Of a stretch of 64,000 bases of DNA, positions 1 to 64,000 are shown one piece after another. The position numbers and the translations under genes are program-made. The DNA is from Candidatus Hydrogenedentota bacterium (GTDB lineage: Bacteria; UBA8481; J006). The DNA lies in contig RFFU01000040.1 in NCBI GenBank assembly GCA_003697085.1, positions 1 to 64,000 of the forward strand, written 5' to 3'. A model generated the notes under the pieces. It ran no database searches and was not told the DNA's origin. It saw only the letters and a list, made by a program, of their open reading frames with translations. The stretch's first letter is position 1, and every line of letters begins with the position of its first letter.

Positions 1-115
1 CCCCTTTTTCGGCATACACCGTCGCAGGAGAGCGCGGGGTCTCCGATCTCCGCCCTTATCGTTTGGGACCGAAAGGACTGGACAAACGCGGTCCCCTTTG
101 GATTAAATCCTCTCT

Positions 116-682
116 ATGTCCCTCTCAGATGATCTTACGGAAAGCATCGACGAACATGCCGATTATCTCTTTCGCTACGCCGTGATGCGGGTGCGAGATC
201 CCGACGTGGCCCGGGATCTGGTTCAGGAGACCTTTCTCGCGGCGTTGGAAAAGAAGGCCTCGTTTTCCGGGAAATCGAGTCTTCGGACGTGGCTGACCGG
301 AATTCTGAATCACAAAGTCATCGATTACTTCCGCGGGCAGAAGCGTGAGAGTGTGGGGCGTGAGGAGAACACGACGGAGAAGATTTTGGACGAGGTTTTC
401 GACGAACAGGGAGGGTGGCGAAAGGCTCCCTCACCGTGGACGAAGTCACCCGAGGAACTTATCGAGACGACGGAGTTCCGGCGGGTCTTCCTCGAATGCC
501 TCGAACGGCTTCCCGACAATCTTTTTTCCGTTTACACTTTACGGGAAGCGGACGGGTTGGAGACGGAGGAAATCTGTAAGGAGCTTCAGATCACGCCGAC
601 AAACCTTTGGGTGATGCTTCATCGGGCACGCGGCCAATTACGCCGCTGTCTGGAACGAAACTGGTTCGAGAAGGACAGATGA
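116..682 (+). CDS. ECF-type RNA polymerase sigma factor (RpoE-like)
   Basis: 188 residues, the usual size of a group 4 (ECF) sigma factor. Region 2 covers about residues 17-80, with the RDLVQETFLAALEK core-binding helix and an RTWLTGILNHKVIDYFR -10 recognition segment. Region 4 covers about 127-184, with LETEEICKELQIT as its helix-turn-helix and a WVMLHRARGQLRRCLE recognition helix. The domains and length make the family assignment firm. The linker (about 80-125) is long and charged, as in the RpoE-like subgroup described by TIGR02943; that subgroup is inferred from memory. The next gene encodes a small zinc-finger protein of the anti-sigma type, so the two probably form a regulatory pair. 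No target promoter can be deduced. Confidence 0.9.
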   Translation: MSLSDDLTESIDEHADYLFRYAVMRVRDPDVARDLVQETFLAALEKKASFSGKSSLRTWLTGILNHKVIDYFRGQKRESVGREENTTEKILDEVFDEQGGWRKAPSPWTKSPEELIETTEFRRVFLECLERLPDNLFSVYTLREADGLETEEICKELQITPTNLWVMLHRARGQLRRCLERNWFEKDR

Positions 683-749
683 GAGAGAGAAGGCCAGACG
701 GAAAGAGAGTGCGAATAAGGCGAAGGGGAGGGGGGAAGAGGTGAGGTTA

Positions 750-1019
750 ATGATTTCCTGCCGGGAGGCCTCGCGTTTGGCCTCCGAATCACTCGACCGG
801 CGGCTTCGACCGGCGGAGCAAGTGGAGTTGCGGTTGCATCTTTTGATGTGTCGCCTTTGCCGAGCGGCCTTCGAGCAGTTGAAGATATTGCGGGAGGTCG
901 GGCGGAGGTTCTTTTCTCGAGGACCGTTCGAGGAGGACCTTCCGGACGTGCATTTGGAGGAGGAGGAGAAGGAAAGAATCAAGGCTGTCTTGCGGGCGAA
1001 CGCTTCTTCCTGTTCCTGA
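750..1019 (+). CDS. small zf-HC2-type zinc-finger protein, probable anti-sigma factor
   Basis: 89 residues. Cys4, His30, Cys34 and Cys37 give the C-x25-H-x3-C-x2-C pattern of the putative zinc-finger (zf-HC2) fold of anti-sigma factors. There is no membrane segment, so it would act as a soluble, possibly redox- or metal-sensing regulator of the sigma factor encoded 67 bp upstream. The ATG at 750 is preferred because GAGGTGA lies 5-6 bases before it; a GTG at 741 is the alternative. The stop overlaps the next start by one base (TGATG), so translation is coupled to the glycosyltransferase gene. The C-terminal half is acidic and has no recognisable domain. Confidence 0.75.
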   Translation: MISCREASRLASESLDRRLRPAEQVELRLHLLMCRLCRAAFEQLKILREVGRRFFSRGPFEEDLPDVHLEEEEKERIKAVLRANASSCS

Positions 1020-2380
1020 TGGAACCGCGGATTCTCGTCTTCACGCGCTATCCCGTTCCCGGCAAAGCGAAGACTCGGCTGATGGACGCGATCGGTCCGG
1101 AGGAAGCGGCGGCGGTCCAGAGGAAGATGACGGAAGCGCTGGTGGCGAGGTTGCGCGGTCTGGAAGGGGTTCGGATCGAGGTCTGGTACACGGGAGCGGA
1201 GGAGGGGCCCTTTCGCTGCTGGCTCGGCGACGGGCTCGATTATCATCGCCAAGGTGGAGGGAGTCTGGGACGAAGATTGTTCCAGGCCTTCCGTGCCGGA
1301 GTTCCGGCTCTTGCGGTGGGAGCCGACGTGCCCGGTCTTTCGCGTCATCATATCGAGCGGGCGCTGGAGGACTTGAAATCCGGTCGAAATGTCATTGGTC
1401 CCGCCGAGGACGGCGGCTATTATCTATTGGGGCTTTCGAGCGTGAAAAAGGATTTTTTCGAGGAGATCGCCTGGGGAACGGAGACGGTCTTCCCGGAGAC
1501 GAAGAGGCGGCTCGAGGAATCCGGCGTGCCGCTGACGGTTCTTCCGGAGTTGTCCGACCTCGATCGGCCCGAGGATCTCACGTTGTTGCACCGTGTCTCG
1601 GTCGTGATTCCCGTGAGCCCGAAGGAGTCGGAATGGGAGGAGCGTTTGGAGGAACTCGGCGAGGAACGGGACGCCGAGGTTCTTTTGGTGAGCGGGCGGT
1701 ATCGGCGCCCACCCGACCGCATCCGGGAGAAATATCCGCGCGTCATCTGGCTCTTCGAAGCCGGCTCGCGTGCGGCGAGAATGAATCGCGGTGCGGCCTA
1801 CGCGACGGGGGAGTATCTCTGTTTTCTCCATTCCGACACGCGGCTTCCGGAAAAATTTCAAGAGCGGATACGGAGAGTCTTGACGGAACATCCGGATGCC
1901 CTGGGGGCGTTTCGCCTGGGAATCGATTCGAGGGAGAGGAAGTTTCGCATAACGGAATACGGGGTCGATCTTCGTTCGCGCCTCTTGAGGCTTCCCTACG
2001 GAGACCAGGCGTTCTTCTTGACGCGCCCTCGTTTTTTCGAGTTGGGGGGATTCCGCGATCTTCCGTTTATGGAGGATTTCGATTTTGTGGTGCGGGCCCG
2101 GAAACGCGGTCCCGTGATATTGGATTCGGCAAGAGTGATGACATCGGCACGCCGGTGGAAGCGATTGGGATGGAGCCGTACCTTTCTCGTAAACCAGATC
2201 GTGGTGGCGCGTTACCTATTCGGCGGGGACATAGCGCGACTCCAAAGATATTATTGTGACGGAGGGAGTTGCGGTGCGGGAGCCGAAGGTCTTTCCGTCG
2301 TTCCAAATGAGGATTTCTCGATCGGCAGGAGGCCGACTCCGGCGGAGCCTTCGCGGCGGGCGGCGCGTCTGGCGGATTGA
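1019..2380 (+). CDS. fused glycosyltransferase: TIGR04282 (DUF2064) domain plus TIGR04283 GT2 domain
   Basis: 453 residues. Residues 1-190 match the DUF2064/TIGR04282 type: RILVFTRYPVPGKAKTRL at the N terminus (nucleotide-binding loop) and PAEDGGYYLLGL near 130. From about residue 193 (RVSVVIPV) a second GT-A fold of the TIGR04283 type follows, with GAAYATGEYLCFLHSDTRLP carrying the DxD-like site and LPYGDQAFFL and FMEDFDFVVR downstream. These two families are usually separate neighbouring genes; here one reading frame spans both with no stop. The ATG at 1019 overlaps the anti-sigma stop by one base. The pair is predicted to glycosylate an unknown acceptor; the substrate cannot be read from sequence. 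Confidence 0.85.
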   Translation: MEPRILVFTRYPVPGKAKTRLMDAIGPEEAAAVQRKMTEALVARLRGLEGVRIEVWYTGAEEGPFRCWLGDGLDYHRQGGGSLGRRLFQAFRAGVPALAVGADVPGLSRHHIERALEDLKSGRNVIGPAEDGGYYLLGLSSVKKDFFEEIAWGTETVFPETKRRLEESGVPLTVLPELSDLDRPEDLTLLHRVSVVIPVSPKESEWEERLEELGEERDAEVLLVSGRYRRPPDRIREKYPRVIWLFEAGSRAARMNRGAAYATGEYLCFLHSDTRLPEKFQERIRRVLTEHPDALGAFRLGIDSRERKFRITEYGVDLRSRLLRLPYGDQAFFLTRPRFFELGGFRDLPFMEDFDFVVRARKRGPVILDSARVMTSARRWKRLGWSRTFLVNQIVVARYLFGGDIARLQRYYCDGGSCGAGAEGLSVVPNEDFSIGRRPTPAEPSRRAARLAD

Positions 2381-2411
2381 CGGCCGCCGAGACGTTGGCC
2401 CCCCGGTTGAT

Positions 2412-3908
2412 TCATCTTCCCCAACCTCCACCGCCGGGGGTCTCGATTCGAATTCGATCGCCGGGGCGAAGATGAGCCGTTTCCCGAAAAGGCTCTTCGC
2501 TTCCGTCGAAACGAATGAGGATGTCGCGGCCGGGAAGCCCTGATTCTCCACCGGCGGCTCCCGGCGGAGCGGTTCGGCGTCTGGTGGCGACGAGGCCGGC
2601 GGTGCATTCTTCCCGTACCTCGATCTCACGGATCAAGCCGTCTCCTCCGCGGTGTCGGCCGCGCCCTCCCGAACCGCGGCGGATTTCGTTCCGCACGAGG
2701 CGAAGAGGATAACAAGCCGCCAGTTCCTCGGCCGGAGTATTGAGCGTATTGGTCATATGAGACTGAATCGCGGAAGCCCCGGGTCCTTCCGGGGCCCCTC
2801 CCGCTCCGCCTCCGATCGTTTCGTAATACGCCCAGGTATCGGTTCCGATCGTGAGATTATTCATCGTTCCTTGGCTGCAGGCGGGGAAGCGATTCGGGAG
2901 AATCTTTCCGAAGGCTTGCAGGGCGAGATCGACGGCGCGCTGGGAGGTCTCGACGTTTCCGCCTGCGACGGCGGCGGGGAATGTGGCATGAAAGAGCGTT
3001 CCCGGTTCCGCCTCGATCGTGAGGAAGCGGGCGGCGGCGGTCGTGGGAAAACGCGCATCGCCGAAGGCGGATTGGAGAACGTAAAGGATGGCGCTTCGGG
3101 TGACGGAGAAGGGAGCGTTGAGATTTGAATTTTTGGTGGGAGGCGTCGGCGAGAAGGTGAACGTGAAACGGCCGTTACGAAGAGTGAGTCGGAGGCCGAC
3201 GGGGAGGATTTCCTCGCCGTCCTCGAGAAAGTCTTCAACACTCACGCTTTGATCAGGCAAACGGGTGAAAGCCGTTTCAAAGCGGCGGGCCTGCGTTTCG
3301 AGAATCGCTTTCAACATTTCGTCGAGGGGATGATTCCGCTTTTCGAGCGCCTCGAGTCTCTCGAAGCCGGCGTGGAGGGCGGCGGTTTGAGCCTGAAGGT
3401 CGGCGCGGCGTTCCCGCGGGTTCCGGCTCCGCCGCGCGAATTCCTCGAGAAGCGAGTTCGAGAAGCGCGTGGGCGCGATCCGGAATCCTTCCTCCGCAAT
3501 TTCCCTCGTTCCCGCCATCGAGCCGGGATGGAGTCCTCCGACATCGGCGTGATGGGCGCGGACGGCGAGCCAAAGTCCCGCCTTCGCACGCGCCGCCAAC
3601 GTGATGTCGGGAAGATGGGTTCCTCCCGCGAAGGGGTCGTTGAGGATCAGAATTTCGCGCTCATCCGGCTCGAGCGCGCGGCAGGCTGCAACCGCAGTAT
3701 CGATCGAGCCGAGGTGGACGGGGATGTGCGCCGCTTGCGCCGCCACTTCGAGGCCGTGCTCCGTTTCGATCAATAACGCGCAGGAATAATCTCTTCGTGT
3801 CTTGATGTTGGGCGAATCCGCCGCTCGCCGCAGTCGGTTCCCCATCTCCTCGCAGATTCCCGCCGCAATCTCGGCGTAAATCTCCATCCGTGCTTCCGAG
3901 ACGATCAC
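2412..3908 (-). CDS. hyuB: hydantoinase B/oxoprolinase family subunit (HyuB-like)
   Basis: 498 residues from a GTG start that overlaps the hyuA stop (GTGA); an ATG at 3887 with GGAAG upstream is the alternative. The GTG gives the N-terminal length expected before the conserved [17 protein letters not shown] block. Other family blocks are [49 protein letters not shown] and [20 protein letters not shown]. The family acts with HyuA in ATP-dependent opening of cyclic imides such as hydantoin or 5-oxoproline, or in ketone carboxylation. The substrate here is unknown. Cytoplasmic, with no signal peptide. It ends 31 bp from the converging glycosyltransferase gene. Confidence 0.9.
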
Positions 3909-5842
3909 GAATCGATCCTTTCGAGCCGGAGGTCGTTCCCCCAGAGGCCTCGGACCGAGATCGCCGTCCAATTCTCAGCGACGAAGACGGTGGTGTCGGA
4001 GGCGAGAATGACGGCGGGGCCGGGGACGGGACCGGCGATTTCGCCCCAGTCGTAAACCGGATACGCGATGTCATCGGAGAGGTCTCGAATTCGGCTTGCT
4101 TCGACGTCCTTTTCGATCGAAAAGCGCGGCGGTGCGGCCCCCTCGGCCTCCAGAAGAATGTCCTGAATGACAATCGGATCTTGACGGCGGTAACCGTGGA
4201 GCATTTCGTGAAGACGATGAAAAACGGATTCCGGCCCGGTCGATTCGTTCCAGGGAACAGGTATGGTACTCGATTGTCCGCGATAGCGGCAGAAGGCCGT
4301 TTTGCGGAATGTGGTTTCGGGGATCGGGCCGAGGTCGGAGAGGACGCGGCGTTCGAGGGATTTCCAGGGAAGGATCCCGGGATTGCGAACGGCATCGTTC
4401 CAGGAAACGAGGACGGATTTCCGTGCGAGGGAGCGAGGAGGAGCGGAGAGCATTCCAAGGGCGGAGAGGACGCCGGCTCCTTGCGGGATCAGGACCGTGC
4501 GGCAGCCGAGGGCGTCGGCGAGCGTGCAGGAATGAAGCGGTCCCGCGCCGCCGAACGGGATCAATACGGCTTCCGCCGGATCGTAACCGGCCTCGACGGC
4601 GACGGCTCGGCAGGCACGGCTCATTCTTGCTTCGATCACCTCGAGCGCGATCGCGGCGGTTTCCTTCGGATTGAGTCCGAGAGGATGTCCGACCTTTGCC
4701 AGGGCGTTCTCGGAGAGTTCTCGTGAGAGCGTGAGACCGCCGGGGAGGCGGAGGCGCGGTATGTGTCCGAGAAGGAGGTGGCAGTCGGTGACGGTCGGCG
4801 GACCGCTTCGGCCGTAGCAAGCCGGGCCGGGATCCGCTCCCGCGGATTCCGGACCGACGCGGATGGTACCGTCTTGGTTCCGGATAATGCTTCCCCCTCC
4901 GGCACCGATCGTCTCAACTCCGACACGTGTTCCTCCGACGAACCACCCTCCGACGGAGAGGGCGTCCCGGAGGGAGGTTCGTCCCTTCTCGATCAGGCAG
5001 AGGTCCGTGCTCGTGCCGCCCATATCGAAGGCGAGCGCGGTCGTGAGTTGATGATGGCGCGATACGGCCGCGGCGCCCGCCGCTCCGCCCGCGGGACCGG
5101 AAAGAAGGGTGCGTACTGGAAAGTCCGCCGCGGATTTCGGCCGGATGACACCGCCGTGAGAGGCGAGGATCGAGAAGCGTTTGGGTGAGGCGATCTCCCG
5201 TAAGTGACGGGCGAGTTTCGAAAAGAAGGGACGGATTCGAGGAATCAACATCGCATTGATAACCGTTGTCATCGCCCGCTCGTACTCGTTCTGGACGGGC
5301 AGGACTTCGGAGGAAAGAACGATGGGACAGGTGAGTGGGAGAGAAGCGCGTAGGGCACATTCCACGGAATCGTCGAGGTGAGAGAAGAGGAGGCAGACGG
5401 CAAGGGATTCGAGATCGGGCGGAAGGCGCTTTCGGAGGGCGGCGATGTTTTCGGCGGCGAGGGTGTGACGGAAAGAATCAGAAACGGGGGGTATGTTGAA
5501 TTCAAGGACCAAGTCGGGGGGGAGGGGAGGTTCGATCGGGCGCGGATGGAAATCGTAGAGCGCGGGGCGTTGCTGGCGACCGATCGAGAGCAGATCACGG
5601 AAGCCGCGGTTGGTAACGAGCGCGGTTCTTGCCAGCGAACGGGTGAGGACGGCGTTGGTGGCGACCGTCGTTCCGTAACGGATGTCGCTTCTCGAAGGGA
5701 GGCTTTCCGCGATGGCAAGGACGGGTTTTTCGGGAGCGTGAGGTTGAGAGGGGATTTTTGAAAGGTGCGCGGTTTTGTCCGGGCCGACGGAGACGACGTC
5801 GGTGAAGGTACCGCCGGTATCGATTCCCGTGATCGTGGTCAT
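3905..5842 (-). CDS. hyuA: hydantoinase/oxoprolinase ATP-binding subunit (HyuA-like)
   Basis: 645 residues. The start at 5842 is chosen because the protein then begins MTTITGIDTGGTFTDVV, the sugar-kinase-like phosphate loop at the N terminus of HyuA proteins; upstream in-frame codons do not resemble the family. Residues 1-170 are the Hydant_A_N domain (GTTVATNAVLTR, ALVTNRGFRDLLSIGRQ). The main domain includes LLSGPAGGAAGAAAV, ALAFDMGGTSTDLCLIEKG, GAGGGSIIR and LIPFGGAGPLHSCTLADALG. The C-terminal part is shorter than in fused oxoprolinases. It forms a two-gene operon with hyuB downstream (4-base overlap) and is divergent from the flagellar operon. The specific substrate is not predictable. 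Confidence 0.92.
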   Translation of the reverse strand: MTTITGIDTGGTFTDVVSVGPDKTAHLSKIPSQPHAPEKPVLAIAESLPSRSDIRYGTTVATNAVLTRSLARTALVTNRGFRDLLSIGRQQRPALYDFHPRPIEPPLPPDLVLEFNIPPVSDSFRHTLAAENIAALRKRLPPDLESLAVCLLFSHLDDSVECALRASLPLTCPIVLSSEVLPVQNEYERAMTTVINAMLIPRIRPFFSKLARHLREIASPKRFSILASHGGVIRPKSAADFPVRTLLSGPAGGAAGAAAVSRHHQLTTALAFDMGGTSTDLCLIEKGRTSLRDALSVGGWFVGGTRVGVETIGAGGGSIIRNQDGTIRVGPESAGADPGPACYGRSGPPTVTDCHLLLGHIPRLRLPGGLTLSRELSENALAKVGHPLGLNPKETAAIALEVIEARMSRACRAVAVEAGYDPAEAVLIPFGGAGPLHSCTLADALGCRTVLIPQGAGVLSALGMLSAPPRSLARKSVLVSWNDAVRNPGILPWKSLERRVLSDLGPIPETTFRKTAFCRYRGQSSTIPVPWNESTGPESVFHRLHEMLHGYRRQDPIVIQDILLEAEGAAPPRFSIEKDVEASRIRDLSDDIAYPVYDWGEIAGPVPGPAVILASDTTVFVAENWTAISVRGLWGNDLRLERIDS

Positions 5843-5924
5843 AGAAGGTACGGTATGAAGAACGGAGGAGTGAATCAAGCCGATGCAGCGCGTTTGGGGA
5901 GGAAGCGGGGGATTAGCTGGAGCG

Positions 5925-6205
5925 CGGACTTTCTTGTCTGCAGATTGCCGATCCACCCGTGGTGTCATTCCGGGGAGGCCGGAGGCCGACAAGGAATCCC
6001 CCAGAAGTGTTAGCGCCCGCGTTATTCTCCCTCACCGGTGCAGGGACCTTCCTGCCGCGACGCATCACAGCGCAGGCAGGGACGGGTGGGGACGAGGGGT
6101 AGGAGATTGCCGCCTCCGCGGGACACCGCGTGGCGGCAATTCCAGGGCTCGAACGCACCTTGGAACGACAAGGGGTTCGTCCTGGGAGGCGGAAGGATTT
6201 GTTCA
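5925..6205. repeat. palindrome-rich spacer derived from dispersed repeats
   Basis: This is the roughly 400 bp divergent spacer between hyuA and flbD. I see no gene in it. It holds several imperfect palindromes: CATTCC...GGAATC around 5968-5998 (a layout like the CATTCCGAG...GGAATC dispersed repeats known in several phyla), a CCTGC/GCAGG arm pair near 6050-6080, and a strong hairpin at 6106-6140 with arms ATTGCCGCC and GGCGGCAAT and an inner CCGCG pairing. The pattern suggests decayed mobile spacer repeats; the promoters for both flanking operons must lie here or overlap them. Confidence 0.5.
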
Positions 6206-6238
6206 AGATTGGAAGGAAAAAGGCCGAGAAGAAATACG

Positions 6239-6484
6239 ATGATACGTGTCACGAGGATTAATGATAAGGAGTTCTGGATTGCGAGCGAGCAGATCGAATC
6301 GGTGGAAGCGACACCGGACACAGTGGTGACACTGTTGTCGGGAAAGAAGGTGATCGTCAAAGAAAGTCCGGAGGAGATCCGGCGCCGGATCATCGAGTAC
6401 CGAGGGATGGTGATTCGGGAGGGAGCAAAAGTTGTGGAAAACTCGGGGAAAGAAAGTTCGGGCCCCGAGGAGGGAGACATTTGA
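6239..6484 (+). CDS. flbD: FlbD-family flagellar protein
   Basis: 81 residues. The first 65 match the small FlbD/SwrD family: MIRVTRINDKEFWI, then ESVEATPDTVVTLLSGKK, then a helix EEIRRRIIEYRG. The C-terminal 20 residues are an acidic tail. Start at ATG 6239, after AGAAG. It is the first gene of the long flagellar operon and is followed 83 bp later by motA, the arrangement known from spirochaetes and Bacillus. SwrD in Bacillus raises motor torque; a role in stator or flagellar power here is inferred from that family and from the adjacency to motAB. Confidence 0.85.
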   Translation: MIRVTRINDKEFWIASEQIESVEATPDTVVTLLSGKKVIVKESPEEIRRRIIEYRGMVIREGAKVVENSGKESSGPEEGDI

Positions 6485-6567
6485 CGGGAAGGTGTGAAAG
6501 CGTTTAGTGTAGCGTTGCCTGGCATATTGTAAGGAACGCAGTTGAGATGCAGTAAGGGTGGTTGAAC

Positions 6568-7344
6568 GTGGATCCATTTTACATAGTTTCATTGATCTTC
6601 GGTGTGGGTTCGATCGTTGTGATGACGATCCTATCGGCCCACGGTGACGTCAGGAACTTCATCGACATTGCATCGGTTTTCTGCACCGTCGGAGGAACGA
6701 CGGTCGCGACACTGATTTCCACGCATTACAAGAATTACAAGAAGGTCTGGCAGTTGGCGGTGATCGGAGCGAAGCCGCCGAAGGAGAACCCCCGGGACAT
6801 CATTCCGACTTTGGTTTCGTTCGCGGAGAAGGCGCGGCGGGAGGGGCTTTTGGCTTTGGAGGACAACATCGAGGAATTGGACGACGAATTCCTGAAGAAA
6901 GGGATTCAGTTGGTCGTGGACGGAACGGATCCGGAGTTGGTGAAAGCGATCATGAACACGGAGTTGAACGCGCTGGCGACGCGGCATGAAGCGGCGAACA
7001 AGATTTATCGAGACATGGCGGCGTTGGCTCCGGCCTGGGGAATGATCGGCACGCTGATCGGACTCGTTTTGATGTTGAAAAATCTTTCGGATCCGTCTCA
7101 GATCGGACAGGGCATGGCGACGGCCTTGATCACAACATTTTACGGAGCGGTTCTGGCGAACGGGGTCTTCAGCCCGGTCGCGAACCGTCTGGAGGAATAC
7201 TCGCGGGTGGAGTATACTACGAAAGAGGTGATGATCGAGGGTATGTTATCGATTCAGTCCGGAGACAACCCGCGGATCGTGGAAGAGAAATTGTTGGCGT
7301 TTCTGTCGCCGGCGGAGCGCCGGCAGGCGCGGCAATCGCGCTGA
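6568..7344 (+). CDS. motA: flagellar motor stator protein MotA
   Basis: 258 residues with four membrane segments: about 5-22, 33-50, 147-168 and 180-200. The cytoplasmic loop carries RREGLLALE and, further on, RHEAANKIYRDMAALAPAWGMIGTLIGLV, with the proline and PAWGMIGT signature at the start of TM3. MotA forms the inner-membrane ion channel of the flagellar stator with MotB. GTG 6568 is chosen because AGGGTGG lies 6 bases upstream; the in-frame TTG at 6562 sits directly against that site. The stop shares one base with the motB ATG (TGATG), which implies coupled synthesis. Confidence 0.95.
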   Translation: MDPFYIVSLIFGVGSIVVMTILSAHGDVRNFIDIASVFCTVGGTTVATLISTHYKNYKKVWQLAVIGAKPPKENPRDIIPTLVSFAEKARREGLLALEDNIEELDDEFLKKGIQLVVDGTDPELVKAIMNTELNALATRHEAANKIYRDMAALAPAWGMIGTLIGLVLMLKNLSDPSQIGQGMATALITTFYGAVLANGVFSPVANRLEEYSRVEYTTKEVMIEGMLSIQSGDNPRIVEEKLLAFLSPAERRQARQSR

Positions 7345-8084
7345 TGCCGCCGCCGAAGAAATGTCCGGATCCCGGAGCCCCCGCATGGATGTTGACCTTC
7401 GGCGATATGAACACGCTTCTTTTGACCTTCTTCGTCTTTCTGATCACGACGATGACCGTGGATATCAAGAAATTCAATCTCGTTCTTTCCGCCTTCCAGG
7501 GGGCGATCGGTGTTATGGAGCAAGGAAAGAGCATCAACTTGACGCGGGAAGAACTGATGAACATGGGGCAGAAGACGGAGAGGCTGGGCCAACAAAAACA
7601 GATCGTGCGGCCGACCCAAGAGGTCCAGCAGATTCTCGGGTGGATATCGAAGAACTTCAAGAAGAAGGAAGTGCAGGTCCAGATCACGGAGCGGGGTTTC
7701 AAGATTCTTTTGACGGACGAGGCGATCTTCGAGCGTGGATCGGATCGCCTTACGCCGGACGCGCGGAATCTCGTCGGGCGGATCGCGTACTTCCTGAACA
7801 CGGTCGTGCCGCGCGACAATTTGCGCGTGGAGGGGCACACGGACGACGTGCCGATCGAGGGAGCGCGGGGGTTTCGAAGCAATCTGGTGTTATCGGCGGC
7901 GCGGGCGGCACGGGTTTACGAGGCGTTGGAGAATTTCGGCGTGCGGCCTGAGCGGATGTCGATCGCGGGATACGGAGCAATGCGGCCAGTGAAGCGCCGG
8001 GAGGGGGAGAGCATCGAGGCCTGGCGAGCGCGGAACCGCCGGGTGGAAATCGTGGTTTTATGGAGGCAGGGAGAAAGTGGCTGA
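7344..8084 (+). CDS. motB: flagellar motor stator protein MotB
   Basis: 246 residues. A short N terminus leads to PAWMLTFGDMNTLLLTFFVF; Asp21 in this helix is the conserved ion-binding carboxylate of MotB/PomB. After a plug and linker (about 45-110) the OmpA-like peptidoglycan-binding domain runs from about 112 to 240, with NLRVEGHTDDVPI, NLVLSAARAARV and RNRRVEIVV. It anchors the stator to the cell wall. It overlaps motA by one base and fliL by 8 bases. Whether the coupling ion is H+ or Na+ cannot be decided from the sequence. Confidence 0.95.
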   Translation: MPPPKKCPDPGAPAWMLTFGDMNTLLLTFFVFLITTMTVDIKKFNLVLSAFQGAIGVMEQGKSINLTREELMNMGQKTERLGQQKQIVRPTQEVQQILGWISKNFKKKEVQVQITERGFKILLTDEAIFERGSDRLTPDARNLVGRIAYFLNTVVPRDNLRVEGHTDDVPIEGARGFRSNLVLSAARAARVYEALENFGVRPERMSIAGYGAMRPVKRREGESIEAWRARNRRVEIVVLWRQGESG

Positions 8085-8625
8085 GGAAGAGGCGGTAGAG
8101 GCGCAGGAAAGCACGGCAAAGCGGGAATCGCTTCTGGAGTCGAAGGGGGTCCGCTTGGCTCTGGGGATATTGGCGATCGTCGTTCTGGTTGCCATCGTGG
8201 TAGGGATCGCCTACGTGGTGGCGAAGAAGGTCGGCCTGGACCAACGCTCCACGGGGTCGGTGATCCGGCAAGAAAAGGAAGAGATTCAGCCTCCCCCGGA
8301 GGTGTCCGATCTGGGAACCTTCACCACGGTCCTCTTCGACGAGGGGGGGCGGCCGTACAGTATGAAGATCCACGTGAAGATCGCCGTCAATTCGGATCGT
8401 CCTGATAAGCCGGAGGTGACACGGGAGATTTCCGAACGAAGCGACCAGTTGACGGATGCCGTCTACGAGGTGCTTTCGGCGACGAATCCGAAGAATTTCA
8501 TCGGCGGGCCGAACAAACTCCAGCAGGGGTACAAGGAATTGCGGGCCAGTCTCAAGAAGGCGATCAATTCGCGGATGAAGCACAAGGTCGATGACGTTTT
8601 GCTTGTGGAGCGTGTGATCCAGTGA
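8077..8625 (+). CDS. fliL: flagellar basal-body-associated protein FliL
   Basis: 182 residues: a charged cytoplasmic N terminus (1-25), one membrane helix (about 26-50, GILAIVVLVAIVVGIAYVV) and a periplasmic FliL domain (about 75-182) with the internal repeat typical of the family. FliL surrounds the stator and supports torque. The GTG start at 8077 lies inside the end of motB and has GGGAGA just before it. The stop overlaps the fliM start (GTGA). Confidence 0.88.
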   Translation: MAEEEAVEAQESTAKRESLLESKGVRLALGILAIVVLVAIVVGIAYVVAKKVGLDQRSTGSVIRQEKEEIQPPPEVSDLGTFTTVLFDEGGRPYSMKIHVKIAVNSDRPDKPEVTREISERSDQLTDAVYEVLSATNPKNFIGGPNKLQQGYKELRASLKKAINSRMKHKVDDVLLVERVIQ

Positions 8626-9734
8626 CGGAGGTTCTTTCTCAGGAGGAGATCGACGCCCTTCTGACGGCGATCTCGACGGGGGACATCGAGACGGAGGCGC
8701 CGGCGGCGGGCACGGGCGCTCCCGCCGCGGCCGAAGTGTCACTCGGCGGGCCGGCCGTGACGCCTTCCCCGACGGCGAAGGCGGCCCAACGGCATCGCAG
8801 AATCAAAATCTACGACTTCAAACGGCCGGATAAGTTTTCGAAGGACCAAATTCGAACGCTGCAGATGATGCACGAGGCGTTCGCTCGGTTGGCCACCACC
8901 GCTCTCTCGGCGCGCCTGAGGACGCTCGTGGGGGTCCACGTCTCCAGCGTGGATCAGTTGACGTACGAAGAGTTCATCAAGTCGATTCCGAACCCGACCA
9001 CCTTGGCGGTGGTGGATATGAGCCCGTTGAAAGGGAGCGCGGTTCTCGAGATGGATCCGGCGATCACCTTCTCGATGATCGACCGTCTCTTCGGGGGCAA
9101 GGGGAAGCCGGTGAATTTGAACCGAGAGATGACGGACATCGAGCGGGGGGTGATCGAGCGGATCATACTGAGAATTCTGAACGATTTGAAAGAGGCCTGG
9201 GCGAACGTGGTCGATCTTCGGCCGCGCCTGGCGACCTTCGAGTCGAATCCGCAGTTTGTTCAGATCGTCCCTCCGAACGATATGACTGTTTTGATCACAT
9301 TGGAGACGCGGGTCGGAGAGGTCGAGGGATTGACGAACCTCTGTATTCCGTACATCACATTGGAGCCGATTATCACGAAACTCTCGGCCCAATATTGGTA
9401 TTCCTCGATCCGGCGCGGCAAGGCCACCGACTCGCTCGACTCCATCAAGGGGCGCCTGGCGCGCACGCCGATCCCTGTCGTCGGAGTCTTGGGATCCACG
9501 ACGATCACGATGCGGGAGTTGATGAGTTTGAAGGTCGGCGATGTCTTGAAATTGGATCAGCCCATTACGGCTGAGGCTTCGGTGCGGGTCCACAACCGGA
9601 GGAAGTTTCAGGGGAGAGTCGGAATATCGGGCCGGAAGATGGCGATTCAGATTACGCGCCTGGTGGAGGATCTCTATTCGGACGAGATGGTCTTCAAGAA
9701 GGGCGGGAAGCGAGGTGAGGCGAAGTATGGCTGA
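8622..9734 (+). CDS. fliM: flagellar motor switch protein FliM
   Basis: 370 residues. The N-terminal peptide VLSQEEIDALL is the conserved CheY-P binding motif. It is followed by an Ala/Pro linker, the CheC-like middle domain (about 60-240, with YDFKRPDKFSKDQIRTLQ and IDRLFGGKG) and a C-terminal SpoA domain (about 270-350, VVGVLGSTTITMRELMSLKVGDVLKLD). FliM forms the C-ring with FliN and FliG and sets rotation direction. It starts at GTG 8622, overlapping the fliL stop, and overlaps fliN by 8 bases. Confidence 0.96.
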   Translation: MTEVLSQEEIDALLTAISTGDIETEAPAAGTGAPAAAEVSLGGPAVTPSPTAKAAQRHRRIKIYDFKRPDKFSKDQIRTLQMMHEAFARLATTALSARLRTLVGVHVSSVDQLTYEEFIKSIPNPTTLAVVDMSPLKGSAVLEMDPAITFSMIDRLFGGKGKPVNLNREMTDIERGVIERIILRILNDLKEAWANVVDLRPRLATFESNPQFVQIVPPNDMTVLITLETRVGEVEGLTNLCIPYITLEPIITKLSAQYWYSSIRRGKATDSLDSIKGRLARTPIPVVGVLGSTTITMRELMSLKVGDVLKLDQPITAEASVRVHNRRKFQGRVGISGRKMAIQITRLVEDLYSDEMVFKKGGKRGEAKYG

Positions 9735-10848
9735 GGGAATGTTGACACAGGAAGAGATTGACGCGTTGCTTTCGGGCGCGGCGCTGGACGACACCGATTC
9801 GACCGCCGGTGTGACATCGCCGGGGGGCGGGACGACCGCGCCGGCCGCGGCTCCGGCGGCTCAGGCTTCCCCCGGAGGCGCGTTGGATGGAGAGAGTCTC
9901 AAGGCGCTCGGAGAACGTCTCAAGCAATGTATGGCCTCGGCCGGTGAGACGGCCTCGACCCTGATCGGAAAGCCGATCACGCTGACGCCGATTTCCGTCG
10001 ATATGCTCGATGACGACGGCCTGAGTGCGGTATTGCCGCCGGATTCGGTGGGGTTCGAGTTTTCCTTGAGTGGTGGTTTGACAGGGCCGGCGGCGGTCGT
10101 TTTGAGTCGTCCGGAAGCGGCGGTCATCGCCGCCACGCTGATGGGCTCGTCGGAAATCCCCGAAGGCGACCTCGACGAACTGCACCAACAGGCGGCGAAG
10201 GAAGGCGTAACCCATCTCGTCAATGCTCTGACGACGGCGATGGGACGGGAACTGCTTTCGGATGTACAGGCGGGCGAGATTTCGATCCGTGCCAACGCCG
10301 GGTCTCCGCCTCCGTTGGCGGGCAGCGGCTTGCGCGCCGTCGCGCAGTACAGCCTCGAGATCGAGGGAGGGGGTTCGGGGATGCTGGCGTTGGTGATGGA
10401 TTCCGGCAGCGCGCGGAAACTCAGCGGGGTCCAGGAGAAGCCGCTCGTTCAGGTTGTGTCGGAGCCCGCGGGGGCGCCGGCGGCGACATCCGGAGCGGGA
10501 GCGACCGGCGCGGCGGGAGCGGGAGGCGGAGTCGCTGTCCAGCAGGTTCAGTTTCCCGCGTTGACCCCATCGTTGACGGAAGGTCAGCAGAAGAACATCG
10601 AGATTCTTCTCGATGTCTCGATGCAGGTGACGGTGGAATTGGGGCGGACGACGATGATGATCCGCGACATACTCGAGCTGGGAACGGGTTCGATCATCGA
10701 GTTGGACAAATTGGCGGGCGAGCCCGTGGATCTTCTGGTGAACAACAAGTTGATCGCGCGCGGTGAGGTCGTGGTGATCGACGAGAATTTCGGTGTTCGG
10801 GTGACGGACATCGTCAGTCCCTTGGAGAGGATCAAGGGGTTGCAGTAG
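9727..10848 (+). CDS. fliN: long FliN, FliY-type flagellar switch protein
   Basis: 373 residues, far longer than a plain FliN (about 130). The N terminus MLTQEEIDALLSGA repeats the CheY-binding motif of FliM. Residues about 55-230 form a CheC/FliY-like domain (TLIGKPITLTPISVDML, LSRPEAAVIAATLMG). An Ala/Gly/Pro linker leads to a C-terminal SpoA domain (about 280-370, MQVTVELGRTTMMIRDILEL and PVDLLVNNKLIARGEVVVIDE). The layout is that of FliY in spirochaetes and Bacillus, where the middle domain can dephosphorylate CheY-P; that activity is not proven here. ATG 9727 follows GAGGTGAGG. Confidence 0.93.
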   Translation: MAEGMLTQEEIDALLSGAALDDTDSTAGVTSPGGGTTAPAAAPAAQASPGGALDGESLKALGERLKQCMASAGETASTLIGKPITLTPISVDMLDDDGLSAVLPPDSVGFEFSLSGGLTGPAAVVLSRPEAAVIAATLMGSSEIPEGDLDELHQQAAKEGVTHLVNALTTAMGRELLSDVQAGEISIRANAGSPPPLAGSGLRAVAQYSLEIEGGGSGMLALVMDSGSARKLSGVQEKPLVQVVSEPAGAPAATSGAGATGAAGAGGGVAVQQVQFPALTPSLTEGQQKNIEILLDVSMQVTVELGRTTMMIRDILELGTGSIIELDKLAGEPVDLLVNNKLIARGEVVVIDENFGVRVTDIVSPLERIKGLQ

Positions 10849-10873
10849 AAGGATGAGGTTTCCGGGAGGGGAG

Positions 10874-11578
10874 ATGAGAGAACGAGCCGTAGTTGTGGGA
10901 GCAGCGGTGGTGGTTTCGCTGGTCTTGGCGGGGGGGATTTCGCTGCCCGTCGCCGCCGCATCCTTTCGGCGTGGTATCGACGACTCTTTTTTCCGTCCGG
11001 GCGGGGCCTTGGACGAAGCGGGCGGAACGCCTTCGGCCGCCGCGGAGGCGAATCCCGCGGCTCCAACCGTGCGGCGCGCCGCAAAGGATCTTCTTGTCGA
11101 GACGCTGAAGATGACCGGGGCGCTTCTCTTCGTGATTGCGCTGATCTTCGCTACATCACGTTTCTTGCGAAAAGGACGACTGCCGTTCTTTCGGGACGGC
11201 CTGATTCGCCGGATCGCGGCCGAGCCTCTTTCGGGGAACAATTTTCTTCACGTGGTCGAGATTGGAGGAAAGGTTCTCGTCTTGAGTGTCGGAGAGAAGG
11301 GTGTGGGCAAGATTGCGGAGTTGGAAGGGGAAGCGGCGGATCGCGTGAAGTTATGGGATTCCCGCCGGGAAGGCGAGGGGCGGGGCGGAGGCGAGGAGAG
11401 CGCCCGGCCTACGGTACCGCGCGAATCCTTTCGGCGGGCGCTTTCGCGGTTTATCGAGCCGGAAGAGGTGCCGAGAAGTGCGACGGCTCGAAACCCGCTT
11501 TCGGACGCCGCAGTGTTTCTCGAGCGGGAGCGGGAACGTTTGGCGGGTCTGGGTTGGAGGGAGGTGAGGCCGAGATAG
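10874..11578 (+). CDS. fliO: FliO/FliZ-type flagellar export-gate assembly protein
   Basis: 234 residues. An N-terminal signal-like helix (about 4-26) ends near AAASF, and a membrane helix lies at about 78-102 (LKMTGALLFVIALIFATSRFL). A small cytoplasmic FliO-like domain follows, with GNNFLHVVEIGGKVLVLSVGE, then a charged C-terminal tail of some 90 residues. FliO is poorly conserved, so position between fliN and fliP supports the call. ATG 10874 is preferred since GGGAGG precedes it; ATG 10853 lacks a properly spaced site. Confidence 0.8.
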   Translation: MRERAVVVGAAVVVSLVLAGGISLPVAAASFRRGIDDSFFRPGGALDEAGGTPSAAAEANPAAPTVRRAAKDLLVETLKMTGALLFVIALIFATSRFLRKGRLPFFRDGLIRRIAAEPLSGNNFLHVVEIGGKVLVLSVGEKGVGKIAELEGEAADRVKLWDSRREGEGRGGGEESARPTVPRESFRRALSRFIEPEEVPRSATARNPLSDAAVFLERERERLAGLGWREVRPR

Positions 11579-11604
11579 ACAAATTTTTTCGTTGAGTAGG
11601 ATTC

Positions 11605-11640
11605 CGCGGATATTCCTTTCGAATGACGAAAGGCCCGCGG
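11605..11640. other. hairpin in the fliO-fliP gap
   Basis: In the 144 bp gap between fliO and fliP, the arms CCTTTCG (11615-11621) and CGAAAGG (11627-11633) are separated by five bases and flanked by CCGCGG at 11604-11609 and 11635-11640. No T-run follows, so it is not a classic terminator. It may stabilise or attenuate the polycistronic transcript. Confidence 0.45.
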
Positions 11641-11722
11641 GGCCGGTCGGGTCAAGAGAGAGAGGCCGAAACCGGCGGTTGAGAACGCGGATGCAATACA
11701 GCAAGAAACACGGGAGGGTACG

Positions 11723-12562
11723 ATGGCAAAAAGGGAGGGAGAAAATTCGGTGATCTCCGCGGGTCGGGAGGAACGGTCCGGCTTGCGGAATTGGGGAAGA
11801 AAGAGTCTTCTTTCGATGGTTTTGATCGCCGTTTTCAGCACGGCGGTTGCGGCGGCGCTGCCTCATAAACCATCCCCGCCCTACGTGGCGCCTCTGCCAA
11901 AGATCACGTTCCTCCAGGGAACTGACAATCCGGAAGACGTCACCTTAGCCTTGAAATTCCTCTTCCTTCTGACGTTTTTCGCGGTGGCACCGTCGTTCGT
12001 CTTGATGACGACCTGTTACACGCGGATTGTGATCATCCTTTCCTTCGTGCGGCGGGCCATGGGGACGCAGGATCTTCCTCCGACCCAGGTGACGTTGGCC
12101 CTGGCGCTCTTTCTTTCCTTCTTTGTCATGGCGCCGACGATCAAGGAGATCAAGGAGAAGGCCTGGGATCCTTACCAGGCGAAGCAGATCACGACCGTCG
12201 AGGCTTACGAAGCGGCGATCGGGCCGGTAAGGCGTTTTATGTTGAAGGAGACGCGCCCGAAGGACCTGGCGCTCTTCATCCGGATGTCCGGTCTTCCACG
12301 GCCGCGTAACGTCGATGACGTTCCGACGTACATAATCGTTCCTTCCTTTATCGTGTCCGAACTGACGACGGCTTTCCTGATGGGAGTCTATATCTTCCTG
12401 CCGTTTCTCGTGATCGATATGGTCGTCGCTTCGACATTGATGTCGATGGGAATGATCATGCTTCCGCCGGTGATGATCAGCCTTCCCTTCAAGATTCTTC
12501 TCTTCGTTCTCGTAGACGGCTGGAACCTGATTGCGCTCAGCGCGGTCAAATCGTTCGGATAG
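11723..12562 (+). CDS. fliP: flagellar type III export gate protein FliP
   Basis: 279 residues. An N-terminal hydrophobic stretch (about 28-46) acts as a signal sequence, then membrane segments lie at about 75-100, 120-137, 215-240 and 248-275. Family blocks include TCYTRIVIILSFVRRAMGTQ, PPTQVTLALALFLSFFVMAP, IIVPSFIVSELTTAF and MSMGMIMLPPVMISLPFK. FliP forms the core pore of the export gate with FliQ and FliR. ATG 11723 is preceded by GGGAGGG. The gene follows the 144 bp gap that holds the only conspicuous hairpin in this half of the operon. Confidence 0.96.
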   Translation: MAKREGENSVISAGREERSGLRNWGRKSLLSMVLIAVFSTAVAAALPHKPSPPYVAPLPKITFLQGTDNPEDVTLALKFLFLLTFFAVAPSFVLMTTCYTRIVIILSFVRRAMGTQDLPPTQVTLALALFLSFFVMAPTIKEIKEKAWDPYQAKQITTVEAYEAAIGPVRRFMLKETRPKDLALFIRMSGLPRPRNVDDVPTYIIVPSFIVSELTTAFLMGVYIFLPFLVIDMVVASTLMSMGMIMLPPVMISLPFKILLFVLVDGWNLIALSAVKSFG

Positions 12563-12572
12563 GAGAGATTCG

Positions 12573-12842
12573 ATGACGCAGCACATGGCGGTGGATCTGA
12601 CGCGGGATGTTCTCACAATGACGATCATCATCGCTTCTCCGATGCTGGTCATCGGCCTCATCGTGGGCCTGATGATCTCCATCATCCAAACGACGACCTC
12701 CATTCAGGAGCAGACACTGACCTTCGTTCCGAAACTCTTCGCGATTCTCATTTCGGTTGCGATCTTTGGACCGTGGATGATCCGTATGATGACCGAATAT
12801 GTTACGCTGTTGATCACAACGATGTCGCGGGTGGCGCCGTGA
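12573..12842 (+). CDS. fliQ: flagellar export gate protein FliQ
   Basis: 89 residues with two membrane helices (about 16-38 and 50-75) and the family block LIVGLMISIIQTTTSIQEQT followed by TFVPKLFAI. It packs around the FliP ring in the export gate. ATG 12573 has AGGAGAG upstream and lies 10 bp after the fliP stop. Its stop overlaps the fliR GTG start (GTGA). Confidence 0.95.
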   Translation: MTQHMAVDLTRDVLTMTIIIASPMLVIGLIVGLMISIIQTTTSIQEQTLTFVPKLFAILISVAIFGPWMIRMMTEYVTLLITTMSRVAP

Positions 12843-13618
12843 CGGCGGCGGAATTCCTCGAAGCACACACCCTGCCCTTTACGCTCGTCTTCGTCCGGAT
12901 GGGATCGATCTTCGTGCTCACCCCTGTCTTCAACATCGCGGAACTTCCGCGCCGCGTCAAGGGTTGGACCGCGGCCGCGCTGGCGCTGGTGGTCTATCCG
13001 TTCACCGCTCCTTTCCTGCCTCCCGTGGCTGGATTCGGACCGGTCTATCTCCTCCATCTCTTCCAGTCCGCTCTCGTGGGAATCCTGATCGGATTGATTG
13101 TCCAGGTCTATTACACGTCGTTTCTGATGGCCGGCGAGTTCTACAGTCTCCAGTTGGGCTTCGGTATCGTGAACGTCCTTGATCCGCTCTCCGCCACCTC
13201 CATTCCGATTCTCGGGCAGTTGAAGTCGCTCTTTGCGATCATCGTTTTCATATTGATCGGGGGGCATCGGATGGTGATCGAGGCGTTGATTTACTCCTTC
13301 AAGGCGGTTCCGGTCTTTGGAATCGCCGCGGCGCGGCCGTTGGCGGCGGTGATGGTCGGAAGTCTCCGGGAGATGTTCATCATCGCCTTCCAGATCGCGG
13401 CGCCGATGATGGGAACGATCTTTCTCGTTGAACTGGTCTTGGGGATTCTCTCGAAGATGGCTCCGCAGATGAACATTATGGTGGCCGGGTTTCAGATCAA
13501 GATCGCGGTGGGGCTCATCATCCTCTTGATGATCATTCCCGCAATCTATACCGTCGTGGATAACACGTTCTACCACTCGTTTCTCGTGATCCGCGCGGTT
13601 TTGAGGAGTATGGCGTGA
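12839..13618 (+). CDS. fliR: flagellar export gate protein FliR
   Basis: 259 residues, polytopic (about six membrane segments), with VFVRMGSIFVLTPVF near the N terminus, YYTSFLMAGEFYSLQLGFGI in the middle and PAIYTVVDNTFYHSF near the C terminus. It completes the FliPQR export core. The GTG at 12839 overlaps the fliQ stop, and the terminal TGA overlaps the flhB GTG, so fliQ-fliR-flhB appear translationally coupled. Confidence 0.95.
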   Translation: MTAAEFLEAHTLPFTLVFVRMGSIFVLTPVFNIAELPRRVKGWTAAALALVVYPFTAPFLPPVAGFGPVYLLHLFQSALVGILIGLIVQVYYTSFLMAGEFYSLQLGFGIVNVLDPLSATSIPILGQLKSLFAIIVFILIGGHRMVIEALIYSFKAVPVFGIAAARPLAAVMVGSLREMFIIAFQIAAPMMGTIFLVELVLGILSKMAPQMNIMVAGFQIKIAVGLIILLMIIPAIYTVVDNTFYHSFLVIRAVLRSMA

Positions 13619-14844
13619 ACGGAAGAGTGCGCCAGATCGCCGATTTCATAATGCCTTTCTCTTTTCCTCCGCTCTTCGGTAAGGGTCTTCTCGTGAGGGG
13701 TCGTGAAAGCGGAGAAGGAAGAGGAAAGTACCGGGCGGCCGCCGGGCGACTTTATTTTGATCTCCAAATGTTCGCCGCCGAGGACGAAGGGCGGACGGAG
13801 GATCCGACAAACAAGAAGATATCGAAAGCGCGCGAGCAAGGACAGGTTGCGAAATCTCAAGAGGTGAACCAGATCGTCACGTTGTTTATGGGCTGCCTTA
13901 TCGGGTTTCTCGTCTTCCCCAGGGTCGTGATGAAGGAAGTGGATCACCTCCGGTACTTCTTCGAGAACCTCGGCACTCTCGAACTCACGGACGGCTCCTT
14001 GAGGACTTTGATCCTCGAGAACATTCTCCATCTCTTGAACGTGATTTGGCCCGTCATTCTCGTGCAGGTGATCGTGGCGATAGGGATCAACGTGCTGCAG
14101 GTCGGTTGGCTCTTTACGTGGAATCCGCTCAAGCCGAAACTGAATAAGATCTTTCCGCAGCCGAAGAAACTGATCGACCGGCTCGTCATCGGAAAGACGG
14201 TCCTCTTCAACCTCTTCAAATCCTTCTTGAAAGTGGTCGGGTGCGGTTTCATCGCGTATCTCGTTTTGAAGAAGAACCTTCCGCAACTTCTGACGCTGTG
14301 GAAATTGATGCCCTATCCGGTAACGGCGACGATCCTGAAGATCGCCTTCGAGCTTCTCTGGAAGATCAGCGTGTTGTTGGGGATTTTGGCGCTGGCCGAC
14401 TATGCCTATTCGCGCTACCAGTGGAAGGATTCTTTGAAGATGACGAAGCAGGAAGTGAAGGACGAACGGCGGCAGTCGGAAGGGGACCCCGAGATCAAGA
14501 AAGCGCAGCGGCGGCGGATGATGGAAGTGGTGCGACGGAGGATGATGCGGGAGATCCCGACGGCGGATGTCGTCATCACGAATCCGACGCACTATGCCGT
14601 GGCCATCAAGTACGACAACGCGACGATGCAGGCCCCGACGGTCGTCGCGAAAGGGGAAGGGTTTTTGGCGATCAAGATCCGGCAGATCGCCGAGGAGAAC
14701 GGGGTGCCGGTCGTGGAGAACAAGCCGTTGGCGCAGGCACTGTATCGCGGGGTCGAGATCGGATCGGAGATCCCGCCGCAGTTCTATCAGGCCGTGGCTG
14801 AGGTCTTGGCGTACGTGTACCGTATGAAGAGGAAGGCTTCCTGA
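13615..14844 (+). CDS. flhB: flagellar export switch protein FlhB
   Basis: 409 residues. Four membrane helices occupy about 85-265. The cytoplasmic autocleavage motif NPTH is at 323-326, followed by YAVAIKYD and the C-terminal cleaved domain. FlhB switches export specificity from rod/hook to filament. The start is uncertain: GTG 13615 overlaps the fliR stop, but about 45 residues of poorly conserved sequence precede LYFDLQMFAAEDEGRTEDPT. The DLQ-x-FA-x-EDEGRTE block itself is conserved in spirochaete and clostridial FlhB, so the start must lie upstream of it. Coupled to flhA (TGATG). Confidence 0.95.
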   Translation: MNGRVRQIADFIMPFSFPPLFGKGLLVRGRESGEGRGKYRAAAGRLYFDLQMFAAEDEGRTEDPTNKKISKAREQGQVAKSQEVNQIVTLFMGCLIGFLVFPRVVMKEVDHLRYFFENLGTLELTDGSLRTLILENILHLLNVIWPVILVQVIVAIGINVLQVGWLFTWNPLKPKLNKIFPQPKKLIDRLVIGKTVLFNLFKSFLKVVGCGFIAYLVLKKNLPQLLTLWKLMPYPVTATILKIAFELLWKISVLLGILALADYAYSRYQWKDSLKMTKQEVKDERRQSEGDPEIKKAQRRRMMEVVRRRMMREIPTADVVITNPTHYAVAIKYDNATMQAPTVVAKGEGFLAIKIRQIAEENGVPVVENKPLAQALYRGVEIGSEIPPQFYQAVAEVLAYVYRMKRKAS

Positions 14845-16907
14845 TGGCACGCCCGAAGACGCTTCCCGATTCGATTCTCAAGAACGCCGATGCCATGATC
14901 GCGCTCGGCGTCGCCGTCGTCGTGATCATGATGGTCATTCCCATCCCCGCTTGGGTTTTGGATATCGGTATGGCTCTCTCGATCACGATCTCGATGATCG
15001 TACTCCTTTCCGTTATGTACACGGTGAAGGCGATCGATTTTTCGGCGTTCCCCTCGCTTCTGCTTCTCACCACCGTTTACCGCCTCTCGCTCAACGTCTC
15101 CTCGACGCGCTTGATCCTGTCACAAGGAACCGCGTTTCAAGGAAAGATCATCCGTTTCTTCGGGGAGGTGGTCGTTTCGGGAAATTACGTCATCGGGATC
15201 GTCGTCTTTCTGATATTGGTGGCGATTCAATTTATGGTGATCGTCAAGGGCGCGACGCGGGTATCAGAGGTGGCGGCGCGGTTCACCCTCGATGCCATGC
15301 CGGGAAAACAGATGGCGATCGATGCCGACCTCAACTCGGGCATCATTACGGAGAAGGAAGCCATTGAGCGGCGGGAGGAGATTCGGAGGGAAGCGGACTT
15401 TTACGGTGCCATGGACGGCGCCAGCAAATTCGTGCAGGGAGATGTCATCGCGGGGCTGGTGATCACCGCGATCAATATCATCGGCGGACTCTCGATCGGT
15501 GTCCTGATGAAAGGAGAGCCGGTCGTGGAGGCGGCGAGCACATACACGTTATTGACGATCGGCGACGGGCTCGTCTCGCAGATTCCCTCGCTTCTCATCT
15601 CGATGTCCACCGGCTTGATCGTGACGCGCGCCGCCTCGGAGGATAACCTCGGTGTGGATGTAATATCTCAGCTGACGATGCAACCGCGGGCTCTTATGAT
15701 CGCCAGCGGAATGCTGGGATTCCTCGGCGCGCTCTATCTCGGTTGGCCGATGTTGCTCTTCAGTGCGCTCACCGGCACGCTCGCCTGGACCTGCCAGAGG
15801 ACGGTCAAGGAACTTCAGAAGGAGGAGGAGGTCCGCGAGAAGAAGGACCAGGCGAAACAAAGAAAACCCGAGAACGTGGCCTCGCTTTTGGCCGTCGATC
15901 CGTTGGAGGTCGAGATCGGATACGCACTGATTCCGCTTGTCGATCCCGAGCAAGGGGGGGATCTCCTGGAGCGGATCACGATGATTCGAAGGCAGATGGC
16001 GTTGGAACTGGGGTTGATTGTTCCGCCGATCCGCATTCGGGACAATATGCAGTTCCGGCCGAATCAGTATGCGATCAAGATCAAGGGAGTCGAGGTCGCC
16101 TCCGCCTCGATCAAGACGGACCAATATCTCGCGATGAATCCGGGGACGGCGACGGCGGAGCTCAAGGGGGAGGCCACGCGCGAACCGGCGTTCGGATTGC
16201 CCGCCGTCTGGATCCGCGAACGGGATCGGCAGAAGGCGGAATTGGCGGGGTACACGGTCGTCGATCCGCCGTCGGTGATTGCCACGCATTTGACCGAGAT
16301 TCTCAAGCGGCATGCTTTCGAGATTCTGGGACGGCAGGAGACCCAACAGATTCTCGACGAGATCAAGAAGCATTATCCGGCATTGGTCGAAGATGCGACG
16401 AAGGCGCTCAGTGTCGGCGAGATTCACAAGATTCTGCAGAACCTGTTGCGGGAAGGAGTGCCGATCCGCGATATGGTGACGATTCTGGAGACGATCGCGG
16501 ATCGAACCGCAGCGTATGGGAAGGATCTGGACCGGTTGACGGAAGTCGTTCGGGCCGCCTTGGCGCGCCACATTACGAAGCAGTATCTCTCCGACGACGG
16601 GACACTGGCGGTCATAACGTTGGATCCGAGGTTGGAGGAGGAAGTTGTTGCGGGGGTCGAGATCACACCGGAGGGGCGAACGATCAATATGGATCCGGCG
16701 CGGATCCAACGAATTCTGGAGAAGTTGGGAGTGGAGGCGGAGAAGGCGGTTCAGGCGGGAATCAGTCCTTTGGTTTTGACTTCGCCGCGAGCCCGGGCTG
16801 CGTTCAAGACACTGACCCAGCGGGCTGCTCCGAACCTGGTGGTGCTGTCCTTCAGTGAGATTATTCCGGATATCGAGATTCGGACGATTGGGACGGTGGC
16901 GGCGTGA
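14844..16907 (+). CDS. flhA: flagellar export gate protein FlhA
   Basis: 687 residues, standard length. The N-terminal half has eight membrane segments (to about residue 325) with the FHIPEP-family signature region SLLLLTTVYRLSLNVSSTRL near 68-87 and the cytoplasmic loop MPGKQMAIDADLNSGIITE. The C-terminal half (about 345-687) is the cytoplasmic ring domain that binds export chaperones (DPLEVEIGYALIPLVD, HLTEILKRHAFEILGRQET, SFSEIIPDI). It starts at ATG 14844, overlapping the flhB stop by one base. Confidence 0.97.
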   Translation: MARPKTLPDSILKNADAMIALGVAVVVIMMVIPIPAWVLDIGMALSITISMIVLLSVMYTVKAIDFSAFPSLLLLTTVYRLSLNVSSTRLILSQGTAFQGKIIRFFGEVVVSGNYVIGIVVFLILVAIQFMVIVKGATRVSEVAARFTLDAMPGKQMAIDADLNSGIITEKEAIERREEIRREADFYGAMDGASKFVQGDVIAGLVITAINIIGGLSIGVLMKGEPVVEAASTYTLLTIGDGLVSQIPSLLISMSTGLIVTRAASEDNLGVDVISQLTMQPRALMIASGMLGFLGALYLGWPMLLFSALTGTLAWTCQRTVKELQKEEEVREKKDQAKQRKPENVASLLAVDPLEVEIGYALIPLVDPEQGGDLLERITMIRRQMALELGLIVPPIRIRDNMQFRPNQYAIKIKGVEVASASIKTDQYLAMNPGTATAELKGEATREPAFGLPAVWIRERDRQKAELAGYTVVDPPSVIATHLTEILKRHAFEILGRQETQQILDEIKKHYPALVEDATKALSVGEIHKILQNLLREGVPIRDMVTILETIADRTAAYGKDLDRLTEVVRAALARHITKQYLSDDGTLAVITLDPRLEEEVVAGVEITPEGRTINMDPARIQRILEKLGVEAEKAVQAGISPLVLTSPRARAAFKTLTQRAAPNLVVLSFSEIIPDIEIRTIGTVAA

Positions 16908-17060
16908 CGGACCACGGAAAGAACGGAAGAGAACGGAAGGGAGGAGACCACGGAAGACACGGAGGACACGGAAGGGAAGGAACCACGGAAAGCACGGAGA
17001 GCACGGAAAGAAGGAAAACCACGGAAAGCACGGAAGACGCGGAAGAAAGGAAGGCAAAAG
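16908..17060. repeat. degenerate CCACGGAAGACACGG-type tandem repeat
   Basis: Directly after flhA, the spacer is built from about fifteen imperfect copies of a 9-12 base unit of the form CACGGAA with AGA/GGA/AAG interruptions. The period is irregular and there are no unique spacers, so it is not a CRISPR. The remaining 120 bases to flhF are purine-rich with no gene. A related block lies after fumC at 32109-32370. Confidence 0.75.
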
Positions 17061-17182
17061 GAAAAAATCAAAAGGAGGGGCGATATTGGGGCGCAGGAGT
17101 GCGGTATGCCGCGCCCAAAAAAAGAGGCGAGGAGGGTTTTCGAGAAAAGAATGAGAAAGGAAAACAAAGGAAAGGGAGGTAG

Positions 17183-18676
17183 ATGAGGATGGTAGGGATT
17201 CGGCGGACGTTCGAGGGCGAGACGATGGGGGAGGCGCTGATCGCGATGAAGCAGCAGCTGGGAGCCGAGGCTGTTCTTTTGGGGCACTGGACGGAGAGGC
17301 GCGGCGGGTTTTTCGGCCTCGGCGGGAAAAAGATCTACGTGGTGGAGGGCGAACGGCTGCCGCGCTGGCTGGGCGGCGAGCGGGGCGAAGAGAGCAAGAG
17401 GGGTGCCGGTGGGCGGGCAGACGTTTCAAGAAGTCCCGGTTCTGAGAGAGTGTCACGCGAGACGATCGAAAAGATTATTTCAGCGGCAAATTCGGTACGA
17501 GCAGGAACATCGAGGCGGGATTGGATTATCGAAGAAGAAGCAAAACCGGATTATTCCGCAGCGGGAGTCTATGGTTGGCCGCGTCGTCCCGCTCGAGGGA
17601 AAGACGTCATCGAGAGGGAGGTTCGTTCCGAGGAGAGGGCGACGGAAGGTCTTTCCGCGGATGAAATGATGAAGGAATTTCGCAGGGAGATTCATTCGTT
17701 GATCCGGGATGAAATCCGAGTGGCGCTGGGTGGATTTTCCGCTGATGCTTCCATTTCCTCGGGGCCCGAAGTGGAGAAAGCGGGAGGTGGGAAACGGACC
17801 GATTCCCTTTCGGAGGGACGCAACACGGTTTCGGAACCTTCTTCAGCGGGGTCCGTTCCGGTGATCGAGACGAGTAACGAGAGCGAGGTACTGGAGAAAC
17901 TCTTGAAGAGGTTGGAAGCGGAGGCGGTGGAGGAAGAGATCGTGGCCGAGTTGAAGCACGCGATTTTGGATCGGACTGCGGCGGAAGAGCGGGAGGAAGA
18001 GACGATTCTACGCGCGCGGTTGGCGAAGGAATTGGGTGGACGCCTCAGGATAGCCAAACCCCTTGCTCCGGACCCCGATTATCCGACGATTCTGGTGGCG
18101 GTGGGTCCGACAGGGGTGGGCAAAACGACGACTCTGGCGAAGTTGGGAGCGCAGCTGCACGAAGCGGAAGGCCGAACGCTCGCTTATGTTTCACTCGACT
18201 ATTACCGCATCGGCGCCGCCGAGCAGCTCAAGACTTATTGTGACATTATGGAAGTCCCGTTCGAACAGGCAACGGAACCGGAGGAACTTCAGGAGGTCAT
18301 CGAACGGCATTACGACAAGGAATTTATTCTTGTGGATACGGCGGGGAGGAGTCCGTATAACACGGAAGGGATCGATGGATTGAGAAAGATGCTTGCGGGA
18401 GCGCCGTATCGGCCGAAAGCCCTTTTGATGGTTTCGGGATCGACCGAGATCGAGGAGATGCGGCGTATTTTGGAGGAGTTTTCGATCGTCGAGGATGTCC
18501 AATTGATCTTCACGAAGGTGGACGAGACGAATCGGTGGGGGAGGATGTTCACGGTTGCGGCGGAATCCTTGCTTCCGGTATCCTTCCTCACGACGGGACA
18601 AAGCGTTCCGGACGACATTCTCCCGGCGACGGCCGAGGCTTTCGTCGATCGGTTTCTGTCGCGGGAGGAGGCGTAG
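17183..18676 (+). CDS. flhF: flagellar SRP-like GTPase FlhF
   Basis: 497 residues. A short N-terminal domain (GIRRTFEGETMGEALIAMKQ) precedes a variable linker (about 75-215). The NG domain follows, with helical N part at about 230-290, P-loop GPTGVGKTTT at 308-317, SLDYYRIGAAEQLKTY, DTAGRS (G3), TKVDE (G4) and TGQSVPDD near the end. FlhF places flagella at the cell pole together with FlhG. ATG 17183 follows AGGGAGGT. It is separated from flhA by the repeat spacer and followed 2 bp later by flhG. Confidence 0.93.
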   Translation: MRMVGIRRTFEGETMGEALIAMKQQLGAEAVLLGHWTERRGGFFGLGGKKIYVVEGERLPRWLGGERGEESKRGAGGRADVSRSPGSERVSRETIEKIISAANSVRAGTSRRDWIIEEEAKPDYSAAGVYGWPRRPARGKDVIEREVRSEERATEGLSADEMMKEFRREIHSLIRDEIRVALGGFSADASISSGPEVEKAGGGKRTDSLSEGRNTVSEPSSAGSVPVIETSNESEVLEKLLKRLEAEAVEEEIVAELKHAILDRTAAEEREEETILRARLAKELGGRLRIAKPLAPDPDYPTILVAVGPTGVGKTTTLAKLGAQLHEAEGRTLAYVSLDYYRIGAAEQLKTYCDIMEVPFEQATEPEELQEVIERHYDKEFILVDTAGRSPYNTEGIDGLRKMLAGAPYRPKALLMVSGSTEIEEMRRILEEFSIVEDVQLIFTKVDETNRWGRMFTVAAESLLPVSFLTTGQSVPDDILPATAEAFVDRFLSREEA

Positions 18677-18678
18677 AG

Positions 18679-19584
18679 ATGAAGGCGGACCAAGCGGCGG
18701 CCTTACGGCTCTTACGAGGGCGGAACGGGGCGAAGCAGCGGCCATCGAGGATCGTCGGGGTCGGAAGCGGAAAGGGCGGTGTCGGCAAGACGAACGTGGC
18801 CTTGAATTTGGCAATCGAATTGGCGATGCGGGGACGGCAGACCTGTATCTTCGACGCGGATTTCGGGACGGCCAACGTCTGTATTCTGGCGGGGATCACT
18901 CCGCGATACACGGTCTCTCATGTTTTGAAACGGGGGATGGGGATCTCGGAAGTCATCGTAGAAGGTCCGGCAGGATTAAAGATCGTTCCGGGATCGAGTG
19001 GCATGCCGGACCTGGCGGATCTGGATGATTCCCGCCGCCGCCGGCTGCGGAACGCTCTCTCGAACGCAACATCACCCGCGGATTACCTTGTCGTGGACGT
19101 TGGCGCGGGGATGTCAAGCCGGGTGTTGGGGTTTCTGGAGAACGCCGATATCGTTCTGCTCGTGACGACCCCGGAACCGACTTCGGTCGCCGACGCGTAT
19201 GCGTTGTTGAAGGGGCTCGTTGCGCGCGATTTCCGTTCCCGAATCGGACTGATCGTGAACCGTGCCGAGAGTATCCAACAGGCGAGAACGACGGCGGAGC
19301 GGTTCCGTGTCTCGGCGATGAAATATCTCGAACAGCCGGTGGAGTGGAGCGGGTTTATTCTGGAGGACGCGGAGGTAAGGAAAGCCGTGGCCCGGCGGCG
19401 GCCGTTTGCCTGCGCGGCGCGGTGCAGTCGCGCGGCGCGTTCCGTGGCGATGATCGCGGACCGTATCGAAGGGGCCTCCGTTCCGGAACGAGCCTTCGAT
19501 GCTCTCGAATGCGGCTGGTCGTTTCTCAGATTGTTTCGGAGTCTCCTTTTTACGGGGCCGCGGGAAGAGCCCGCGTTGTGCTGA
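18679..19584 (+). CDS. flhG: MinD/ParA-like ATPase FlhG (FleN, YlxH)
   Basis: 301 residues. The deviant Walker A motif GKGGVGKTN is at 31-39, with DADFGTANVCILAG (switch I), VPGSSGMPDL and VVDVGAGMS (Walker B), and TTPEPTSVADAYALLKGL as further family blocks. FlhG sets flagellar number and regulates FlhF. ATG 18679 lies 2 bp after the flhF stop with GGGAGGAGG upstream. The C-terminal 60 residues are Arg/Ala-rich and less conserved. Confidence 0.92.
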   Translation: MKADQAAALRLLRGRNGAKQRPSRIVGVGSGKGGVGKTNVALNLAIELAMRGRQTCIFDADFGTANVCILAGITPRYTVSHVLKRGMGISEVIVEGPAGLKIVPGSSGMPDLADLDDSRRRRLRNALSNATSPADYLVVDVGAGMSSRVLGFLENADIVLLVTTPEPTSVADAYALLKGLVARDFRSRIGLIVNRAESIQQARTTAERFRVSAMKYLEQPVEWSGFILEDAEVRKAVARRRPFACAARCSRAARSVAMIADRIEGASVPERAFDALECGWSFLRLFRSLLFTGPREEPALC

Positions 19585-19597
19585 AGAGTTTGATCGT

Positions 19598-20191
19598 ATG
19601 ACGGGAAGGGACTGGAACGAGCGAAGACTGAAATGGGCCCGGCGCCGGGCCCGCGAGCGGAACGATATCGAATCGTGGAGGCTACTGCGCGATCTTGCCG
19701 CGGCGCTTGGGTTCACCGAGGAAGCGCGCGCGGCCGCTCTTCACATCGAGGAATTTACGGCCGGAACTCCGGCGCGATCTGGTTCCAAACGAGCAAAGAG
19801 AAGAAGTCAGGAGAATAACGATCGAAGTCAGGAGGATAAGGTTCAGGAAACGCAGCGGGAGGCGCCTCGGCGGGAAAAGCCTCCTCTTTCCGTTGAAAGG
19901 AACGAAGCGGAGTCCCTTGCTGTTCGAGAAAAAGAAGTCGACGACAAGGCCCGTGGTTTGGACGAAACGTACTCCCCGGCCCCGGTTCGCTATCGATTGA
20001 AGACGGGGTTGGGAGAGTTGCGCCGGGTGTGGTGGGAGGAGTTCAAGAGAGTTACGGGACGGAGCGGTTCAGCGATACGTTTTTCCACGACGGAGCCGAA
20101 TGAGATGGAGTTGGCGGTGGTTTCGGAGAAGGAAAGGCGGCTGGCCGCGCTCCTCGAGCAACATCCGGACATCGAGAAGGCGGCGTCTTGA
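19598..20191 (+). CDS. uncharacterised charged protein in the flagellar operon
   Basis: 197 residues, not recognised. No signal peptide or membrane segment. The N-terminal 65 residues are basic and helical (RRLKWARRRARERNDIESW). The middle (about 70-125) is a low-complexity Arg/Glu/Gln-rich linker, and the C-terminal 65 residues contain a Trp-rich helix (GELRRVWWEEFKRV). ATG 19598 lies 13 bp after flhG, and the stop overlaps the next start (TTGA). Its fixed position suggests a flagellar accessory or regulatory role, which is inference only. Confidence 0.6.
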   Translation: MTGRDWNERRLKWARRRARERNDIESWRLLRDLAAALGFTEEARAAALHIEEFTAGTPARSGSKRAKRRSQENNDRSQEDKVQETQREAPRREKPPLSVERNEAESLAVREKEVDDKARGLDETYSPAPVRYRLKTGLGELRRVWWEEFKRVTGRSGSAIRFSTTEPNEMELAVVSEKERRLAALLEQHPDIEKAAS

Positions 20192-20598
20192 TCAGGAGAC
20201 GGAGGTGTGGTGGATTTTCAATCCTTCTGTTTCTCTTCTTTTGCGGTGTGGCATTGATTGCGGGAGCGGTTCGATGGATTCAGATGGGCGACCTTTCCCC
20301 TCAAGCGAAGGCTCTGGAGTCCGGACTCATTGCGGTAGCGGTTCTGGGTGTCGGTGTTGTGATCCAAATCATCCTTTTGACGCTGGAGGGAGGCAAAGCA
20401 TCCTCGGCTCCGGTTCGGTCACGGGGCGGTCCCACCAAGACCGATATTTCCTCGATTCGACCCGAGGAATTGGCTAACATTGAATCGGAGTTGCCTGAGG
20501 TGGAGAAACCGGAGGTGACCGGAGTGCACGGCCGGCCCCCTGAGGAACTGGCCCAGGTCCTCCGAGAGATGGCGGGCGAAGAGGAGAAGGGGGAATGA
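20188..20598 (+). CDS. small two-helix membrane protein in the flagellar operon
   Basis: 136 residues, not recognised. Two membrane helices: about 9-29 (GFSILLFLFFCGVALIAGAV) and about 43-65 (ALESGLIAVAVLGVGVVIQIILL). The C-terminal 65 residues are soluble, acidic and proline-containing. The TTG start is inferred from the 4-base overlap with the preceding stop and GAGAAGG upstream; no in-frame ATG or GTG exists near it. It is followed 34 bp later by a tail-anchored protein gene. Confidence 0.55.
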   Translation: MIRRRRCGGFSILLFLFFCGVALIAGAVRWIQMGDLSPQAKALESGLIAVAVLGVGVVIQIILLTLEGGKASSAPVRSRGGPTKTDISSIRPEELANIESELPEVEKPEVTGVHGRPPEELAQVLREMAGEEEKGE

Positions 20599-20632
20599 GT
20601 CAGCGGCGAGCCGAGGGTGTGGAGCGGATTTG

Positions 20633-21670
20633 ATGGTGGAAGAGAGAGGAACAAGCTTGGAGACGGACATCCCGAGAGAGCGCGGGGATTCCGCTCCCCT
20701 CCTCGAGGTATCCTCGAGCGGGCGGATACGCCATATGTGCGCGGTCAAGGGCGCCTTTGCCGGGGATTTCACGGAGGTTCGTGGAGCCTTCATCGCGATC
20801 TTCGATATGGATCGCGAGATGGTCGAGCGGGTCTTCGTCGCGGTTGTCGGGGACAGCACGGATCTGAGGATGAGGGTGGACCAGGGGTGGAAGGAATTGG
20901 AAGACGCGATCGTCTCGGCGAAACTCTCCGGGCTGACGGCGAACCAAATGACTTCCGATGTCCAAAAATATCTCCGTCAGATGTTGCGTGACGATTTCGG
21001 GACGGAGGTGATCGAGGGGATCAAGACGGATCACGAGGCGGATGTGCGAAGAATCCTGATGGAGATATTATCGCGAGCGATCGCGGACAGCCGGGTTCTT
21101 TTGCAGATCGATGTGGAGCGTTTCGAACAGGTGGAGGGGGAAGAGGAGGATCGCGGAGAGGAGCGGGAGGGGGATGAGGCGAAGGACACGGATGCGGTGC
21201 CGGGGGCCGAGGCGGTGAAGCCGATGGACCGGTTGTTGACGATCAAAGTTGATCCGATTTTGGCGCCGGTCACGGGAACCCCAGCGAAGGATCTTTCTCC
21301 CGGAACGACGATCCTTGTTTACCCGCGCGAGACCTCGACGGTGCGAAAGAACGCGATGAAATTGCTGGCGGCGCGGCAAGGGCGAAAGGAAGGGGAAGCG
21401 TTGGAGGGGCGGGTTCTTTCGGTGACTCCAGCCGAGTTTGATCGCGTAACGATTCGGATGTCGATGGGGGAGAGTCTGCAGGGCCTGGCGAACATCTCGG
21501 GGGAGTTGCGCGTGAAGACGGCTGAGGCGACCGTATCGCAGGGGTTCCTCTGGTCGGATGAACCGGCGGTTGGCGGTGGAATCACCACGAAACATTTTGT
21601 GCTCGCCGCGCTCGCGATTCTGTTGATAATGGCGGTTATGGCCTATTTCGTTTTTGGAGGAGAGTTCTAG
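20633..21670 (+). CDS. uncharacterised tail-anchored protein in the flagellar operon
   Basis: 345 residues, not recognised. A mixed alpha/beta domain (about 30-160) has GLTANQMTSDVQKYLRQML and ends in a helix, SRAIADSRVLLQIDVERFE. An acidic linker (about 165-195) precedes a second beta-rich domain (about 200-310, DRLLTIKVDPILAPVTG). A single C-terminal membrane helix (about 320-341) ends in a short tail, so most of the protein should face the cytoplasm. It ends one base before the sigma-28 gene. The domain order suggests a membrane-bound regulator or scaffold, but no family match is claimed. Confidence 0.6.
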   Translation: MVEERGTSLETDIPRERGDSAPLLEVSSSGRIRHMCAVKGAFAGDFTEVRGAFIAIFDMDREMVERVFVAVVGDSTDLRMRVDQGWKELEDAIVSAKLSGLTANQMTSDVQKYLRQMLRDDFGTEVIEGIKTDHEADVRRILMEILSRAIADSRVLLQIDVERFEQVEGEEEDRGEEREGDEAKDTDAVPGAEAVKPMDRLLTIKVDPILAPVTGTPAKDLSPGTTILVYPRETSTVRKNAMKLLAARQGRKEGEALEGRVLSVTPAEFDRVTIRMSMGESLQGLANISGELRVKTAEATVSQGFLWSDEPAVGGGITTKHFVLAALAILLIMAVMAYFVFGGEF

Positions 21671-21671
21671 G

Positions 21672-22460
21672 ATGGCGACCTCCGAGAAGGATGTGCTTTC
21701 CGACGAGGAGATTTGGAAGCGCTACAAAGACACGGGGGACATCGAGGTCCGGAACCAGTTGATCGAACGGTACGCGCCCTTGGTGAAGTATGTTGCGGGC
21801 CGGATGGCCGTGAATATGCCCGCGAATGTCGAATTCGATGATCTCGTTTCCTATGGTATCTTCGGACTGATCGACGCCATCGAGAAATACAAGCCATCGC
21901 TCGGATACAAGTTCAAGACCTACGCGACGACGCGGATTCGCGGCGGAATCATCGACGAATTGCGTGCTCTGGATTGGATACCGCGTTCCGTACGACAGAA
22001 GTCGCGGCAACTTCAGGCCGCCTACGCGGAGTTGGAGAATCGTCTCGGTCGCGCGGCTACGGATGAGGAGGTGGCTGCGGAATTGGGGTTGAGTATGGCG
22101 GAGTTCGAGCAGTTGGTGAACGACGTCTCCGGTACGGCCGTGATGTCGCTGGAGGACGTCTGGCATGTCGGCTCGGACGACGACGAGGTTCAACTCGGGG
22201 ATACCCTGGCGGGAAGCGAGAAGGACCATCCGAATTACAATATCGAGCGGGAGGAAGTGAAGCGGATCTTGATCGAGGCGATCAAGGAACTTCCGCCGCG
22301 GGAGAAGGAAGTCATCGCGCTGTATTACTACGAGGAGCTCACGTTGAAGGAGATCGGGCTGGTTTTGGAAGTGACGGAGTCTCGCGTATCTCAACTCCAT
22401 TCGAAGGCGATCCACCGCCTCCGGGCGAAACTCCAGAAGAATCGCGAGGCCTTCACATGA
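21672..22460 (+). CDS. fliA: flagellar sigma factor, sigma-28 FliA/WhiG family
   Basis: 262 residues. Region 2 has LIERYAPLVKYVAGRMAVNMP, VEFDDLVSYGIFGLIDAIEKY and KFKTYATTRIRGGIIDELR, followed by LDWIPRSVRQKSRQL. Region 3 lies at about 115-155. Region 4 ends with LPPREKEVIALYYYEELTLKEIG and VTESRVSQLHSKAIHRLR. This is the FliA/WhiG subtype that directs late flagellar genes. ATG 21672 has GGAGGAGAG upstream and lies one base after the previous stop. No anti-sigma FlgM is encoded nearby. Confidence 0.95.
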   Translation: MATSEKDVLSDEEIWKRYKDTGDIEVRNQLIERYAPLVKYVAGRMAVNMPANVEFDDLVSYGIFGLIDAIEKYKPSLGYKFKTYATTRIRGGIIDELRALDWIPRSVRQKSRQLQAAYAELENRLGRAATDEEVAAELGLSMAEFEQLVNDVSGTAVMSLEDVWHVGSDDDEVQLGDTLAGSEKDHPNYNIEREEVKRILIEAIKELPPREKEVIALYYYEELTLKEIGLVLEVTESRVSQLHSKAIHRLRAKLQKNREAFT

Positions 22461-22478
22461 GCCGGGGGGGCTGCAGGC

Positions 22479-24200
22479 GTGTCGGAGCGTAAGGAAGAAG
22501 AGAAGGCCGTCGAGACCGCGGCGGAAGCAACGTCTGGTGCCGCCGCGCGGAACCTCTTTCGCATCTCGATCGACGAGGAGAACCGCGCGCTTTTGCTTCT
22601 CAATATCAAGGATGAGACGGCGCCTCCGACGGTGGAGGAGATCGTAACGGCGGCGCGGCGGGAGCGCGTCGAGCAGATCAATCAGGACGCCATTCGCCAG
22701 GCGATCGAACAGCGGGCGAAGGAGCCGATTTTGATCGGAAAATATCGGCCGCGGCCGGCTCAACCCGAAGTCTCGATCGCCAAGGATGGTATGACGGCTC
22801 ATCTCCGCATTCTTCCCCCGGAACCCGGCGGCGCGAAACTTTCGCTCGAGGAACTGAAGACCGCTTTGAAACAGGAAGGAATCCTCTACGGTGTGGACGA
22901 AGCCCGTCTCGAGAAATTGGCTTCCGATCCCGTTTACGACGAGGCCGTTGAGATTGCGAAGGGACGACCGACGGAGGACGGCGAGGATGGATGGATCGAA
23001 TATCTCTTCGAGACGGAGAAGACCTTTCGGCCCGCCGTGGCCGACGAGCACGGCCGGATCGACTTCAAGGAACTCAATCTCGTCGAGAACGTGGTCGAGG
23101 GACAGGTGCTGGCGGTTCTGCACCCCCCGACGGCCGGAAGGGCCGGAATCACCGTGCGAAACGAATATCTGGCCGCGAAGCCCGGACGCCCGGCTCGGCT
23201 TTTGGCGGGAAAGAATGTCGAGATTACGCCGGACGGAAAGGAAGCGCGTGCTCTCTGTAACGGCGTCGTGTCGCTTCTGGCGAACAAGATTCAGGTTTCC
23301 GAGGTCTTTACGGTAAGCGGAAACGTCGGCCCGGAGACCGGGAACATCAATTTTCTCGGAACGGTGCAGATCACAGGGGGGGTCGAGGACGGGTATAGCG
23401 TCAAGGCGACCGGTGATATTGTTGTTGGTAAGACGGTCGGAAAAGCGGTATTGGAGGCGGACGGCGATATTACGGTGCAGGGAGGAGTGATGGGGCATGA
23501 GGAGGGGAGAATCGTCTGTAACGGTGCGTTTCGAGCCCGCTTCGTCCAGGAGACGAATTTGGATGTTCGCGAGGACATTACGGTCGTCGATGCGATTATG
23601 CATTCCAACGTGGATTGCGGCGGGAGAATCATTGTTGGCACGGGGGGAAAGAAGGGGATGATCGTGGGCGGGTTGGTACGGGCCTTTCGCGGCGTCTACT
23701 GCAAGACGCTCGGCTCGCCGATGTCCACGAAGACTCAGGTGGAGGTCGGTGTTCAGCCGAAACTGGCGGCGCGGATGGAGGAACTCCAGCAATCCATTGT
23801 TCAGGACAGGAAGAATTTCGAGAACGTTCGGAAGGGAATTGCGGCTCTCGCGGCTTTGAAGCAGAAGCTGGGGCATCTTCCGCCGGACAAGGTGAAGATC
23901 CTTCAGACGTTGAGCGCGGCGCAGAATTCGCTCAAAGCGCGTATCCAGGAAATGGCGGCGGAGCTGAAGGACGTGCAGGCACGGGCTTCGGAAAAGGTGC
24001 GGGCCGTCGTGGCGGTTTCGGACACGCTCTATCCCGGTGTCAAGATCACGATCGGTTCGGTTCCGTTCTATGTGACGCAGGAGGAGAAATATGTGACGGT
24101 CAAGGAACTCAATGGGGAGATATCCGTTGGTTCCTACGAAGAGCCGCGAAGCGAGAAGAATCGGAAGAAGAAGGACTCCGATTCGGGAAAGGGGAAATAA
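22479..24200 (+). CDS. FapA family protein (DUF342)
   Basis: 573 residues. An acidic N terminus and a helical region lead into the Gly-rich beta-helix of the DUF342/FapA family (about 200-420: EGQVLAVLHPPTAGRAGITV, SGNVGPETGNINFLGTV, GRIIVGTGGKKG). A coiled coil follows (about 430-500), then a short beta domain and a basic tail. The family often lies next to flagellar sigma or chemotaxis genes; its biochemical role is not settled. GTG 22479 is the first plausible start, 18 bp after fliA. Confidence 0.85.
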   Translation: MSERKEEEKAVETAAEATSGAAARNLFRISIDEENRALLLLNIKDETAPPTVEEIVTAARRERVEQINQDAIRQAIEQRAKEPILIGKYRPRPAQPEVSIAKDGMTAHLRILPPEPGGAKLSLEELKTALKQEGILYGVDEARLEKLASDPVYDEAVEIAKGRPTEDGEDGWIEYLFETEKTFRPAVADEHGRIDFKELNLVENVVEGQVLAVLHPPTAGRAGITVRNEYLAAKPGRPARLLAGKNVEITPDGKEARALCNGVVSLLANKIQVSEVFTVSGNVGPETGNINFLGTVQITGGVEDGYSVKATGDIVVGKTVGKAVLEADGDITVQGGVMGHEEGRIVCNGAFRARFVQETNLDVREDITVVDAIMHSNVDCGGRIIVGTGGKKGMIVGGLVRAFRGVYCKTLGSPMSTKTQVEVGVQPKLAARMEELQQSIVQDRKNFENVRKGIAALAALKQKLGHLPPDKVKILQTLSAAQNSLKARIQEMAAELKDVQARASEKVRAVVAVSDTLYPGVKITIGSVPFYVTQEEKYVTVKELNGEISVGSYEEPRSEKNRKKKDSDSGKGK

Positions 24201-24201
24201 G

Positions 24202-24519
24202 GTGGCCGAACCGATTCACCTCCAGGTGAACGTCCTCCAAGGTGACGACGTGGCGCGGCAGATGCAAGCGCAGAAGGATGTCACGTCCCACCAGCAGATC
24301 GGACAGGAAGAGGATCGGGTGCAAGAGTCCCAGCAGGAAGAGACGACGGTCCAGGAGAGTCCGGAATCCCAGGAGAGCGAATTGGATCCCGAGGGCTCAG
24401 GGCGAGGTCGGGCGTTTCTCCGAAAGAGGCGGACGGGCGGGGAGGAAGAAGAGGAGGATGAGGAGGTGCGGGGGGCACCGGAACCGAACAAGGGCATCAA
24501 GGTTGATCTCGTCGGATGA
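24202..24519 (+). CDS. small acidic protein of the flagellar operon
   Basis: 105 residues, not recognised. The N-terminal 30 residues (AEPIHLQVNVLQGDDVARQM) look structured. The remainder is Gln/Glu-rich and low in complexity with a basic patch RGRAFLRKRRTG. GTG 24202 starts one base after the FapA stop. No membrane segment. Position in the operon suggests a partner of the FapA-like protein, which is inference. Confidence 0.55.
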   Translation: MAEPIHLQVNVLQGDDVARQMQAQKDVTSHQQIGQEEDRVQESQQEETTVQESPESQESELDPEGSGRGRAFLRKRRTGGEEEEEDEEVRGAPEPNKGIKVDLVG

Positions 24520-24585
24520 GCATACGATCTAAAAAAACCGTCCTGGGGAGCGGCGGCCGGTGGGGGAGACCAGGGAGGTGAACCG

Positions 24586-25113
24586 ATGGAACTAATCTTG
24601 GCGTCCGTTCTGCTTTCTCTGGGGGTGGGTTTGGCGGTTTATGTCGTGTTGAGCCGAAGGATCGAGCAACTCGTGGGACGTTTGGAGGGAGTGCCGGGCG
24701 AGGAGATGACGGAATTGGAGAGCCGTGTGGCCAATTTTATCTCGGAGTTGACGCGGGTGGCCAATTCTCACGCCAATGCCGTTGAGGATCGTCGTGAGGA
24801 ATTGCGTCGTGTGATCGACTTGGCGAACGAGCGGGTGAGAAGGCTGAATTCGCTTTTGTCGGATCTGGAGGTGCTGGAGAGGCGGTTACGGGCGGGGATG
24901 GCGGAATGGAAGGAGGGCGTGGCCGATGAGGCGGTGCGGAGAGAGGCGGGGGAAGCGATTCGGGAAGCGAAGCCGGTCGGAGGGAGGGACGAGATCGTCA
25001 AGGAAGTCCGGCGGCTTTCCGCGAACGGACGAACGGCGCGGGAGATCGCCGCCCATATGAAGAGGCCGGAGGACGAGATCCGGTTGATTCAACGCCGTCT
25101 GATGGATACATAA
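24586..25113 (+). CDS. membrane-anchored coiled-coil protein, last gene of the flagellar operon (DUF6115-like layout)
   Basis: 175 residues: an N-terminal membrane helix (about 2-23, ILASVLLSLGVGLAVYVVL), a long coiled coil (about 25-120) and a C-terminal small domain (about 133-172) with GRTAREIAAHM in the position of a helix-turn-helix. Membrane anchor plus coiled coil plus a short HTH-like end is the layout of flagellar-operon proteins such as SwrB and DUF6115; the family link is by architecture, not by strong sequence identity. ATG 24586 follows GGGAGGTG. Confidence 0.6.
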   Translation: MELILASVLLSLGVGLAVYVVLSRRIEQLVGRLEGVPGEEMTELESRVANFISELTRVANSHANAVEDRREELRRVIDLANERVRRLNSLLSDLEVLERRLRAGMAEWKEGVADEAVRREAGEAIREAKPVGGRDEIVKEVRRLSANGRTAREIAAHMKRPEDEIRLIQRRLMDT

Positions 25114-25136
25114 ATCGAGGGGCCAAGCGGGAGCGG

Positions 25137-25173
25137 GCCGAAAGGGAGGAGACTGACAGCCCGATTTTTCGGC
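25137..25173 (+). terminator. possible terminator of the flagellar operon
   Basis: The arms GCCGAAA (25137-25143) and TTTCGGC (25167-25173) are separated by a 23-base loop and followed by TTT. The loop is long and the T-run short, so support is weak; position 24 bases after the last flagellar gene is the main argument. Confidence 0.3.
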
Positions 25174-25688
25174 TTTAGAGGGACGAAGGAGGTTGGAGCG
25201 GTTTTCGAGGAGAAGAATGTTTTCCCATCGGAAACCTTCTGACCAGGAATTCCTTTATCCTTCCCCGTGTCTTTTTGTTGGCAAGCAGGGCAGGCATCGC
25301 AAATCATGGCCGAAGAGAAATCTCAGTATACTTGCTTTTCCTGGGAGTACAAACTTCTTACTTGTTGGAACAGGTTTGCAGGGGTTGACGGAACGCACGT
25401 AGGTCATCCGACGAAAATCAGAGTCCGTCGAAACGGCGTCCGAGGTCCAGCCAGTTGTCGAGGATACTGGCATCGCGGCGTTGCCTGTTAGTGGGTGAGA
25501 ATTCCGCGCGGGGGAGGGTCTGGCGGATGCTGATTTAAATCCTTTGGAAAAGATAAATTTTCTGTTAATTTCCCACAGTAAGGATGTATTCGGTGCAATG
25601 TAATGAGTCGAATCCAGAAGAACTGCGGTGAAAATAATTTTGAAACGCAGAATTATCTGACGACTGCACAAAGGTGGTGTAGGTAGAA
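25174..25688. other. gene-free spacer with falling GC
   Basis: About 515 bases between the flagellar operon and the next gene. I see no supportable gene. GC drops clearly from about 25540 onward, marking the left border of the accessory segment. Short open frames here have no start signals or recognisable protein. Confidence 0.5.
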
Positions 25689-26912
25689 ATGTCGAATATT
25701 CGGAATGAATCGAATGGTCCGATCCGGCTGGAGATGTTCAAAACTCCGGAATCGATCCGAGAAGAAATGGGAAACCGAGACCTTTATTTTTGGGGAGTGG
25801 GAGAGTGGTTTGAGAAAACCATTCGGAGGTGTGGGTTGCGACCGAAGTACGTTGTGGATTCCAACCCGGCTTTGACCGGTGGAACGACGATGGGTGTTCC
25901 CATAGTGAGTCCGGAAACCTTTTTTCGAGATAAACAACCAAAATACCTTGTTATAACGACAGGATCCTATGAGAGCGTAGTGGAAGCACTTATACGAAAG
26001 GGCGTTTCGGAATCGTGTTATTGTTGTACTCCCTTATTGAAAAACATGTATTTGGGACGCCGCCTAAAATGTGTTGATCAGACATTGGTTTTCTCGGTTG
26101 CCGACCAGGAGACGGGAGGTATTTTTCGGTATCGAATCCGTGATAAGACATTGACTCGTTGGTATCAAGGAAAATGTCGCGGGTTGATCCGTTATCCCGG
26201 GGGCTATGCATTTGTCGACGAACTTCACGGAATGCGCTTGATGGACAAGAAGGGAAACATTTTCCAGTCGTTCGATTTTCCCGAAGTAAACAGTTTGGTC
26301 GGTTTGACCTATGACGAGGATCACAGGCGTTTTTATATCGTAGATAGCGGGCGGGACAAAATTTTGGTCGTAAGCGAGGAGGGGGAATTAGAGAAAATGC
26401 TTTCGTTTAGTGAAAAGTATGAGGAGGATGGGATAGAGCACCACCATTTGAATGACATTTGTTATTATGAGGGGCGATTATATCTGTCATTATTTTCCTT
26501 ATCAGGAACGTGGCAAATCGGAGGGTACGACGGTTGCATCGTAGAAACTGATCTTTCGTTGCAAAGGATCTCAAGTCCCCTCGTCAGCAATCTCTGGATG
26601 CCCCACACCATAACATACATCAACAACGAACTCTTTTATGTCGAAAGTATGCGAGGTCGGATAGTTCGCAATACCTGGATGGAAGTTGTGCGATACCCAG
26701 CTTTTATTCGGGGGTTTGCTTGGGACGGTCAATTTTATTATGTAGGCCAGAGCGAAAATCGGTATTATGATCGACTGGCTCGCGAAGCCAGCGTAATACC
26801 AGTGACCTGCTGCATTCACGTCTTCGATCCAGAGAGCAGGGCGTCCCGTGAGCACGTCTTCGATCAGTTTGAAAACATCCACGATATCGTGATTGCTCAT
26901 AGTTCCGTTTAA
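25689..26912 (+). CDS. fusion of a Rossmann-like nucleotide-binding domain and a beta-propeller-like domain
   Basis: 407 residues. The N-terminal 120 residues resemble the Rossmann-like domains found in surface-glycan genes: DLYFWGVGEWFEKTIRRCG, PKYVVDSNPAL, MGVPIVSPETFF, KYLVITTGSYESVVEALIRK. The C-terminal 280 residues consist of repeated beta strands of 40-50 residues (GLTYDEDHRRFYIVDSGRDK, HHHLNDICYYEGRLYLSLF, WMPHTITYINNELFYVES), the pattern of a six-bladed propeller; DUF4915-type proteins are a possible relative. The gene is AT-richer than its neighbours and stands alone, which suggests transfer. A link to flagellin or surface glycosylation is possible from context only. Confidence 0.6.
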   Translation: MSNIRNESNGPIRLEMFKTPESIREEMGNRDLYFWGVGEWFEKTIRRCGLRPKYVVDSNPALTGGTTMGVPIVSPETFFRDKQPKYLVITTGSYESVVEALIRKGVSESCYCCTPLLKNMYLGRRLKCVDQTLVFSVADQETGGIFRYRIRDKTLTRWYQGKCRGLIRYPGGYAFVDELHGMRLMDKKGNIFQSFDFPEVNSLVGLTYDEDHRRFYIVDSGRDKILVVSEEGELEKMLSFSEKYEEDGIEHHHLNDICYYEGRLYLSLFSLSGTWQIGGYDGCIVETDLSLQRISSPLVSNLWMPHTITYINNELFYVESMRGRIVRNTWMEVVRYPAFIRGFAWDGQFYYVGQSENRYYDRLAREASVIPVTCCIHVFDPESRASREHVFDQFENIHDIVIAHSSV

Positions 26913-27042
26913 CCGAATTCCTTCTCGTTATTCCGAAAGAGAGAAAGGGTAAGCGAGGGGAAAATATAGTGCGATTTTGGCGGCATGGCTCACATTCCGC
27001 ACTTCGGATCGGCGTTTTCGGTTTCTTGTAACTAGCGTGTAA

Positions 27043-27423
27043 TCAGGCCTTCGGGCTGGTTTTGCCCCGTATAATCTTCATCGAACTTTGCTCCCATTCG
27101 CGCAAAAGAGACGAAATCTCCCGCTTGTTCTCGATCGCGCGCTTGAGTTTCTCGACTTCCTCCGGCTTGAGAACGGTATGCCTGAGGCGCCCATCCTCAA
27201 GACGGCTCCACTCATGGTATGGACCGTGCCGGGCCTCGGGATCGGTGTGACAACGGCACGTCTTCTTTCCGCAGACTTTCCTTCTGGTATGCAGTGTTCC
27301 GGAACAGACGAGATCCATCGAAAGAATTCGTTTCTGGATCTCCTTGATCCTTCGCCGGGGATCCTTTTCGGCTCGTTTTGATCTCCCCGAACTTTTTTCT
27401 CTTTTTTTGCTTGACAACCTCAT
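27043..27423 (-). CDS. DUF6788-type small protein associated with the transposase
   Basis: 126 residues. A very basic N terminus (about 1-35) is followed by a compact domain with VCGKKTCRCHTDPEARHGPY, TVLKPEEVEKLKRAIENKRE and a final helix. The Cys/His cluster (C-x4-C-x-C-H) may bind metal. Such proteins commonly sit next to transposases; their role is unknown. ATG 27423 is only about 5 bases downstream of the start point predicted from the divergent promoter, so the message could be leaderless; a later start such as ATG 27318 is possible. Confidence 0.6.
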   Translation of the reverse strand: MRLSSKKREKSSGRSKRAEKDPRRRIKEIQKRILSMDLVCSGTLHTRRKVCGKKTCRCHTDPEARHGPYHEWSRLEDGRLRHTVLKPEEVEKLKRAIENKREISSLLREWEQSSMKIIRGKTSPKA

Positions 27424-27464
27424 AATCTGGCGATATTATAATCGCCGGATTGAGGTCTTGTCAA
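27411..27464. promoter_or_regulatory. face-to-face overlapping promoters within a palindrome
   Basis: Plus strand: TTGACA (27411-27416), 17 bases, TATTAT (27434-27439), reading into the transposase. Minus strand: TTGACA (27464-27459), 18 bases, TATAAT (27440-27435), reading into the DUF6788 gene. The two -10 boxes occupy nearly the same bases, and the whole block is an imperfect inverted repeat of about 25 bases per arm. Only one promoter could be occupied at a time, and the symmetry would suit a dimeric repressor. Confidence 0.75.
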
Positions 27465-27472
27465 GGGAAAAG

Positions 27473-29193
27473 ATGATTTCTAGATCGAAAAACTCCGCTT
27501 CCCTCCGACTCGTGACGGAACGCCTTGGCCCGCTTCCGATCATCAACCGCTTTCTTGCTCGTCTCGATCTCGATTCGCTTCTTGACCGGTTCGTTCCGAC
27601 AGATGACAGAAGAGTGCGCCTTCGCTATTCCAAGGCGCTGGGAGTTTTCCTTCGGTCTATCCTGGTGGAACGAGAGCCGATCTATAGGCAGGAAGAGACG
27701 GTCCACATTCGCCACTCGGCATTCGGTATAACGGAGGAAGAAAGAGAGCGGATCTCGGATGACAGGATAGGGCGGAGCCTGGATCGCCTCTTCGACGCGG
27801 ATCGAGGAACTCTGCTGACCGAGGTTGTCATCAAGGCGGGAGAGGAATTCGGCTTGAAGTTCGAGGAGTTCCACAACGATACGACAGACAATCCGCTTCT
27901 GTGGGCGTTATCGAGAGGCGAAGGGACGGTCTATCAGGGGAAACCGGGCCCCATGGATAACCCGGGGGTATTCGAAGGATCACAGGCCGGACCTGAAACA
28001 ACTTTTGTATCTTCTCACGACCTCCTCGGATGGCGGGGTCCCCGTCCAGTTTCGGTGCGACTCCCGGAATGTGAACGATTCGACGACACGCATCGAGACA
28101 TGGGAGGCGCTATGTTCCATCGCAGGGGGGGCGGGCTTTCTCTATGTGGCCGATTCCAAACTCTGCACCCGCGAGAACATGGATTACATCGATAAAAGAG
28201 GCGGAAGATTCATAACGGTGATACCGAGATCCCGCCTGGAGGATCGCGAGTTCAGGGAATGGATCCAGAAGAACGATCCGCCGCGGGAACAGGTGTGGGA
28301 CCGGCCGAATCCCAGGAAGAAATGGGGACCGCGGGATCGATGGTGGGTGTATCGCTATCATTTACCTTCGAGAGAAGCGTGGCCGATCATCTGGGTCTTC
28401 AGTTCGCTCTTGGCCGTGAAACAAGAAGAGACGAGAAGGAGGCAAATTTCTTCAAGCCGAAGAGGAACTGGGAGATCTGAAGAAGCAACTGGCCAGTTCT
28501 CGAACGCGGCGGCGAGGACGAGGGAAGATCGGAGAGAAGATAGAGGAGATCCTTACGCGGACCCACACCGCGAGGTATATCGATGTGCGGATCGTAACCC
28601 GGGAGGATCATAGTTACAGGCAGGAGCGACGAGGACGCCCGGGCTCGGATACGCGATACCGGAGAATCACGAAGAGGCGTCACGACATCGAATGGTCGCT
28701 CAACGATGAAAAGATCGCTTACGATCGCAAAAGCGACGGGCTGTATCCACTTCTCACGAACGATCGGACTCTCTCGGCGCGCCAGGTACTCGAGGCGCAT
28801 AAAAGGCAGCCGTCCGTGGAAGGACGCTTTCGGGACCTCAAATCGGTCAACGAGATAGCCCCGATTTTCCTCAAGAACGAAGGGAGAATCGAGGCGCTCT
28901 TCTTTCTCTATTTCCTCGCGCTTCTCGTGCAGGGACTCATCGAGCGTGAAGTCCGGCAATCGATGCGAAGAAAGGAAATCGAGGAGTTGCCCATATATCC
29001 GGAGGAGAGGAGCGGCAAGAGTCCAACCGCCGAGCAGATACTGCGGCTTTTCGGCCTGATCGAGCGTCATCGGCTGATGAAGCACGGGGCCCTCGTCCAG
29101 ACATTCGTTACTGAACTGACGGAACTACAGAAAACGGTGCTAAAATTGCTCGGGGTATCCGAATCAGCCTACAAGGACCTTGAAGACATGTGA
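27473..29193 (+). pseudogene. IS1634-family transposase, two frameshifts
   Basis: The coding sequence runs in three successive frames. The first part (27473 to about 27890) has LGPLPIINRFLARLDLDSLL and ends at FEEFHNDTT, the DDE-strand motif. The second (about 27890 to 28440) restores RFCGRYREAKG, YSKDHRPDLKQLLYLLTT and FLYVADSKLCTREN, which carries a catalytic Asp. The third (about 28440 to 29193) has RYITKRRHDIEW-type sequence (seen as RITKRRHDIEW), then YPLLTNDRTLS and PSVEGRFRDLKS with the catalytic Glu region. Two separate indels make it inactive as read, unless they are sequencing errors. Start ATG 27473 follows AAGGGAAA. Confidence 0.85.
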
Positions 29194-29473
29194 CCGAAAT
29201 TCACCGAAAACCGTCGGTGAGATGTACGGAAGGTGAGGCATGCTGGTAATGGAGTCCGGGTTTTTCTGTCCGCGGCGCCATCCCTCTCATTTTTTCCTAA
29301 ACGGCCGCGTTTTTCCTGGTTTTTCCACTCCCTTTCTTAAGCGACTTTGTGCGCCGGGCGAAGAGGGAACTATACTTACAGACTGTGAAGAGATCACAAT
29401 GAAAATTTGCATGAATGGCCTCGGAAACGAAAAGGAAATAGGAATTTTGTGGACGACGTTCTTTTCTAAAAGT

Positions 29474-30370
29474 TCATAATTGCGACAGCACGTCAGGATC
29501 GAGAGGACAAAGACGTCGCGAGCGGGTCAGTGGTATGCCTCGAAGAGTTTCACCGGACGACGGGGCTATTTTCCATACCAGTGTCACTGCCCCGGGAACG
29601 GTGAAATCTCTTCTTTCATCCCGGCGGGCTTCCTCCTTCAACCAAAGGACGCCTGGCTCTTCCTTCCCAACGCCGCCGGCCAATACAAAAGCGCCCCACA
29701 GGACCCGGTGTAGATCTGTATCTCTACACGCGGTTTTTTCTTTCTTTTCAAAAGATCTTGCTCTTGTGAAGCATTTGAGTGTGCCGCCGATCGCGATCAA
29801 ATACTCCTCTAAATCCAAATCTCCCCCCATAATTTCGATTGCAGAAGAGAGAATACGGGGATGCCGACGCAGATTCTCGAAGAAGGGTGAAACGAAGTTC
29901 GGCCAGCGAATTCCCGCAACCGCATCTTCTTCCAGAAAGTCGAAAGGAACTCCGGCTGCGGTCTCGTGCAGAAGAATGGGATCGCTGTGCAGGCCGACGC
30001 GCCGATAGAGGCGGGTACGGGAGGACAAGTCCATGGCGATTCCCAAAATTTCGCCTTTCATTTTCATCTGCGAGAGTCTTCCGGCGGAAACCCATTCCCC
30101 CGTTGAAAGGTGCTGACGGAGTTTCGTGGCTTCCTTATTTGAGAAACCCGGGCCGGGAATTATCGAAAGGGGGGCGAATCCGCTTTCGAAAGAACGGCGC
30201 GCCGTTTCCGGAGGTGATTCTGTTCTTTCTTCAGCAGGCCTTGCGGCCTCTTCTTCGGAAGCTTCCGTGTAATTCGTCCGCAGATGCCGCGGCAACCCTC
30301 CACGCTTCCATGCCCGCAGAAATTCCCGCGCAAAAGCTTTTACCGACCTCACAAATGGTCGTTGTCGCAT
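29474..30370 (-). CDS. orphan protein, unrecognised
   Basis: 298 residues. The basic N terminus (about 1-35) precedes an acidic linker (38-60) and a mixed alpha/beta domain (about 65-298). No signal peptide or membrane helix. There is a faint likeness to phytanoyl-CoA dioxygenase-type folds (late strands around VPGAVTLVWKIAPSSG and an R-rich end), but no clear His-x-Asp metal site, so I do not assign it. ATG 30370 has GGGGAG six bases upstream. It lies between the decayed IS and fumC without operon partners. Confidence 0.45.
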   Translation of the reverse strand: MRQRPFVRSVKAFAREFLRAWKRGGLPRHLRTNYTEASEEEAARPAEERTESPPETARRSFESGFAPLSIIPGPGFSNKEATKLRQHLSTGEWVSAGRLSQMKMKGEILGIAMDLSSRTRLYRRVGLHSDPILLHETAAGVPFDFLEEDAVAGIRWPNFVSPFFENLRRHPRILSSAIEIMGGDLDLEEYLIAIGGTLKCFTRARSFEKKEKTACRDTDLHRVLWGAFVLAGGVGKEEPGVLWLKEEARRDERRDFTVPGAVTLVWKIAPSSGETLRGIPLTRSRRLCPLDPDVLSQL

Positions 30371-30709
30371 TTCTTCTCCCCTTTCTACTCTCCGCCCCGG
30401 GCTATCAAATCGGCCCCGAAAGAGACCGTTACCGAATATTTTTGTTTTGTGAAACGCAACTTTATAACCACTAAAAGTCTATGAGAAGGCTTTTGCATCC
30501 GGATGATGAGGGAAGGGAACGAGATATCGGAGAAAAACGGAGTCTCTTTCTTGTTCAAGGAGCGTGGGACGTTTAGTTCAGGCTTTCGTTTTTCTGTTTT
30601 TCGAGGTAAGTTCCTTCCGTTAGGTGGAAGGAGTCGGATGAAAAGGCGTTGACCGTAGAACGGAAGATAAAGAAAGACACTTGAGATGTAGGAAAGAGGA
30701 GGACGGAAT
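30371..30709. other. divergent spacer upstream of fumC
   Basis: About 340 bases between two divergently transcribed genes. It must hold the promoters for both; I see A/T-rich stretches near 30425-30480 but no convincing -35/-10 pair and no RNA gene. Confidence 0.4.
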
Positions 30710-32101
30710 ATGCAGTATCGTATTGAGACAGACAGTCTGGGAGAGGTGAAGGTGCCGGCGGACCGGTATTGGGGGGCGCAGACGGAACGTTCGCGAAAAA
30801 ACTTTCCGATCGGGGGCGAAAAGATGCCGGCGGAATTGATCCGTGCCTTTGGAATATTGAAAAAAGCAGCCGCCTTGGTGAATGCGGAACTGGGAACACT
30901 CCCTCGCGAAAAGGCGGATCTGATTACTCGGGCGGCCGACGAGGTTATAGATGGAAAACTTCTTGATCATTTTCCTCTCGTCGTCTGGCAGACGGGAAGC
31001 GGAACGCAGACAAATATGAACGCGAACGAGGTGATCGCCAATCGAGCGATTGAAATGGCCGGGGGAACGCTCGGATCGAAAAATCCCATTCATCCGAACG
31101 ACGATGTCAACAAGGCGCAGTCCTCGAACGATACCTTTCCCACCGCCATGCACATCGCCGTCGTGGAACGGATCCACCATCATCTTCTTCCTTCGCTCGA
31201 GAAGATTCGAGATGCACTGAGAGAGAAAGCCGACGCGTTTCGCGGCATCATCAAGATCGGTCGAACCCACCTTATGGACGCGACACCGTTGACGTTGGGG
31301 CAGGAATTTTCCGGATATGTTCAACAAATGGAAAACGGGATCGAACGGGTTCACGGCGCCTTGCCGCGCCTTTACGAACTGGCTTTGGGGGGGACGGCCG
31401 TGGGAACCGGGCTGAACACGCATCCGGAATTCGCGGAACGTTCCGCCGCGAAGATCGCGGAATTGACCGGTCTTCCTTTTGTAACGGCGCGGAACAAGTT
31501 CGAAGCCTTGGCCGCCCACGATGCGCTCGTTGAATTCAGCGGCGTACTCAAGACGATCGCTTGTTCGCTGATGAAAATCGCCAACGATATTCGTTGGCTC
31601 GGCTCGGGGCCCCGCTGTGGGCTCGCGGAGCTCGTTCTTCCAGCAAACGAACCGGGAAGTTCGATCATGCCGGGCAAGGTCAACCCGACGCAGTGCGAGG
31701 CGATGACGATGGTTTGTGTGCAGGTTCTCGGGAACGATGCGGCGGTGGGCGTCGCCGGCGCCTCCGGCAATTTCGAACTCAATGTCTTCAAGCCCGTCAT
31801 CGCGCATAACGTTCTTCGGTCCCTGACTCTGATCGCCGATGCCTGTTCGAGTTTCACGGACCGGTGTCTCAGAGGGATTGTTCCGAACGAAAGGAAGATC
31901 GCCGAACACCTATCCAATTCCCTGATGCTTGTAACGGCACTCAACCCCCACATCGGCTACGATAATGCGGCGAAGGTGGCGAAGAAGGCTCACGCGGAAG
32001 GGCTGACGTTGAAGCAGGCGGCGAAGGAACTGGGATTGCTTTCGGAAGAAGAGTTCTCGGAACTCGTGCGGCCCGAAAAGATGATCGGGCCTTCTTGCTG
32101 A
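30710..32101 (+). CDS. fumC: fumarate hydratase, class II
   Basis: 463 residues, standard for the homotetrameric, iron-independent FumC. Family blocks: [20 protein letters not shown] at the N terminus, [59 protein letters not shown] and the lyase signature [11 protein letters not shown]. It converts fumarate to malate in the TCA cycle. Start ATG 30710 follows AGAGGAGG. It is monocistronic as far as can be seen: the downstream spacer is repeat-filled and the next gene is 644 bp away. Confidence 0.97.
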
Positions 32102-32108
32102 CGGTTTC

Positions 32109-32440
32109 AACCACGGACCGCGAAGAGGGAAGATGCATCTGAGGGGACCACGGAAGACACGGAAGACGCGGAAAAAGGGTTTGCCACAGAGACACGGAGA
32201 CACAGAGAATTGGGGGAGGGAACGAAGGAAAAGAGAAAATCGACGAAAAGGACGCCCCACTTTCCCGTCAATCGGCAAAGAAACGAAAAACGGTGGACGA
32301 AAACGGTGAACGAAAGGACCACGGAACACACGGAATGACACGGAAGGGGAGGGGACCATGGAACACACGGAAAAAAGAGAAAGGCAAAAGTCAAAAGTCA
32401 AAAATCAGAAGGCAAAGGGAAAAAGGCGAGGGTAGGGTTG
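32109..32440. repeat. CACGGAA / CACAGAGACACGG spacer repeats
   Basis: The spacer after fumC carries several degenerate CCACGGAAGACACGGAAG units (32109-32170 and 32315-32370), a TTGCCACAGAGACACGGAGA segment (about 32180-32205), and an AAAGGCAAAAGTCAAAAGTC block (32385-32430). The same unit families appear at 16908-17060 and 63543-63607. No gene. From 32440 to 32745 I see nothing recognisable. Confidence 0.7.
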
Positions 32441-32745
32441 AGGGCTAGGACAAGGACAAGAAAGAGGAGGATCGAAGCGGGGTGAAAGAGGGGCGCACCG
32501 GGACGCCCGTCACTTCATCGTTTCCGTTTACCTACGCGGCGAAACATACTTTGACGTCCTCGCCCCTTCCCGCGGTTCCGGCATCGCGCTCTTGACGTTC
32601 GGATTGGTTACGGCGTACCATCTCTCGTAACGCGTTTGTAACCCAGGGTAATCTCCCGCGTCGGAACTCTTGGAGAGGGGCGGGTGGAGCGTTCGGCGGA
32701 AGAGGTCAATGAGATCGAGAAGGACGGAAGAGGAGGCGGCGAAAA

Positions 32746-34674
32746 ATGAAACGATCAATGAGGCGCATTATCTTTGCGTTAGTGGTGTTGGGAGGGGGGA
32801 TATTCGGTTCGGTCCTTTCGACGAAAGCGGTGGTCCTGTCGAACAACGATCTGGCGGGGAACTGGAATCTGGCGGCCGGATACGCAACCGGCGTCGCATC
32901 GGGAACAATCACATTCCAGAACGGCGCGCCGTTCGGGCGCCGGAGCGCCGGGGTGGACACGGTTGTTTTCGACGACGGGCAGACGGATGTCAGCGGAGCG
33001 GGAGCATTGATCAGCCTGAACGAGGTGGCGGAATCCTACGTCGTCTTTTCCGATGGAACCTTCATGGCGGATACGACGGAAGCGGGTCTGGCGGGTAAAT
33101 TGGTGGACACCTCGCCGCAGGACCGCGTGGTCGGAGCGATAGCGGACACGGGAGCGAACGGTATCTTTTTCGCCTTGCGTCTCTTGGCGAACGGAACCGA
33201 CGATCTCTACGTCGGTATCGCTCGGAATTCTCTCGATTCGAGCCAAATTGCGAAGAAGGGGGATACCTTCATCGGGGCGGCCTTGTTCAACGCGCCCGGG
33301 TACCCCGGCGGTCCCGACGTGGCCGTCTTCGCCCTGGGGCGAAACGACACCTTCTTCACCGTTTCGACGATGAACCTCGGGGCGACGACTCCGGACAGCA
33401 AGATCGGGGGGACGGCGGACACCAGCGGCATCGGAGGGATGTTTGTATTCCGTCCGGATTCGGCGTTGACGGAGTGGGCCGCGGGAGACCTCTCGAATTT
33501 TGACGACACGTCCGCGGAGTATCGCGTCATCGTTTCGGCGGATACGAGTCTCGGGGTGATCGTGAGGGATACGACGCCGTTGGCTCAGCGGGAGCAATTG
33601 ATCGCCTTCATGGTGGACCCGGAGCCGGCGTTGGATACGGCGCTTCTTTTCGGTCCGTGGCAGGCGGGGGCGGCGATCGCTGAGACGGGAGCGCTTAACG
33701 CGACGATGGGATTTTTCGAGTTTCGAGGTGACGGCACGGGCAGTTTCAACAACGGCGAACCGCCTCCGGGAATGTTCATCGACACCGACGTACGTTATCT
33801 CGTCAAGGAAGACGATCTCGGAGGTATTCTTTCGGCTCCGCAAAAGTATTACGAGGTTACCTTTCGTCCAGGACCGGAGCCGCCCGTAACCGCGCGTTTT
33901 TATCTTGCACGCGGGGCCCGGTTCGCCATTGCGTTCGGTGATACGAATGCGGACGAGTTCATCGCGGTCGCGGCCCGCCGTCTCAATGCGGTGAACAATC
34001 ATTTCTCCTTCGGCGCGCCCGATACACCGATTCAAGAACAGGGGTTGGCGGTCGGAATGGTCGTGGAAACGGGTGCAACCGAGGCTCCGCCAACCTTCTC
34101 GATGTCCCAACTCGATTCGAGCAACGTCTTGATACAGAATTTCGAGGCGTTACGGGACACGGATGTCAGGAATGCGGGAGTCGAAACGATCGCCGTGGCC
34201 GTCTCGATAGTTCCGGACACCACGATTCTCGATCCGGATTCCGTCATCATAACGCTGGATCTACGGGGGTCCTCGGCCGACACAGGCAACGGAACCTTTC
34301 TTGTTCCTCTCGTCTTCAACGACTCGACGGGACTTTGGGAGCGGGTTCCGGAATCGTTGATCGTGAGTCGGGAGAACGGAATCGTCACCTATCACGCCCC
34401 TCACTTCTCCGTGCAAGGAGGAGGAAACGGTTCTTCCTCTTCCTCGACCACCGTGGCGAAGAGTGACAATGTCTGTTTGATCGCGGCGTCCCCCGTTCTG
34501 ACAAGGGTTCTTCCTGTGATGCTTCTGCGTTTCGCAAGAGACGGTGTTCTCGATTCGATGGCCGGTCGGAGTTTGGTGACGTTCTACTACGGTAAGTTCG
34601 TCGCGGGAGGCCTGTTTCTGTTCTTTGGAGTCTTCCTGGCGATGGCGGCTCGCCGGAGGCGCAAGGAGGGATAG
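32746..34674 (+). CDS. secreted beta-rich protein with CFI-box-like C-terminal anchor
   Basis: 642 residues. A signal peptide spans about 1-28 (RRIIFALVVLGGGIFGSVLS, then TKA). The body (about 30-570) is beta-rich with repeated strands such as VVLSNNDLAGNW, MGFFEFRGDGTGSFNNGE and IFFALRLLANGTDDLYVG; no enzyme motif is visible. A Ser-rich linker precedes the C-terminal module CLIAAS...LLRFARDGVLDSMAGRSLVTFYY, then a membrane helix (about 618-635) and an RRRRK tail. That end resembles the CFI-box C-terminal domain, so the protein is probably surface-displayed. ATG 32746 follows GAGGAGG. A strong terminator follows. Confidence 0.7.
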   Translation: MKRSMRRIIFALVVLGGGIFGSVLSTKAVVLSNNDLAGNWNLAAGYATGVASGTITFQNGAPFGRRSAGVDTVVFDDGQTDVSGAGALISLNEVAESYVVFSDGTFMADTTEAGLAGKLVDTSPQDRVVGAIADTGANGIFFALRLLANGTDDLYVGIARNSLDSSQIAKKGDTFIGAALFNAPGYPGGPDVAVFALGRNDTFFTVSTMNLGATTPDSKIGGTADTSGIGGMFVFRPDSALTEWAAGDLSNFDDTSAEYRVIVSADTSLGVIVRDTTPLAQREQLIAFMVDPEPALDTALLFGPWQAGAAIAETGALNATMGFFEFRGDGTGSFNNGEPPPGMFIDTDVRYLVKEDDLGGILSAPQKYYEVTFRPGPEPPVTARFYLARGARFAIAFGDTNADEFIAVAARRLNAVNNHFSFGAPDTPIQEQGLAVGMVVETGATEAPPTFSMSQLDSSNVLIQNFEALRDTDVRNAGVETIAVAVSIVPDTTILDPDSVIITLDLRGSSADTGNGTFLVPLVFNDSTGLWERVPESLIVSRENGIVTYHAPHFSVQGGGNGSSSSSTTVAKSDNVCLIAASPVLTRVLPVMLLRFARDGVLDSMAGRSLVTFYYGKFVAGGLFLFFGVFLAMAARRRRKEG

Positions 34675-34694
34675 AAACCATCAGAAACGAGAGC

Positions 34695-34735
34695 GGCGGA
34701 ACACATCGAGAGTGTTCCGCCACTTTTCTTTTTCC
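34695..34735 (+). terminator. rho-independent terminator
   Basis: A perfect 10-bp stem GGCGGAACAC / GTGTTCCGCC (34695-34704, 34712-34721) with a 7-base loop is followed by ACTTTTCTTTTTCC. It lies 20 bases after the secreted protein gene and separates it from the transport cluster. Confidence 0.9.
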
Positions 34736-34895
34736 TCCTCTTCCTTCTCACCCCCGTGGTTCAACCTGTTCGTCTGGCAGGCGTGCATGAGATATCGTTA
34801 GCCTTCCGCAGGACCTTTAGGGCCTGCGTTATCGGAATCGGCATTCCTGAAATTCGATTGAACCGGTTTAGATTCTCGAAATCCGCGAAATGGTG

Positions 34896-34924
34896 TTGAC
34901 ACGGCCTCCTCTTCGGGGAATGAT
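34896..34924 (+). promoter_or_regulatory. candidate promoter of the alpha-glucan cluster
   Basis: TTGACA (34896-34901), 17 bases, AATGAT (34919-34924; four of six matches to TATAAT). It lies about 100 bases upstream of the first permease gene in a spacer of roughly 300 bases after the terminator. No regulator gene or clear operator is adjacent. Confidence 0.4.
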
Positions 34925-35026
34925 TCCTCGGTCTCCAGTAACGAGGTACTTGCCTTCGGCGGCGAAGAGAGAGAAGATCGAGGGCGTGCCGAGGACGAAA
35001 CCAAGCGGAGAGGGCCTTTAAGAGTT

Positions 35027-36085
35027 ATGTCGACGCGTCAAACCCACAGGGAAGTCGTGCCGTTCCTGCTTCCCTTCACCGTGATCTTTGTCATTTTCCT
35101 CTTCTTTCCCGCCCTCTACTCCATCTACCTCTCTTTCCGAAAGGCGTCGCTCTATTCGGACCTGACGAACATCTTCACAACGATGAAATATGTGGGGTTT
35201 CAGAACTACATCGATCTCCTTCACGACCGCGATTTCCTCTGGTCGCTCGTAATGACCACGTATTACGGAATTCTGGTTGTTCCGCCGGGCATCTTCGTCT
35301 CATTGGTTCTGGCGGCGTTGCTTTCGAATCGACTTCCGGGGCACAAGATCTTCCGGAGCGCCTTTTTTCTCCCAAACGTTCTCGACCTTTTCGTGGTTTC
35401 CATCGTCTGGACGGCGATCTACGCCCCGAAGTTAGGGGTTCTTGACCAACTCTTTCACGCCTTGAAACTTCCCGTACTTTTCAAACACGGGATTCTCGCC
35501 GATCCCGTCTGGGCTTTGCCGGGGATTGCTCTGATGGTGATCCTGAAAGATTCCGGTTTCGGCATGATCCTTTATCTTGCGGCGATCCAGAATATTCCGC
35601 GGGACGTTTACGAAGCCGCGGACATCGACGGAGCGACGGCGTGGCAGAAGTTCACGAAGATCACCTTTCCGCTTGTCAAGCCCGTCACGCTTCTGCTCAT
35701 CGTCACAGGAATTCTGCGAAGTCTGATGGCGTTTCCCGAGATCTACGCGCTGACGCAAGGCAGGCCCTTTCAGGAGATACCGAACTGGGTGCCGTATTTC
35801 GCCGGGGCGACGTTGGGAATGACGAAGATCGCGGGGTACTATCTCTTTGAAAAGTTTTATCTTTCTTATCAATACGGCTACGCGGCGGCGATGTCGGTCA
35901 TTCTCCTCTTCATCTCCTTGCCGCTCTCCTTCCTTTCCTTCTTTGCCTTGCGGACGGAGGGGCCGTCGGTGGGAGAGATGTGGAGGAAGTGGCGGCGGAG
36001 CCGACGCGGAATCTCGATGGGAAATGCCGAGGGGGAAAGTACATCTCCTTTTGGGGAAGGCCTGAAACCGGGAGAGGTCGGATGA
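35027..36085 (+). CDS. sugar ABC transporter permease, MalF type
   Basis: 352 residues with six membrane segments: about 11-32, 80-105, 115-135, 160-180, 222-240 and 283-305. The cytoplasmic coupling loop EAADIDGATAWQKFTKITFP (from residue 196) is the EAA motif that docks to the ATPase. The C-terminal 40 residues are an extra basic cytoplasmic tail. It is the first gene of the glucan cluster and overlaps the second permease by 4 bases (ATGA). With the binding protein downstream it should import a maltooligosaccharide-like sugar; the substrate is inferred from the neighbours. Confidence 0.92.
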   Translation: MSTRQTHREVVPFLLPFTVIFVIFLFFPALYSIYLSFRKASLYSDLTNIFTTMKYVGFQNYIDLLHDRDFLWSLVMTTYYGILVVPPGIFVSLVLAALLSNRLPGHKIFRSAFFLPNVLDLFVVSIVWTAIYAPKLGVLDQLFHALKLPVLFKHGILADPVWALPGIALMVILKDSGFGMILYLAAIQNIPRDVYEAADIDGATAWQKFTKITFPLVKPVTLLLIVTGILRSLMAFPEIYALTQGRPFQEIPNWVPYFAGATLGMTKIAGYYLFEKFYLSYQYGYAAAMSVILLFISLPLSFLSFFALRTEGPSVGEMWRKWRRSRRGISMGNAEGESTSPFGEGLKPGEVG

Positions 36086-37209
36086 TGTCGGGCTATCGAT
36101 TTCTTCGTATGATCCGCGGGTCGCTATTGGCGGCGATACTTCTCGTGGCAGCCGTCTTCGTCCTCTTTCCCTTTTTCTGGATGCTTTCGACGTCGCTGAA
36201 GACCGAAGGAAGGGGAATGAAATTCGAGTTTCTTCCACGGCGTGTCGCGGAGGTCGGCCCGGTTGAAATTGATACGGCGGGGGTTCGTGTCGGAGAGATT
36301 CAGTTCGATCGAACGACGGTGGATGAAACCGGGGTTCATCCGGCACTGAGGAGCGCGGGGGCGGACGAAGTAATATTCGTCGCCGAGGAAGCGAAGGGGA
36401 AGCGGGTATCAGGAAGATTGTTTCCAAAAGACACGGAAGTCTGGGCGGCGAGGGAGGCGCTGCCAGCGGGGAATTGGAAGATCACATATACGGTGAAGCG
36501 CGGATGGAAGGCCGCCTTTTTCAATCTCTACACCTTCAACAATTACAGGCGCCTTATCAGAAATAAATCTTTTCCTTTCAAGACGTATCTTTTCAACTCC
36601 TTTCTCGTTTCCGTTTCCGCCGCGATCCTAACTGTCATCCTCTGCGCGTTGGCCGCTTACGTTTTCGCGAAGAAGGAGTTTCCGGGGAAGACGGTTCTCT
36701 TCTGGTCTTTCATGGCGGCGATGATGATTCCGGGAATGATGTATATGGTACCGCAATTCGCCATTGTAACTCAGTTCGGATGGATCAACACGCTGCAAGG
36801 CCTGGTTGTTCCGCACCTGGCCAATGTCTTCGGGCTCTTTCTTCTGAAGCAATTCATGGAGGCGATCCCCGACTCGCTGCTCGAGGCGGCTGAGATGGAC
36901 GGTGCGACGGAGACGACGAAATTTCTCAAGATCATCACGCCGCTTTCGATGCCTTCTCTGGCGATCCTTTTTCTTCTGACCTTCATCACGCAGTGGAACA
37001 ATTTCTTTTGGCAGCTGATCGTGAACACTCCTGATTCGCCTTATATCACGCTTCCTTACGGAATCGCCCTCTTCAGGGGCCAGTACGAGACGAAGTACGA
37101 ACTGATGATGGCGGCTTCTTCCTTCTCGATCGTTCCGATCGTGATCCTGTTTCTCTTCACACAGCGGTATCTGATCGAGGGGCTGACCGCGGGAGGTGTT
37201 AAGGAATGA
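36082..37209 (+). CDS. sugar ABC transporter permease, MalG type, with periplasmic insert
   Basis: 375 residues against about 280 for the family. TM1 (about 13-37) ends in FFWMLSTSLK at the usual place, but the expected FNNYRRL block that precedes TM2 comes only at about 152. The intervening 100 or so residues (about 45-148) form an extra, probably periplasmic, beta-rich domain. The remaining segments are normal, with the EAA loop LLEAAEMDGATETTKFLKII at about 271-290. ATG 36082 overlaps the MalF-type stop; the next ATG, 36085, is an alternative. The stop overlaps the binding-protein start (ATGA). Confidence 0.9.
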   Translation: MMSGYRFLRMIRGSLLAAILLVAAVFVLFPFFWMLSTSLKTEGRGMKFEFLPRRVAEVGPVEIDTAGVRVGEIQFDRTTVDETGVHPALRSAGADEVIFVAEEAKGKRVSGRLFPKDTEVWAAREALPAGNWKITYTVKRGWKAAFFNLYTFNNYRRLIRNKSFPFKTYLFNSFLVSVSAAILTVILCALAAYVFAKKEFPGKTVLFWSFMAAMMIPGMMYMVPQFAIVTQFGWINTLQGLVVPHLANVFGLFLLKQFMEAIPDSLLEAAEMDGATETTKFLKIITPLSMPSLAILFLLTFITQWNNFFWQLIVNTPDSPYITLPYGIALFRGQYETKYELMMAASSFSIVPIVILFLFTQRYLIEGLTAGGVKE

Positions 37210-38621
37210 TTAGAGGAACGAATAGAACTCCGGGGATCGCACGGAAGGGAGGAGCCTGTCTGCTTGGGATTCTTTTCCTTTTCTCGGTTGGTTGCGGCGG
37301 CGGCCGGATCGCTCAAGAGAAAGGAACGATCACACTCTGGGAGACCTACAACAACGAGGAACACGATGTTTTTATGGAGATCGTGAAGTCATTCGAGGAA
37401 TGGTACGCGAAGGAGCGCGGAGAAGAGGTTCATGTGCGCGTCAAACGGATCCCCTTTGACCAGCACATTCAAAAGATCAAATTCTCCGCCATTACGCGAA
37501 CGGCTCCGGACATCGTGCGTGTCGATGCGGGAGAACTGATCGATCTCGTTTACGGCCAGATCGTTTATGACTTGAAGGAGATCGATCCGAAGATCGAGGA
37601 ATATCTTTCGACGTTTATGCCGGTGGCGCGGGAATCGGTTCGGATTCCCTTACGCCATCCGGACGGAAAGGTTCGAACGGGCGTCTATGGGATCCCGGAT
37701 CAATTGACCGGGGTTGCGATTTACTACAATCGAACGATGTTCAAGGAAGCGGGGATTCCGTTTCCGCCGCGGACCTTACGGGAGTTGCGGGACGCGGATC
37801 CGCCATGGGATTTCAAGCGGTTCCGGGAGGTCGCGAAGGCCCTGACGAAGCCCGAGCGGAACCAGTACGGCGTGGCGCTCAATTCCTCGCTGTGGTTCAG
37901 TCTGCCCTTTTTCAACGCCTTCGGAGCGGATTTCATCAAGATCGATCCGGACGGCAAGTTCCGCTGCGTTCTCGATTCGGACTCGGGAATAAATGCTCTC
38001 ACGGCGCTCGCTTCGCTCTACTGGGATGGTTCCGAGCCGGGGGCGTGGTTGGCCGGGGCCATCAACCCCGATCGCGGTTTCATCAACAACAAGTACGCGA
38101 TGATCGTTTCCGGTCCGTGGAACCTCAAGACCTTTCGCAAATCGGGAGTCGATTTCGGCGTGACGTTCATTCCGGAGGGGCCGAATCGTCGGGAGATTCC
38201 CGTGCCCGGAGGGGGAACGATCCGCGTGGGAACCTCGACCAATGTCGGCGGCACGGACATGGCGATTCTGAAGACGACGCGCCAGCCCCGATTGTGTTAT
38301 GAATTCCTGAAGTACCTCACGAGGCCGGAAGTGCACGCAAAGTGGTGCAATGCCCTAGGGCAGATTCCCGTCCAGACCTTGGCTGAACCGTTGGTGGATT
38401 TTTCCGGGAACCCGGACCTGAAGGTTTTCGTGGAGCAGATGCGGACGGCGGTCCCGCGCCCGAAGATACCGCGGTACGGGGTATTGGAGGTTTCGATCAT
38501 GGTGCCGCAGATCGAGCGGGCGTTCCGCGCGAGGAATCGCGCCGGTGTTCGTCTCGCTTTGGGGAAAGCGGTCGAGGAGATCGACCGGCGGATTCTCCGG
38601 GACGTTAATGTACCGCGATGA
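37206..38621 (+). CDS. extracellular sugar-binding lipoprotein (family 1 solute-binding protein)
   Basis: 471 residues. The N terminus ends in LFLFSVGC with Cys30 as the probable lipidation site. The mature part is a two-lobed binding protein: GTITLWETYNNEEHD at the first strand, TRTAPDIVRVDAGEL, YGIPDQLTGVAIYYNRTMFKEAGI (hinge region), YAMIVSGPWNLKTFRKSG, and the C-terminal lobe with EFLKYLTRPEVHAKW. It would deliver oligosaccharides to the MalFG-type permeases. ATG 37206 overlaps the upstream stop by 4 bases. No ATPase gene follows, so the transporter probably shares an MsmX-like ATPase encoded elsewhere. Confidence 0.92.
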   Translation: MIRGTNRTPGIARKGGACLLGILFLFSVGCGGGRIAQEKGTITLWETYNNEEHDVFMEIVKSFEEWYAKERGEEVHVRVKRIPFDQHIQKIKFSAITRTAPDIVRVDAGELIDLVYGQIVYDLKEIDPKIEEYLSTFMPVARESVRIPLRHPDGKVRTGVYGIPDQLTGVAIYYNRTMFKEAGIPFPPRTLRELRDADPPWDFKRFREVAKALTKPERNQYGVALNSSLWFSLPFFNAFGADFIKIDPDGKFRCVLDSDSGINALTALASLYWDGSEPGAWLAGAINPDRGFINNKYAMIVSGPWNLKTFRKSGVDFGVTFIPEGPNRREIPVPGGGTIRVGTSTNVGGTDMAILKTTRQPRLCYEFLKYLTRPEVHAKWCNALGQIPVQTLAEPLVDFSGNPDLKVFVEQMRTAVPRPKIPRYGVLEVSIMVPQIERAFRARNRAGVRLALGKAVEEIDRRILRDVNVPR

Positions 38622-40371
38622 GCGGTCGGCTGGGAAGGAAGACCGGCTTCCGTGCCGACGGCGGCGTGCCGGACTGGCTCCCGGGAGCGGGCGTCTCCCG
38701 CGAAATCTGATTCCGTTTCTTTTCGTGATGCTTTTCCTGTTGGAACCGTTCGCTTTTGCGGGAGCGGTTCGAGCCGGCTCGATTCGATTGGAAGGGAACG
38801 TGGACCTTTCAGCGGAGATACGGCGGGACGCCGACCGCGAGTTGGACGACCGCCAGATCGGATTCGAGCGGCCGTTTTACGACAACCGCAAACGCCCTGC
38901 GTACAATCTGGAGTTCTTCGATCCACGGGTCGAGATCCGCGCGTACGCGACGCCGGCGGCGCCGGTTGAGATCTTCGCGAAATTTTTCAATTCCAATGAT
39001 CTTTTTCTCGGCGAGGCACACACGCGTCTGAGGTACACCAAAGGGCGCGACAAGAAGGAGCGGGGGATCGAGTCGTATTTTTTCTACCGGCAAGGGCGAC
39101 TGAACCTGGGCGATCCCGTCGTGACGATTGCCTTCGACCAGTTCGGAAACGGTATTGCGACGGCGTGGTGGTTGGGGCAGGGGGATTTCGCTCCCAAGAA
39201 GGGGCGTTGGTCCGGCGAATTGAATCTCCAGAACAACACGGGCGAATTGAATTCCTTCGGAGAGGACAACGAATTCATCACCGCGAAACTCCGGCATGAC
39301 TACGAGGTGAACGAGGATTGGAATCTGGCCGGCGAACTGCTGTACGCCAGAAAGAACTTCACGGACAGGAATGTGGAGCGGCAGTTCAACGAGGTGTACG
39401 GTTCGGCCTTCACCGTTTCGTGGAAGAATACGAACCTGGCGCTTCAATACAATTTCTCGCAGGCGCAGGAGCTGGGATTTTCGGCTCCGGACAACGGTGT
39501 TTTCGGAATCGATCTCAGAAATCTGATCCTGCTGGATCGGAAGAAGACGGGCCGTTGGGGGCTGAACGCGACCTATGTCGATTTCGGCCGAAACTACCGG
39601 AACTTCATCGGACGAAACGCAAGCACCATCTCCTACGCGCATCGGATCGCCAACGGAGTGGAATCGACGGCGGGGGATGTCAATGATCACGAGTTCTTCG
39701 GGGAACTCTACTGGGACGTACCGAAATACGATATCAATCTGACTTTGAGGCAGACGGACCGATACGGAAGGGAGACGGGACGTCGGCTGGAGCGGCAGCA
39801 GGAAGTGGATTTGAATCTGAAACTGGTGAGACACTTTTCGCTTCGTTCGCTCTATGTAAGGAGACTCTTCGGGCTCGAGGAGATATTGGAGGATCTCGAT
39901 GCGAACCGAATCATCCGAACGCGAAGTATGCGGAGTGACGATTATTATTTGGCTCTGACGATGGTTCGAAAATGGGGACAGGTGAAACTTGACTACCGTC
40001 GCGTGCGGCATCGCGCCCGCGTGCGAACCCATTACGTCGGCGCCGAGGCCACCTACAAGGCGAACAAGAAGCTGACCTTTCTGGCCCGCGGCGCCATGGC
40101 CTTCGTGAGATTGCCGCAAACGACGTGGGCCATCACCACCACCCCGTATGACTTCGGAACGCAGAGGCGGATTAGTTTCGTGGAGCCGTTTTCCCGTCGG
40201 AAGACGCTCTTCGCGCAGATCCAATACCGCCCAAACGACAATTCGCAGATCTTCCTCGAATACGGCAACGGTTTTCATCTCGACAACGACCTTTCGTTGG
40301 ACGGGGATTTTCAGATTCCCGACCGGCATACGGATCATCGAATTTTTATGAAGGCGGAGATGTGGTTCTGA
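38608..40371 (+). CDS. outer-membrane beta-barrel protein, porin-like
   Basis: 588 residues. A long basic n-region precedes a hydrophobic core (about 33-50, NLIPFLFVMLFLLEPFAFAG) and a signal cleavage near VRAGS. The rest is alternating hydrophobic/polar strands with frequent aromatic ends (SYFFYRQGRL, FGRNYRNFIGR, FLEYGNGFHLDND), finishing KAEMWF; a terminal Phe is typical of BamA-assembled barrels. The start at 38608 overlaps the binding-protein gene by 14 bases. I infer a glucan porin from the neighbours; no binding domain is visible. Confidence 0.78.
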   Translation: MYRDERSAGKEDRLPCRRRRAGLAPGSGRLPRNLIPFLFVMLFLLEPFAFAGAVRAGSIRLEGNVDLSAEIRRDADRELDDRQIGFERPFYDNRKRPAYNLEFFDPRVEIRAYATPAAPVEIFAKFFNSNDLFLGEAHTRLRYTKGRDKKERGIESYFFYRQGRLNLGDPVVTIAFDQFGNGIATAWWLGQGDFAPKKGRWSGELNLQNNTGELNSFGEDNEFITAKLRHDYEVNEDWNLAGELLYARKNFTDRNVERQFNEVYGSAFTVSWKNTNLALQYNFSQAQELGFSAPDNGVFGIDLRNLILLDRKKTGRWGLNATYVDFGRNYRNFIGRNASTISYAHRIANGVESTAGDVNDHEFFGELYWDVPKYDINLTLRQTDRYGRETGRRLERQQEVDLNLKLVRHFSLRSLYVRRLFGLEEILEDLDANRIIRTRSMRSDDYYLALTMVRKWGQVKLDYRRVRHRARVRTHYVGAEATYKANKKLTFLARGAMAFVRLPQTTWAITTTPYDFGTQRRISFVEPFSRRKTLFAQIQYRPNDNSQIFLEYGNGFHLDNDLSLDGDFQIPDRHTDHRIFMKAEMWF

Positions 40372-40408
40372 TGGAAGAAAAGACGCGGGAAGGAAGAGGA
40401 AGAGGGTT

Positions 40409-42616
40409 ATGAGACGCGGCGAGGAATCTCGAGAGAAACCGGCCGGGAGGGAGAGACGGCGGCCGGGGCGGAATGTGATTCAAAGCCTCGGCGTCTTTCT
40501 CCTTCTTTCGGGCGTTCTGCTTCTGATCGGTTCGGGGAGGGTGCGAAGCGAGGAGGAAAAGAGCGAACGTGTATTGCCGCCGGCGATGGCGATGCCTTAC
40601 GGAAAAATCCGCTTTCTCTGGGACGACGAGTTCGCGAAGAAGGTGGAGATCGGCGCGGATTTCAACAACTGGAATCCCTCGGCAACGCCGTTGCACCAAG
40701 GGCCCTACAACATCTGGATGACGGAGGTGGACCTCAAGCCGGGGAAGTATTCCTACAAGTTCGTGATCGACGGGCAGTGGGAGTCGGGGGACAATCGGAC
40801 CTTGATCGTGGTGAGGAAGAAGGACGGGACGATCGGGATCAAGGAGACGCGTCCCGCCTCGAACACGCCCTACAATTCGCGGATCTGGTTTGAGGGGAGA
40901 GCCTGGGCGCAGGCGGTTCTGCGGAGGGTTCCGGACGGCGAGCAGGTCGATACGGGGCGCTGGCGGTTCGCTCCGTTCGAGTACAACCTTCTTCCCCGGA
41001 TGTATTTCACGGCGGGGGACAACTTTACGGGAATGGTGGAGATGAATATGAATCAGAGGCGGGATCGGTTCACGACCTTCTTCAACCAGGGCGAGGTGGC
41101 GTTGGAGGAGGATTTCGGACGGTTCTTTCTCTTTCGCCGGCGGCGGGCTTTCACATTCGACAATCCGATGCGCACCTTGGATCGGTTCCGTGACACGTTG
41201 GACGACGAGGTTTATTTCACGACGGAGCAGCGGCCGAAATGGCACAACTTCGGCCGCCGGTTCGATTTCATCACGCGGAATCAATCGGACAGCGATTTCA
41301 CCTTTACCGCGGACGGCTGGCAGGGGTTCGTGTCGGACGTGCATCCGGGAAAATGGAGTCTGTTGGCGTTCGGAGCCGACCAGATGCGCAAGAACGAGGA
41401 TCTTTGGGGAAGCCGAGTGAAGTGGGAGGGGAAGTACTTCACGGTGGGTGGGCATTATCTGATGAACAACCATCAGCGGGGTTTGATTGCGGCGCCGGCC
41501 GGAGGGAATTCCGTGCGGCAGAATGCGGCTTTCACGGATACCGACGGCGGCGTCTTCTTCTATCCCTACATCAATTCGGCGACGGATGACGGCCGTAATT
41601 ATCTCAACTACGATGCCCTTGTCCTCTTCGATCCGAATGCTCCGAACCGGGATCAATGGATGGGATTGGACTTCAAACTCGGCACGGAGAAGCATCATTT
41701 GTTCGGCGAGTGGGAATTTTATCGGAAGGACTGGTCGTACGTGGCGTTCGAGAACGGGGACGGGATGCTTCCGAACGGAGCGGGATTCTTCAACACGAGT
41801 GTCCACAATATCGGCGAGTTTCTCTTTGGAGGCCAGGAGAGAAAACACACGATTCTTTTCGGCGGTGTCTGGAAGCCGTGGGAGGCGTTGGGATTGGAGT
41901 TGGCGCTGAAGGCGGACGACGCCTCGGCGCTGACGCTCGATCAGAACCGCAATCTCGTTCGCACGGATCCCAGTGGAGTGGAGTTCGCGTTTCGGGGAAA
42001 GTACCAGGCCGAGAAGTTCCGCTATGGGGCGGAATTCATCAGGCGAACGGTGCGCGATTTTCCGAACAACACCTTTCAGGCCAACTTCGACAACTTCGAT
42101 TTCGTGGGCGTGGATGTGCTGGGCGCAAACGATCTCTTCCAGTTCAAACAGTTGCTTGTGGCAACTCCGGGACGGTTCACGATCCACCTCGGGCATCGGT
42201 TCCGCAGTTACGATCTCACCGCCGCCACGCTCCAGACGAACGAACTCAAGCTCCGACTGGGCTATCAATTCACGAAACGGCTGGGGCTCGAGGCGGCGGG
42301 GCGGTACAAAAGTTACGATCTTCCCAACGATCCCTCCCTGACTGTTCAACCCGGTGTCCGTGAAAACTTTTTTGCCGGCGGGCTCCGCCTGATCTACCGC
42401 GTCTCGAAATATGTTACTCTGAATGCGGGGTACGGGGTGAATTTCGAGAATGACGAGGATGTGGAATGGGGACAACTCTTCTTTATGCGCGAGGCCCTGG
42501 CGCGAGCGCAACGGCCGCAGTCGCCGACGACCCACGCATTGGATCAGGTGTTGGAGGCGGAGCGGGCCTTGCAGCGCGAACGGCGTTTCGAGTTCAACAT
42601 CGATGCGCGGTTTTGA
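40409..42616 (+). CDS. CBM48 glycogen/starch-binding domain fused to an outer-membrane beta-barrel
   Basis: 735 residues. A signal-like helix spans about 24-44. Residues about 60-145 form a CBM48/AMPK-glycogen-binding type module: KIRFLWDDEFAKKVEIGADF, NNWNP, GPYNIWMTEVDLKPGKYSYK and FVIDGQWESGDN. From about 160 to the end the sequence is barrel-like: paired strands with aromatic girdles (FNQGEVALEEDFGRFFLF, HHLFGEWEFYRKDWSYVAF, KLRLGYQFTKRLGLEAAGRY), ending DARF. I infer an outer-membrane protein that captures alpha-glucan on its N-terminal domain, which would sit at one side of the barrel. ATG 40409 follows GAGGAAGAGG. The gene lies 37 bp after the other barrel. Confidence 0.8.
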   Translation: MRRGEESREKPAGRERRRPGRNVIQSLGVFLLLSGVLLLIGSGRVRSEEEKSERVLPPAMAMPYGKIRFLWDDEFAKKVEIGADFNNWNPSATPLHQGPYNIWMTEVDLKPGKYSYKFVIDGQWESGDNRTLIVVRKKDGTIGIKETRPASNTPYNSRIWFEGRAWAQAVLRRVPDGEQVDTGRWRFAPFEYNLLPRMYFTAGDNFTGMVEMNMNQRRDRFTTFFNQGEVALEEDFGRFFLFRRRRAFTFDNPMRTLDRFRDTLDDEVYFTTEQRPKWHNFGRRFDFITRNQSDSDFTFTADGWQGFVSDVHPGKWSLLAFGADQMRKNEDLWGSRVKWEGKYFTVGGHYLMNNHQRGLIAAPAGGNSVRQNAAFTDTDGGVFFYPYINSATDDGRNYLNYDALVLFDPNAPNRDQWMGLDFKLGTEKHHLFGEWEFYRKDWSYVAFENGDGMLPNGAGFFNTSVHNIGEFLFGGQERKHTILFGGVWKPWEALGLELALKADDASALTLDQNRNLVRTDPSGVEFAFRGKYQAEKFRYGAEFIRRTVRDFPNNTFQANFDNFDFVGVDVLGANDLFQFKQLLVATPGRFTIHLGHRFRSYDLTAATLQTNELKLRLGYQFTKRLGLEAAGRYKSYDLPNDPSLTVQPGVRENFFAGGLRLIYRVSKYVTLNAGYGVNFENDEDVEWGQLFFMREALARAQRPQSPTTHALDQVLEAERALQRERRFEFNIDARF

Positions 42617-42727
42617 GGCGGACGGGTGTCCCGCTTTGTTTTCCTTCCCGTTTTCTTTTCTTTCTCCGCGTGCGCTGACATTTTCAGGGAGGCGACGAGA
42701 AAATTTGAAGTTGGGAGGTTGGAGCGG

Positions 42728-43198
42728 ATGACGAGGACGACTCATAAAAAGGGACGGTTTTCGGCGGAGCGTTTTGTGACGCTGGGGATGTTTACGTTGT
42801 TTCTCCTCTTGGCGTCCGGTTGCCTGGTGCGCGAAAGGCTGGAATCGGCCACCGTCGCGCAGAATCCCAAGGGCGTGCTTTTCGTTTACGACGATCTTTC
42901 GGCGAACGAGGTCTGGCTCGCCGGCCAGTTCAACCACTGGGCGGCGAAGAAGGGAGATCGGTTTCTCATCGAGATGAAGCAAGGAGAGGACGGATTATGG
43001 CGCGCTGTCATTCCGTATCGCGAATACATCCGCGATCCCGAGTTCGATGAACTGGATGACGATATCTATGTCCAGCATGGACGGCGCTATCAGTACAAGT
43101 TCGTGATTGATCAGAACCGTTGGGTCACGGACCCGAACAACCGGAGCCTGAAGAAGAACCCGGACGGGACCGAGAATTCCCTGCTGGTGGCGCCTTGA
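42728..43198 (+). CDS. CBM48-containing lipoprotein
   Basis: 156 residues. LFLLLASGC gives a lipobox with Cys32. Residues about 45-150 are a single CBM48-like module: GVLFVYDDLSANEVWLAGQF, NHW, GLWRAVIPY, YQYKFVIDQNRWVTDPNN. It resembles the N-terminal module of the barrel fusion upstream and the first modules of the giant protein. It is probably a cell-surface or periplasmic glucan-binding lipoprotein comparable in role, not in sequence, to SusE/F. ATG 42728 with GGAGCGG upstream is chosen over a longer frame that lacks the lipobox position. The subtilase gene starts directly after its stop. Confidence 0.85.
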   Translation: MTRTTHKKGRFSAERFVTLGMFTLFLLLASGCLVRERLESATVAQNPKGVLFVYDDLSANEVWLAGQFNHWAAKKGDRFLIEMKQGEDGLWRAVIPYREYIRDPEFDELDDDIYVQHGRRYQYKFVIDQNRWVTDPNNRSLKKNPDGTENSLLVAP

Positions 43199-45640
43199 AT
43201 GGATTGTGAGACTGGTTTTGTTTCCGGGCACCGAAGGCGGCGAGAGAAGGTGCGCGTCGTCTTGTTTGCCGGGCTGTGTCTTCTTCTTTTGTGCGCGGCG
43301 GCGATGCTTGTGGAAGATCGGGTGGCGGGCGAGGTTGTTCCGGCGGCGGTAGTCCGGGCGGCGGCGGTAGGCCCGTCGGCCGATGGAGAGGTCATCGTCG
43401 TTCCGCGCGACGAAGCCGCCTTGTCGGTGCTCGAGACGCTCGGGTATTCGATCAAGAGGCGCCTCTCGCCGCTCAACGCCGTTCTGTTGGCGGTTCCGGT
43501 GGGAAAGACGACAGAAGAAGCCGTCGCGGAACTGGCTGTTCGGGCGGACCTCGTGGACGTAAGGCGGAACCGTCTCTATTCGCGGGCGGTAACTCCGAAT
43601 GATCCGCAGTTCTCGAATCAATGGCAGTTCGATTCGATCGTGGCGGAGCCGGCGTGGGACATCGATACGGGAACGGCTTCGGAGACGATCGCGATCATCG
43701 ATGACGGAATCGACACGGATCACGTCGATCTGGCGGCGAGGCTCGTCTTTGTGAAGGGCGCCGATGTCGTCAACAACGATGACGATCCTTCCCAATTCGT
43801 CAACATTCACGGAACGGAGGTGGCCGGGATGGCGGCCGCGATCACGAACAACGGTCAAGATGCCGCCGGGGTGGATTGGAACGCAAAAATCATGCCGATC
43901 CAGGTTTTTGCCGATGTCGCGGGATCGAGCGCAACGAGTGCGGATATTGCCGCAGGAATCATCAAGGCGGTCGAGAATCACGCGAGTGTGATCAATCTTT
44001 CCTTGATGGGATTTCTCGATTTTGCTCCGGACGATACGATCGAAGATGCGATCGCCTATGCCGTGAACGCCGGTATTCCGGTGGTGGCCGCCGCCGGGAA
44101 TTTCAACAGTGGCGGGACGACGTGGCCGGAGACGGTACCCATCCATCGATTTCCAGGGAGTTCGTTTCTCACGATTTCGGTTGGGGCCACGAACCGTGCG
44201 GATTCCTGGGCCAATTTTTCCGCCTACGTTCGTCCGGACGAAGCATCCTATCAGACGTGGATCAATCCCGGCGGGACCCTTCTCGGAGATTTGGGGATTC
44301 AGGAAGGGCAGTTGACGACGCTCGATCTTGTCGCTCCGGGCGAAAGTGTCGTGACGTTAACGGCGGGTGTTGGCGTGGCGACCGTGAATGGGACCTCGTT
44401 TTCGGCTCCTTTGGTTTTCGGAGCCGTGACACTGGTGAAGCATATCCGGAGCGAGTATTCGCCGGAGAACCTACGCGAGATTCTCCGGGTCACCGCGCGC
44501 GACATCGGGCCGGGAGGGTACGATGCGCCAACCGGCGCCGGTGTCCTCGATCTCAACAAACTTCTCGGGACGGCTCTTTATGAATCGCTCTATCCCTTTT
44601 CGGACGACACGCGGACGATCCGAGCGGATTCCTTTTCCGCGGCTGTTCCGGGAGACACCGGCAATGCTCTTTCGGCGGCAAATGGGCGAGTCGGGCGGCG
44701 TTCTCTCGAGATCACGGGAAACAACGTTTACACGGGATACGACGGCGCTCTGGGAGCGGAGAGCGGGACGATCGAATTCTACGTTTGGTTCGACGCAACT
44801 CAACCGAACGATACGGCTTACGTGGTTACTCAAAAGGGGAATCTGGCGAAAGGGGGGGGGAGCTTGGATCTCATCTATCGTTCGGACGGACATCTGGAGT
44901 ATCGGTTGGCGGATACGGTGACGCTTGTCAGCGCCGATACGCTTTTCGCCCAGCGTTGGTACCACGTCGCGATGACGTATGGCGACAGCGGAGCCTTTCT
45001 TTATGTGAACGGAGAATCGCAGGCGTCGTCGGGGGTCACCGGCGGCCCGCCGGTTCAAGACACGGTCTTTTTCGGCGCACCGGGTTCCGTGGGCTCCTCG
45101 GCGGTATGCCGAATCGATTCGCTCAGATTTTCGCGAGGGCAGCGCCTGATCTTTCCGAGCGCTCTGGCGGTGACGGTCTGGAGCCAGAAGGCCACGACCA
45201 ACGCGCTCGATGCCGTCAGTGTTCGGTGGACGGCGTTGCGGAACGAGACATCGCCCGTGACAATCTCGATCTATGCCGACGAGAACCGCGAGGGATTCGA
45301 TGGGATCCCCCTGGCGACGGGGTTGGCGAACGATGGTCAGGAGACGGTAAGCCTTGCGGCTCTCGCCTCGACGGGAAAGGAGTATTTTCTCTACGTGACG
45401 GCGGAGGATCTTGTTTACGGTAACGAGAGCGTCTCGGCCTATTCGGACACAGCCTTCAAGGCTTTTACGGCTTTATCGGATTTGTTGACCGCGACTCCGG
45501 GGCGGTCGGGAGAGTGCCGGTTGGCCACCGTTACCGGCGCGCGGGGAGTGAAGTGGTTGAGATGGTTTCGGGATCGGGCGATGAGCCTTCCCTTCGGCCG
45601 TTGGCTCGTCGGTTTTTACTATCGTGTATGGGGCTGTTGA
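43199..45640 (+). CDS. secreted subtilisin-like serine protease (S8) with LamG domain and CFI-box-like C terminus
   Basis: 813 residues. Signal sequence about 19-43. A propeptide-like region (about 60-130) precedes the S8 domain (about 136-450). The catalytic triad is Asp168 (AIIDDGID), His204 (VNIHGTEVAGM) and Ser400 (VNGTSFSAP). A LamG/concanavalin-like domain follows (about 490-660: GTIEFYVWF, WYHVAMTYGDSGAFLYVNGE), then a beta-sandwich (about 670-765). The C terminus CRLATVTG...WLRWFRDRAMSLPFGRWLVGFYY resembles a CFI-box anchor. It may process the surface amylases or degrade glucan-bound protein; this is inference from location. Confidence 0.88.
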   Translation: MDCETGFVSGHRRRREKVRVVLFAGLCLLLLCAAAMLVEDRVAGEVVPAAVVRAAAVGPSADGEVIVVPRDEAALSVLETLGYSIKRRLSPLNAVLLAVPVGKTTEEAVAELAVRADLVDVRRNRLYSRAVTPNDPQFSNQWQFDSIVAEPAWDIDTGTASETIAIIDDGIDTDHVDLAARLVFVKGADVVNNDDDPSQFVNIHGTEVAGMAAAITNNGQDAAGVDWNAKIMPIQVFADVAGSSATSADIAAGIIKAVENHASVINLSLMGFLDFAPDDTIEDAIAYAVNAGIPVVAAAGNFNSGGTTWPETVPIHRFPGSSFLTISVGATNRADSWANFSAYVRPDEASYQTWINPGGTLLGDLGIQEGQLTTLDLVAPGESVVTLTAGVGVATVNGTSFSAPLVFGAVTLVKHIRSEYSPENLREILRVTARDIGPGGYDAPTGAGVLDLNKLLGTALYESLYPFSDDTRTIRADSFSAAVPGDTGNALSAANGRVGRRSLEITGNNVYTGYDGALGAESGTIEFYVWFDATQPNDTAYVVTQKGNLAKGGGSLDLIYRSDGHLEYRLADTVTLVSADTLFAQRWYHVAMTYGDSGAFLYVNGESQASSGVTGGPPVQDTVFFGAPGSVGSSAVCRIDSLRFSRGQRLIFPSALAVTVWSQKATTNALDAVSVRWTALRNETSPVTISIYADENREGFDGIPLATGLANDGQETVSLAALASTGKEYFLYVTAEDLVYGNESVSAYSDTAFKAFTALSDLLTATPGRSGECRLATVTGARGVKWLRWFRDRAMSLPFGRWLVGFYYRVWGC

Positions 45641-45652
45641 CGGGCGCGGCCG

Positions 45653-47041
45653 GTGAGTAAGAGAGTGCATCGGGACGGGCACGGTTCGTCCGTGTGGCGT
45701 GCCGGAAGAGAGATTGTTTACCAGATCTTTCCGGATCGCTGGAGGCGTTCGAAGAGTTCGCCGGAAGTTCTGCCACGAGGGAGGAGGTGGCGGGGGAGAC
45801 CGGTGATCGTGACGAGCAACGCCCGGCTTCTCGGTTCCCGGCGCAACGGCCAGCGCACCTTTTACGGCGGAGACCTGCAGGGAATCACGGATTCGCTGGA
45901 TTATCTTTCGAGTCTCGGAGTCACGATCCTGTATCTGAACCCGATCTTCGAGGGGAGAAGTTGTCACCGATACGACACGGTCGATCATTTGCGGATCGAC
46001 CCGATGCTGGGAACGCGCGAGGATTTCGAGGTGCTGTGTCGAGAGGCGAAGAGCCGGGGGATGAAGATCGTTCTGGACGGCGTCTTCAATCACACGTCGC
46101 TGGATCACCCCTGGTACCGATCATCGAGCCTGCGCCGGCGATATTATCTGATGAAGAACGAGACCGAAACTATGACGTGGATGAACGGCGGAGGGTTACC
46201 GAAACTGGATACGGAAAATCCGCGGGTGTTGAGCGCTATCCGGAAAACGATCGAGGCGTGGCCGGAGGCGGACGGCTGGAGGCTGGACGCGGCGCATCTT
46301 CTTCCGGAGAGGTGTTTGCGGGAGATCCGCGGGGCAGCCGGGACGCGGAAGATCGTGATCGAGGATTGGGAACATTCGGCTCATTATTTCCGGAAGGGAT
46401 TGGCAGATTCCGTCACGAACTTTCTTTTTCGGGACGCGATGGAGAGGTATTTCATCGAGGATCTGGCTCCAGAGACGTTGGTGGAGCGGCTTCGGGTCTG
46501 GATCGAGGGGTATCCTCGAGCGCAACTACCTTGGGTGTGGAATTTTCTCGACAATCATGACACGGCGCGTCTGTTGGGGAGGGTGGGGCGTGAGCGGTTT
46601 TTTCGAGCGGCGGTTTTCCTCTTCACTTTACCGGGAACGCCGATGGTTTTTCACGGGGACGAGGTCGGATTGGGCGGCGGTGGAGCGCGGAAGAACCACG
46701 ACGCGGGGCGGCAGGTGATGCCGTGGAACGAGCGGTGGTGGGATCGGGGTATCTTGGAGCATTTTCGAGCATTGGCGTCTTTCCGGAAGCGGTTTGGACC
46801 GGCGACGCGGGGGCGGTTCCGGGTTCTGGCGGCGGAGAATGGCAGCCGGACGGTAGTGTGGGAGATGGAGTGGGGTGGATATCGAATCTATTCGGCCGTG
46901 AATGATGGGTATCGGGGATCGCGGGTTCCAGGTATGGACGGAAGACGGGTGAGACTGAAACCGGGCGAGTGGATAGTAAGGGGCGAGGATCGAGAGGGGG
47001 AGATGCGGTTGGGATCGGAGCAAATTTCCTACTCAACGTAA
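45653..47041 (+). CDS. GH13 alpha-amylase family enzyme, probably intracellular
   Basis: 462 residues. (beta/alpha)8 catalytic domain with all four GH13 regions: DGVFNH at 142-147, GWRLDAA with nucleophile Asp212, VIEDWE with acid/base Glu237, and FLDNHD with Asp303. There is also YGGDLQGITDSLDYLSSLGV near 71-90, as in neopullulanase/cyclomaltodextrinase-type enzymes. A C-terminal beta domain begins near 390. No signal peptide, so it should act in the cytoplasm on imported maltooligosaccharides. The GTG start is 12 bp after the protease gene, with only a weak ribosome-binding site. Confidence 0.9.
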   Translation: MSKRVHRDGHGSSVWRAGREIVYQIFPDRWRRSKSSPEVLPRGRRWRGRPVIVTSNARLLGSRRNGQRTFYGGDLQGITDSLDYLSSLGVTILYLNPIFEGRSCHRYDTVDHLRIDPMLGTREDFEVLCREAKSRGMKIVLDGVFNHTSLDHPWYRSSSLRRRYYLMKNETETMTWMNGGGLPKLDTENPRVLSAIRKTIEAWPEADGWRLDAAHLLPERCLREIRGAAGTRKIVIEDWEHSAHYFRKGLADSVTNFLFRDAMERYFIEDLAPETLVERLRVWIEGYPRAQLPWVWNFLDNHDTARLLGRVGRERFFRAAVFLFTLPGTPMVFHGDEVGLGGGGARKNHDAGRQVMPWNERWWDRGILEHFRALASFRKRFGPATRGRFRVLAAENGSRTVVWEMEWGGYRIYSAVNDGYRGSRVPGMDGRRVRLKPGEWIVRGEDREGEMRLGSEQISYST

Positions 47042-47063
47042 GTTTTTCCACGGTTTCCGCGAC

Positions 47064-47091
47064 TTGCGGGTGGGCGTGGAAGTGATAGAAT
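47064..47091 (+). promoter_or_regulatory. candidate internal promoter upstream of the giant amylase gene
   Basis: TTGCGG (47064-47069), 16 bases, TAGAAT (47086-47091). If used, transcription would begin near 47098, so the giant protein would start at a later codon such as GTG 47196. It would allow separate expression of the last two genes of the cluster. Confidence 0.4.
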
Positions 47092-47195
47092 TAAGGCGTA
47101 ACGATACGAAAGAGAAGAATCGGAAAGAAAAAAGGAACGCAGGAGGAAAAGGAAGCGGTGGTACTGGCGCGACCGTTGAAGAGGGACCGGATGCT

Positions 47196-50100
47196 GTGCG
47201 TCCTTTCGATCAGGCTGTGAAGAGACCGTCACACGGAAAGCGGCGGAGGGAGATCGAGCGGGGGCGGTCTTTCGTTTCGATAGGGCTTTTACTTTTCGGA
47301 GGGGGCTTGCTTTTTCAGATTTTCGCGCCCGTTTATGCGACGAATCCGGTGACGGTGCCGGGAGATTTCAACGGCTGGAACAATTCCTCGGGAAACAAGA
47401 TGACGTACATCAACACTTGGAACGGAAGGGATGTCTTTGCGGTACTGACGACGATCGACTCGGTCGCGTATGGAACCGGTCACCAATACAAGATTTACGT
47501 CGGCGATTGGGCGACGCCTTCCGGGGGGTGGTTGGGTGGCGGAACGTCCTCCGGGTTGAAACTTCCGCAGGTTGTCAATCAACTGGATTCTCAACCCGTA
47601 ACACCCACCATTACCATCGATATCGACACTTCGGTTTATCACGATACACCGGGAATGTTTTATATTCAGTTTCGTGTTAAGCCTTCAGGTGGGGGGCTGG
47701 GAACGATCAACGATGTGGTTTTCAAGAGGGCGACCGTCCAAGCCCCGGGAACGTATAACGGGTGGGATACGGACGGCGCAGCCACGGAGATGGCGAAGAT
47801 TGGGTTGACGGACACGTGGGTGAAATACGTCTCGATAAGCGCGGTCGGCACCGTGCAATTCAAGATCATTACCGGAAACTCGTGGGACTGGTACCACTGG
47901 GGCTGGTCGAACGCGAACACGCTTTCGGTTCCGGTGGACACGACGGCATTCGAGGGACCAAGTTTCGGGGCGGGGCAGCCGCAGAATATCCAGGTGAACG
48001 TCACGGAAACCGGTGTCTATCGCCTGACATTCAACACGGTGACGGATCAGATCACGTTTACGAAGGTCACGGAACCGTTGATCAGCCAAGTGCAGACGTC
48101 GGGAGCGTCGGCGACGGACGATTTCATCGAGTTGTACAATCCCACGCCGGATTCGATCGAGATGAGCAACTATTTTCTGGCGCAGAGAGCCTCTTCGGAG
48201 GAGACGGTCACAGTCATCCATCGATTCACATCGGACAGCATTCCTCCTCACGGATATTACCTTTGGGCGCACGCGACGGGTTATACGGGCGAGACACCAG
48301 CCAACCAGACTTCCTTGGTCAACGTTACGAATGACAATTTGATTTTGCTGAAGAAGAACGGCGACACGACGAGTGAGTATTTGGCGGAGGTGGTGGATGC
48401 CGTCGGATACGGTGCCTGGGCGGCACCGACATCACTGGCTGCGCAGGAATCGGGCTATTGGCGCTCGGCGTTTTACGAAGGCAGCGGATTGGCGTCCAAT
48501 CCCGCGGCGAATGGGAGTTTGATGCGGTTGCCGGGGGGGATCGGCGGGGAGCATTCGGACAGTCAAGACAACGCCAACGATTTCATAACGCTTTCCGCGT
48601 CGATGCCGAGAAACAAGACAGGTTACAGGACTCCTTACACTTTTTCGGACACGGTTTCCCCTTCCTCAGTCGTTTCGGGAGAGACCTTTCTCTTAACGAT
48701 GGTGGTGAAGGACTGGTTGGGGGAGACGGTGGGTCTCTATTCGGATACCGCGGATCTGAGTGTTTCGGCGGGAACGATCAATCCGAAGAAGACACAAGCC
48801 TTTTCAGCGGGAACACGGAGCGAATCGGCCAGCATCACCGGTGCGCCGGCGACCGTGACGATCACGACGACGGCTCCGGACGGCTCCTTTCAAGGAACGG
48901 TGGATATCACGGTGACGCCGGATCTTGTCAACGGATGGCATATACCAAAGAACAACGAGCCGGATACGGCGGTGGATGCGGACAGTTTTATGAGGACGGC
49001 AACGAATACGGAAGGGGGGACGAACAACGATACGATGTGGCCGCGACGACGGACCACGGACAATCCGATTCTTTTGTGGGTGGGGAAGGCTCCTGTGGAT
49101 CCGGACTCTCCGCAGAGCGCGGCTTTTCGATATCAGACGGCTACGACGGCGTGGTCGGCGTGGCAGAATTTCGACGACACGGTGATCGTGGGGGGGAATC
49201 TCTACTATCGTTTTACGTTGAACCAGGGCGCAACGACGGACTGGGATTTCCGGGATACGGTGGCGTACTATTTCCGCCTGGAGCAGGTCGGCAAGGACAC
49301 GACCTACATTTACGGGAGCGGCGTGGCGGACGATGTCACGACGAGCCAAAAGACACCGGTCGAGGCGACCGCGCAGGCGAGCCCGTTTATCTACAAGATT
49401 CGTTCGACCCGTCCCTTGCCGCCGGATACCGCGATCTCACCGACCGACGGCCAGACGGATGTCGGGACGAGGAAACCGACGTTCACCTGGAAGGAGTCGT
49501 TCGACATCGACACGGCGGCGGGGGACACGATCGTCGATTACTATTTCGAGATTGCGACGAAGCCGGATATGAGTGACAGCGCCTCGCTGGGGTTGTCGAA
49601 GTGGTTGGGTTCGGGGAACACCTCGTACACGATCGATTCACCGCTTCAAGCCTTCACGTGGTACTACTGGAGGGTTCGCGCCAAGGATTCCGGGAGTCAG
49701 GTCAGCGACTATTCCGAGACCTTCCAGTTCAAGATCAACGCGATCATCGCCGTGGACGGGGACATATCGGACTGGATTCTGGGAGAGACGTTCCCGACGA
49801 TCAACGCGGGGAATATGAGTCATTCGACCTCGATGGGGATCACGTGGGATTCCAACAGTATCTATGTGATGTGGGACAAGAAGGAGTCGCTTCACGATTC
49901 GGACGTGCTTTTCATTTACATCGATGCGGTTCCGGGGGGGAGCAACACGTCGATCAATTGGAGCGGAACGCACAATCTCCCGTTCGCGGCCGACACGGCG
50001 TTTCATATGGAACCGAAAGGACTGAAGTTCGAGTATCGGTACTGGAACGGGGGGGCGTGGGTCTGGAAGGGGGCGATCGGACAAAAGGCCCAGAATTACG

Positions 50101-53100
50101 CCGGCGGGATCGCGGAAGTCAGTTTCCCGTGGTCGTTGATTGGTTCGCCGTCCCGATTCAAGATTCTCGTCTATGCAATGAACAACGCCTCGTCAAACCA
50201 TAACATTTACTCGATCATTCCGGTCCAGAATCGAACCGGCCCTTCTTCCCAAAAACTGGTGAATTACTTCGAGTTCCCGTCCTCGCAATCGACGGTTCCG
50301 AACACGCCGAAGTATTATAAGACGACGGTTGTGTGGCCGGCGGCCTCCAAAGGGGTGACTTCCTTCACGCCCTTGATCGACGGGGTGAAGGACCCCGGCT
50401 GGGGCGACGTACCGACGGCCACGAGCGCCTCGTACCGCCAGCCGTTCCCGGGGCCGGCGGACACTCCGATCGAGGTACCCCCCGGCGGAATTTGCCGCGA
50501 CGTCTATGTGACAAACGACGCGCAGTGGCTCTATATCGGGTGGGAAGCCTTCAGTGATCCGTACCAATTGGAGACGGATAACACCGAGCAGAATGCCGAT
50601 TATGGCTTCTTCGTGACGGACACGGGCGTTTGGGGATCGCCGGTGGATCCTTGGCGATGGTACGATGCGAACCGAAACTTCAATGCGACCCACCGTACGA
50701 CGGGATACGGCGTCAACGTTGTTGCAAATGGGACGGTCGGGTTTCAGGAATCGAACTTTTCGAGTGCCTTCAAGTACACGACGGTTGATGGCGTCAACTG
50801 GGAGAACGGAGTGACGATGACGATCGACGAGGACTGGTCCGCCGACTTCAACGATTCCGGCCAGGGGTGGGGAGAACTGAGAATACCGTTATCGGATATT
50901 CGGGCGGACATCGGGCCGGGAGACACGATCGCCATCGTTCATTTCGGGCGTCATTCCGCTGCAAAGCCTGGGGTGAACGATGTCACGCCGTTCGACGGAG
51001 CGGCGGCGAGCAACTGGGCGGACAACAATGCCGTCCACGAGATGGGGGACACGGCGGTTTTCGTCTATGTGATTCAGCCGGGGGTGATCGACGCCTTTCA
51101 CATACCCGATTCCGCTCCCGTACTGGGCCGTGGTTTGATGCGGCAGCCGGCGTCTCCCAATACCTCCGACAACATCGAACTCTTCCTCCGGGCCAATCCC
51201 GAGGGCGTGGCGACGACGGTCGATCTTATCTATTCGACGGACACGTGGGCGAGCAGTACGAGTACCTCGATGGCGGTGGCCTACGCCAGTGGAGGAGCGG
51301 ATTTCTGGTCTGTGACGCTTCCCTCGATCCCCGCCGGCACGATCTTGCGTTATTACTTCAAGGCGCAGTCGGATGTGATGACGACGTACGTCTACGGTTA
51401 TGACACGCAATCGTACACGACTTCGGTTCAAGCGACGGCGCAAGCGAACGCATTCTCCGTTTTGCTCGGGAACACTCCCCCGACCACTCCTACCGAGGTG
51501 ACACTTTTGCCGACGTCGCCTTCGACAAACGACACACTGGTGGCAACCGCCTCCGGCGCTTCCGACTCAGACGTGGATGTCGGGGTGGACACGCTGATCT
51601 ATCGTTTCCGCTGGTACAAGGGGGAGGTGTTCCAGTTCGAGACGTTCGATTCGGTGCCGCCTTATACCTCGCAAGTCGTTCCGGCTTCCACTGCCTCGGG
51701 CGAGACGTGGTTCGTGAAGGTTGCCGCGGGGGACGGGGAAGACACATCGAGCGAGATCACGAGCGCGGTACGCCTGATCTCGACGTTGGCCGTCTGGCCC
51801 GCTCCCTTGCACGACCGTGTCAACTCCGCGCGGATCGTCACCAGTGTCAGCGGAGGGAAGCAGGTGAGAGAGTGGGTTTGGAAGGACAAGGACGGCGACG
51901 TCCGCTCGGGCCGAAGTGATCTCGACTTGAAGGAAGTGCGGATTCAAGCGGATACCGATTACATCTATTTCCTCTTACGGCTCGGGACCTTCTCGATCGA
52001 CAAACCATTTATCGCGATCGCGGTCGATACGAGCCTGGATGCTTCAGGGGGAACGGAGATGGGGGATCAGACGGCGCTTCTTCTCGGAGGCGGTTTTGCC
52101 ACGCCCGCGCTGAAATTCGAACGAATGATCGCGATTCACGCGGTTTCGAGCGGGAGTCTTGCGGTGGAATTGGATACAGGGGCGGGGGTTCCTGATTGGG
52201 GAACGCCCCGTTCCGGCTACCTTTTGAATGTACGGCGCGAAGCGGGAACGATCGAGGTGCGGTTGGCCCGCTCGGATCTTCTGCTTAAAGGAATCTGTAC
52301 GGCTCGGTTTGCCGTGGCGACCTTCGACAACGTCGTGGGGTCGGCGGCGGCGATCGATGCTACGAAGGATTACAGCGGCAACGATGCGTTCGACGCCGTC
52401 TCAATGCCCGCGTTTTCGTCGAACGATGCGGACTTTTCGATGTCAGCCTGGGATGAAGATCTCTCCGACAACGACCTCGATTACTGGTTCCAACTTTCCT
52501 TTGCGGACACGATTCTCGAGGCGAACGATTCCCCCTCGAGTACGCCCGGAATGCTTCCGGCAACGGGAGACAGCGAGACGACCAACCCTCCGTTTTTCAG
52601 TTGGGGGCAGCCGGATGATTTGGGGACGAACGATACGGTCATTGCGTACATCTTCGAGTTGGGAGACTCGGGGGCGGACTTCGAGCAAGCCGTAACGTAC
52701 AGGGTGATAACGAGCGCTCGGAATTACACTCCGCCGACCTTTCTCACGGACAGCACCTACCATTCGTGGCTTGTCCGAGCCGTGGATCGAAGCGGGCAGA
52801 TCGGAACGGCGGTCGTCCAGACCTATTTCCAAGAGAATGCCACTTCGATTCTTGTCACGGCTCCCGATGACAAGCAGAACCTCAATAACCTTGGAGCGAG
52901 GAATGGAGACGAAGTTGCGGTGACCTCGATCATTTGGACCTGGCCGGCGGCGATTCATTCGGAAAGTGCTCCGATCGATTCGTACATCATCGAGATCGAT
53001 ACCTCCACGGCGTTCACGAAACCGATCCTTGTGGATACGCTGCCCGGTTCGCAGAGGAGTTACACGTATGCGGGAGCGGTGCGAGGCGAGGTCTATTACG

Positions 53101-56100
53101 CCAGACTCAAAGCGGTTGATACGGGAGGTTTCACCGGCACATCGTCGCCTTCGGACGGAATCTATGTCAGCCGGAGGTACGCCAACGGTGACTCGACCGA
53201 TTGGGCCTCGGCGGGCGGAATGGCTCCGGACACCATCAACACGCCGGCGGCTCCGTCGTGGGAAGGAATCTGGATGGATTCGGTGACGGACAACCGAACG
53301 GACGACGCCGGAAACGCGTCCCGAGATCTGAAGGAGTTCCACGTGACCGCCGATTCCTTCAACCTTTATCTCCTAATGACTTTTCGAGATTTCACGAACG
53401 ATGCCATCATCCAGGTCGCGGTTTCGACGGACAATTCCTCCGACAAGCGTGTTTACGAAGGGCGAAGCGTTTATGCGGAGGATTCCTATACGTCGGTGGA
53501 GGGAGCCTGGGAACGAATGATACGGGTGAGGACGGGAAACGACGATGTTTACACCTTAAACACGGCCTTTGCCGGCCAAGCGGCGAAATATACCGAGAAT
53601 GTGTCGCAGAGAATGGTGGAGGTGGCGGTGCCGCTTTCGCGGTTGGGAGGTCGGGAGAAGATCTTGGGAAACACGGTAGGGTTCACGGTGGCGACCTTCA
53701 TTAATTCAGCGGGAAGCGTCGGGCAGAACGGAGCGAACAATTCGAACATCGTCGATGTAATCACGACGAACAACGGCACGGGGACGTGGGGCGAGGTGAG
53801 CGATCGGGACGTCGATTTCCTCTTGAATGTGACGTTCGATGGCGAAGGGAGGGTTACGGCGATCTCGGCCGATACCGTCTCGAGCACGATTCCTGACGAA
53901 CCGACGCAGACGGGAGCCGCTGCTTCTTCAAACTTTGATCTCATCTTCTACAATCTCTTCGTCGATCGCTTTCTTTCTGGGCGGAGTGACAATCCTCCTT
54001 CCGATCTGGATATGACCGGCGGCGATCTCGAGGGTATCGCGGATTCTTTCACCTATTTCAACAAGATGGGGGTCACCTGCGTGTATCTTTCGCCGATCAT
54101 GGATTTCGGCGGCGGGGTTTGGGGATACAATCAGAGCGATCTGTATCGTCTCCAATGGAGTTTTGGTTCGCCGAGTGCGCCGCGGAATGGAACGCTGGAT
54201 TTCGTCGATTTCGTCAAACGCGCCCGCCATCACAATCTCAAAGTGGGTTTCGACTGGGTTCCGGGACAGGTATATAACGGGCGAACCGTTTCGAATCATC
54301 CGGAACTCTTCGAGGGAAAGCGATTCGGCGGCGAGGCGGTGCGGCAGGAATCGGTCGAGGCGCGGCAGTTCTTCTCGGACCATTCGCTTTTCTGGGCGGC
54401 GCTGGGGTCGTCGGCGTATCGTGTCGATAATCCCAAATTCTACCCAGATGATTACACGACCGGTTTGCCTTTCTTTGCTTACACGCGTGAGTTTTGGGAC
54501 AAGTACGTTCCCGACCTGTACACCTTTGGAGAGGTGCCGGACAACGAGGGAGTGGTGGGGGCGTTTTGTAAGGACGGGCAGAGGCTCACGGGGATGCTTG
54601 ACTTTCCGATGATGTTCGGATTGCAGCAGTGGGCCGCCGGAAACAAGAATGCCAGCGATTTCAAGACACAGGATATCGAAGGAAAGGAGCCGAGTTACCA
54701 AGGAGCCGTGAAGGCGTTGATGGCGACTCTTATCGAAAATCACGATCATAGTCGGACTTATCATCAAGTCGGCGGAGGTCCGGATCTGGACGGATCGAAG
54801 GATCCGGCGATCATGGCGAACATTCAGTTGGCGTATCTCTTTGCCGGCGCGCACAGTCACAATCCGGTGATCTGGTACGGCGACGAGGTCCCCATTACGG
54901 GATGGAAGGATTACACCTATCCGGGGTTCACCTATACGACGAGCACGAGCAAATTCGGGAATACCAGGGCCTTCCCGTGGGATTTCCCGGACGGGACGTG
55001 GTTGCGAGACAATTTTCGGGCGATCTTCACCGCACGGAACATCTTCCGCGCGCTTCGGACGGACAATGCCGGGCGCTTTTTCGATATTCCGGATCTCAAT
55101 GTGATGACGATGCAGAGATTCACTGGGGGAGCGGGGGATTACGAGAAGGTGGTGGCGGTGATCAACAACGCCAATGTGGACAAGAATGTTACGATTGCCA
55201 CGGGCGACAGCAACAAGTTCTTCCGCGATTGGCTCAACCCCGCCGTGACGGGGACCACGGATGCTTCCGGAAATCTCGTCGGCTGGAATGTGCCGTCGAA
55301 CTGGGGGTTTTATCTTGTGCGCGGGGGATTCGGACAGAGGCAGTTGCACGTGGATGCGGGAATGAGCGGTGTGATCGTCTCGATAGACAATACTTCTTCC
55401 TGGACTTGTGTGACGGGGGACGACGGGAGTTGCACGATCACGCGGATTCTCGTCAACGACGAAGGCAATGGGAACTTTAATTCGTGGGATCGCACCTTGC
55501 GGGCCTGGAAGAAAGGGTACAAGGAGTACGTCGGGACGTACACCTTCGGTTCCTCGAACGGAGTGGCGGCGGTTGCCGATGACACGACGATTACGTTGCA
55601 AGCGGATGATGGCGTTCCCCCGGCGGCTCCGCAGGGCCTTTCGGCCCAGCCGCGGGACCGAGCCGCGTTCCTGACCTGGGAGAAGAACAATGAAAGCGAT
55701 TTCGAGTCGTACAAGGTCTATCGATCCAAAACGCCCAACGATCCCTCACCGACCTTGATCGCCGAAACACTTCGTCCGTTCCTTTACGATAACGATCTCG
55801 ATAACTTTCTGACCAACGGCGATACCTATTATTACAAGGTTCGCGCGATGGACTGGAACGAGAACTTGTCCGGGTTTTCGAACGAGGTGGCGGTGGTTCC
55901 GGGAAAGTACAACGTGAAGTTTTATTTGGAACTTGAAGGTTCGGGACTGAGCGGAGTGCAATACGCCATGATTGCAGGGAACCATGACGCCCTCGGCGCC
56001 TGGACTCCAGTTCAGATGACACAGGTCGATACCACGCTCTGGATGATAGAGACTGAGATGGATCCGACCTCGATGCCGGAGTACAAATATGTTGTTCAAA

Positions 56101-57479
56101 CGGCTTCCGGGCAGATATGGGAGAACGATTTCGGTAACAACAAAATCTTCACGCAGAACCGCCTCGTGGACATTGTCGATCACACGGGAAATCGCGAAGC
56201 GATCTTCACGAACAAGTGGAACATTGCCGGGGACGCGGCGCCGCGGCAGGTGAAGAATGTCACCGCGGTGAGCGCGGATTCAGGGGTAAAGGTGGGATGG
56301 AGTCCGAATCCCGAGCCGGACGTGGTTCGGTATGTTATCCAGCGGGCCACGAACCCCGCCGGACCGTTTACCTATTTGGGTGACGCCGATGCTTCTCAGA
56401 ACGTTTTTTGGGATACGAATGTGACGTTGGGATTGACGTATTACTATCAGGTTCGAGCCGTCGATTGGTGGAACTCGGGCGGGGATTTCTCCGCCAACGC
56501 GTCCGTGACGGTCTCTCCAGCCGACCTTGTCGCCCCGGCGGCTCCCACCGGCCTCACGCTCAATCCCGCTGGAACGTCCTCGATCAAACTCACGTGGTTG
56601 GCAAATTCCGAAGGGGATGTTTCTGGGTACGATGTGTATCGGAGTACCGATCCGACGGTTCCGATTGCCCCGGAAAACAAGGTGAACGCGAGTCGGATCT
56701 TGCATTCGTTGTCACCGAGCTACACGGATACGGGGGTGACGGCGGGGCAGCGATATTACTACCGCGTCGTTGCCATCGACAATGCGAACAACCAATCCTC
56801 GGGGAGCGACACGGCTTCCGCGTATCTTGTCGCGGCGACCTTCGTTCTTGATTTGGGCAATGTGTCGCCGTCTTCGGTCGAAATCTCGGGGAATGCGGCG
56901 ACAATGGGCCCGAGTCCGTCGCGGGTTAAACTTTCGAGCATCGGAGGAAGCCAGTGGTCCGTCACATTGGGAGTCTTTGCCGGCGTGCAACTGACGTATA
57001 AGTACAGCTACAACAACGGAACGGTCGAGGAAGCAAATTTTCAGACGAATTCGCTCAAGAGGGAGTGGACCCCCTCGGAGCAAGCCAGCGTAACTCGGCA
57101 GGAAGATTGGGAGGAGGAGCCCGCCGGAGTAAGATCGCCGGCCGGTTATCCTGGAAATAAAAAGGCATATCTCAGCTGGACTGGGGATTCCAGCGTGGAT
57201 GTGTACGCCTACGTCATCGATCGCGCATCGGCCTCCGATACCACTTTTCATAGACTGACTCCTTCTCCGACGACCAATACGTATTACACCGATTCCAATC
57301 TGACGAACGGAGAGACCTACTATTACGTGATTCGTTCGGTCGATGCGGGGACGTTTCAGTTGGAGAGTCCGCCGTCGAAGATGCTGGTAGTGATGCCGAA
57401 TGAGCCGATTTGGGTACGGTTTCGCGTCGAGCGGCCGGATGCGGATCGGATTCGAAGGCCGAAGGTGGTTTGGAGATGA
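47196..57479 (+). CDS. giant multidomain surface GH13 amylase/pullulanase-like protein
   Basis: 3,427 residues from GTG 47196 (the open frame extends to TTG 47064). Signal helix at about 23-48. Modules in order, approximate: two CBM48/E-set modules (50-290, PGDFNGWN and PGTYNGWD); a lamin-tail domain (293-430); an Ig-like domain (475-575); beta-sandwich/FnIII (580-845); four DOMON/glucodextranase-C-like modules (about 850-1040, 1045-1300, 1530-1770, 1990-2220) separated by FnIII; GH13 domain (2247 to about 2670) with D2353, nucleophile D2411 (YRVDN), E2446 (TFGEVPD) and D2517 (ENHD); a carboxypeptidase-regulatory-like module (2705-2805); FnIII; CBM20 (2907-3000); two FnIII; another starch-binding-like module (3215-3310); FnIII to 3405. 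GH13 region I reads FDWVPGQVYN instead of DxVxNH. No membrane anchor at the C terminus. Confidence 0.88.
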   Translation: MRPFDQAVKRPSHGKRRREIERGRSFVSIGLLLFGGGLLFQIFAPVYATNPVTVPGDFNGWNNSSGNKMTYINTWNGRDVFAVLTTIDSVAYGTGHQYKIYVGDWATPSGGWLGGGTSSGLKLPQVVNQLDSQPVTPTITIDIDTSVYHDTPGMFYIQFRVKPSGGGLGTINDVVFKRATVQAPGTYNGWDTDGAATEMAKIGLTDTWVKYVSISAVGTVQFKIITGNSWDWYHWGWSNANTLSVPVDTTAFEGPSFGAGQPQNIQVNVTETGVYRLTFNTVTDQITFTKVTEPLISQVQTSGASATDDFIELYNPTPDSIEMSNYFLAQRASSEETVTVIHRFTSDSIPPHGYYLWAHATGYTGETPANQTSLVNVTNDNLILLKKNGDTTSEYLAEVVDAVGYGAWAAPTSLAAQESGYWRSAFYEGSGLASNPAANGSLMRLPGGIGGEHSDSQDNANDFITLSASMPRNKTGYRTPYTFSDTVSPSSVVSGETFLLTMVVKDWLGETVGLYSDTADLSVSAGTINPKKTQAFSAGTRSESASITGAPATVTITTTAPDGSFQGTVDITVTPDLVNGWHIPKNNEPDTAVDADSFMRTATNTEGGTNNDTMWPRRRTTDNPILLWVGKAPVDPDSPQSAAFRYQTATTAWSAWQNFDDTVIVGGNLYYRFTLNQGATTDWDFRDTVAYYFRLEQVGKDTTYIYGSGVADDVTTSQKTPVEATAQASPFIYKIRSTRPLPPDTAISPTDGQTDVGTRKPTFTWKESFDIDTAAGDTIVDYYFEIATKPDMSDSASLGLSKWLGSGNTSYTIDSPLQAFTWYYWRVRAKDSGSQVSDYSETFQFKINAIIAVDGDISDWILGETFPTINAGNMSHSTSMGITWDSNSIYVMWDKKESLHDSDVLFIYIDAVPGGSNTSINWSGTHNLPFAADTAFHMEPKGLKFEYRYWNGGAWVWKGAIGQKAQNYAGGIAEVSFPWSLIGSPSRFKILVYAMNNASSNHNIYSIIPVQNRTGPSSQKLVNYFEFPSSQSTVPNTPKYYKTTVVWPAASKGVTSFTPLIDGVKDPGWGDVPTATSASYRQPFPGPADTPIEVPPGGICRDVYVTNDAQWLYIGWEAFSDPYQLETDNTEQNADYGFFVTDTGVWGSPVDPWRWYDANRNFNATHRTTGYGVNVVANGTVGFQESNFSSAFKYTTVDGVNWENGVTMTIDEDWSADFNDSGQGWGELRIPLSDIRADIGPGDTIAIVHFGRHSAAKPGVNDVTPFDGAAASNWADNNAVHEMGDTAVFVYVIQPGVIDAFHIPDSAPVLGRGLMRQPASPNTSDNIELFLRANPEGVATTVDLIYSTDTWASSTSTSMAVAYASGGADFWSVTLPSIPAGTILRYYFKAQSDVMTTYVYGYDTQSYTTSVQATAQANAFSVLLGNTPPTTPTEVTLLPTSPSTNDTLVATASGASDSDVDVGVDTLIYRFRWYKGEVFQFETFDSVPPYTSQVVPASTASGETWFVKVAAGDGEDTSSEITSAVRLISTLAVWPAPLHDRVNSARIVTSVSGGKQVREWVWKDKDGDVRSGRSDLDLKEVRIQADTDYIYFLLRLGTFSIDKPFIAIAVDTSLDASGGTEMGDQTALLLGGGFATPALKFERMIAIHAVSSGSLAVELDTGAGVPDWGTPRSGYLLNVRREAGTIEVRLARSDLLLKGICTARFAVATFDNVVGSAAAIDATKDYSGNDAFDAVSMPAFSSNDADFSMSAWDEDLSDNDLDYWFQLSFADTILEANDSPSSTPGMLPATGDSETTNPPFFSWGQPDDLGTNDTVIAYIFELGDSGADFEQAVTYRVITSARNYTPPTFLTDSTYHSWLVRAVDRSGQIGTAVVQTYFQENATSILVTAPDDKQNLNNLGARNGDEVAVTSIIWTWPAAIHSESAPIDSYIIEIDTSTAFTKPILVDTLPGSQRSYTYAGAVRGEVYYARLKAVDTGGFTGTSSPSDGIYVSRRYANGDSTDWASAGGMAPDTINTPAAPSWEGIWMDSVTDNRTDDAGNASRDLKEFHVTADSFNLYLLMTFRDFTNDAIIQVAVSTDNSSDKRVYEGRSVYAEDSYTSVEGAWERMIRVRTGNDDVYTLNTAFAGQAAKYTENVSQRMVEVAVPLSRLGGREKILGNTVGFTVATFINSAGSVGQNGANNSNIVDVITTNNGTGTWGEVSDRDVDFLLNVTFDGEGRVTAISADTVSSTIPDEPTQTGAAASSNFDLIFYNLFVDRFLSGRSDNPPSDLDMTGGDLEGIADSFTYFNKMGVTCVYLSPIMDFGGGVWGYNQSDLYRLQWSFGSPSAPRNGTLDFVDFVKRARHHNLKVGFDWVPGQVYNGRTVSNHPELFEGKRFGGEAVRQESVEARQFFSDHSLFWAALGSSAYRVDNPKFYPDDYTTGLPFFAYTREFWDKYVPDLYTFGEVPDNEGVVGAFCKDGQRLTGMLDFPMMFGLQQWAAGNKNASDFKTQDIEGKEPSYQGAVKALMATLIENHDHSRTYHQVGGGPDLDGSKDPAIMANIQLAYLFAGAHSHNPVIWYGDEVPITGWKDYTYPGFTYTTSTSKFGNTRAFPWDFPDGTWLRDNFRAIFTARNIFRALRTDNAGRFFDIPDLNVMTMQRFTGGAGDYEKVVAVINNANVDKNVTIATGDSNKFFRDWLNPAVTGTTDASGNLVGWNVPSNWGFYLVRGGFGQRQLHVDAGMSGVIVSIDNTSSWTCVTGDDGSCTITRILVNDEGNGNFNSWDRTLRAWKKGYKEYVGTYTFGSSNGVAAVADDTTITLQADDGVPPAAPQGLSAQPRDRAAFLTWEKNNESDFESYKVYRSKTPNDPSPTLIAETLRPFLYDNDLDNFLTNGDTYYYKVRAMDWNENLSGFSNEVAVVPGKYNVKFYLELEGSGLSGVQYAMIAGNHDALGAWTPVQMTQVDTTLWMIETEMDPTSMPEYKYVVQTASGQIWENDFGNNKIFTQNRLVDIVDHTGNREAIFTNKWNIAGDAAPRQVKNVTAVSADSGVKVGWSPNPEPDVVRYVIQRATNPAGPFTYLGDADASQNVFWDTNVTLGLTYYYQVRAVDWWNSGGDFSANASVTVSPADLVAPAAPTGLTLNPAGTSSIKLTWLANSEGDVSGYDVYRSTDPTVPIAPENKVNASRILHSLSPSYTDTGVTAGQRYYYRVVAIDNANNQSSGSDTASAYLVAATFVLDLGNVSPSSVEISGNAATMGPSPSRVKLSSIGGSQWSVTLGVFAGVQLTYKYSYNNGTVEEANFQTNSLKREWTPSEQASVTRQEDWEEEPAGVRSPAGYPGNKKAYLSWTGDSSVDVYAYVIDRASASDTTFHRLTPSPTTNTYYTDSNLTNGETYYYVIRSVDAGTFQLESPPSKMLVVMPNEPIWVRFRVERPDADRIRRPKVVWR

Positions 57480-58567
57480 GCCGATCTGTGTTCCGGATCG
57501 CGGTAGCGATAGCGCTCTTTCTCTGCGCGGCCCCTTCGACTTATGCTCAGACGGCGCGTGACACGTGGGCGCAGGTGACAAAGACGATCGTGGTCCAACC
57601 GGGCTTGGACGTCTCTTGTTGGAAGGATGCCGGAAGAAGTCAGATTACGGAAGGGCCGATGACGATGACCGCGGTCGGCGATGGTACCTATGAGGCGATT
57701 ATCGGCCTTCAGCGGGGACAAAAATACAACTATCTCTTTTTTGCCAATGCCGGATTTCCCGCGCCCGGCGGTTTGATGGATTTCAACGAATATTACGATG
57801 TCGTACCCACAAGCGGTTTCATCCGGGCTTCGACAAACGGCGTTACGGTGAACGATACCGTTTCAGCATATTACGGATCCGTAGGGCTCACCTTCGATGC
57901 GCGGCGAATTCTCTCCGTTCCAACGACGATTCCTCCGGGAGACACGCTTTGGGTCTTCAACAATTTCGGGGAAACTCCGGGCATCGTCTCTTCCTTTTCG
58001 GCGTTTCCGGAGGGAGAAACGAAAATTCGGCTCGTTTGGGGAGATCCTTATGGGTTTTGGGGTCAGAATGGAGAGGCCTTCAAGGCGGCGGATGTTTTGG
58101 CGGGAGGGCAGTTTCTGATCTACCGGAGTCTGAGTGAGTCCGGTCCGTTTCGATTGATAGCCGCGTTGGACGGCAAGGAGAACACCTTCGTGGACGACAG
58201 CGGAACGACGGGACTTGCCATGGCCGAGACCTATTACTACGTCATCCGGTGTCGCGACGCGTACGAGGGAACGAACCTGGCGACCGATTCTTTTCCTACA
58301 CTTTCCAGTGACTCTTCGAATGTGGTTCATGCCACGACCAGCGGGCCGCTCATCGGGTTCTTTGTGGTTCAGGCGGCGGATTGGCATGTTATTGAAAGAA
58401 CCCGTGGTCGTGTCTTTCTCTCGCCTCCGGAAGCTCCTCCGTGGGGAAGGAAGTATGAGGCTCGAATGGTGCGGGTTTATCTCCCTCCTGGAGATTTGCG
58501 AAAAAACGCGTTTATTGATTCAGGATCATCGAACATGGAGAAAAGAAAAAGAGGAAGGGAAGAATAA
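57476..58567 (+). CDS. small secreted FnIII-containing protein
   Basis: 363 residues. Signal peptide about 1-24, cleavage near TYAQT. The N-terminal domain (about 30-130) has the beta pattern of a starch-binding/E-set module (MTAVGDGTYEAIIGLQRGQK, YNYLFFANAG). An FnIII-like domain (about 180-290) has KIRLVWGDPYGFWG and AETYYYVIRCRDAY with the closing Tyr pattern. The C-terminal 60 residues are basic with no anchor. ATG 57476 overlaps the giant protein stop (ATGA), so the two are probably made together. It could be an accessory subunit for the amylase; that is inference. Confidence 0.75.
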   Translation: MSRSVFRIAVAIALFLCAAPSTYAQTARDTWAQVTKTIVVQPGLDVSCWKDAGRSQITEGPMTMTAVGDGTYEAIIGLQRGQKYNYLFFANAGFPAPGGLMDFNEYYDVVPTSGFIRASTNGVTVNDTVSAYYGSVGLTFDARRILSVPTTIPPGDTLWVFNNFGETPGIVSSFSAFPEGETKIRLVWGDPYGFWGQNGEAFKAADVLAGGQFLIYRSLSESGPFRLIAALDGKENTFVDDSGTTGLAMAETYYYVIRCRDAYEGTNLATDSFPTLSSDSSNVVHATTSGPLIGFFVVQAADWHVIERTRGRVFLSPPEAPPWGRKYEARMVRVYLPPGDLRKNAFIDSGSSNMEKRKRGREE

Positions 58568-58639
58568 AGGAAAACACCGGATGCGAGCGTAGCGCACCGA
58601 GGGGAAACGTGGAAGTCAATGGAATCCCGTGGAAATCTG

Positions 58640-58711
58640 TCCCCAACGGGATTCGAACCCGTGTCTTCACCGTGAAAGGGTGATGTCCTAGGCCTGCCTA
58701 GACGATGGGGA
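58640..58711 (-). tRNA. tRNA-Glu (anticodon TTC)
   Basis: 72 bases on the minus strand. The acceptor stem begins TCCCCA and ends TGGGGA. The anticodon arm is TCACC-CTTTCAC-GGTGA, giving TTC. The T arm contains GGGTTCGAATCCC. No CCA is encoded. It lies downstream of tRNA-Pro on the same strand. Confidence 0.95.
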
Positions 58712-58886
58712 CGATGAGAGGAACGCATTGTACGGCAAACTCCCTCTCCAGGACAAGCGAAAAGGGGGAAAAGGTGTCGGGAAAAGGTGTCATTCTTCCA
58801 TTTTGCCAATTTTGTTCGAGAAAGAGAGAGGGGAAAAAGAGAGGAACTTTTTGCCGGATTTTCGTTTTTTTTTCAAGGATTGCCAC

Positions 58887-58963
<77 letters not shown>

Positions 58964-59035
58964 ACGGCGACGGCCCGCTGGTATTTGAATTTGCCGAAGG
59001 AAACTGTTTCACGGTGCAAACCGCCACCAAAATTT

Positions 59036-59063
59036 ATTTTACCATCCTTTTCCCGCAAGGCAA
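59036..59063 (-). promoter_or_regulatory. candidate promoter of the tRNA-Pro/tRNA-Glu pair
   Basis: On the minus strand, TTGCCT (59063-59058), 16 bases, TAAAAT (59041-59036). The predicted start near 59029 gives a leader of about 65 bases before tRNA-Pro. Confidence 0.5.
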
Positions 59064-59143
59064 AAAAAATCCTCTTTTTGAAACGATTCGGCCAGGCGCG
59101 GTCGACTTTGGTCCATCGAATATCATTTATTTCCCAGCAGATC

Positions 59144-60505
59144 TTATACTCCACTGTAATCGTAGGACGAGCCTCCGATGAATTCCCGCAACAAGGCGTT
59201 TTTAGGGATCACCGTTTCGTCTTCCCAAGAAGAGAGGGAGTCAAGCAATTTCGAGACTCGCGCCGCACGCCGGGCCGCATCGGCGTGTTCCGTATTATCG
59301 GTATACTCCTGTGTCCATTGGCGGAAAAGATTGCCTACGCGCGCGGCCCAGAGGGGAAGTTCATAGGGAAGAGAACTGTTAATGACATAATCGGCGGAGT
59401 TTGCGTGCGGTACGATGTAGCGAAGTTCCGATCGGCGCACGTAGTGCCAATGTTCCAGCGTTTGTTTCGGCGCGACGTTCCTGTCGCGACTGTCTCGGAC
59501 GATCCTACGGATCAGTCGGATGTCCGTCCAGCGAATATAGCCTCCATCGGGGGAGCGGCACTGAAGGAGCGGCTCGATGTAAAGACGGCATTTCGCCTCG
59601 TTCGGTATGCCCGCCGTTACCGGATCGTGAAGGCCGTGAAGAGAGTCGATCAAGAGGATTTCACCGGGACCGATCCGGACGGGGGGAGCGGTTCCTTCGC
59701 GTTTCCCCGTCTTGAAATTGAAGAACGGTGGACGAACCTCCTTCCCTTCGTAAAGCGCTCGCAGGTCTCTATTGAGCAATTCGAGGTCGATCGCTTCCGG
59801 GGTTTCATAGTCATAATCTCCGTGTTCGTCCTTTGGGTGAAGTTCCAGATCAAGAAAATAATTGTCCACGTGAAACGGCACGAAGACGAACCCCTCATTT
59901 CGAAGATGTTCGGCGACTTTGATTGTGCTGGTGGTCTTACCCGAGGAGCTCGGGCCCGCCACGATCACGAAGCGAATCTCGTCCCGCCGCCGTAGAATCC
60001 GATCCGCGGCGCGGGCAATGTCCAGTTGATAGGCCTCCTCGCATTCCCGTACCAGTTCCCGGAAAGAGCCGTCGGTGACCCGAGCATTAAGTTGTTCGAC
60101 GGTGAAGACGTTGTGATCGATCGCCCAGTTGAGCGACTTCCAGACCTTGCGCCAAGGAATGCCGTCGCCACGGGCGGGGCTGTCGCCAAGAGTTTCGCGC
60201 TCGGCACGGTTCCGCGCTCGTTCGTTCCGATAAAGGATGAAGGCCTTGGCCGTTTGTGCGTGGCCCTGTTCGATCAAGACCTTCTCGATCGCATCTTGAA
60301 TCTGCTCGACGTGCGGCGGATCGGCAATCTCGGGTTTCTTCAGAAGATATCGGATGACCCGCGTCGTGAGATATTCGGCGGTGCGCCGGTCGCGCCCTCC
60401 GACGGCGATCGCGGCACGATAGATCGCGTTCGTGATTCGCACGTCCGTGAAGGGAACGACGGATCCGTCTCGCTTGACAACGTGAGTGAACGGGGTGGTT
60501 TCCAT
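59144..60505 (-). CDS. ATP-cone plus uridine kinase-like P-loop kinase
   Basis: 453 residues. Residues about 7-97 match an ATP-cone (VVKRDGSVVPFTDVRITNAI, RVIRYLLKK, VEQIQDAIEKVL), the allosteric nucleotide-binding module of ribonucleotide reductase and NrdR. The second part (about 175-400) is a uridine kinase/phosphoribulokinase-type domain with Walker A GPSSSGKT at 184-191, FHVDNYFLD, PPFFNFKTGKR and ILLIDSLHGLHD. It probably phosphorylates a nucleoside or related sugar under nucleotide control. ATG 60505; no operon partner directly downstream. Family assignment is firm; the substrate is inferred. Confidence 0.88.
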   Translation of the reverse strand: METTPFTHVVKRDGSVVPFTDVRITNAIYRAAIAVGGRDRRTAEYLTTRVIRYLLKKPEIADPPHVEQIQDAIEKVLIEQGHAQTAKAFILYRNERARNRAERETLGDSPARGDGIPWRKVWKSLNWAIDHNVFTVEQLNARVTDGSFRELVRECEEAYQLDIARAADRILRRRDEIRFVIVAGPSSSGKTTSTIKVAEHLRNEGFVFVPFHVDNYFLDLELHPKDEHGDYDYETPEAIDLELLNRDLRALYEGKEVRPPFFNFKTGKREGTAPPVRIGPGEILLIDSLHGLHDPVTAGIPNEAKCRLYIEPLLQCRSPDGGYIRWTDIRLIRRIVRDSRDRNVAPKQTLEHWHYVRRSELRYIVPHANSADYVINSSLPYELPLWAARVGNLFRQWTQEYTDNTEHADAARRAARVSKLLDSLSSWEDETVIPKNALLREFIGGSSYDYSGV

Positions 60506-60651
60506 ATCTCTACGCTATCGAAGAAGCCCCGCGATGACAAGTCGCGCCGCGGGGGGCGTGCCTTCTCCGTGTTCCCTGTGCACCGCTGGCGGATATCCTT
60601 TTCGAGCGACTTACACGGTCCCGGTGGTCAATGTTACTTGCCGCTTTCCGG

Positions 60652-60870
60652 TTAAAATCCGAAATAGGAGACAAGAATGACCGAAAGGCCGAGTGTGACA
60701 AGGACGATGCGTTCAAACCAGAGAAGGGATTCCCAGCGGTGCCGGCGTTTCTTTTTCAGGATGAGGCGCCAGTAGGTATGGTTGTAATAGAGTTCGCTGG
60801 CGACGTAGATCAAGAGGACGAAGTAGAACGCGCCGGCCAACGTAAAGACGATCAGGCGTTGAACGGTCAT
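60652..60870 (-). CDS. small two-helix membrane protein
   Basis: 72 residues, not recognised. Membrane helices at about 5-26 (LIVFTLAGAFYFVLLIYVAS) and 50-71 (WFERIVLVTLGLSVILVSYF) flank a basic loop ILKKKRRHRW. ATG 60870 overlaps the upstream stop by one base, so it is coupled to the sensor-like membrane protein gene. Confidence 0.6.
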   Translation of the reverse strand: MTVQRLIVFTLAGAFYFVLLIYVASELYYNHTYWRLILKKKRRHRWESLLWFERIVLVTLGLSVILVSYFGF

Positions 60871-61550
60871 CAGTGCAAGGCGATGACGCGCTTCCAGAGA
60901 AACGCGAGAAGAATTCCTGTCAGGACCATGGCGGTTGCGATGAAGAGGAGGGAGCGGTCGAGGATGCGCGATTGCCGTTGGATCGCCTTGTGGAGCAATT
61001 CGAGCCTGGAGCGACTTCCCGCCGCGGCGCTACGCAACTCCTCCTGCGCCTCGACCAACACCCGCGTCTCCGTGACGGCCTTTAGGGGCCGCCGCGCCGC
61101 TGCGTCCTCCTTCATTCGCCGCCATAATTGATCGCGGGCTCGGAGGTCCTCAAGCGCGGCCGTGAGCGTTTCGCGGGCACGCTCCCATTCCGGTGCGAGG
61201 GGTTCCTTGCGCGCCAGGATATCCGACGCCCGGCTCACCGCGATCGTGTATGTGGTCGTCGCTTCCTCGTTGCCGCGCATTCGTGAAGCCAACGCCCGCG
61301 AGCCGGCCTCGAGGTCCATCAAGGCCAGGGTCAAGTCGCGCAGAGTGGCTTCCTCGGTCAGACTCTTTCCCAAAAGGTCGGAGAGCGTGCCGGCGTTGTA
61401 GAGAGCCAAGGCTTGGCTGACGATCGTGAGGAAGAGAACGGAAAAGAAGGCGAAGAGAAGCGCCCGGCTGATGGGCTCCGGAGGCGCCCCCGCCTCTTCC
61501 TCGCTCTCGTTCCGAGTCTCCAGTGCCTTCTCGTCATCCCAATCGCTCAT
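60870..61550 (-). CDS. membrane protein with helical sensor-like (CHASE3/4HB-like) periplasmic domain
   Basis: 226 residues. An acidic cytoplasmic N terminus (1-26) precedes TM1 (about 28-50, ALLFAFFSVLFLTIVSQALAL). A predominantly helical extracytoplasmic region (about 53-195) has the Ala/Arg/Glu pattern of four-helix sensor domains, and TM2 (about 199-222) ends in KRVIALH. No cytoplasmic output domain follows TM2. It is transcribed with the T2SS genes upstream (32 bp gap) and the 72-residue protein downstream. Function unknown. Confidence 0.6.
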   Translation of the reverse strand: MSDWDDEKALETRNESEEEAGAPPEPISRALLFAFFSVLFLTIVSQALALYNAGTLSDLLGKSLTEEATLRDLTLALMDLEAGSRALASRMRGNEEATTTYTIAVSRASDILARKEPLAPEWERARETLTAALEDLRARDQLWRRMKEDAAARRPLKAVTETRVLVEAQEELRSAAAGSRSRLELLHKAIQRQSRILDRSLLFIATAMVLTGILLAFLWKRVIALH

Positions 61551-61582
61551 TTTCGAGGCCCCTTTCGTTCAACAGCGGTCCA

Positions 61583-62140
61583 TCAAATTTCGGAGGTTCT
61601 CCCGCCCGACAACATCTTCGAGTCCCGCTCTTCCTTCCTTGGAACGCGCCATTCCTTTCCGGAAAGGTAGCCGAGGATGACATCGGCGTCGAGTCGATCG
61701 TTGCGATCGAGCGAGCGGCGGATCGTCAACTCGCGCACGACGATTCCGGGACCGGACGTTTCCAGAGACGCCAGATATGTGAAGAGACGATCGGGTTCGA
61801 GGTCGCGGAGGGAAAGCGAAATCCGAGATTCCCCCTCCGTTTCCGGAAGGCTGCTGACGGATCGGATCGAGATGCCGCTTGCTGTTCCCTTATCCTGAAC
61901 AAGTTTGACCGCGGCGGGCGTCTCCGCGATTCTCGCGTGGATCCGGTTCACTTCGGACCGGAGTCGAACATATTCCTTCGCGAAACGTTCGATCTTTTCC
62001 GCTTGCGCGCGCAACGCACGCACGCGAGCGGAATTCGCCGCGAGGCGGTCCGAGCCGGCCAGAAAGGCAACGGCGAGGAGGACAAATCCCAGAATCCGAA
62101 GAACCGGAGAGGCGAGAAATTCGCGAAAAGATTCGTTCAT
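61583..62140 (-). CDS. gspM: type II secretion GspM-like protein
   Basis: 185 residues: short cytoplasmic N terminus, one membrane helix (about 10-30, VLRILGFVLLAVAFLAG), a coiled-coil neck (about 35-70) and a small ferredoxin-like domain (about 85-170), the layout of GspM/PilO. The sequence itself is divergent, so the call rests on layout and on its position right after a GspL-like gene, which it overlaps by 4 bases (ATGA). The ATG at 62140 is chosen because a longer frame adds only arginine-rich, non-conserved sequence. Confidence 0.75.
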   Translation of the reverse strand: MNESFREFLASPVLRILGFVLLAVAFLAGSDRLAANSARVRALRAQAEKIERFAKEYVRLRSEVNRIHARIAETPAAVKLVQDKGTASGISIRSVSSLPETEGESRISLSLRDLEPDRLFTYLASLETSGPGIVVRELTIRRSLDRNDRLDADVILGYLSGKEWRVPRKEERDSKMLSGGRTSEI

Positions 62141-63438
62141 TTCCGCCGAGCCTCGATCGAGAAGTCGAAACGGTCTCCCGAACGTTGAACGTCCGGATCG
62201 GAAACGACGAGTTCTTCGCCGGGAAGGTATTTCCCGGCTCGTTCCCTGAGCCGCGTGGCGAACTGTTGCGCCTCCGCGATTCCCGCGCATCGGCCGGAGA
62301 CCTTGATGGTGTGTTCTCCGATTCCGGCGTCATCGAATGTCAGATCCAGTCCCTCGGCCGCGTCCGCCAAAAGGCTCCATGCGTTCAAGGCCGAACCCCG
62401 TTTCTCCAACCGAGTCAGAAGGGAATCCCGTTCGGAACGGATTCCCTTCAGCGCGCGACGCAATTGTTCCTCCGGCGCCACCATCCTCTTCGCCGGCAGC
62501 GCTCGATGAAAGGCCTTCTCCATTTCCGCGTGCAAAAGTTTCTCGTCGGCACGGATGGTTCGCAGACGCAGTCCTCCTCCCGCAAGTAAAAGAAGGATCG
62601 TAATCGCCGCCAGGAAAGAGGTGAAATGCCGAAAGAAAAAGGCTCTCCGGCGCGGTTTCGCCACCCAAGCCCCCCGTGGCGCGCTTCCGCCTGCGCGTGA
62701 AAACAACTCTATCGCCTCGTATTTCTTCCAGGCGAGAGGGGGAGATTTATCGAGCGCGGAAAGAAGAACTTCGTGGCGCATTTCCCTGTCGGGGCCGCAC
62801 TGGCAGAGCCGCCAACGTCCGCCCGAAGCGAATCCGCTCCAGGAATCATAGTCATAGCCGCCGTCGTCCGGTTTGGTCATGACGGCGGGCACCGGGCCGA
62901 TCCACTCCGGCTTTGGAGGAGTGATCCCGTCCGGAACGCGGGCGTAATACCAGGCTTCGGCGGCCGTGAGAAATTTCCTTCCGGTTACCGCCGCTAAAAC
63001 CTCACGGTTTCTCCTGGGTCTCTCAGAAGGAAAACAGATCGCGGTTTCTTCCACGTGGAAGGGTAATGTGGTCTCGAGTTCACTCAGGACTGTTGAGAGC
63101 AATTCCTCCGGTTCAACCGGAGGAATGAAGGTCTCCCGGTAGAAGGTCTTGCCCGTGAAAAGGATCCTGACGGCCGGAACGGGCGCGAACCAGTCGGCGG
63201 GAAACCGTTTCTCGGCGCTAAGACCACTTTCCCTCTTGGGCGCCTCCGACGCTTCCTCCAATGTGCCGGCCTTCTCCCCTTCCGGCTCCGTACTTCCGAA
63301 TTCGCTTCTATTGGCCGCGGGTGGTTCCGGCGAATCCGTTTCGTCCTCGAAAGAGGAGATCAAGCGGGTTCCGGTAGCACGATGCTCGATCAACCCCGCC
63401 TTTCCTTCCGGCCATAGAATGACGATGATCCGTTTCAA
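62137..63438 (-). CDS. gspL: type II secretion GspL-like inner-membrane protein
   Basis: 433 residues. The cytoplasmic part (about 1-265) is an actin-like GspL domain interrupted by an acidic linker (about 30-75). Recognisable points are LSTVLSELETTLPFHVEETA and DREMRHEVLLSALD. One membrane helix lies at about 273-295 (SFLAAITILLLLAGGG), followed by a coiled coil and a ferredoxin-like periplasmic domain (about 345-430, NAWSLLADAAEGLDLTFDDA). GspL links the GspE ATPase to GspM in the inner membrane. It lies between partial gspK and gspM. Confidence 0.8.
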   Translation of the reverse strand: MKRIIVILWPEGKAGLIEHRATGTRLISSFEDETDSPEPPAANRSEFGSTEPEGEKAGTLEEASEAPKRESGLSAEKRFPADWFAPVPAVRILFTGKTFYRETFIPPVEPEELLSTVLSELETTLPFHVEETAICFPSERPRRNREVLAAVTGRKFLTAAEAWYYARVPDGITPPKPEWIGPVPAVMTKPDDGGYDYDSWSGFASGGRWRLCQCGPDREMRHEVLLSALDKSPPLAWKKYEAIELFSRAGGSAPRGAWVAKPRRRAFFFRHFTSFLAAITILLLLAGGGLRLRTIRADEKLLHAEMEKAFHRALPAKRMVAPEEQLRRALKGIRSERDSLLTRLEKRGSALNAWSLLADAAEGLDLTFDDAGIGEHTIKVSGRCAGIAEAQQFATRLRERAGKYLPGEELVVSDPDVQRSGDRFDFSIEARRK

Positions 63439-63542
63439 TGCCGCTGCTCCTTGCTTCTCTTCGCCCGCATTTCCGTCCGCCGATCATCTCCGCCTTTCGG
63501 CCGACGCCGGTTAGTGTAGCGGAAAATGAGGTTGACGCATCC

Positions 63543-63607
63543 GGAAAAGGCAAAAGGAAGAAGGCAAAAGGAAGAAAGCAAAAGGCAAAAGGGAGAAGGG
63601 AAAGGAG
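63543..63607. repeat. AAAGGCAAAAGGAAGAA simple repeat
   Basis: In the 200-base gap between gspK and gspL, four or five imperfect copies of a 14-17 base A/G unit (GGCAAAAGGAAGAA) lie in tandem. A related AAAGTCAAAAGGC block lies at 32385-32430. No gene. Confidence 0.65.
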
Positions 63608-63640
63608 GCGTTCCGAGGTCAAGTTTTCCGCGGCGAGCGT

Positions 63641-64000
63641 TCAGCGAATCTCCTCCCTTTCGAGGAGCAAGTCGCCGTTCGGGGACCGTTTCAGAACCGC
63701 CGTCAAGGTTACCTTGGCCCGCCCTTTTTTCGCGGTTGCCGTAACGAGGTACGCATCGGAAGAGACCGAAAGATACGGCGCCAATTCCGCGAATTCCTCG
63801 TCCGTCAAATCCGTGTACGGCTTCACGTCCTCGACCGCGTTGAAGGGGTGAAGCCGGGCCTGCGAATGAATTCTTCCGGCGTCGGCAAGCGTAAGGGACG
63901 GCGCGAGCGCCGCCAGAACATCCGGCTTCGCCGTGTTGACATTGACCGAGCCGGAGCCGAAGAGCGTGAGGCGTGCGACCAGGTCGGAATCGATTTCGTC
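63641..64000 (-). CDS. gspK: type II secretion minor pseudopilin GspK, C-terminal part (cut by window edge)
   Basis: The minus-strand frame is open from the right edge to 63641, giving 119 residues. They contain the GspK signature region VNVNTAKPDVLAALAPSLTL, then ARLHPFNAVEDVKPY and LSVSSDAYLVTATA, the strands and loops that close the second alpha domain. GspK caps the pseudopilus tip. The start and first domain lie outside the window. A 200-base gap with a simple repeat separates it from gspL. Confidence 0.85.
   Translation of the reverse strand, partial: DEIDSDLVARLTLFGSGSVNVNTAKPDVLAALAPSLTLADAGRIHSQARLHPFNAVEDVKPYTDLTDEEFAELAPYLSVSSDAYLVTATAKKGRAKVTLTAVLKRSPNGDLLLEREEIR

Follow-up and report, generated by a model that had tools for sequence, protein, structure and literature searches.

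Ten open reading frames lie in a row at 35027-58567 of the window (the whole 64-kb stretch of DNA analysed here), all on the plus strand according to the ORF listing. They are preceded by a strong, bidirectional hairpin resembling an intrinsic terminator (34692-34724, 13-pair stem), which separates the upstream gene from the putative operon, and by a plus-strand sigma-70-like promoter match (TTGACA-17-AATGAT, 34896-34924; 10/12 positions, a match to the consensus only) about 100 bases 5' of the first start codon. The first three genes encode permease A, which is MalF/UgpA-like (35027-36085), the MalG-like permease B (36082-37209, in an ORF open from 35980 with its likely start at 36082) and a sugar-binding lipoprotein with the lipobox FSVGC (37206-38621). 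Next come two outer-membrane beta-barrels without a known family, both ending in Phe: barrel1 (P0004, 38545-40371, with the true start probably 3' of 38545) and barrel2, hereafter the CBM48-barrel (P0005, 40409-42616), in which an N-terminal CBM48 precedes the barrel. A CBM48 lipoprotein with the lipobox LASGC (P0006, 42626-43198), a secreted S8 subtilase (P0007, 43199-45640), a cytoplasmic GH13 (P0008, 45653-47041), a giant secreted GH13 protein of 3,471 aa (P0009, 47064-57479) and a small secreted protein (P0010, 57410-58567, likely start 57476) complete the row. A sequence-only reading had proposed nine or ten consecutive genes of these families with short or negative gaps. All ten ORFs are present and their Pfam matches agree; counted from likely starts at 36082, 37206 and 57476, respectively, permease B, the binding protein and the last gene each overlap the preceding gene by 4 bases, and the remaining intergenic gaps measure 37, 9, 0, 12 and 22 bases.

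Between 35000 and 54900 there are four terminator-like sites, all weak, against 23.1 expected from shuffling. Promoter, terminator and gap layout are compatible with a single transcription unit, though no proof of one. We compared the locus with the sister genome (G001), which is the sole other genome of the window's phylum in the sampled set and belongs to the same order. Its contig C29 (locus L013) carries both permeases, the binding protein, barrel1, the CBM48-barrel, the CBM48 lipoprotein, the S8 protease and a GH13 in the order seen in the window, at 42-68% protein identity. Because this eight-gene order recurs, the gene order of the locus is not a matter of chance, and we rejected chance adjacency of the ten genes. 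The row might still be made up of two or three unrelated neighbouring operons for transport, protease and amylase, as the S8 protease and the giant GH13 protein lie outside the conserved core in other phyla. The near-zero gaps, the scarcity of internal terminator-like sites and the retention of protease and GH13 within the sister genome's order all argue against this, and we consider it highly improbable.

Both permeases match BPD_transp_1 in Pfam (permease A at 6e-12, with NCBIfam UgpA/GlcT/MalF matches below cut-off), and the lipoprotein matches SBP_bac_8 and SBP_bac_1. With two MalF/MalG-type BPD_transp_1 permeases and a binding protein, the inner-membrane part has the permease and binding components of a MalEFGK2-type importer. 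Solved relatives of the binding lipoprotein include maltose/acarbose- and arabino-oligosaccharide-binding proteins, and other sugar binders too. The first periplasmic loop of permease B is extended by roughly 100 aa that are beta-rich, and a CBM48 occupies this site in the Lindowbacteria-phylum orthologues. Among the inspected loci, only those of the window pair and the Lindowbacteria pair of genomes have an insert here. The Lindowbacteria CBM48 sits in the loop after the first helix, periplasmic by homology to MalG, which suggests that at least one CBM48 may work in the periplasm. A tree of barrel1 also places the window pair next to the Lindowbacteria pair. The support, 86/91, is not decisive; the grouping is consistent with the shared insert.

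The sequence-only reading held that the locus covers every step of glucan use. Genes for binding, barrel, permease and hydrolase are indeed in place, but no MalK ATPase is encoded at 35027-58567. Four long MalK matches lie elsewhere in the genome, with 52-54% identity to Lindowbacteria MalK, and are putative partners of the importer. On contig C20 of this genome, MalK is followed by two GGDEF genes, and a divergent gene for a CBM48-array protein runs off the contig; contig C18 has a near-identical CBM48 array fused to a GH13, together with a pullulanase-like GH13 with a C-terminal CBM48. Since the two arrays are near-identical, C18 and C20 are probably neighbours. The sister genome has a MalK-GGDEF-GGDEF block that is likewise divergent from a CBM48 array. 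Candidatus Lindowbacteria RIFCSPLOWO2_12_FULL_62_27 (G030) encodes in one stretch a multi-CBM48 array protein, MalK, two GGDEF proteins, permease A, permease B, the binding protein, barrel1, the CBM48-barrel, a PorV/UPF0164-like protein and the CBM48 lipoprotein. In the second Lindowbacteria-phylum genome (G061) the genes for transport and barrels are split between two contigs, and MalK stands beside transport and envelope genes in one of these two genomes. Because Lindowbacteria join the MalK-GGDEF block to the transporter genes, we infer that the two loci of the window's genome belong to one system. On the evidence of gene neighbourhood, c-di-GMP signalling is perhaps coupled to the importer.

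We modelled barrel1 and the CBM48-barrel with AlphaFold2, using alignments of 16 and 17 relatives, respectively. Both models are beta-barrels, as had been proposed, at moderate confidence: barrel1 at pLDDT 72.5 with about 24 strands (a count of the listed strands) and the CBM48-barrel at pLDDT 69.1 with about 22 strands and the CBM48 sandwich ahead of them. Outer-membrane barrels usually end in an aromatic residue, and nearly all relatives of both proteins do so. Searches of Pfam, NCBIfam and PDB sequences with the barrel families returned nothing useful for the barrel parts: across the relatives there was no Pfam family match to barrel1 or to the barrel part of the CBM48-barrel, bar one weak Porin_4 match, barrel1 had no sequence relative in the PDB, and neither barrel matched the TonB plug domain (PF07715). 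By fold, barrel1 comes closest to ushers among solved structures (Z 17.5), and the CBM48-barrel to TonB-dependent barrels (Z 16.5). At about 10% identity we read these as generic large-barrel matches and not as evidence of homology. Profile alignment of the two barrels with each other (hhalign 97.7%, E 1.8e-12, 200 columns) suggests that they may be old paralogues; outer-membrane barrels are often alike, so we do not use this as an argument.

CBM48-like modules had been predicted in at least three of the products, and CBM48/CBM20-type modules are clear in three (P0005, P0006 and P0009), with a weak CBM48 match in P0010 (3.9 bits against a purpose-built profile). The CBM48-barrel exceeds the Pfam thresholds for both AMPK1_CBM (38.4 bits, cut-off 26.8) and CBM_48 (27.3 bits, cut-off 22.4), with the module at about residues 66-136. 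The lipoprotein scores 22.0 bits for CBM_48, 0.4 below the 22.4 cut-off, and 75.8 bits against the purpose-built CBM48 profile, in which it is itself included. All 17 CBM48-barrel relatives have a Pfam CBM48 match, and W88 and K117 are invariant in 17/17. These align with the Trp and Lys positions of the AMPK CBM, which are established contact residues in AMPK.

Both termini of outer-membrane barrels are periplasmic. The CBM48 precedes the first strand and is therefore expected, by usual barrel topology, in the periplasm or the lumen. Where the sequence-only reading begins with surface binding, the CBM48 on the barrel more probably serves to retain the glucan or pass it on than to capture it at the cell surface. 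Since some relatives carry two to four CBM48 copies (four in L013), a periplasmic string of CBM48s is the simpler picture.

Both GH13 proteins retain the catalytic Asp/Glu/Asp when aligned to solved enzymes. P0008, an Alpha-amylase match in Pfam, is of the neopullulanase, cyclomaltodextrinase or maltodextrin glucosidase type (GWRLD, IVIEDWE and FLDNHD), and no signal peptide is seen. P0009 (YRVD, TFGEV and IENHD) has Pfam matches to LTD, Alpha-amylase (the GH13, about residues 2290-2720), CBM20 and fn3, together with an Ig-like domain and weak CBM48-like modules. P0007 matches Peptidase_S8, includes a Laminin_G_3 domain and has a tail like CFI-box-CTERM that scores under that family's cut-off; its syntenic orthologue in L013 is 42% identical. 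P0010 is related to the N-terminal part of a secreted CBM20/CBM48 protein in a Lindowbacteria locus.

To see how widespread the envelope genes are, we searched 386 sampled genomes with a barrel1 profile, which matched in 24, nearly always in single copy. Together with the named loci of the CBM48 search, these matches brought the set to 31 distinct loci, the window not counted. In all 29 testable ones the next gene after barrel1 is the CBM48-barrel, the other two being cut off at contig ends; usually a gene for a CBM48 lipoprotein or for a small protein with several CBM48s comes after it. Apart from the window's own phylum, at least six named ones have this core of barrel1, CBM48-barrel and CBM48 lipoprotein (Lindowbacteria, Eisenbacteria, Krumholzibacteria, WOR-3 (Caldifarciminota), Elusimicrobiota and a Spirochaetota-labelled MAG). 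Matches to CBM48 only, in Nitrospira, Planctomycetes and others, were set aside, as no barrel of either family was found there. The sequence-only reading would have failed had relatives lacked the gene set as a unit; with MalFG genes and often amylases, the unit recurs in the sister genome, Lindowbacteria, Eisenbacteria and Elusimicrobia.

We then compared the surroundings of the core with 20 control regions drawn from these same genomes. Near the core, 15/31 loci have GH13 or GH57 genes, vs 2/20 control regions (Fisher p=0.004); the two control regions have GH13, and one of them shares a contig with a test locus. MalF/MalG-type permeases are near the core in 11-12 of the 31 loci and in 1/20 control regions (p about 0.01). 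The test loci include short contigs, which biases against a link. Next to the importer, CBM48-GH57 proteins are encoded in L163, L168 and L051, the one in L051 also carrying CBM20, and CBM48-GH13 proteins are found in both Elusimicrobia loci and in L167. About half of the core loci, several on short contigs, have no GH13 or GH57 within reach, as might be expected if the CBM48s had no part in feeding and instead bound the outer membrane to an alpha-glucan made by the cell itself or to another polymer, for envelope architecture or storage-glycan export. CBM48-type domains are also common in proteins of uncultured phyla outside the barrel block, and that of a ferulic acid esterase is not tied to starch. 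Such a role is very unlikely in our view, given the enrichment of GH13/GH57 over control regions and the MalFG, binding-protein and cytoplasmic hydrolase genes, which indicate import and catabolism.

PorV/UPF0164-like genes occur in 20/31 core loci vs 2/20 controls. Genes for large secreted proteins border the core, and some of the products end in FlgD_ig/CHU_C-type domains (the PorV/PorP-like and FlgD_ig/CHU_C matches in relatives' loci are weak, and no C-terminal sorting domain for type IX secretion was found on P0009 or P0010). The barrel pair could then serve to export proteins or display them on the surface, the CBM48-array and giant proteins for instance, together with the PorV-like gene, while small maltodextrins enter through other porins and the ABC importer is merely adjacent; that the best fold matches of barrel1 are ushers, i.e. 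secretion barrels, points the same way. Those matches, however, reflect a shared barrel (rmsd 4-5 A at about 10% identity), with no further usher domain predicted. A PorV-like gene is missing from the window and sister loci, and a glucan-binding module fused to a barrel suits a path for glucan better than protein export. We regard export as unlikely.

Instead, we think it fairly probable that the locus encodes a TonB-independent system for capture and import of an alpha-glucan (starch, glycogen, pullulan or maltodextrin). The giant GH13 protein and the secreted CBM48-array GH13 and pullulanase-like proteins of the second locus would bind and cut the polymer, and the subtilase may strip protein or mature surface proteins. 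Oligosaccharides would cross the outer membrane through the paired barrel1 and CBM48-barrel, both predicted barrels. From the topology of the barrel, the CBM48s of its N-terminus and of the lipoprotein would hold the glucan in the periplasm and pass it to the binding lipoprotein, in which case fairly long glucans could enter the periplasm and stay there. The MalFG-type permease would then import the glucan, presumably powered by MalK from elsewhere in the genome; in the Lindowbacteria loci this permease bears a CBM48-type domain in its periplasmic loop. The neopullulanase-like GH13 would complete hydrolysis in the cytoplasm. More tentatively, and with rather more doubt than belief, we suggest that many uncultured phyla have, in the three-gene block, a third kind of glycan importer for the outer membrane, TonB-independent and alongside SusCD and maltoporins. 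Its CBM48s would form a relay of binding sites through the periplasm that starts at the outer-membrane channel and ends at a MalG-like permease with a CBM48 of its own, so that long alpha-glucan chains would enter the periplasm before cleavage.

How polysaccharide breakdown products cross the outer membrane in phyla without SusCD or maltoporins has mostly been guesswork, with 'non-specific porins' invoked for Latescibacteria (PMC4454575). The locus gives concrete, conserved candidates, namely two undescribed barrel families that are always paired and come with a starch-binding-type module; alpha-glucan enzymes and a MalFG importer join them in many lineages. As an annotation marker, the barrel block can point to the use of alpha-glucans in at least seven phyla, and it offers a testable mechanism. 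Like the sequence-only reading, which knew of no described equivalent, we found no published description among open-licence PMC papers; a CBM48 lead from a Fibrobacter proteome (PMC6851124) concerns GH9 cellulases and is unrelated. The locus may be a polysaccharide-utilisation locus of a known sort with a new kind of importer in its outer-membrane parts, and it seems to be an alternative to the classic Sus starch system that has been overlooked.

The functional parallel to the Bacteroidota starch system drawn in the sequence-only reading is thus supported as an interpretation by gene content and the conserved unit, and so is the absence of SusC/SusD. SusD (PF07980) had no match in this genome, its sister or the two Lindowbacteria-phylum genomes (G000, G001, G030 and G061; Bacteroides control positive). 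TonB-plug proteins number two in this genome, both on other contigs, and none in the Lindowbacteria-phylum genomes. We rejected a Sus relative on the lack of SusD and of a plug in the barrels, and a maltoporin relative on the lack of a LamB (PF02264) match in this genome (E. coli control positive). The best reading is a system that would work like Sus without being homologous, its outer-membrane parts coming from other, undescribed families. Like Sus (SusCDEFG, SusA/B), it gathers a surface GH13, a predicted starch-binding lipoprotein, an outer-membrane barrel and a neopullulanase-type GH13 in one locus; unlike Sus, it has barrels that lack a TonB plug and lie outside any Pfam family, an ABC importer at the inner membrane, and CBM48 in place of the SusE/F modules. 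With the enterobacterial maltose regulon (LamB-MalEFGK2-MalS-MalZ) it shares MalF/MalG-like permeases, a sugar-binding protein, a candidate MalK-type ATPase and a MalZ/neopullulanase-like GH13, but two larger barrels, one with CBM48, replace LamB, the MalK candidates are encoded apart, and the MalG-like permease of Lindowbacteria contains a CBM48. TonB-dependent transporters and chaperone ushers are likewise large barrels and the best structural neighbours (Z about 16-17, in fold only), whereas here no plug or usher domains are predicted and identity is about 10%. Finally, the CBM48-barrel and lipoprotein resemble AMPK beta and isoamylase-type CBM48 proteins and keep the aligned AMPK Trp/Lys/Trp positions, but here the module is fused to an outer-membrane barrel, to a lipoprotein and, in relatives, to an ABC permease.

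Two GGDEF (diguanylate cyclase) genes come after a MalK gene in three genomes from two phyla: the window's own genome (G000:C20, L017 5687-9880), a sister genome of the same phylum (G001:C183, L022 957-5113) and Candidatus Lindowbacteria RIFCSPLOWO2_12_FULL_62_27 (G030, L014 9121-13191). In each of these, CBM48-array proteins adjoin the block, and the gene neighbourhood of MalK and GGDEF suggests a possible tie between c-di-GMP and sugar import. L014 also encodes a MalG-like ABC permease (6814-8190) whose first periplasmic loop holds a full CBM48 insert, as does the permease in L042, another stretch from a related genome (877-2250). This insert scored 87.6 bits against the CBM48 profile built in our analysis, which counts the L014 copy among its members. 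Its counterpart in the window's permease (36082-37209) is beta-rich yet degenerate.

A degenerate CFI-box-CTERM-like tail closes both the S8 protease (43199-45640) and the secreted protein P0011 encoded upstream (32746-34674); in P0011, the tail leads into a hydrophobic stretch and then an Arg cluster. A surface-sorting signal is a possible role for these tails.

In three related stretches, the PorV-like and barrel1 genes are closely preceded by a gene for a protein of ~1,780-1,800 aa (L163 11619-17024, L164 3202-8553 and L168 2754-8102), perhaps the counterpart of the window's giant protein. A domain scan of the L164 copy alone identified Glucodextran_C and FlgD-type Ig domains. A remarkably long open frame of 13,870 codons was also observed in the Lindowbacteria-phylum genome G061 (contig C169), with an ATPase-like match inside it near 14690-15814.

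Immediately beyond the operon's end, tRNA-Glu (58638-58712) and tRNA-Pro (58887-58963) genes lie on the minus strand, opposite to the operon. The operon's last protein (57410-58567) is similar to the N-terminal portion of a secreted CBM20/CBM48 protein from Lindowbacteria, 902 aa in length, but its own end is basic and unrelated; it may be a truncated copy of that protein.
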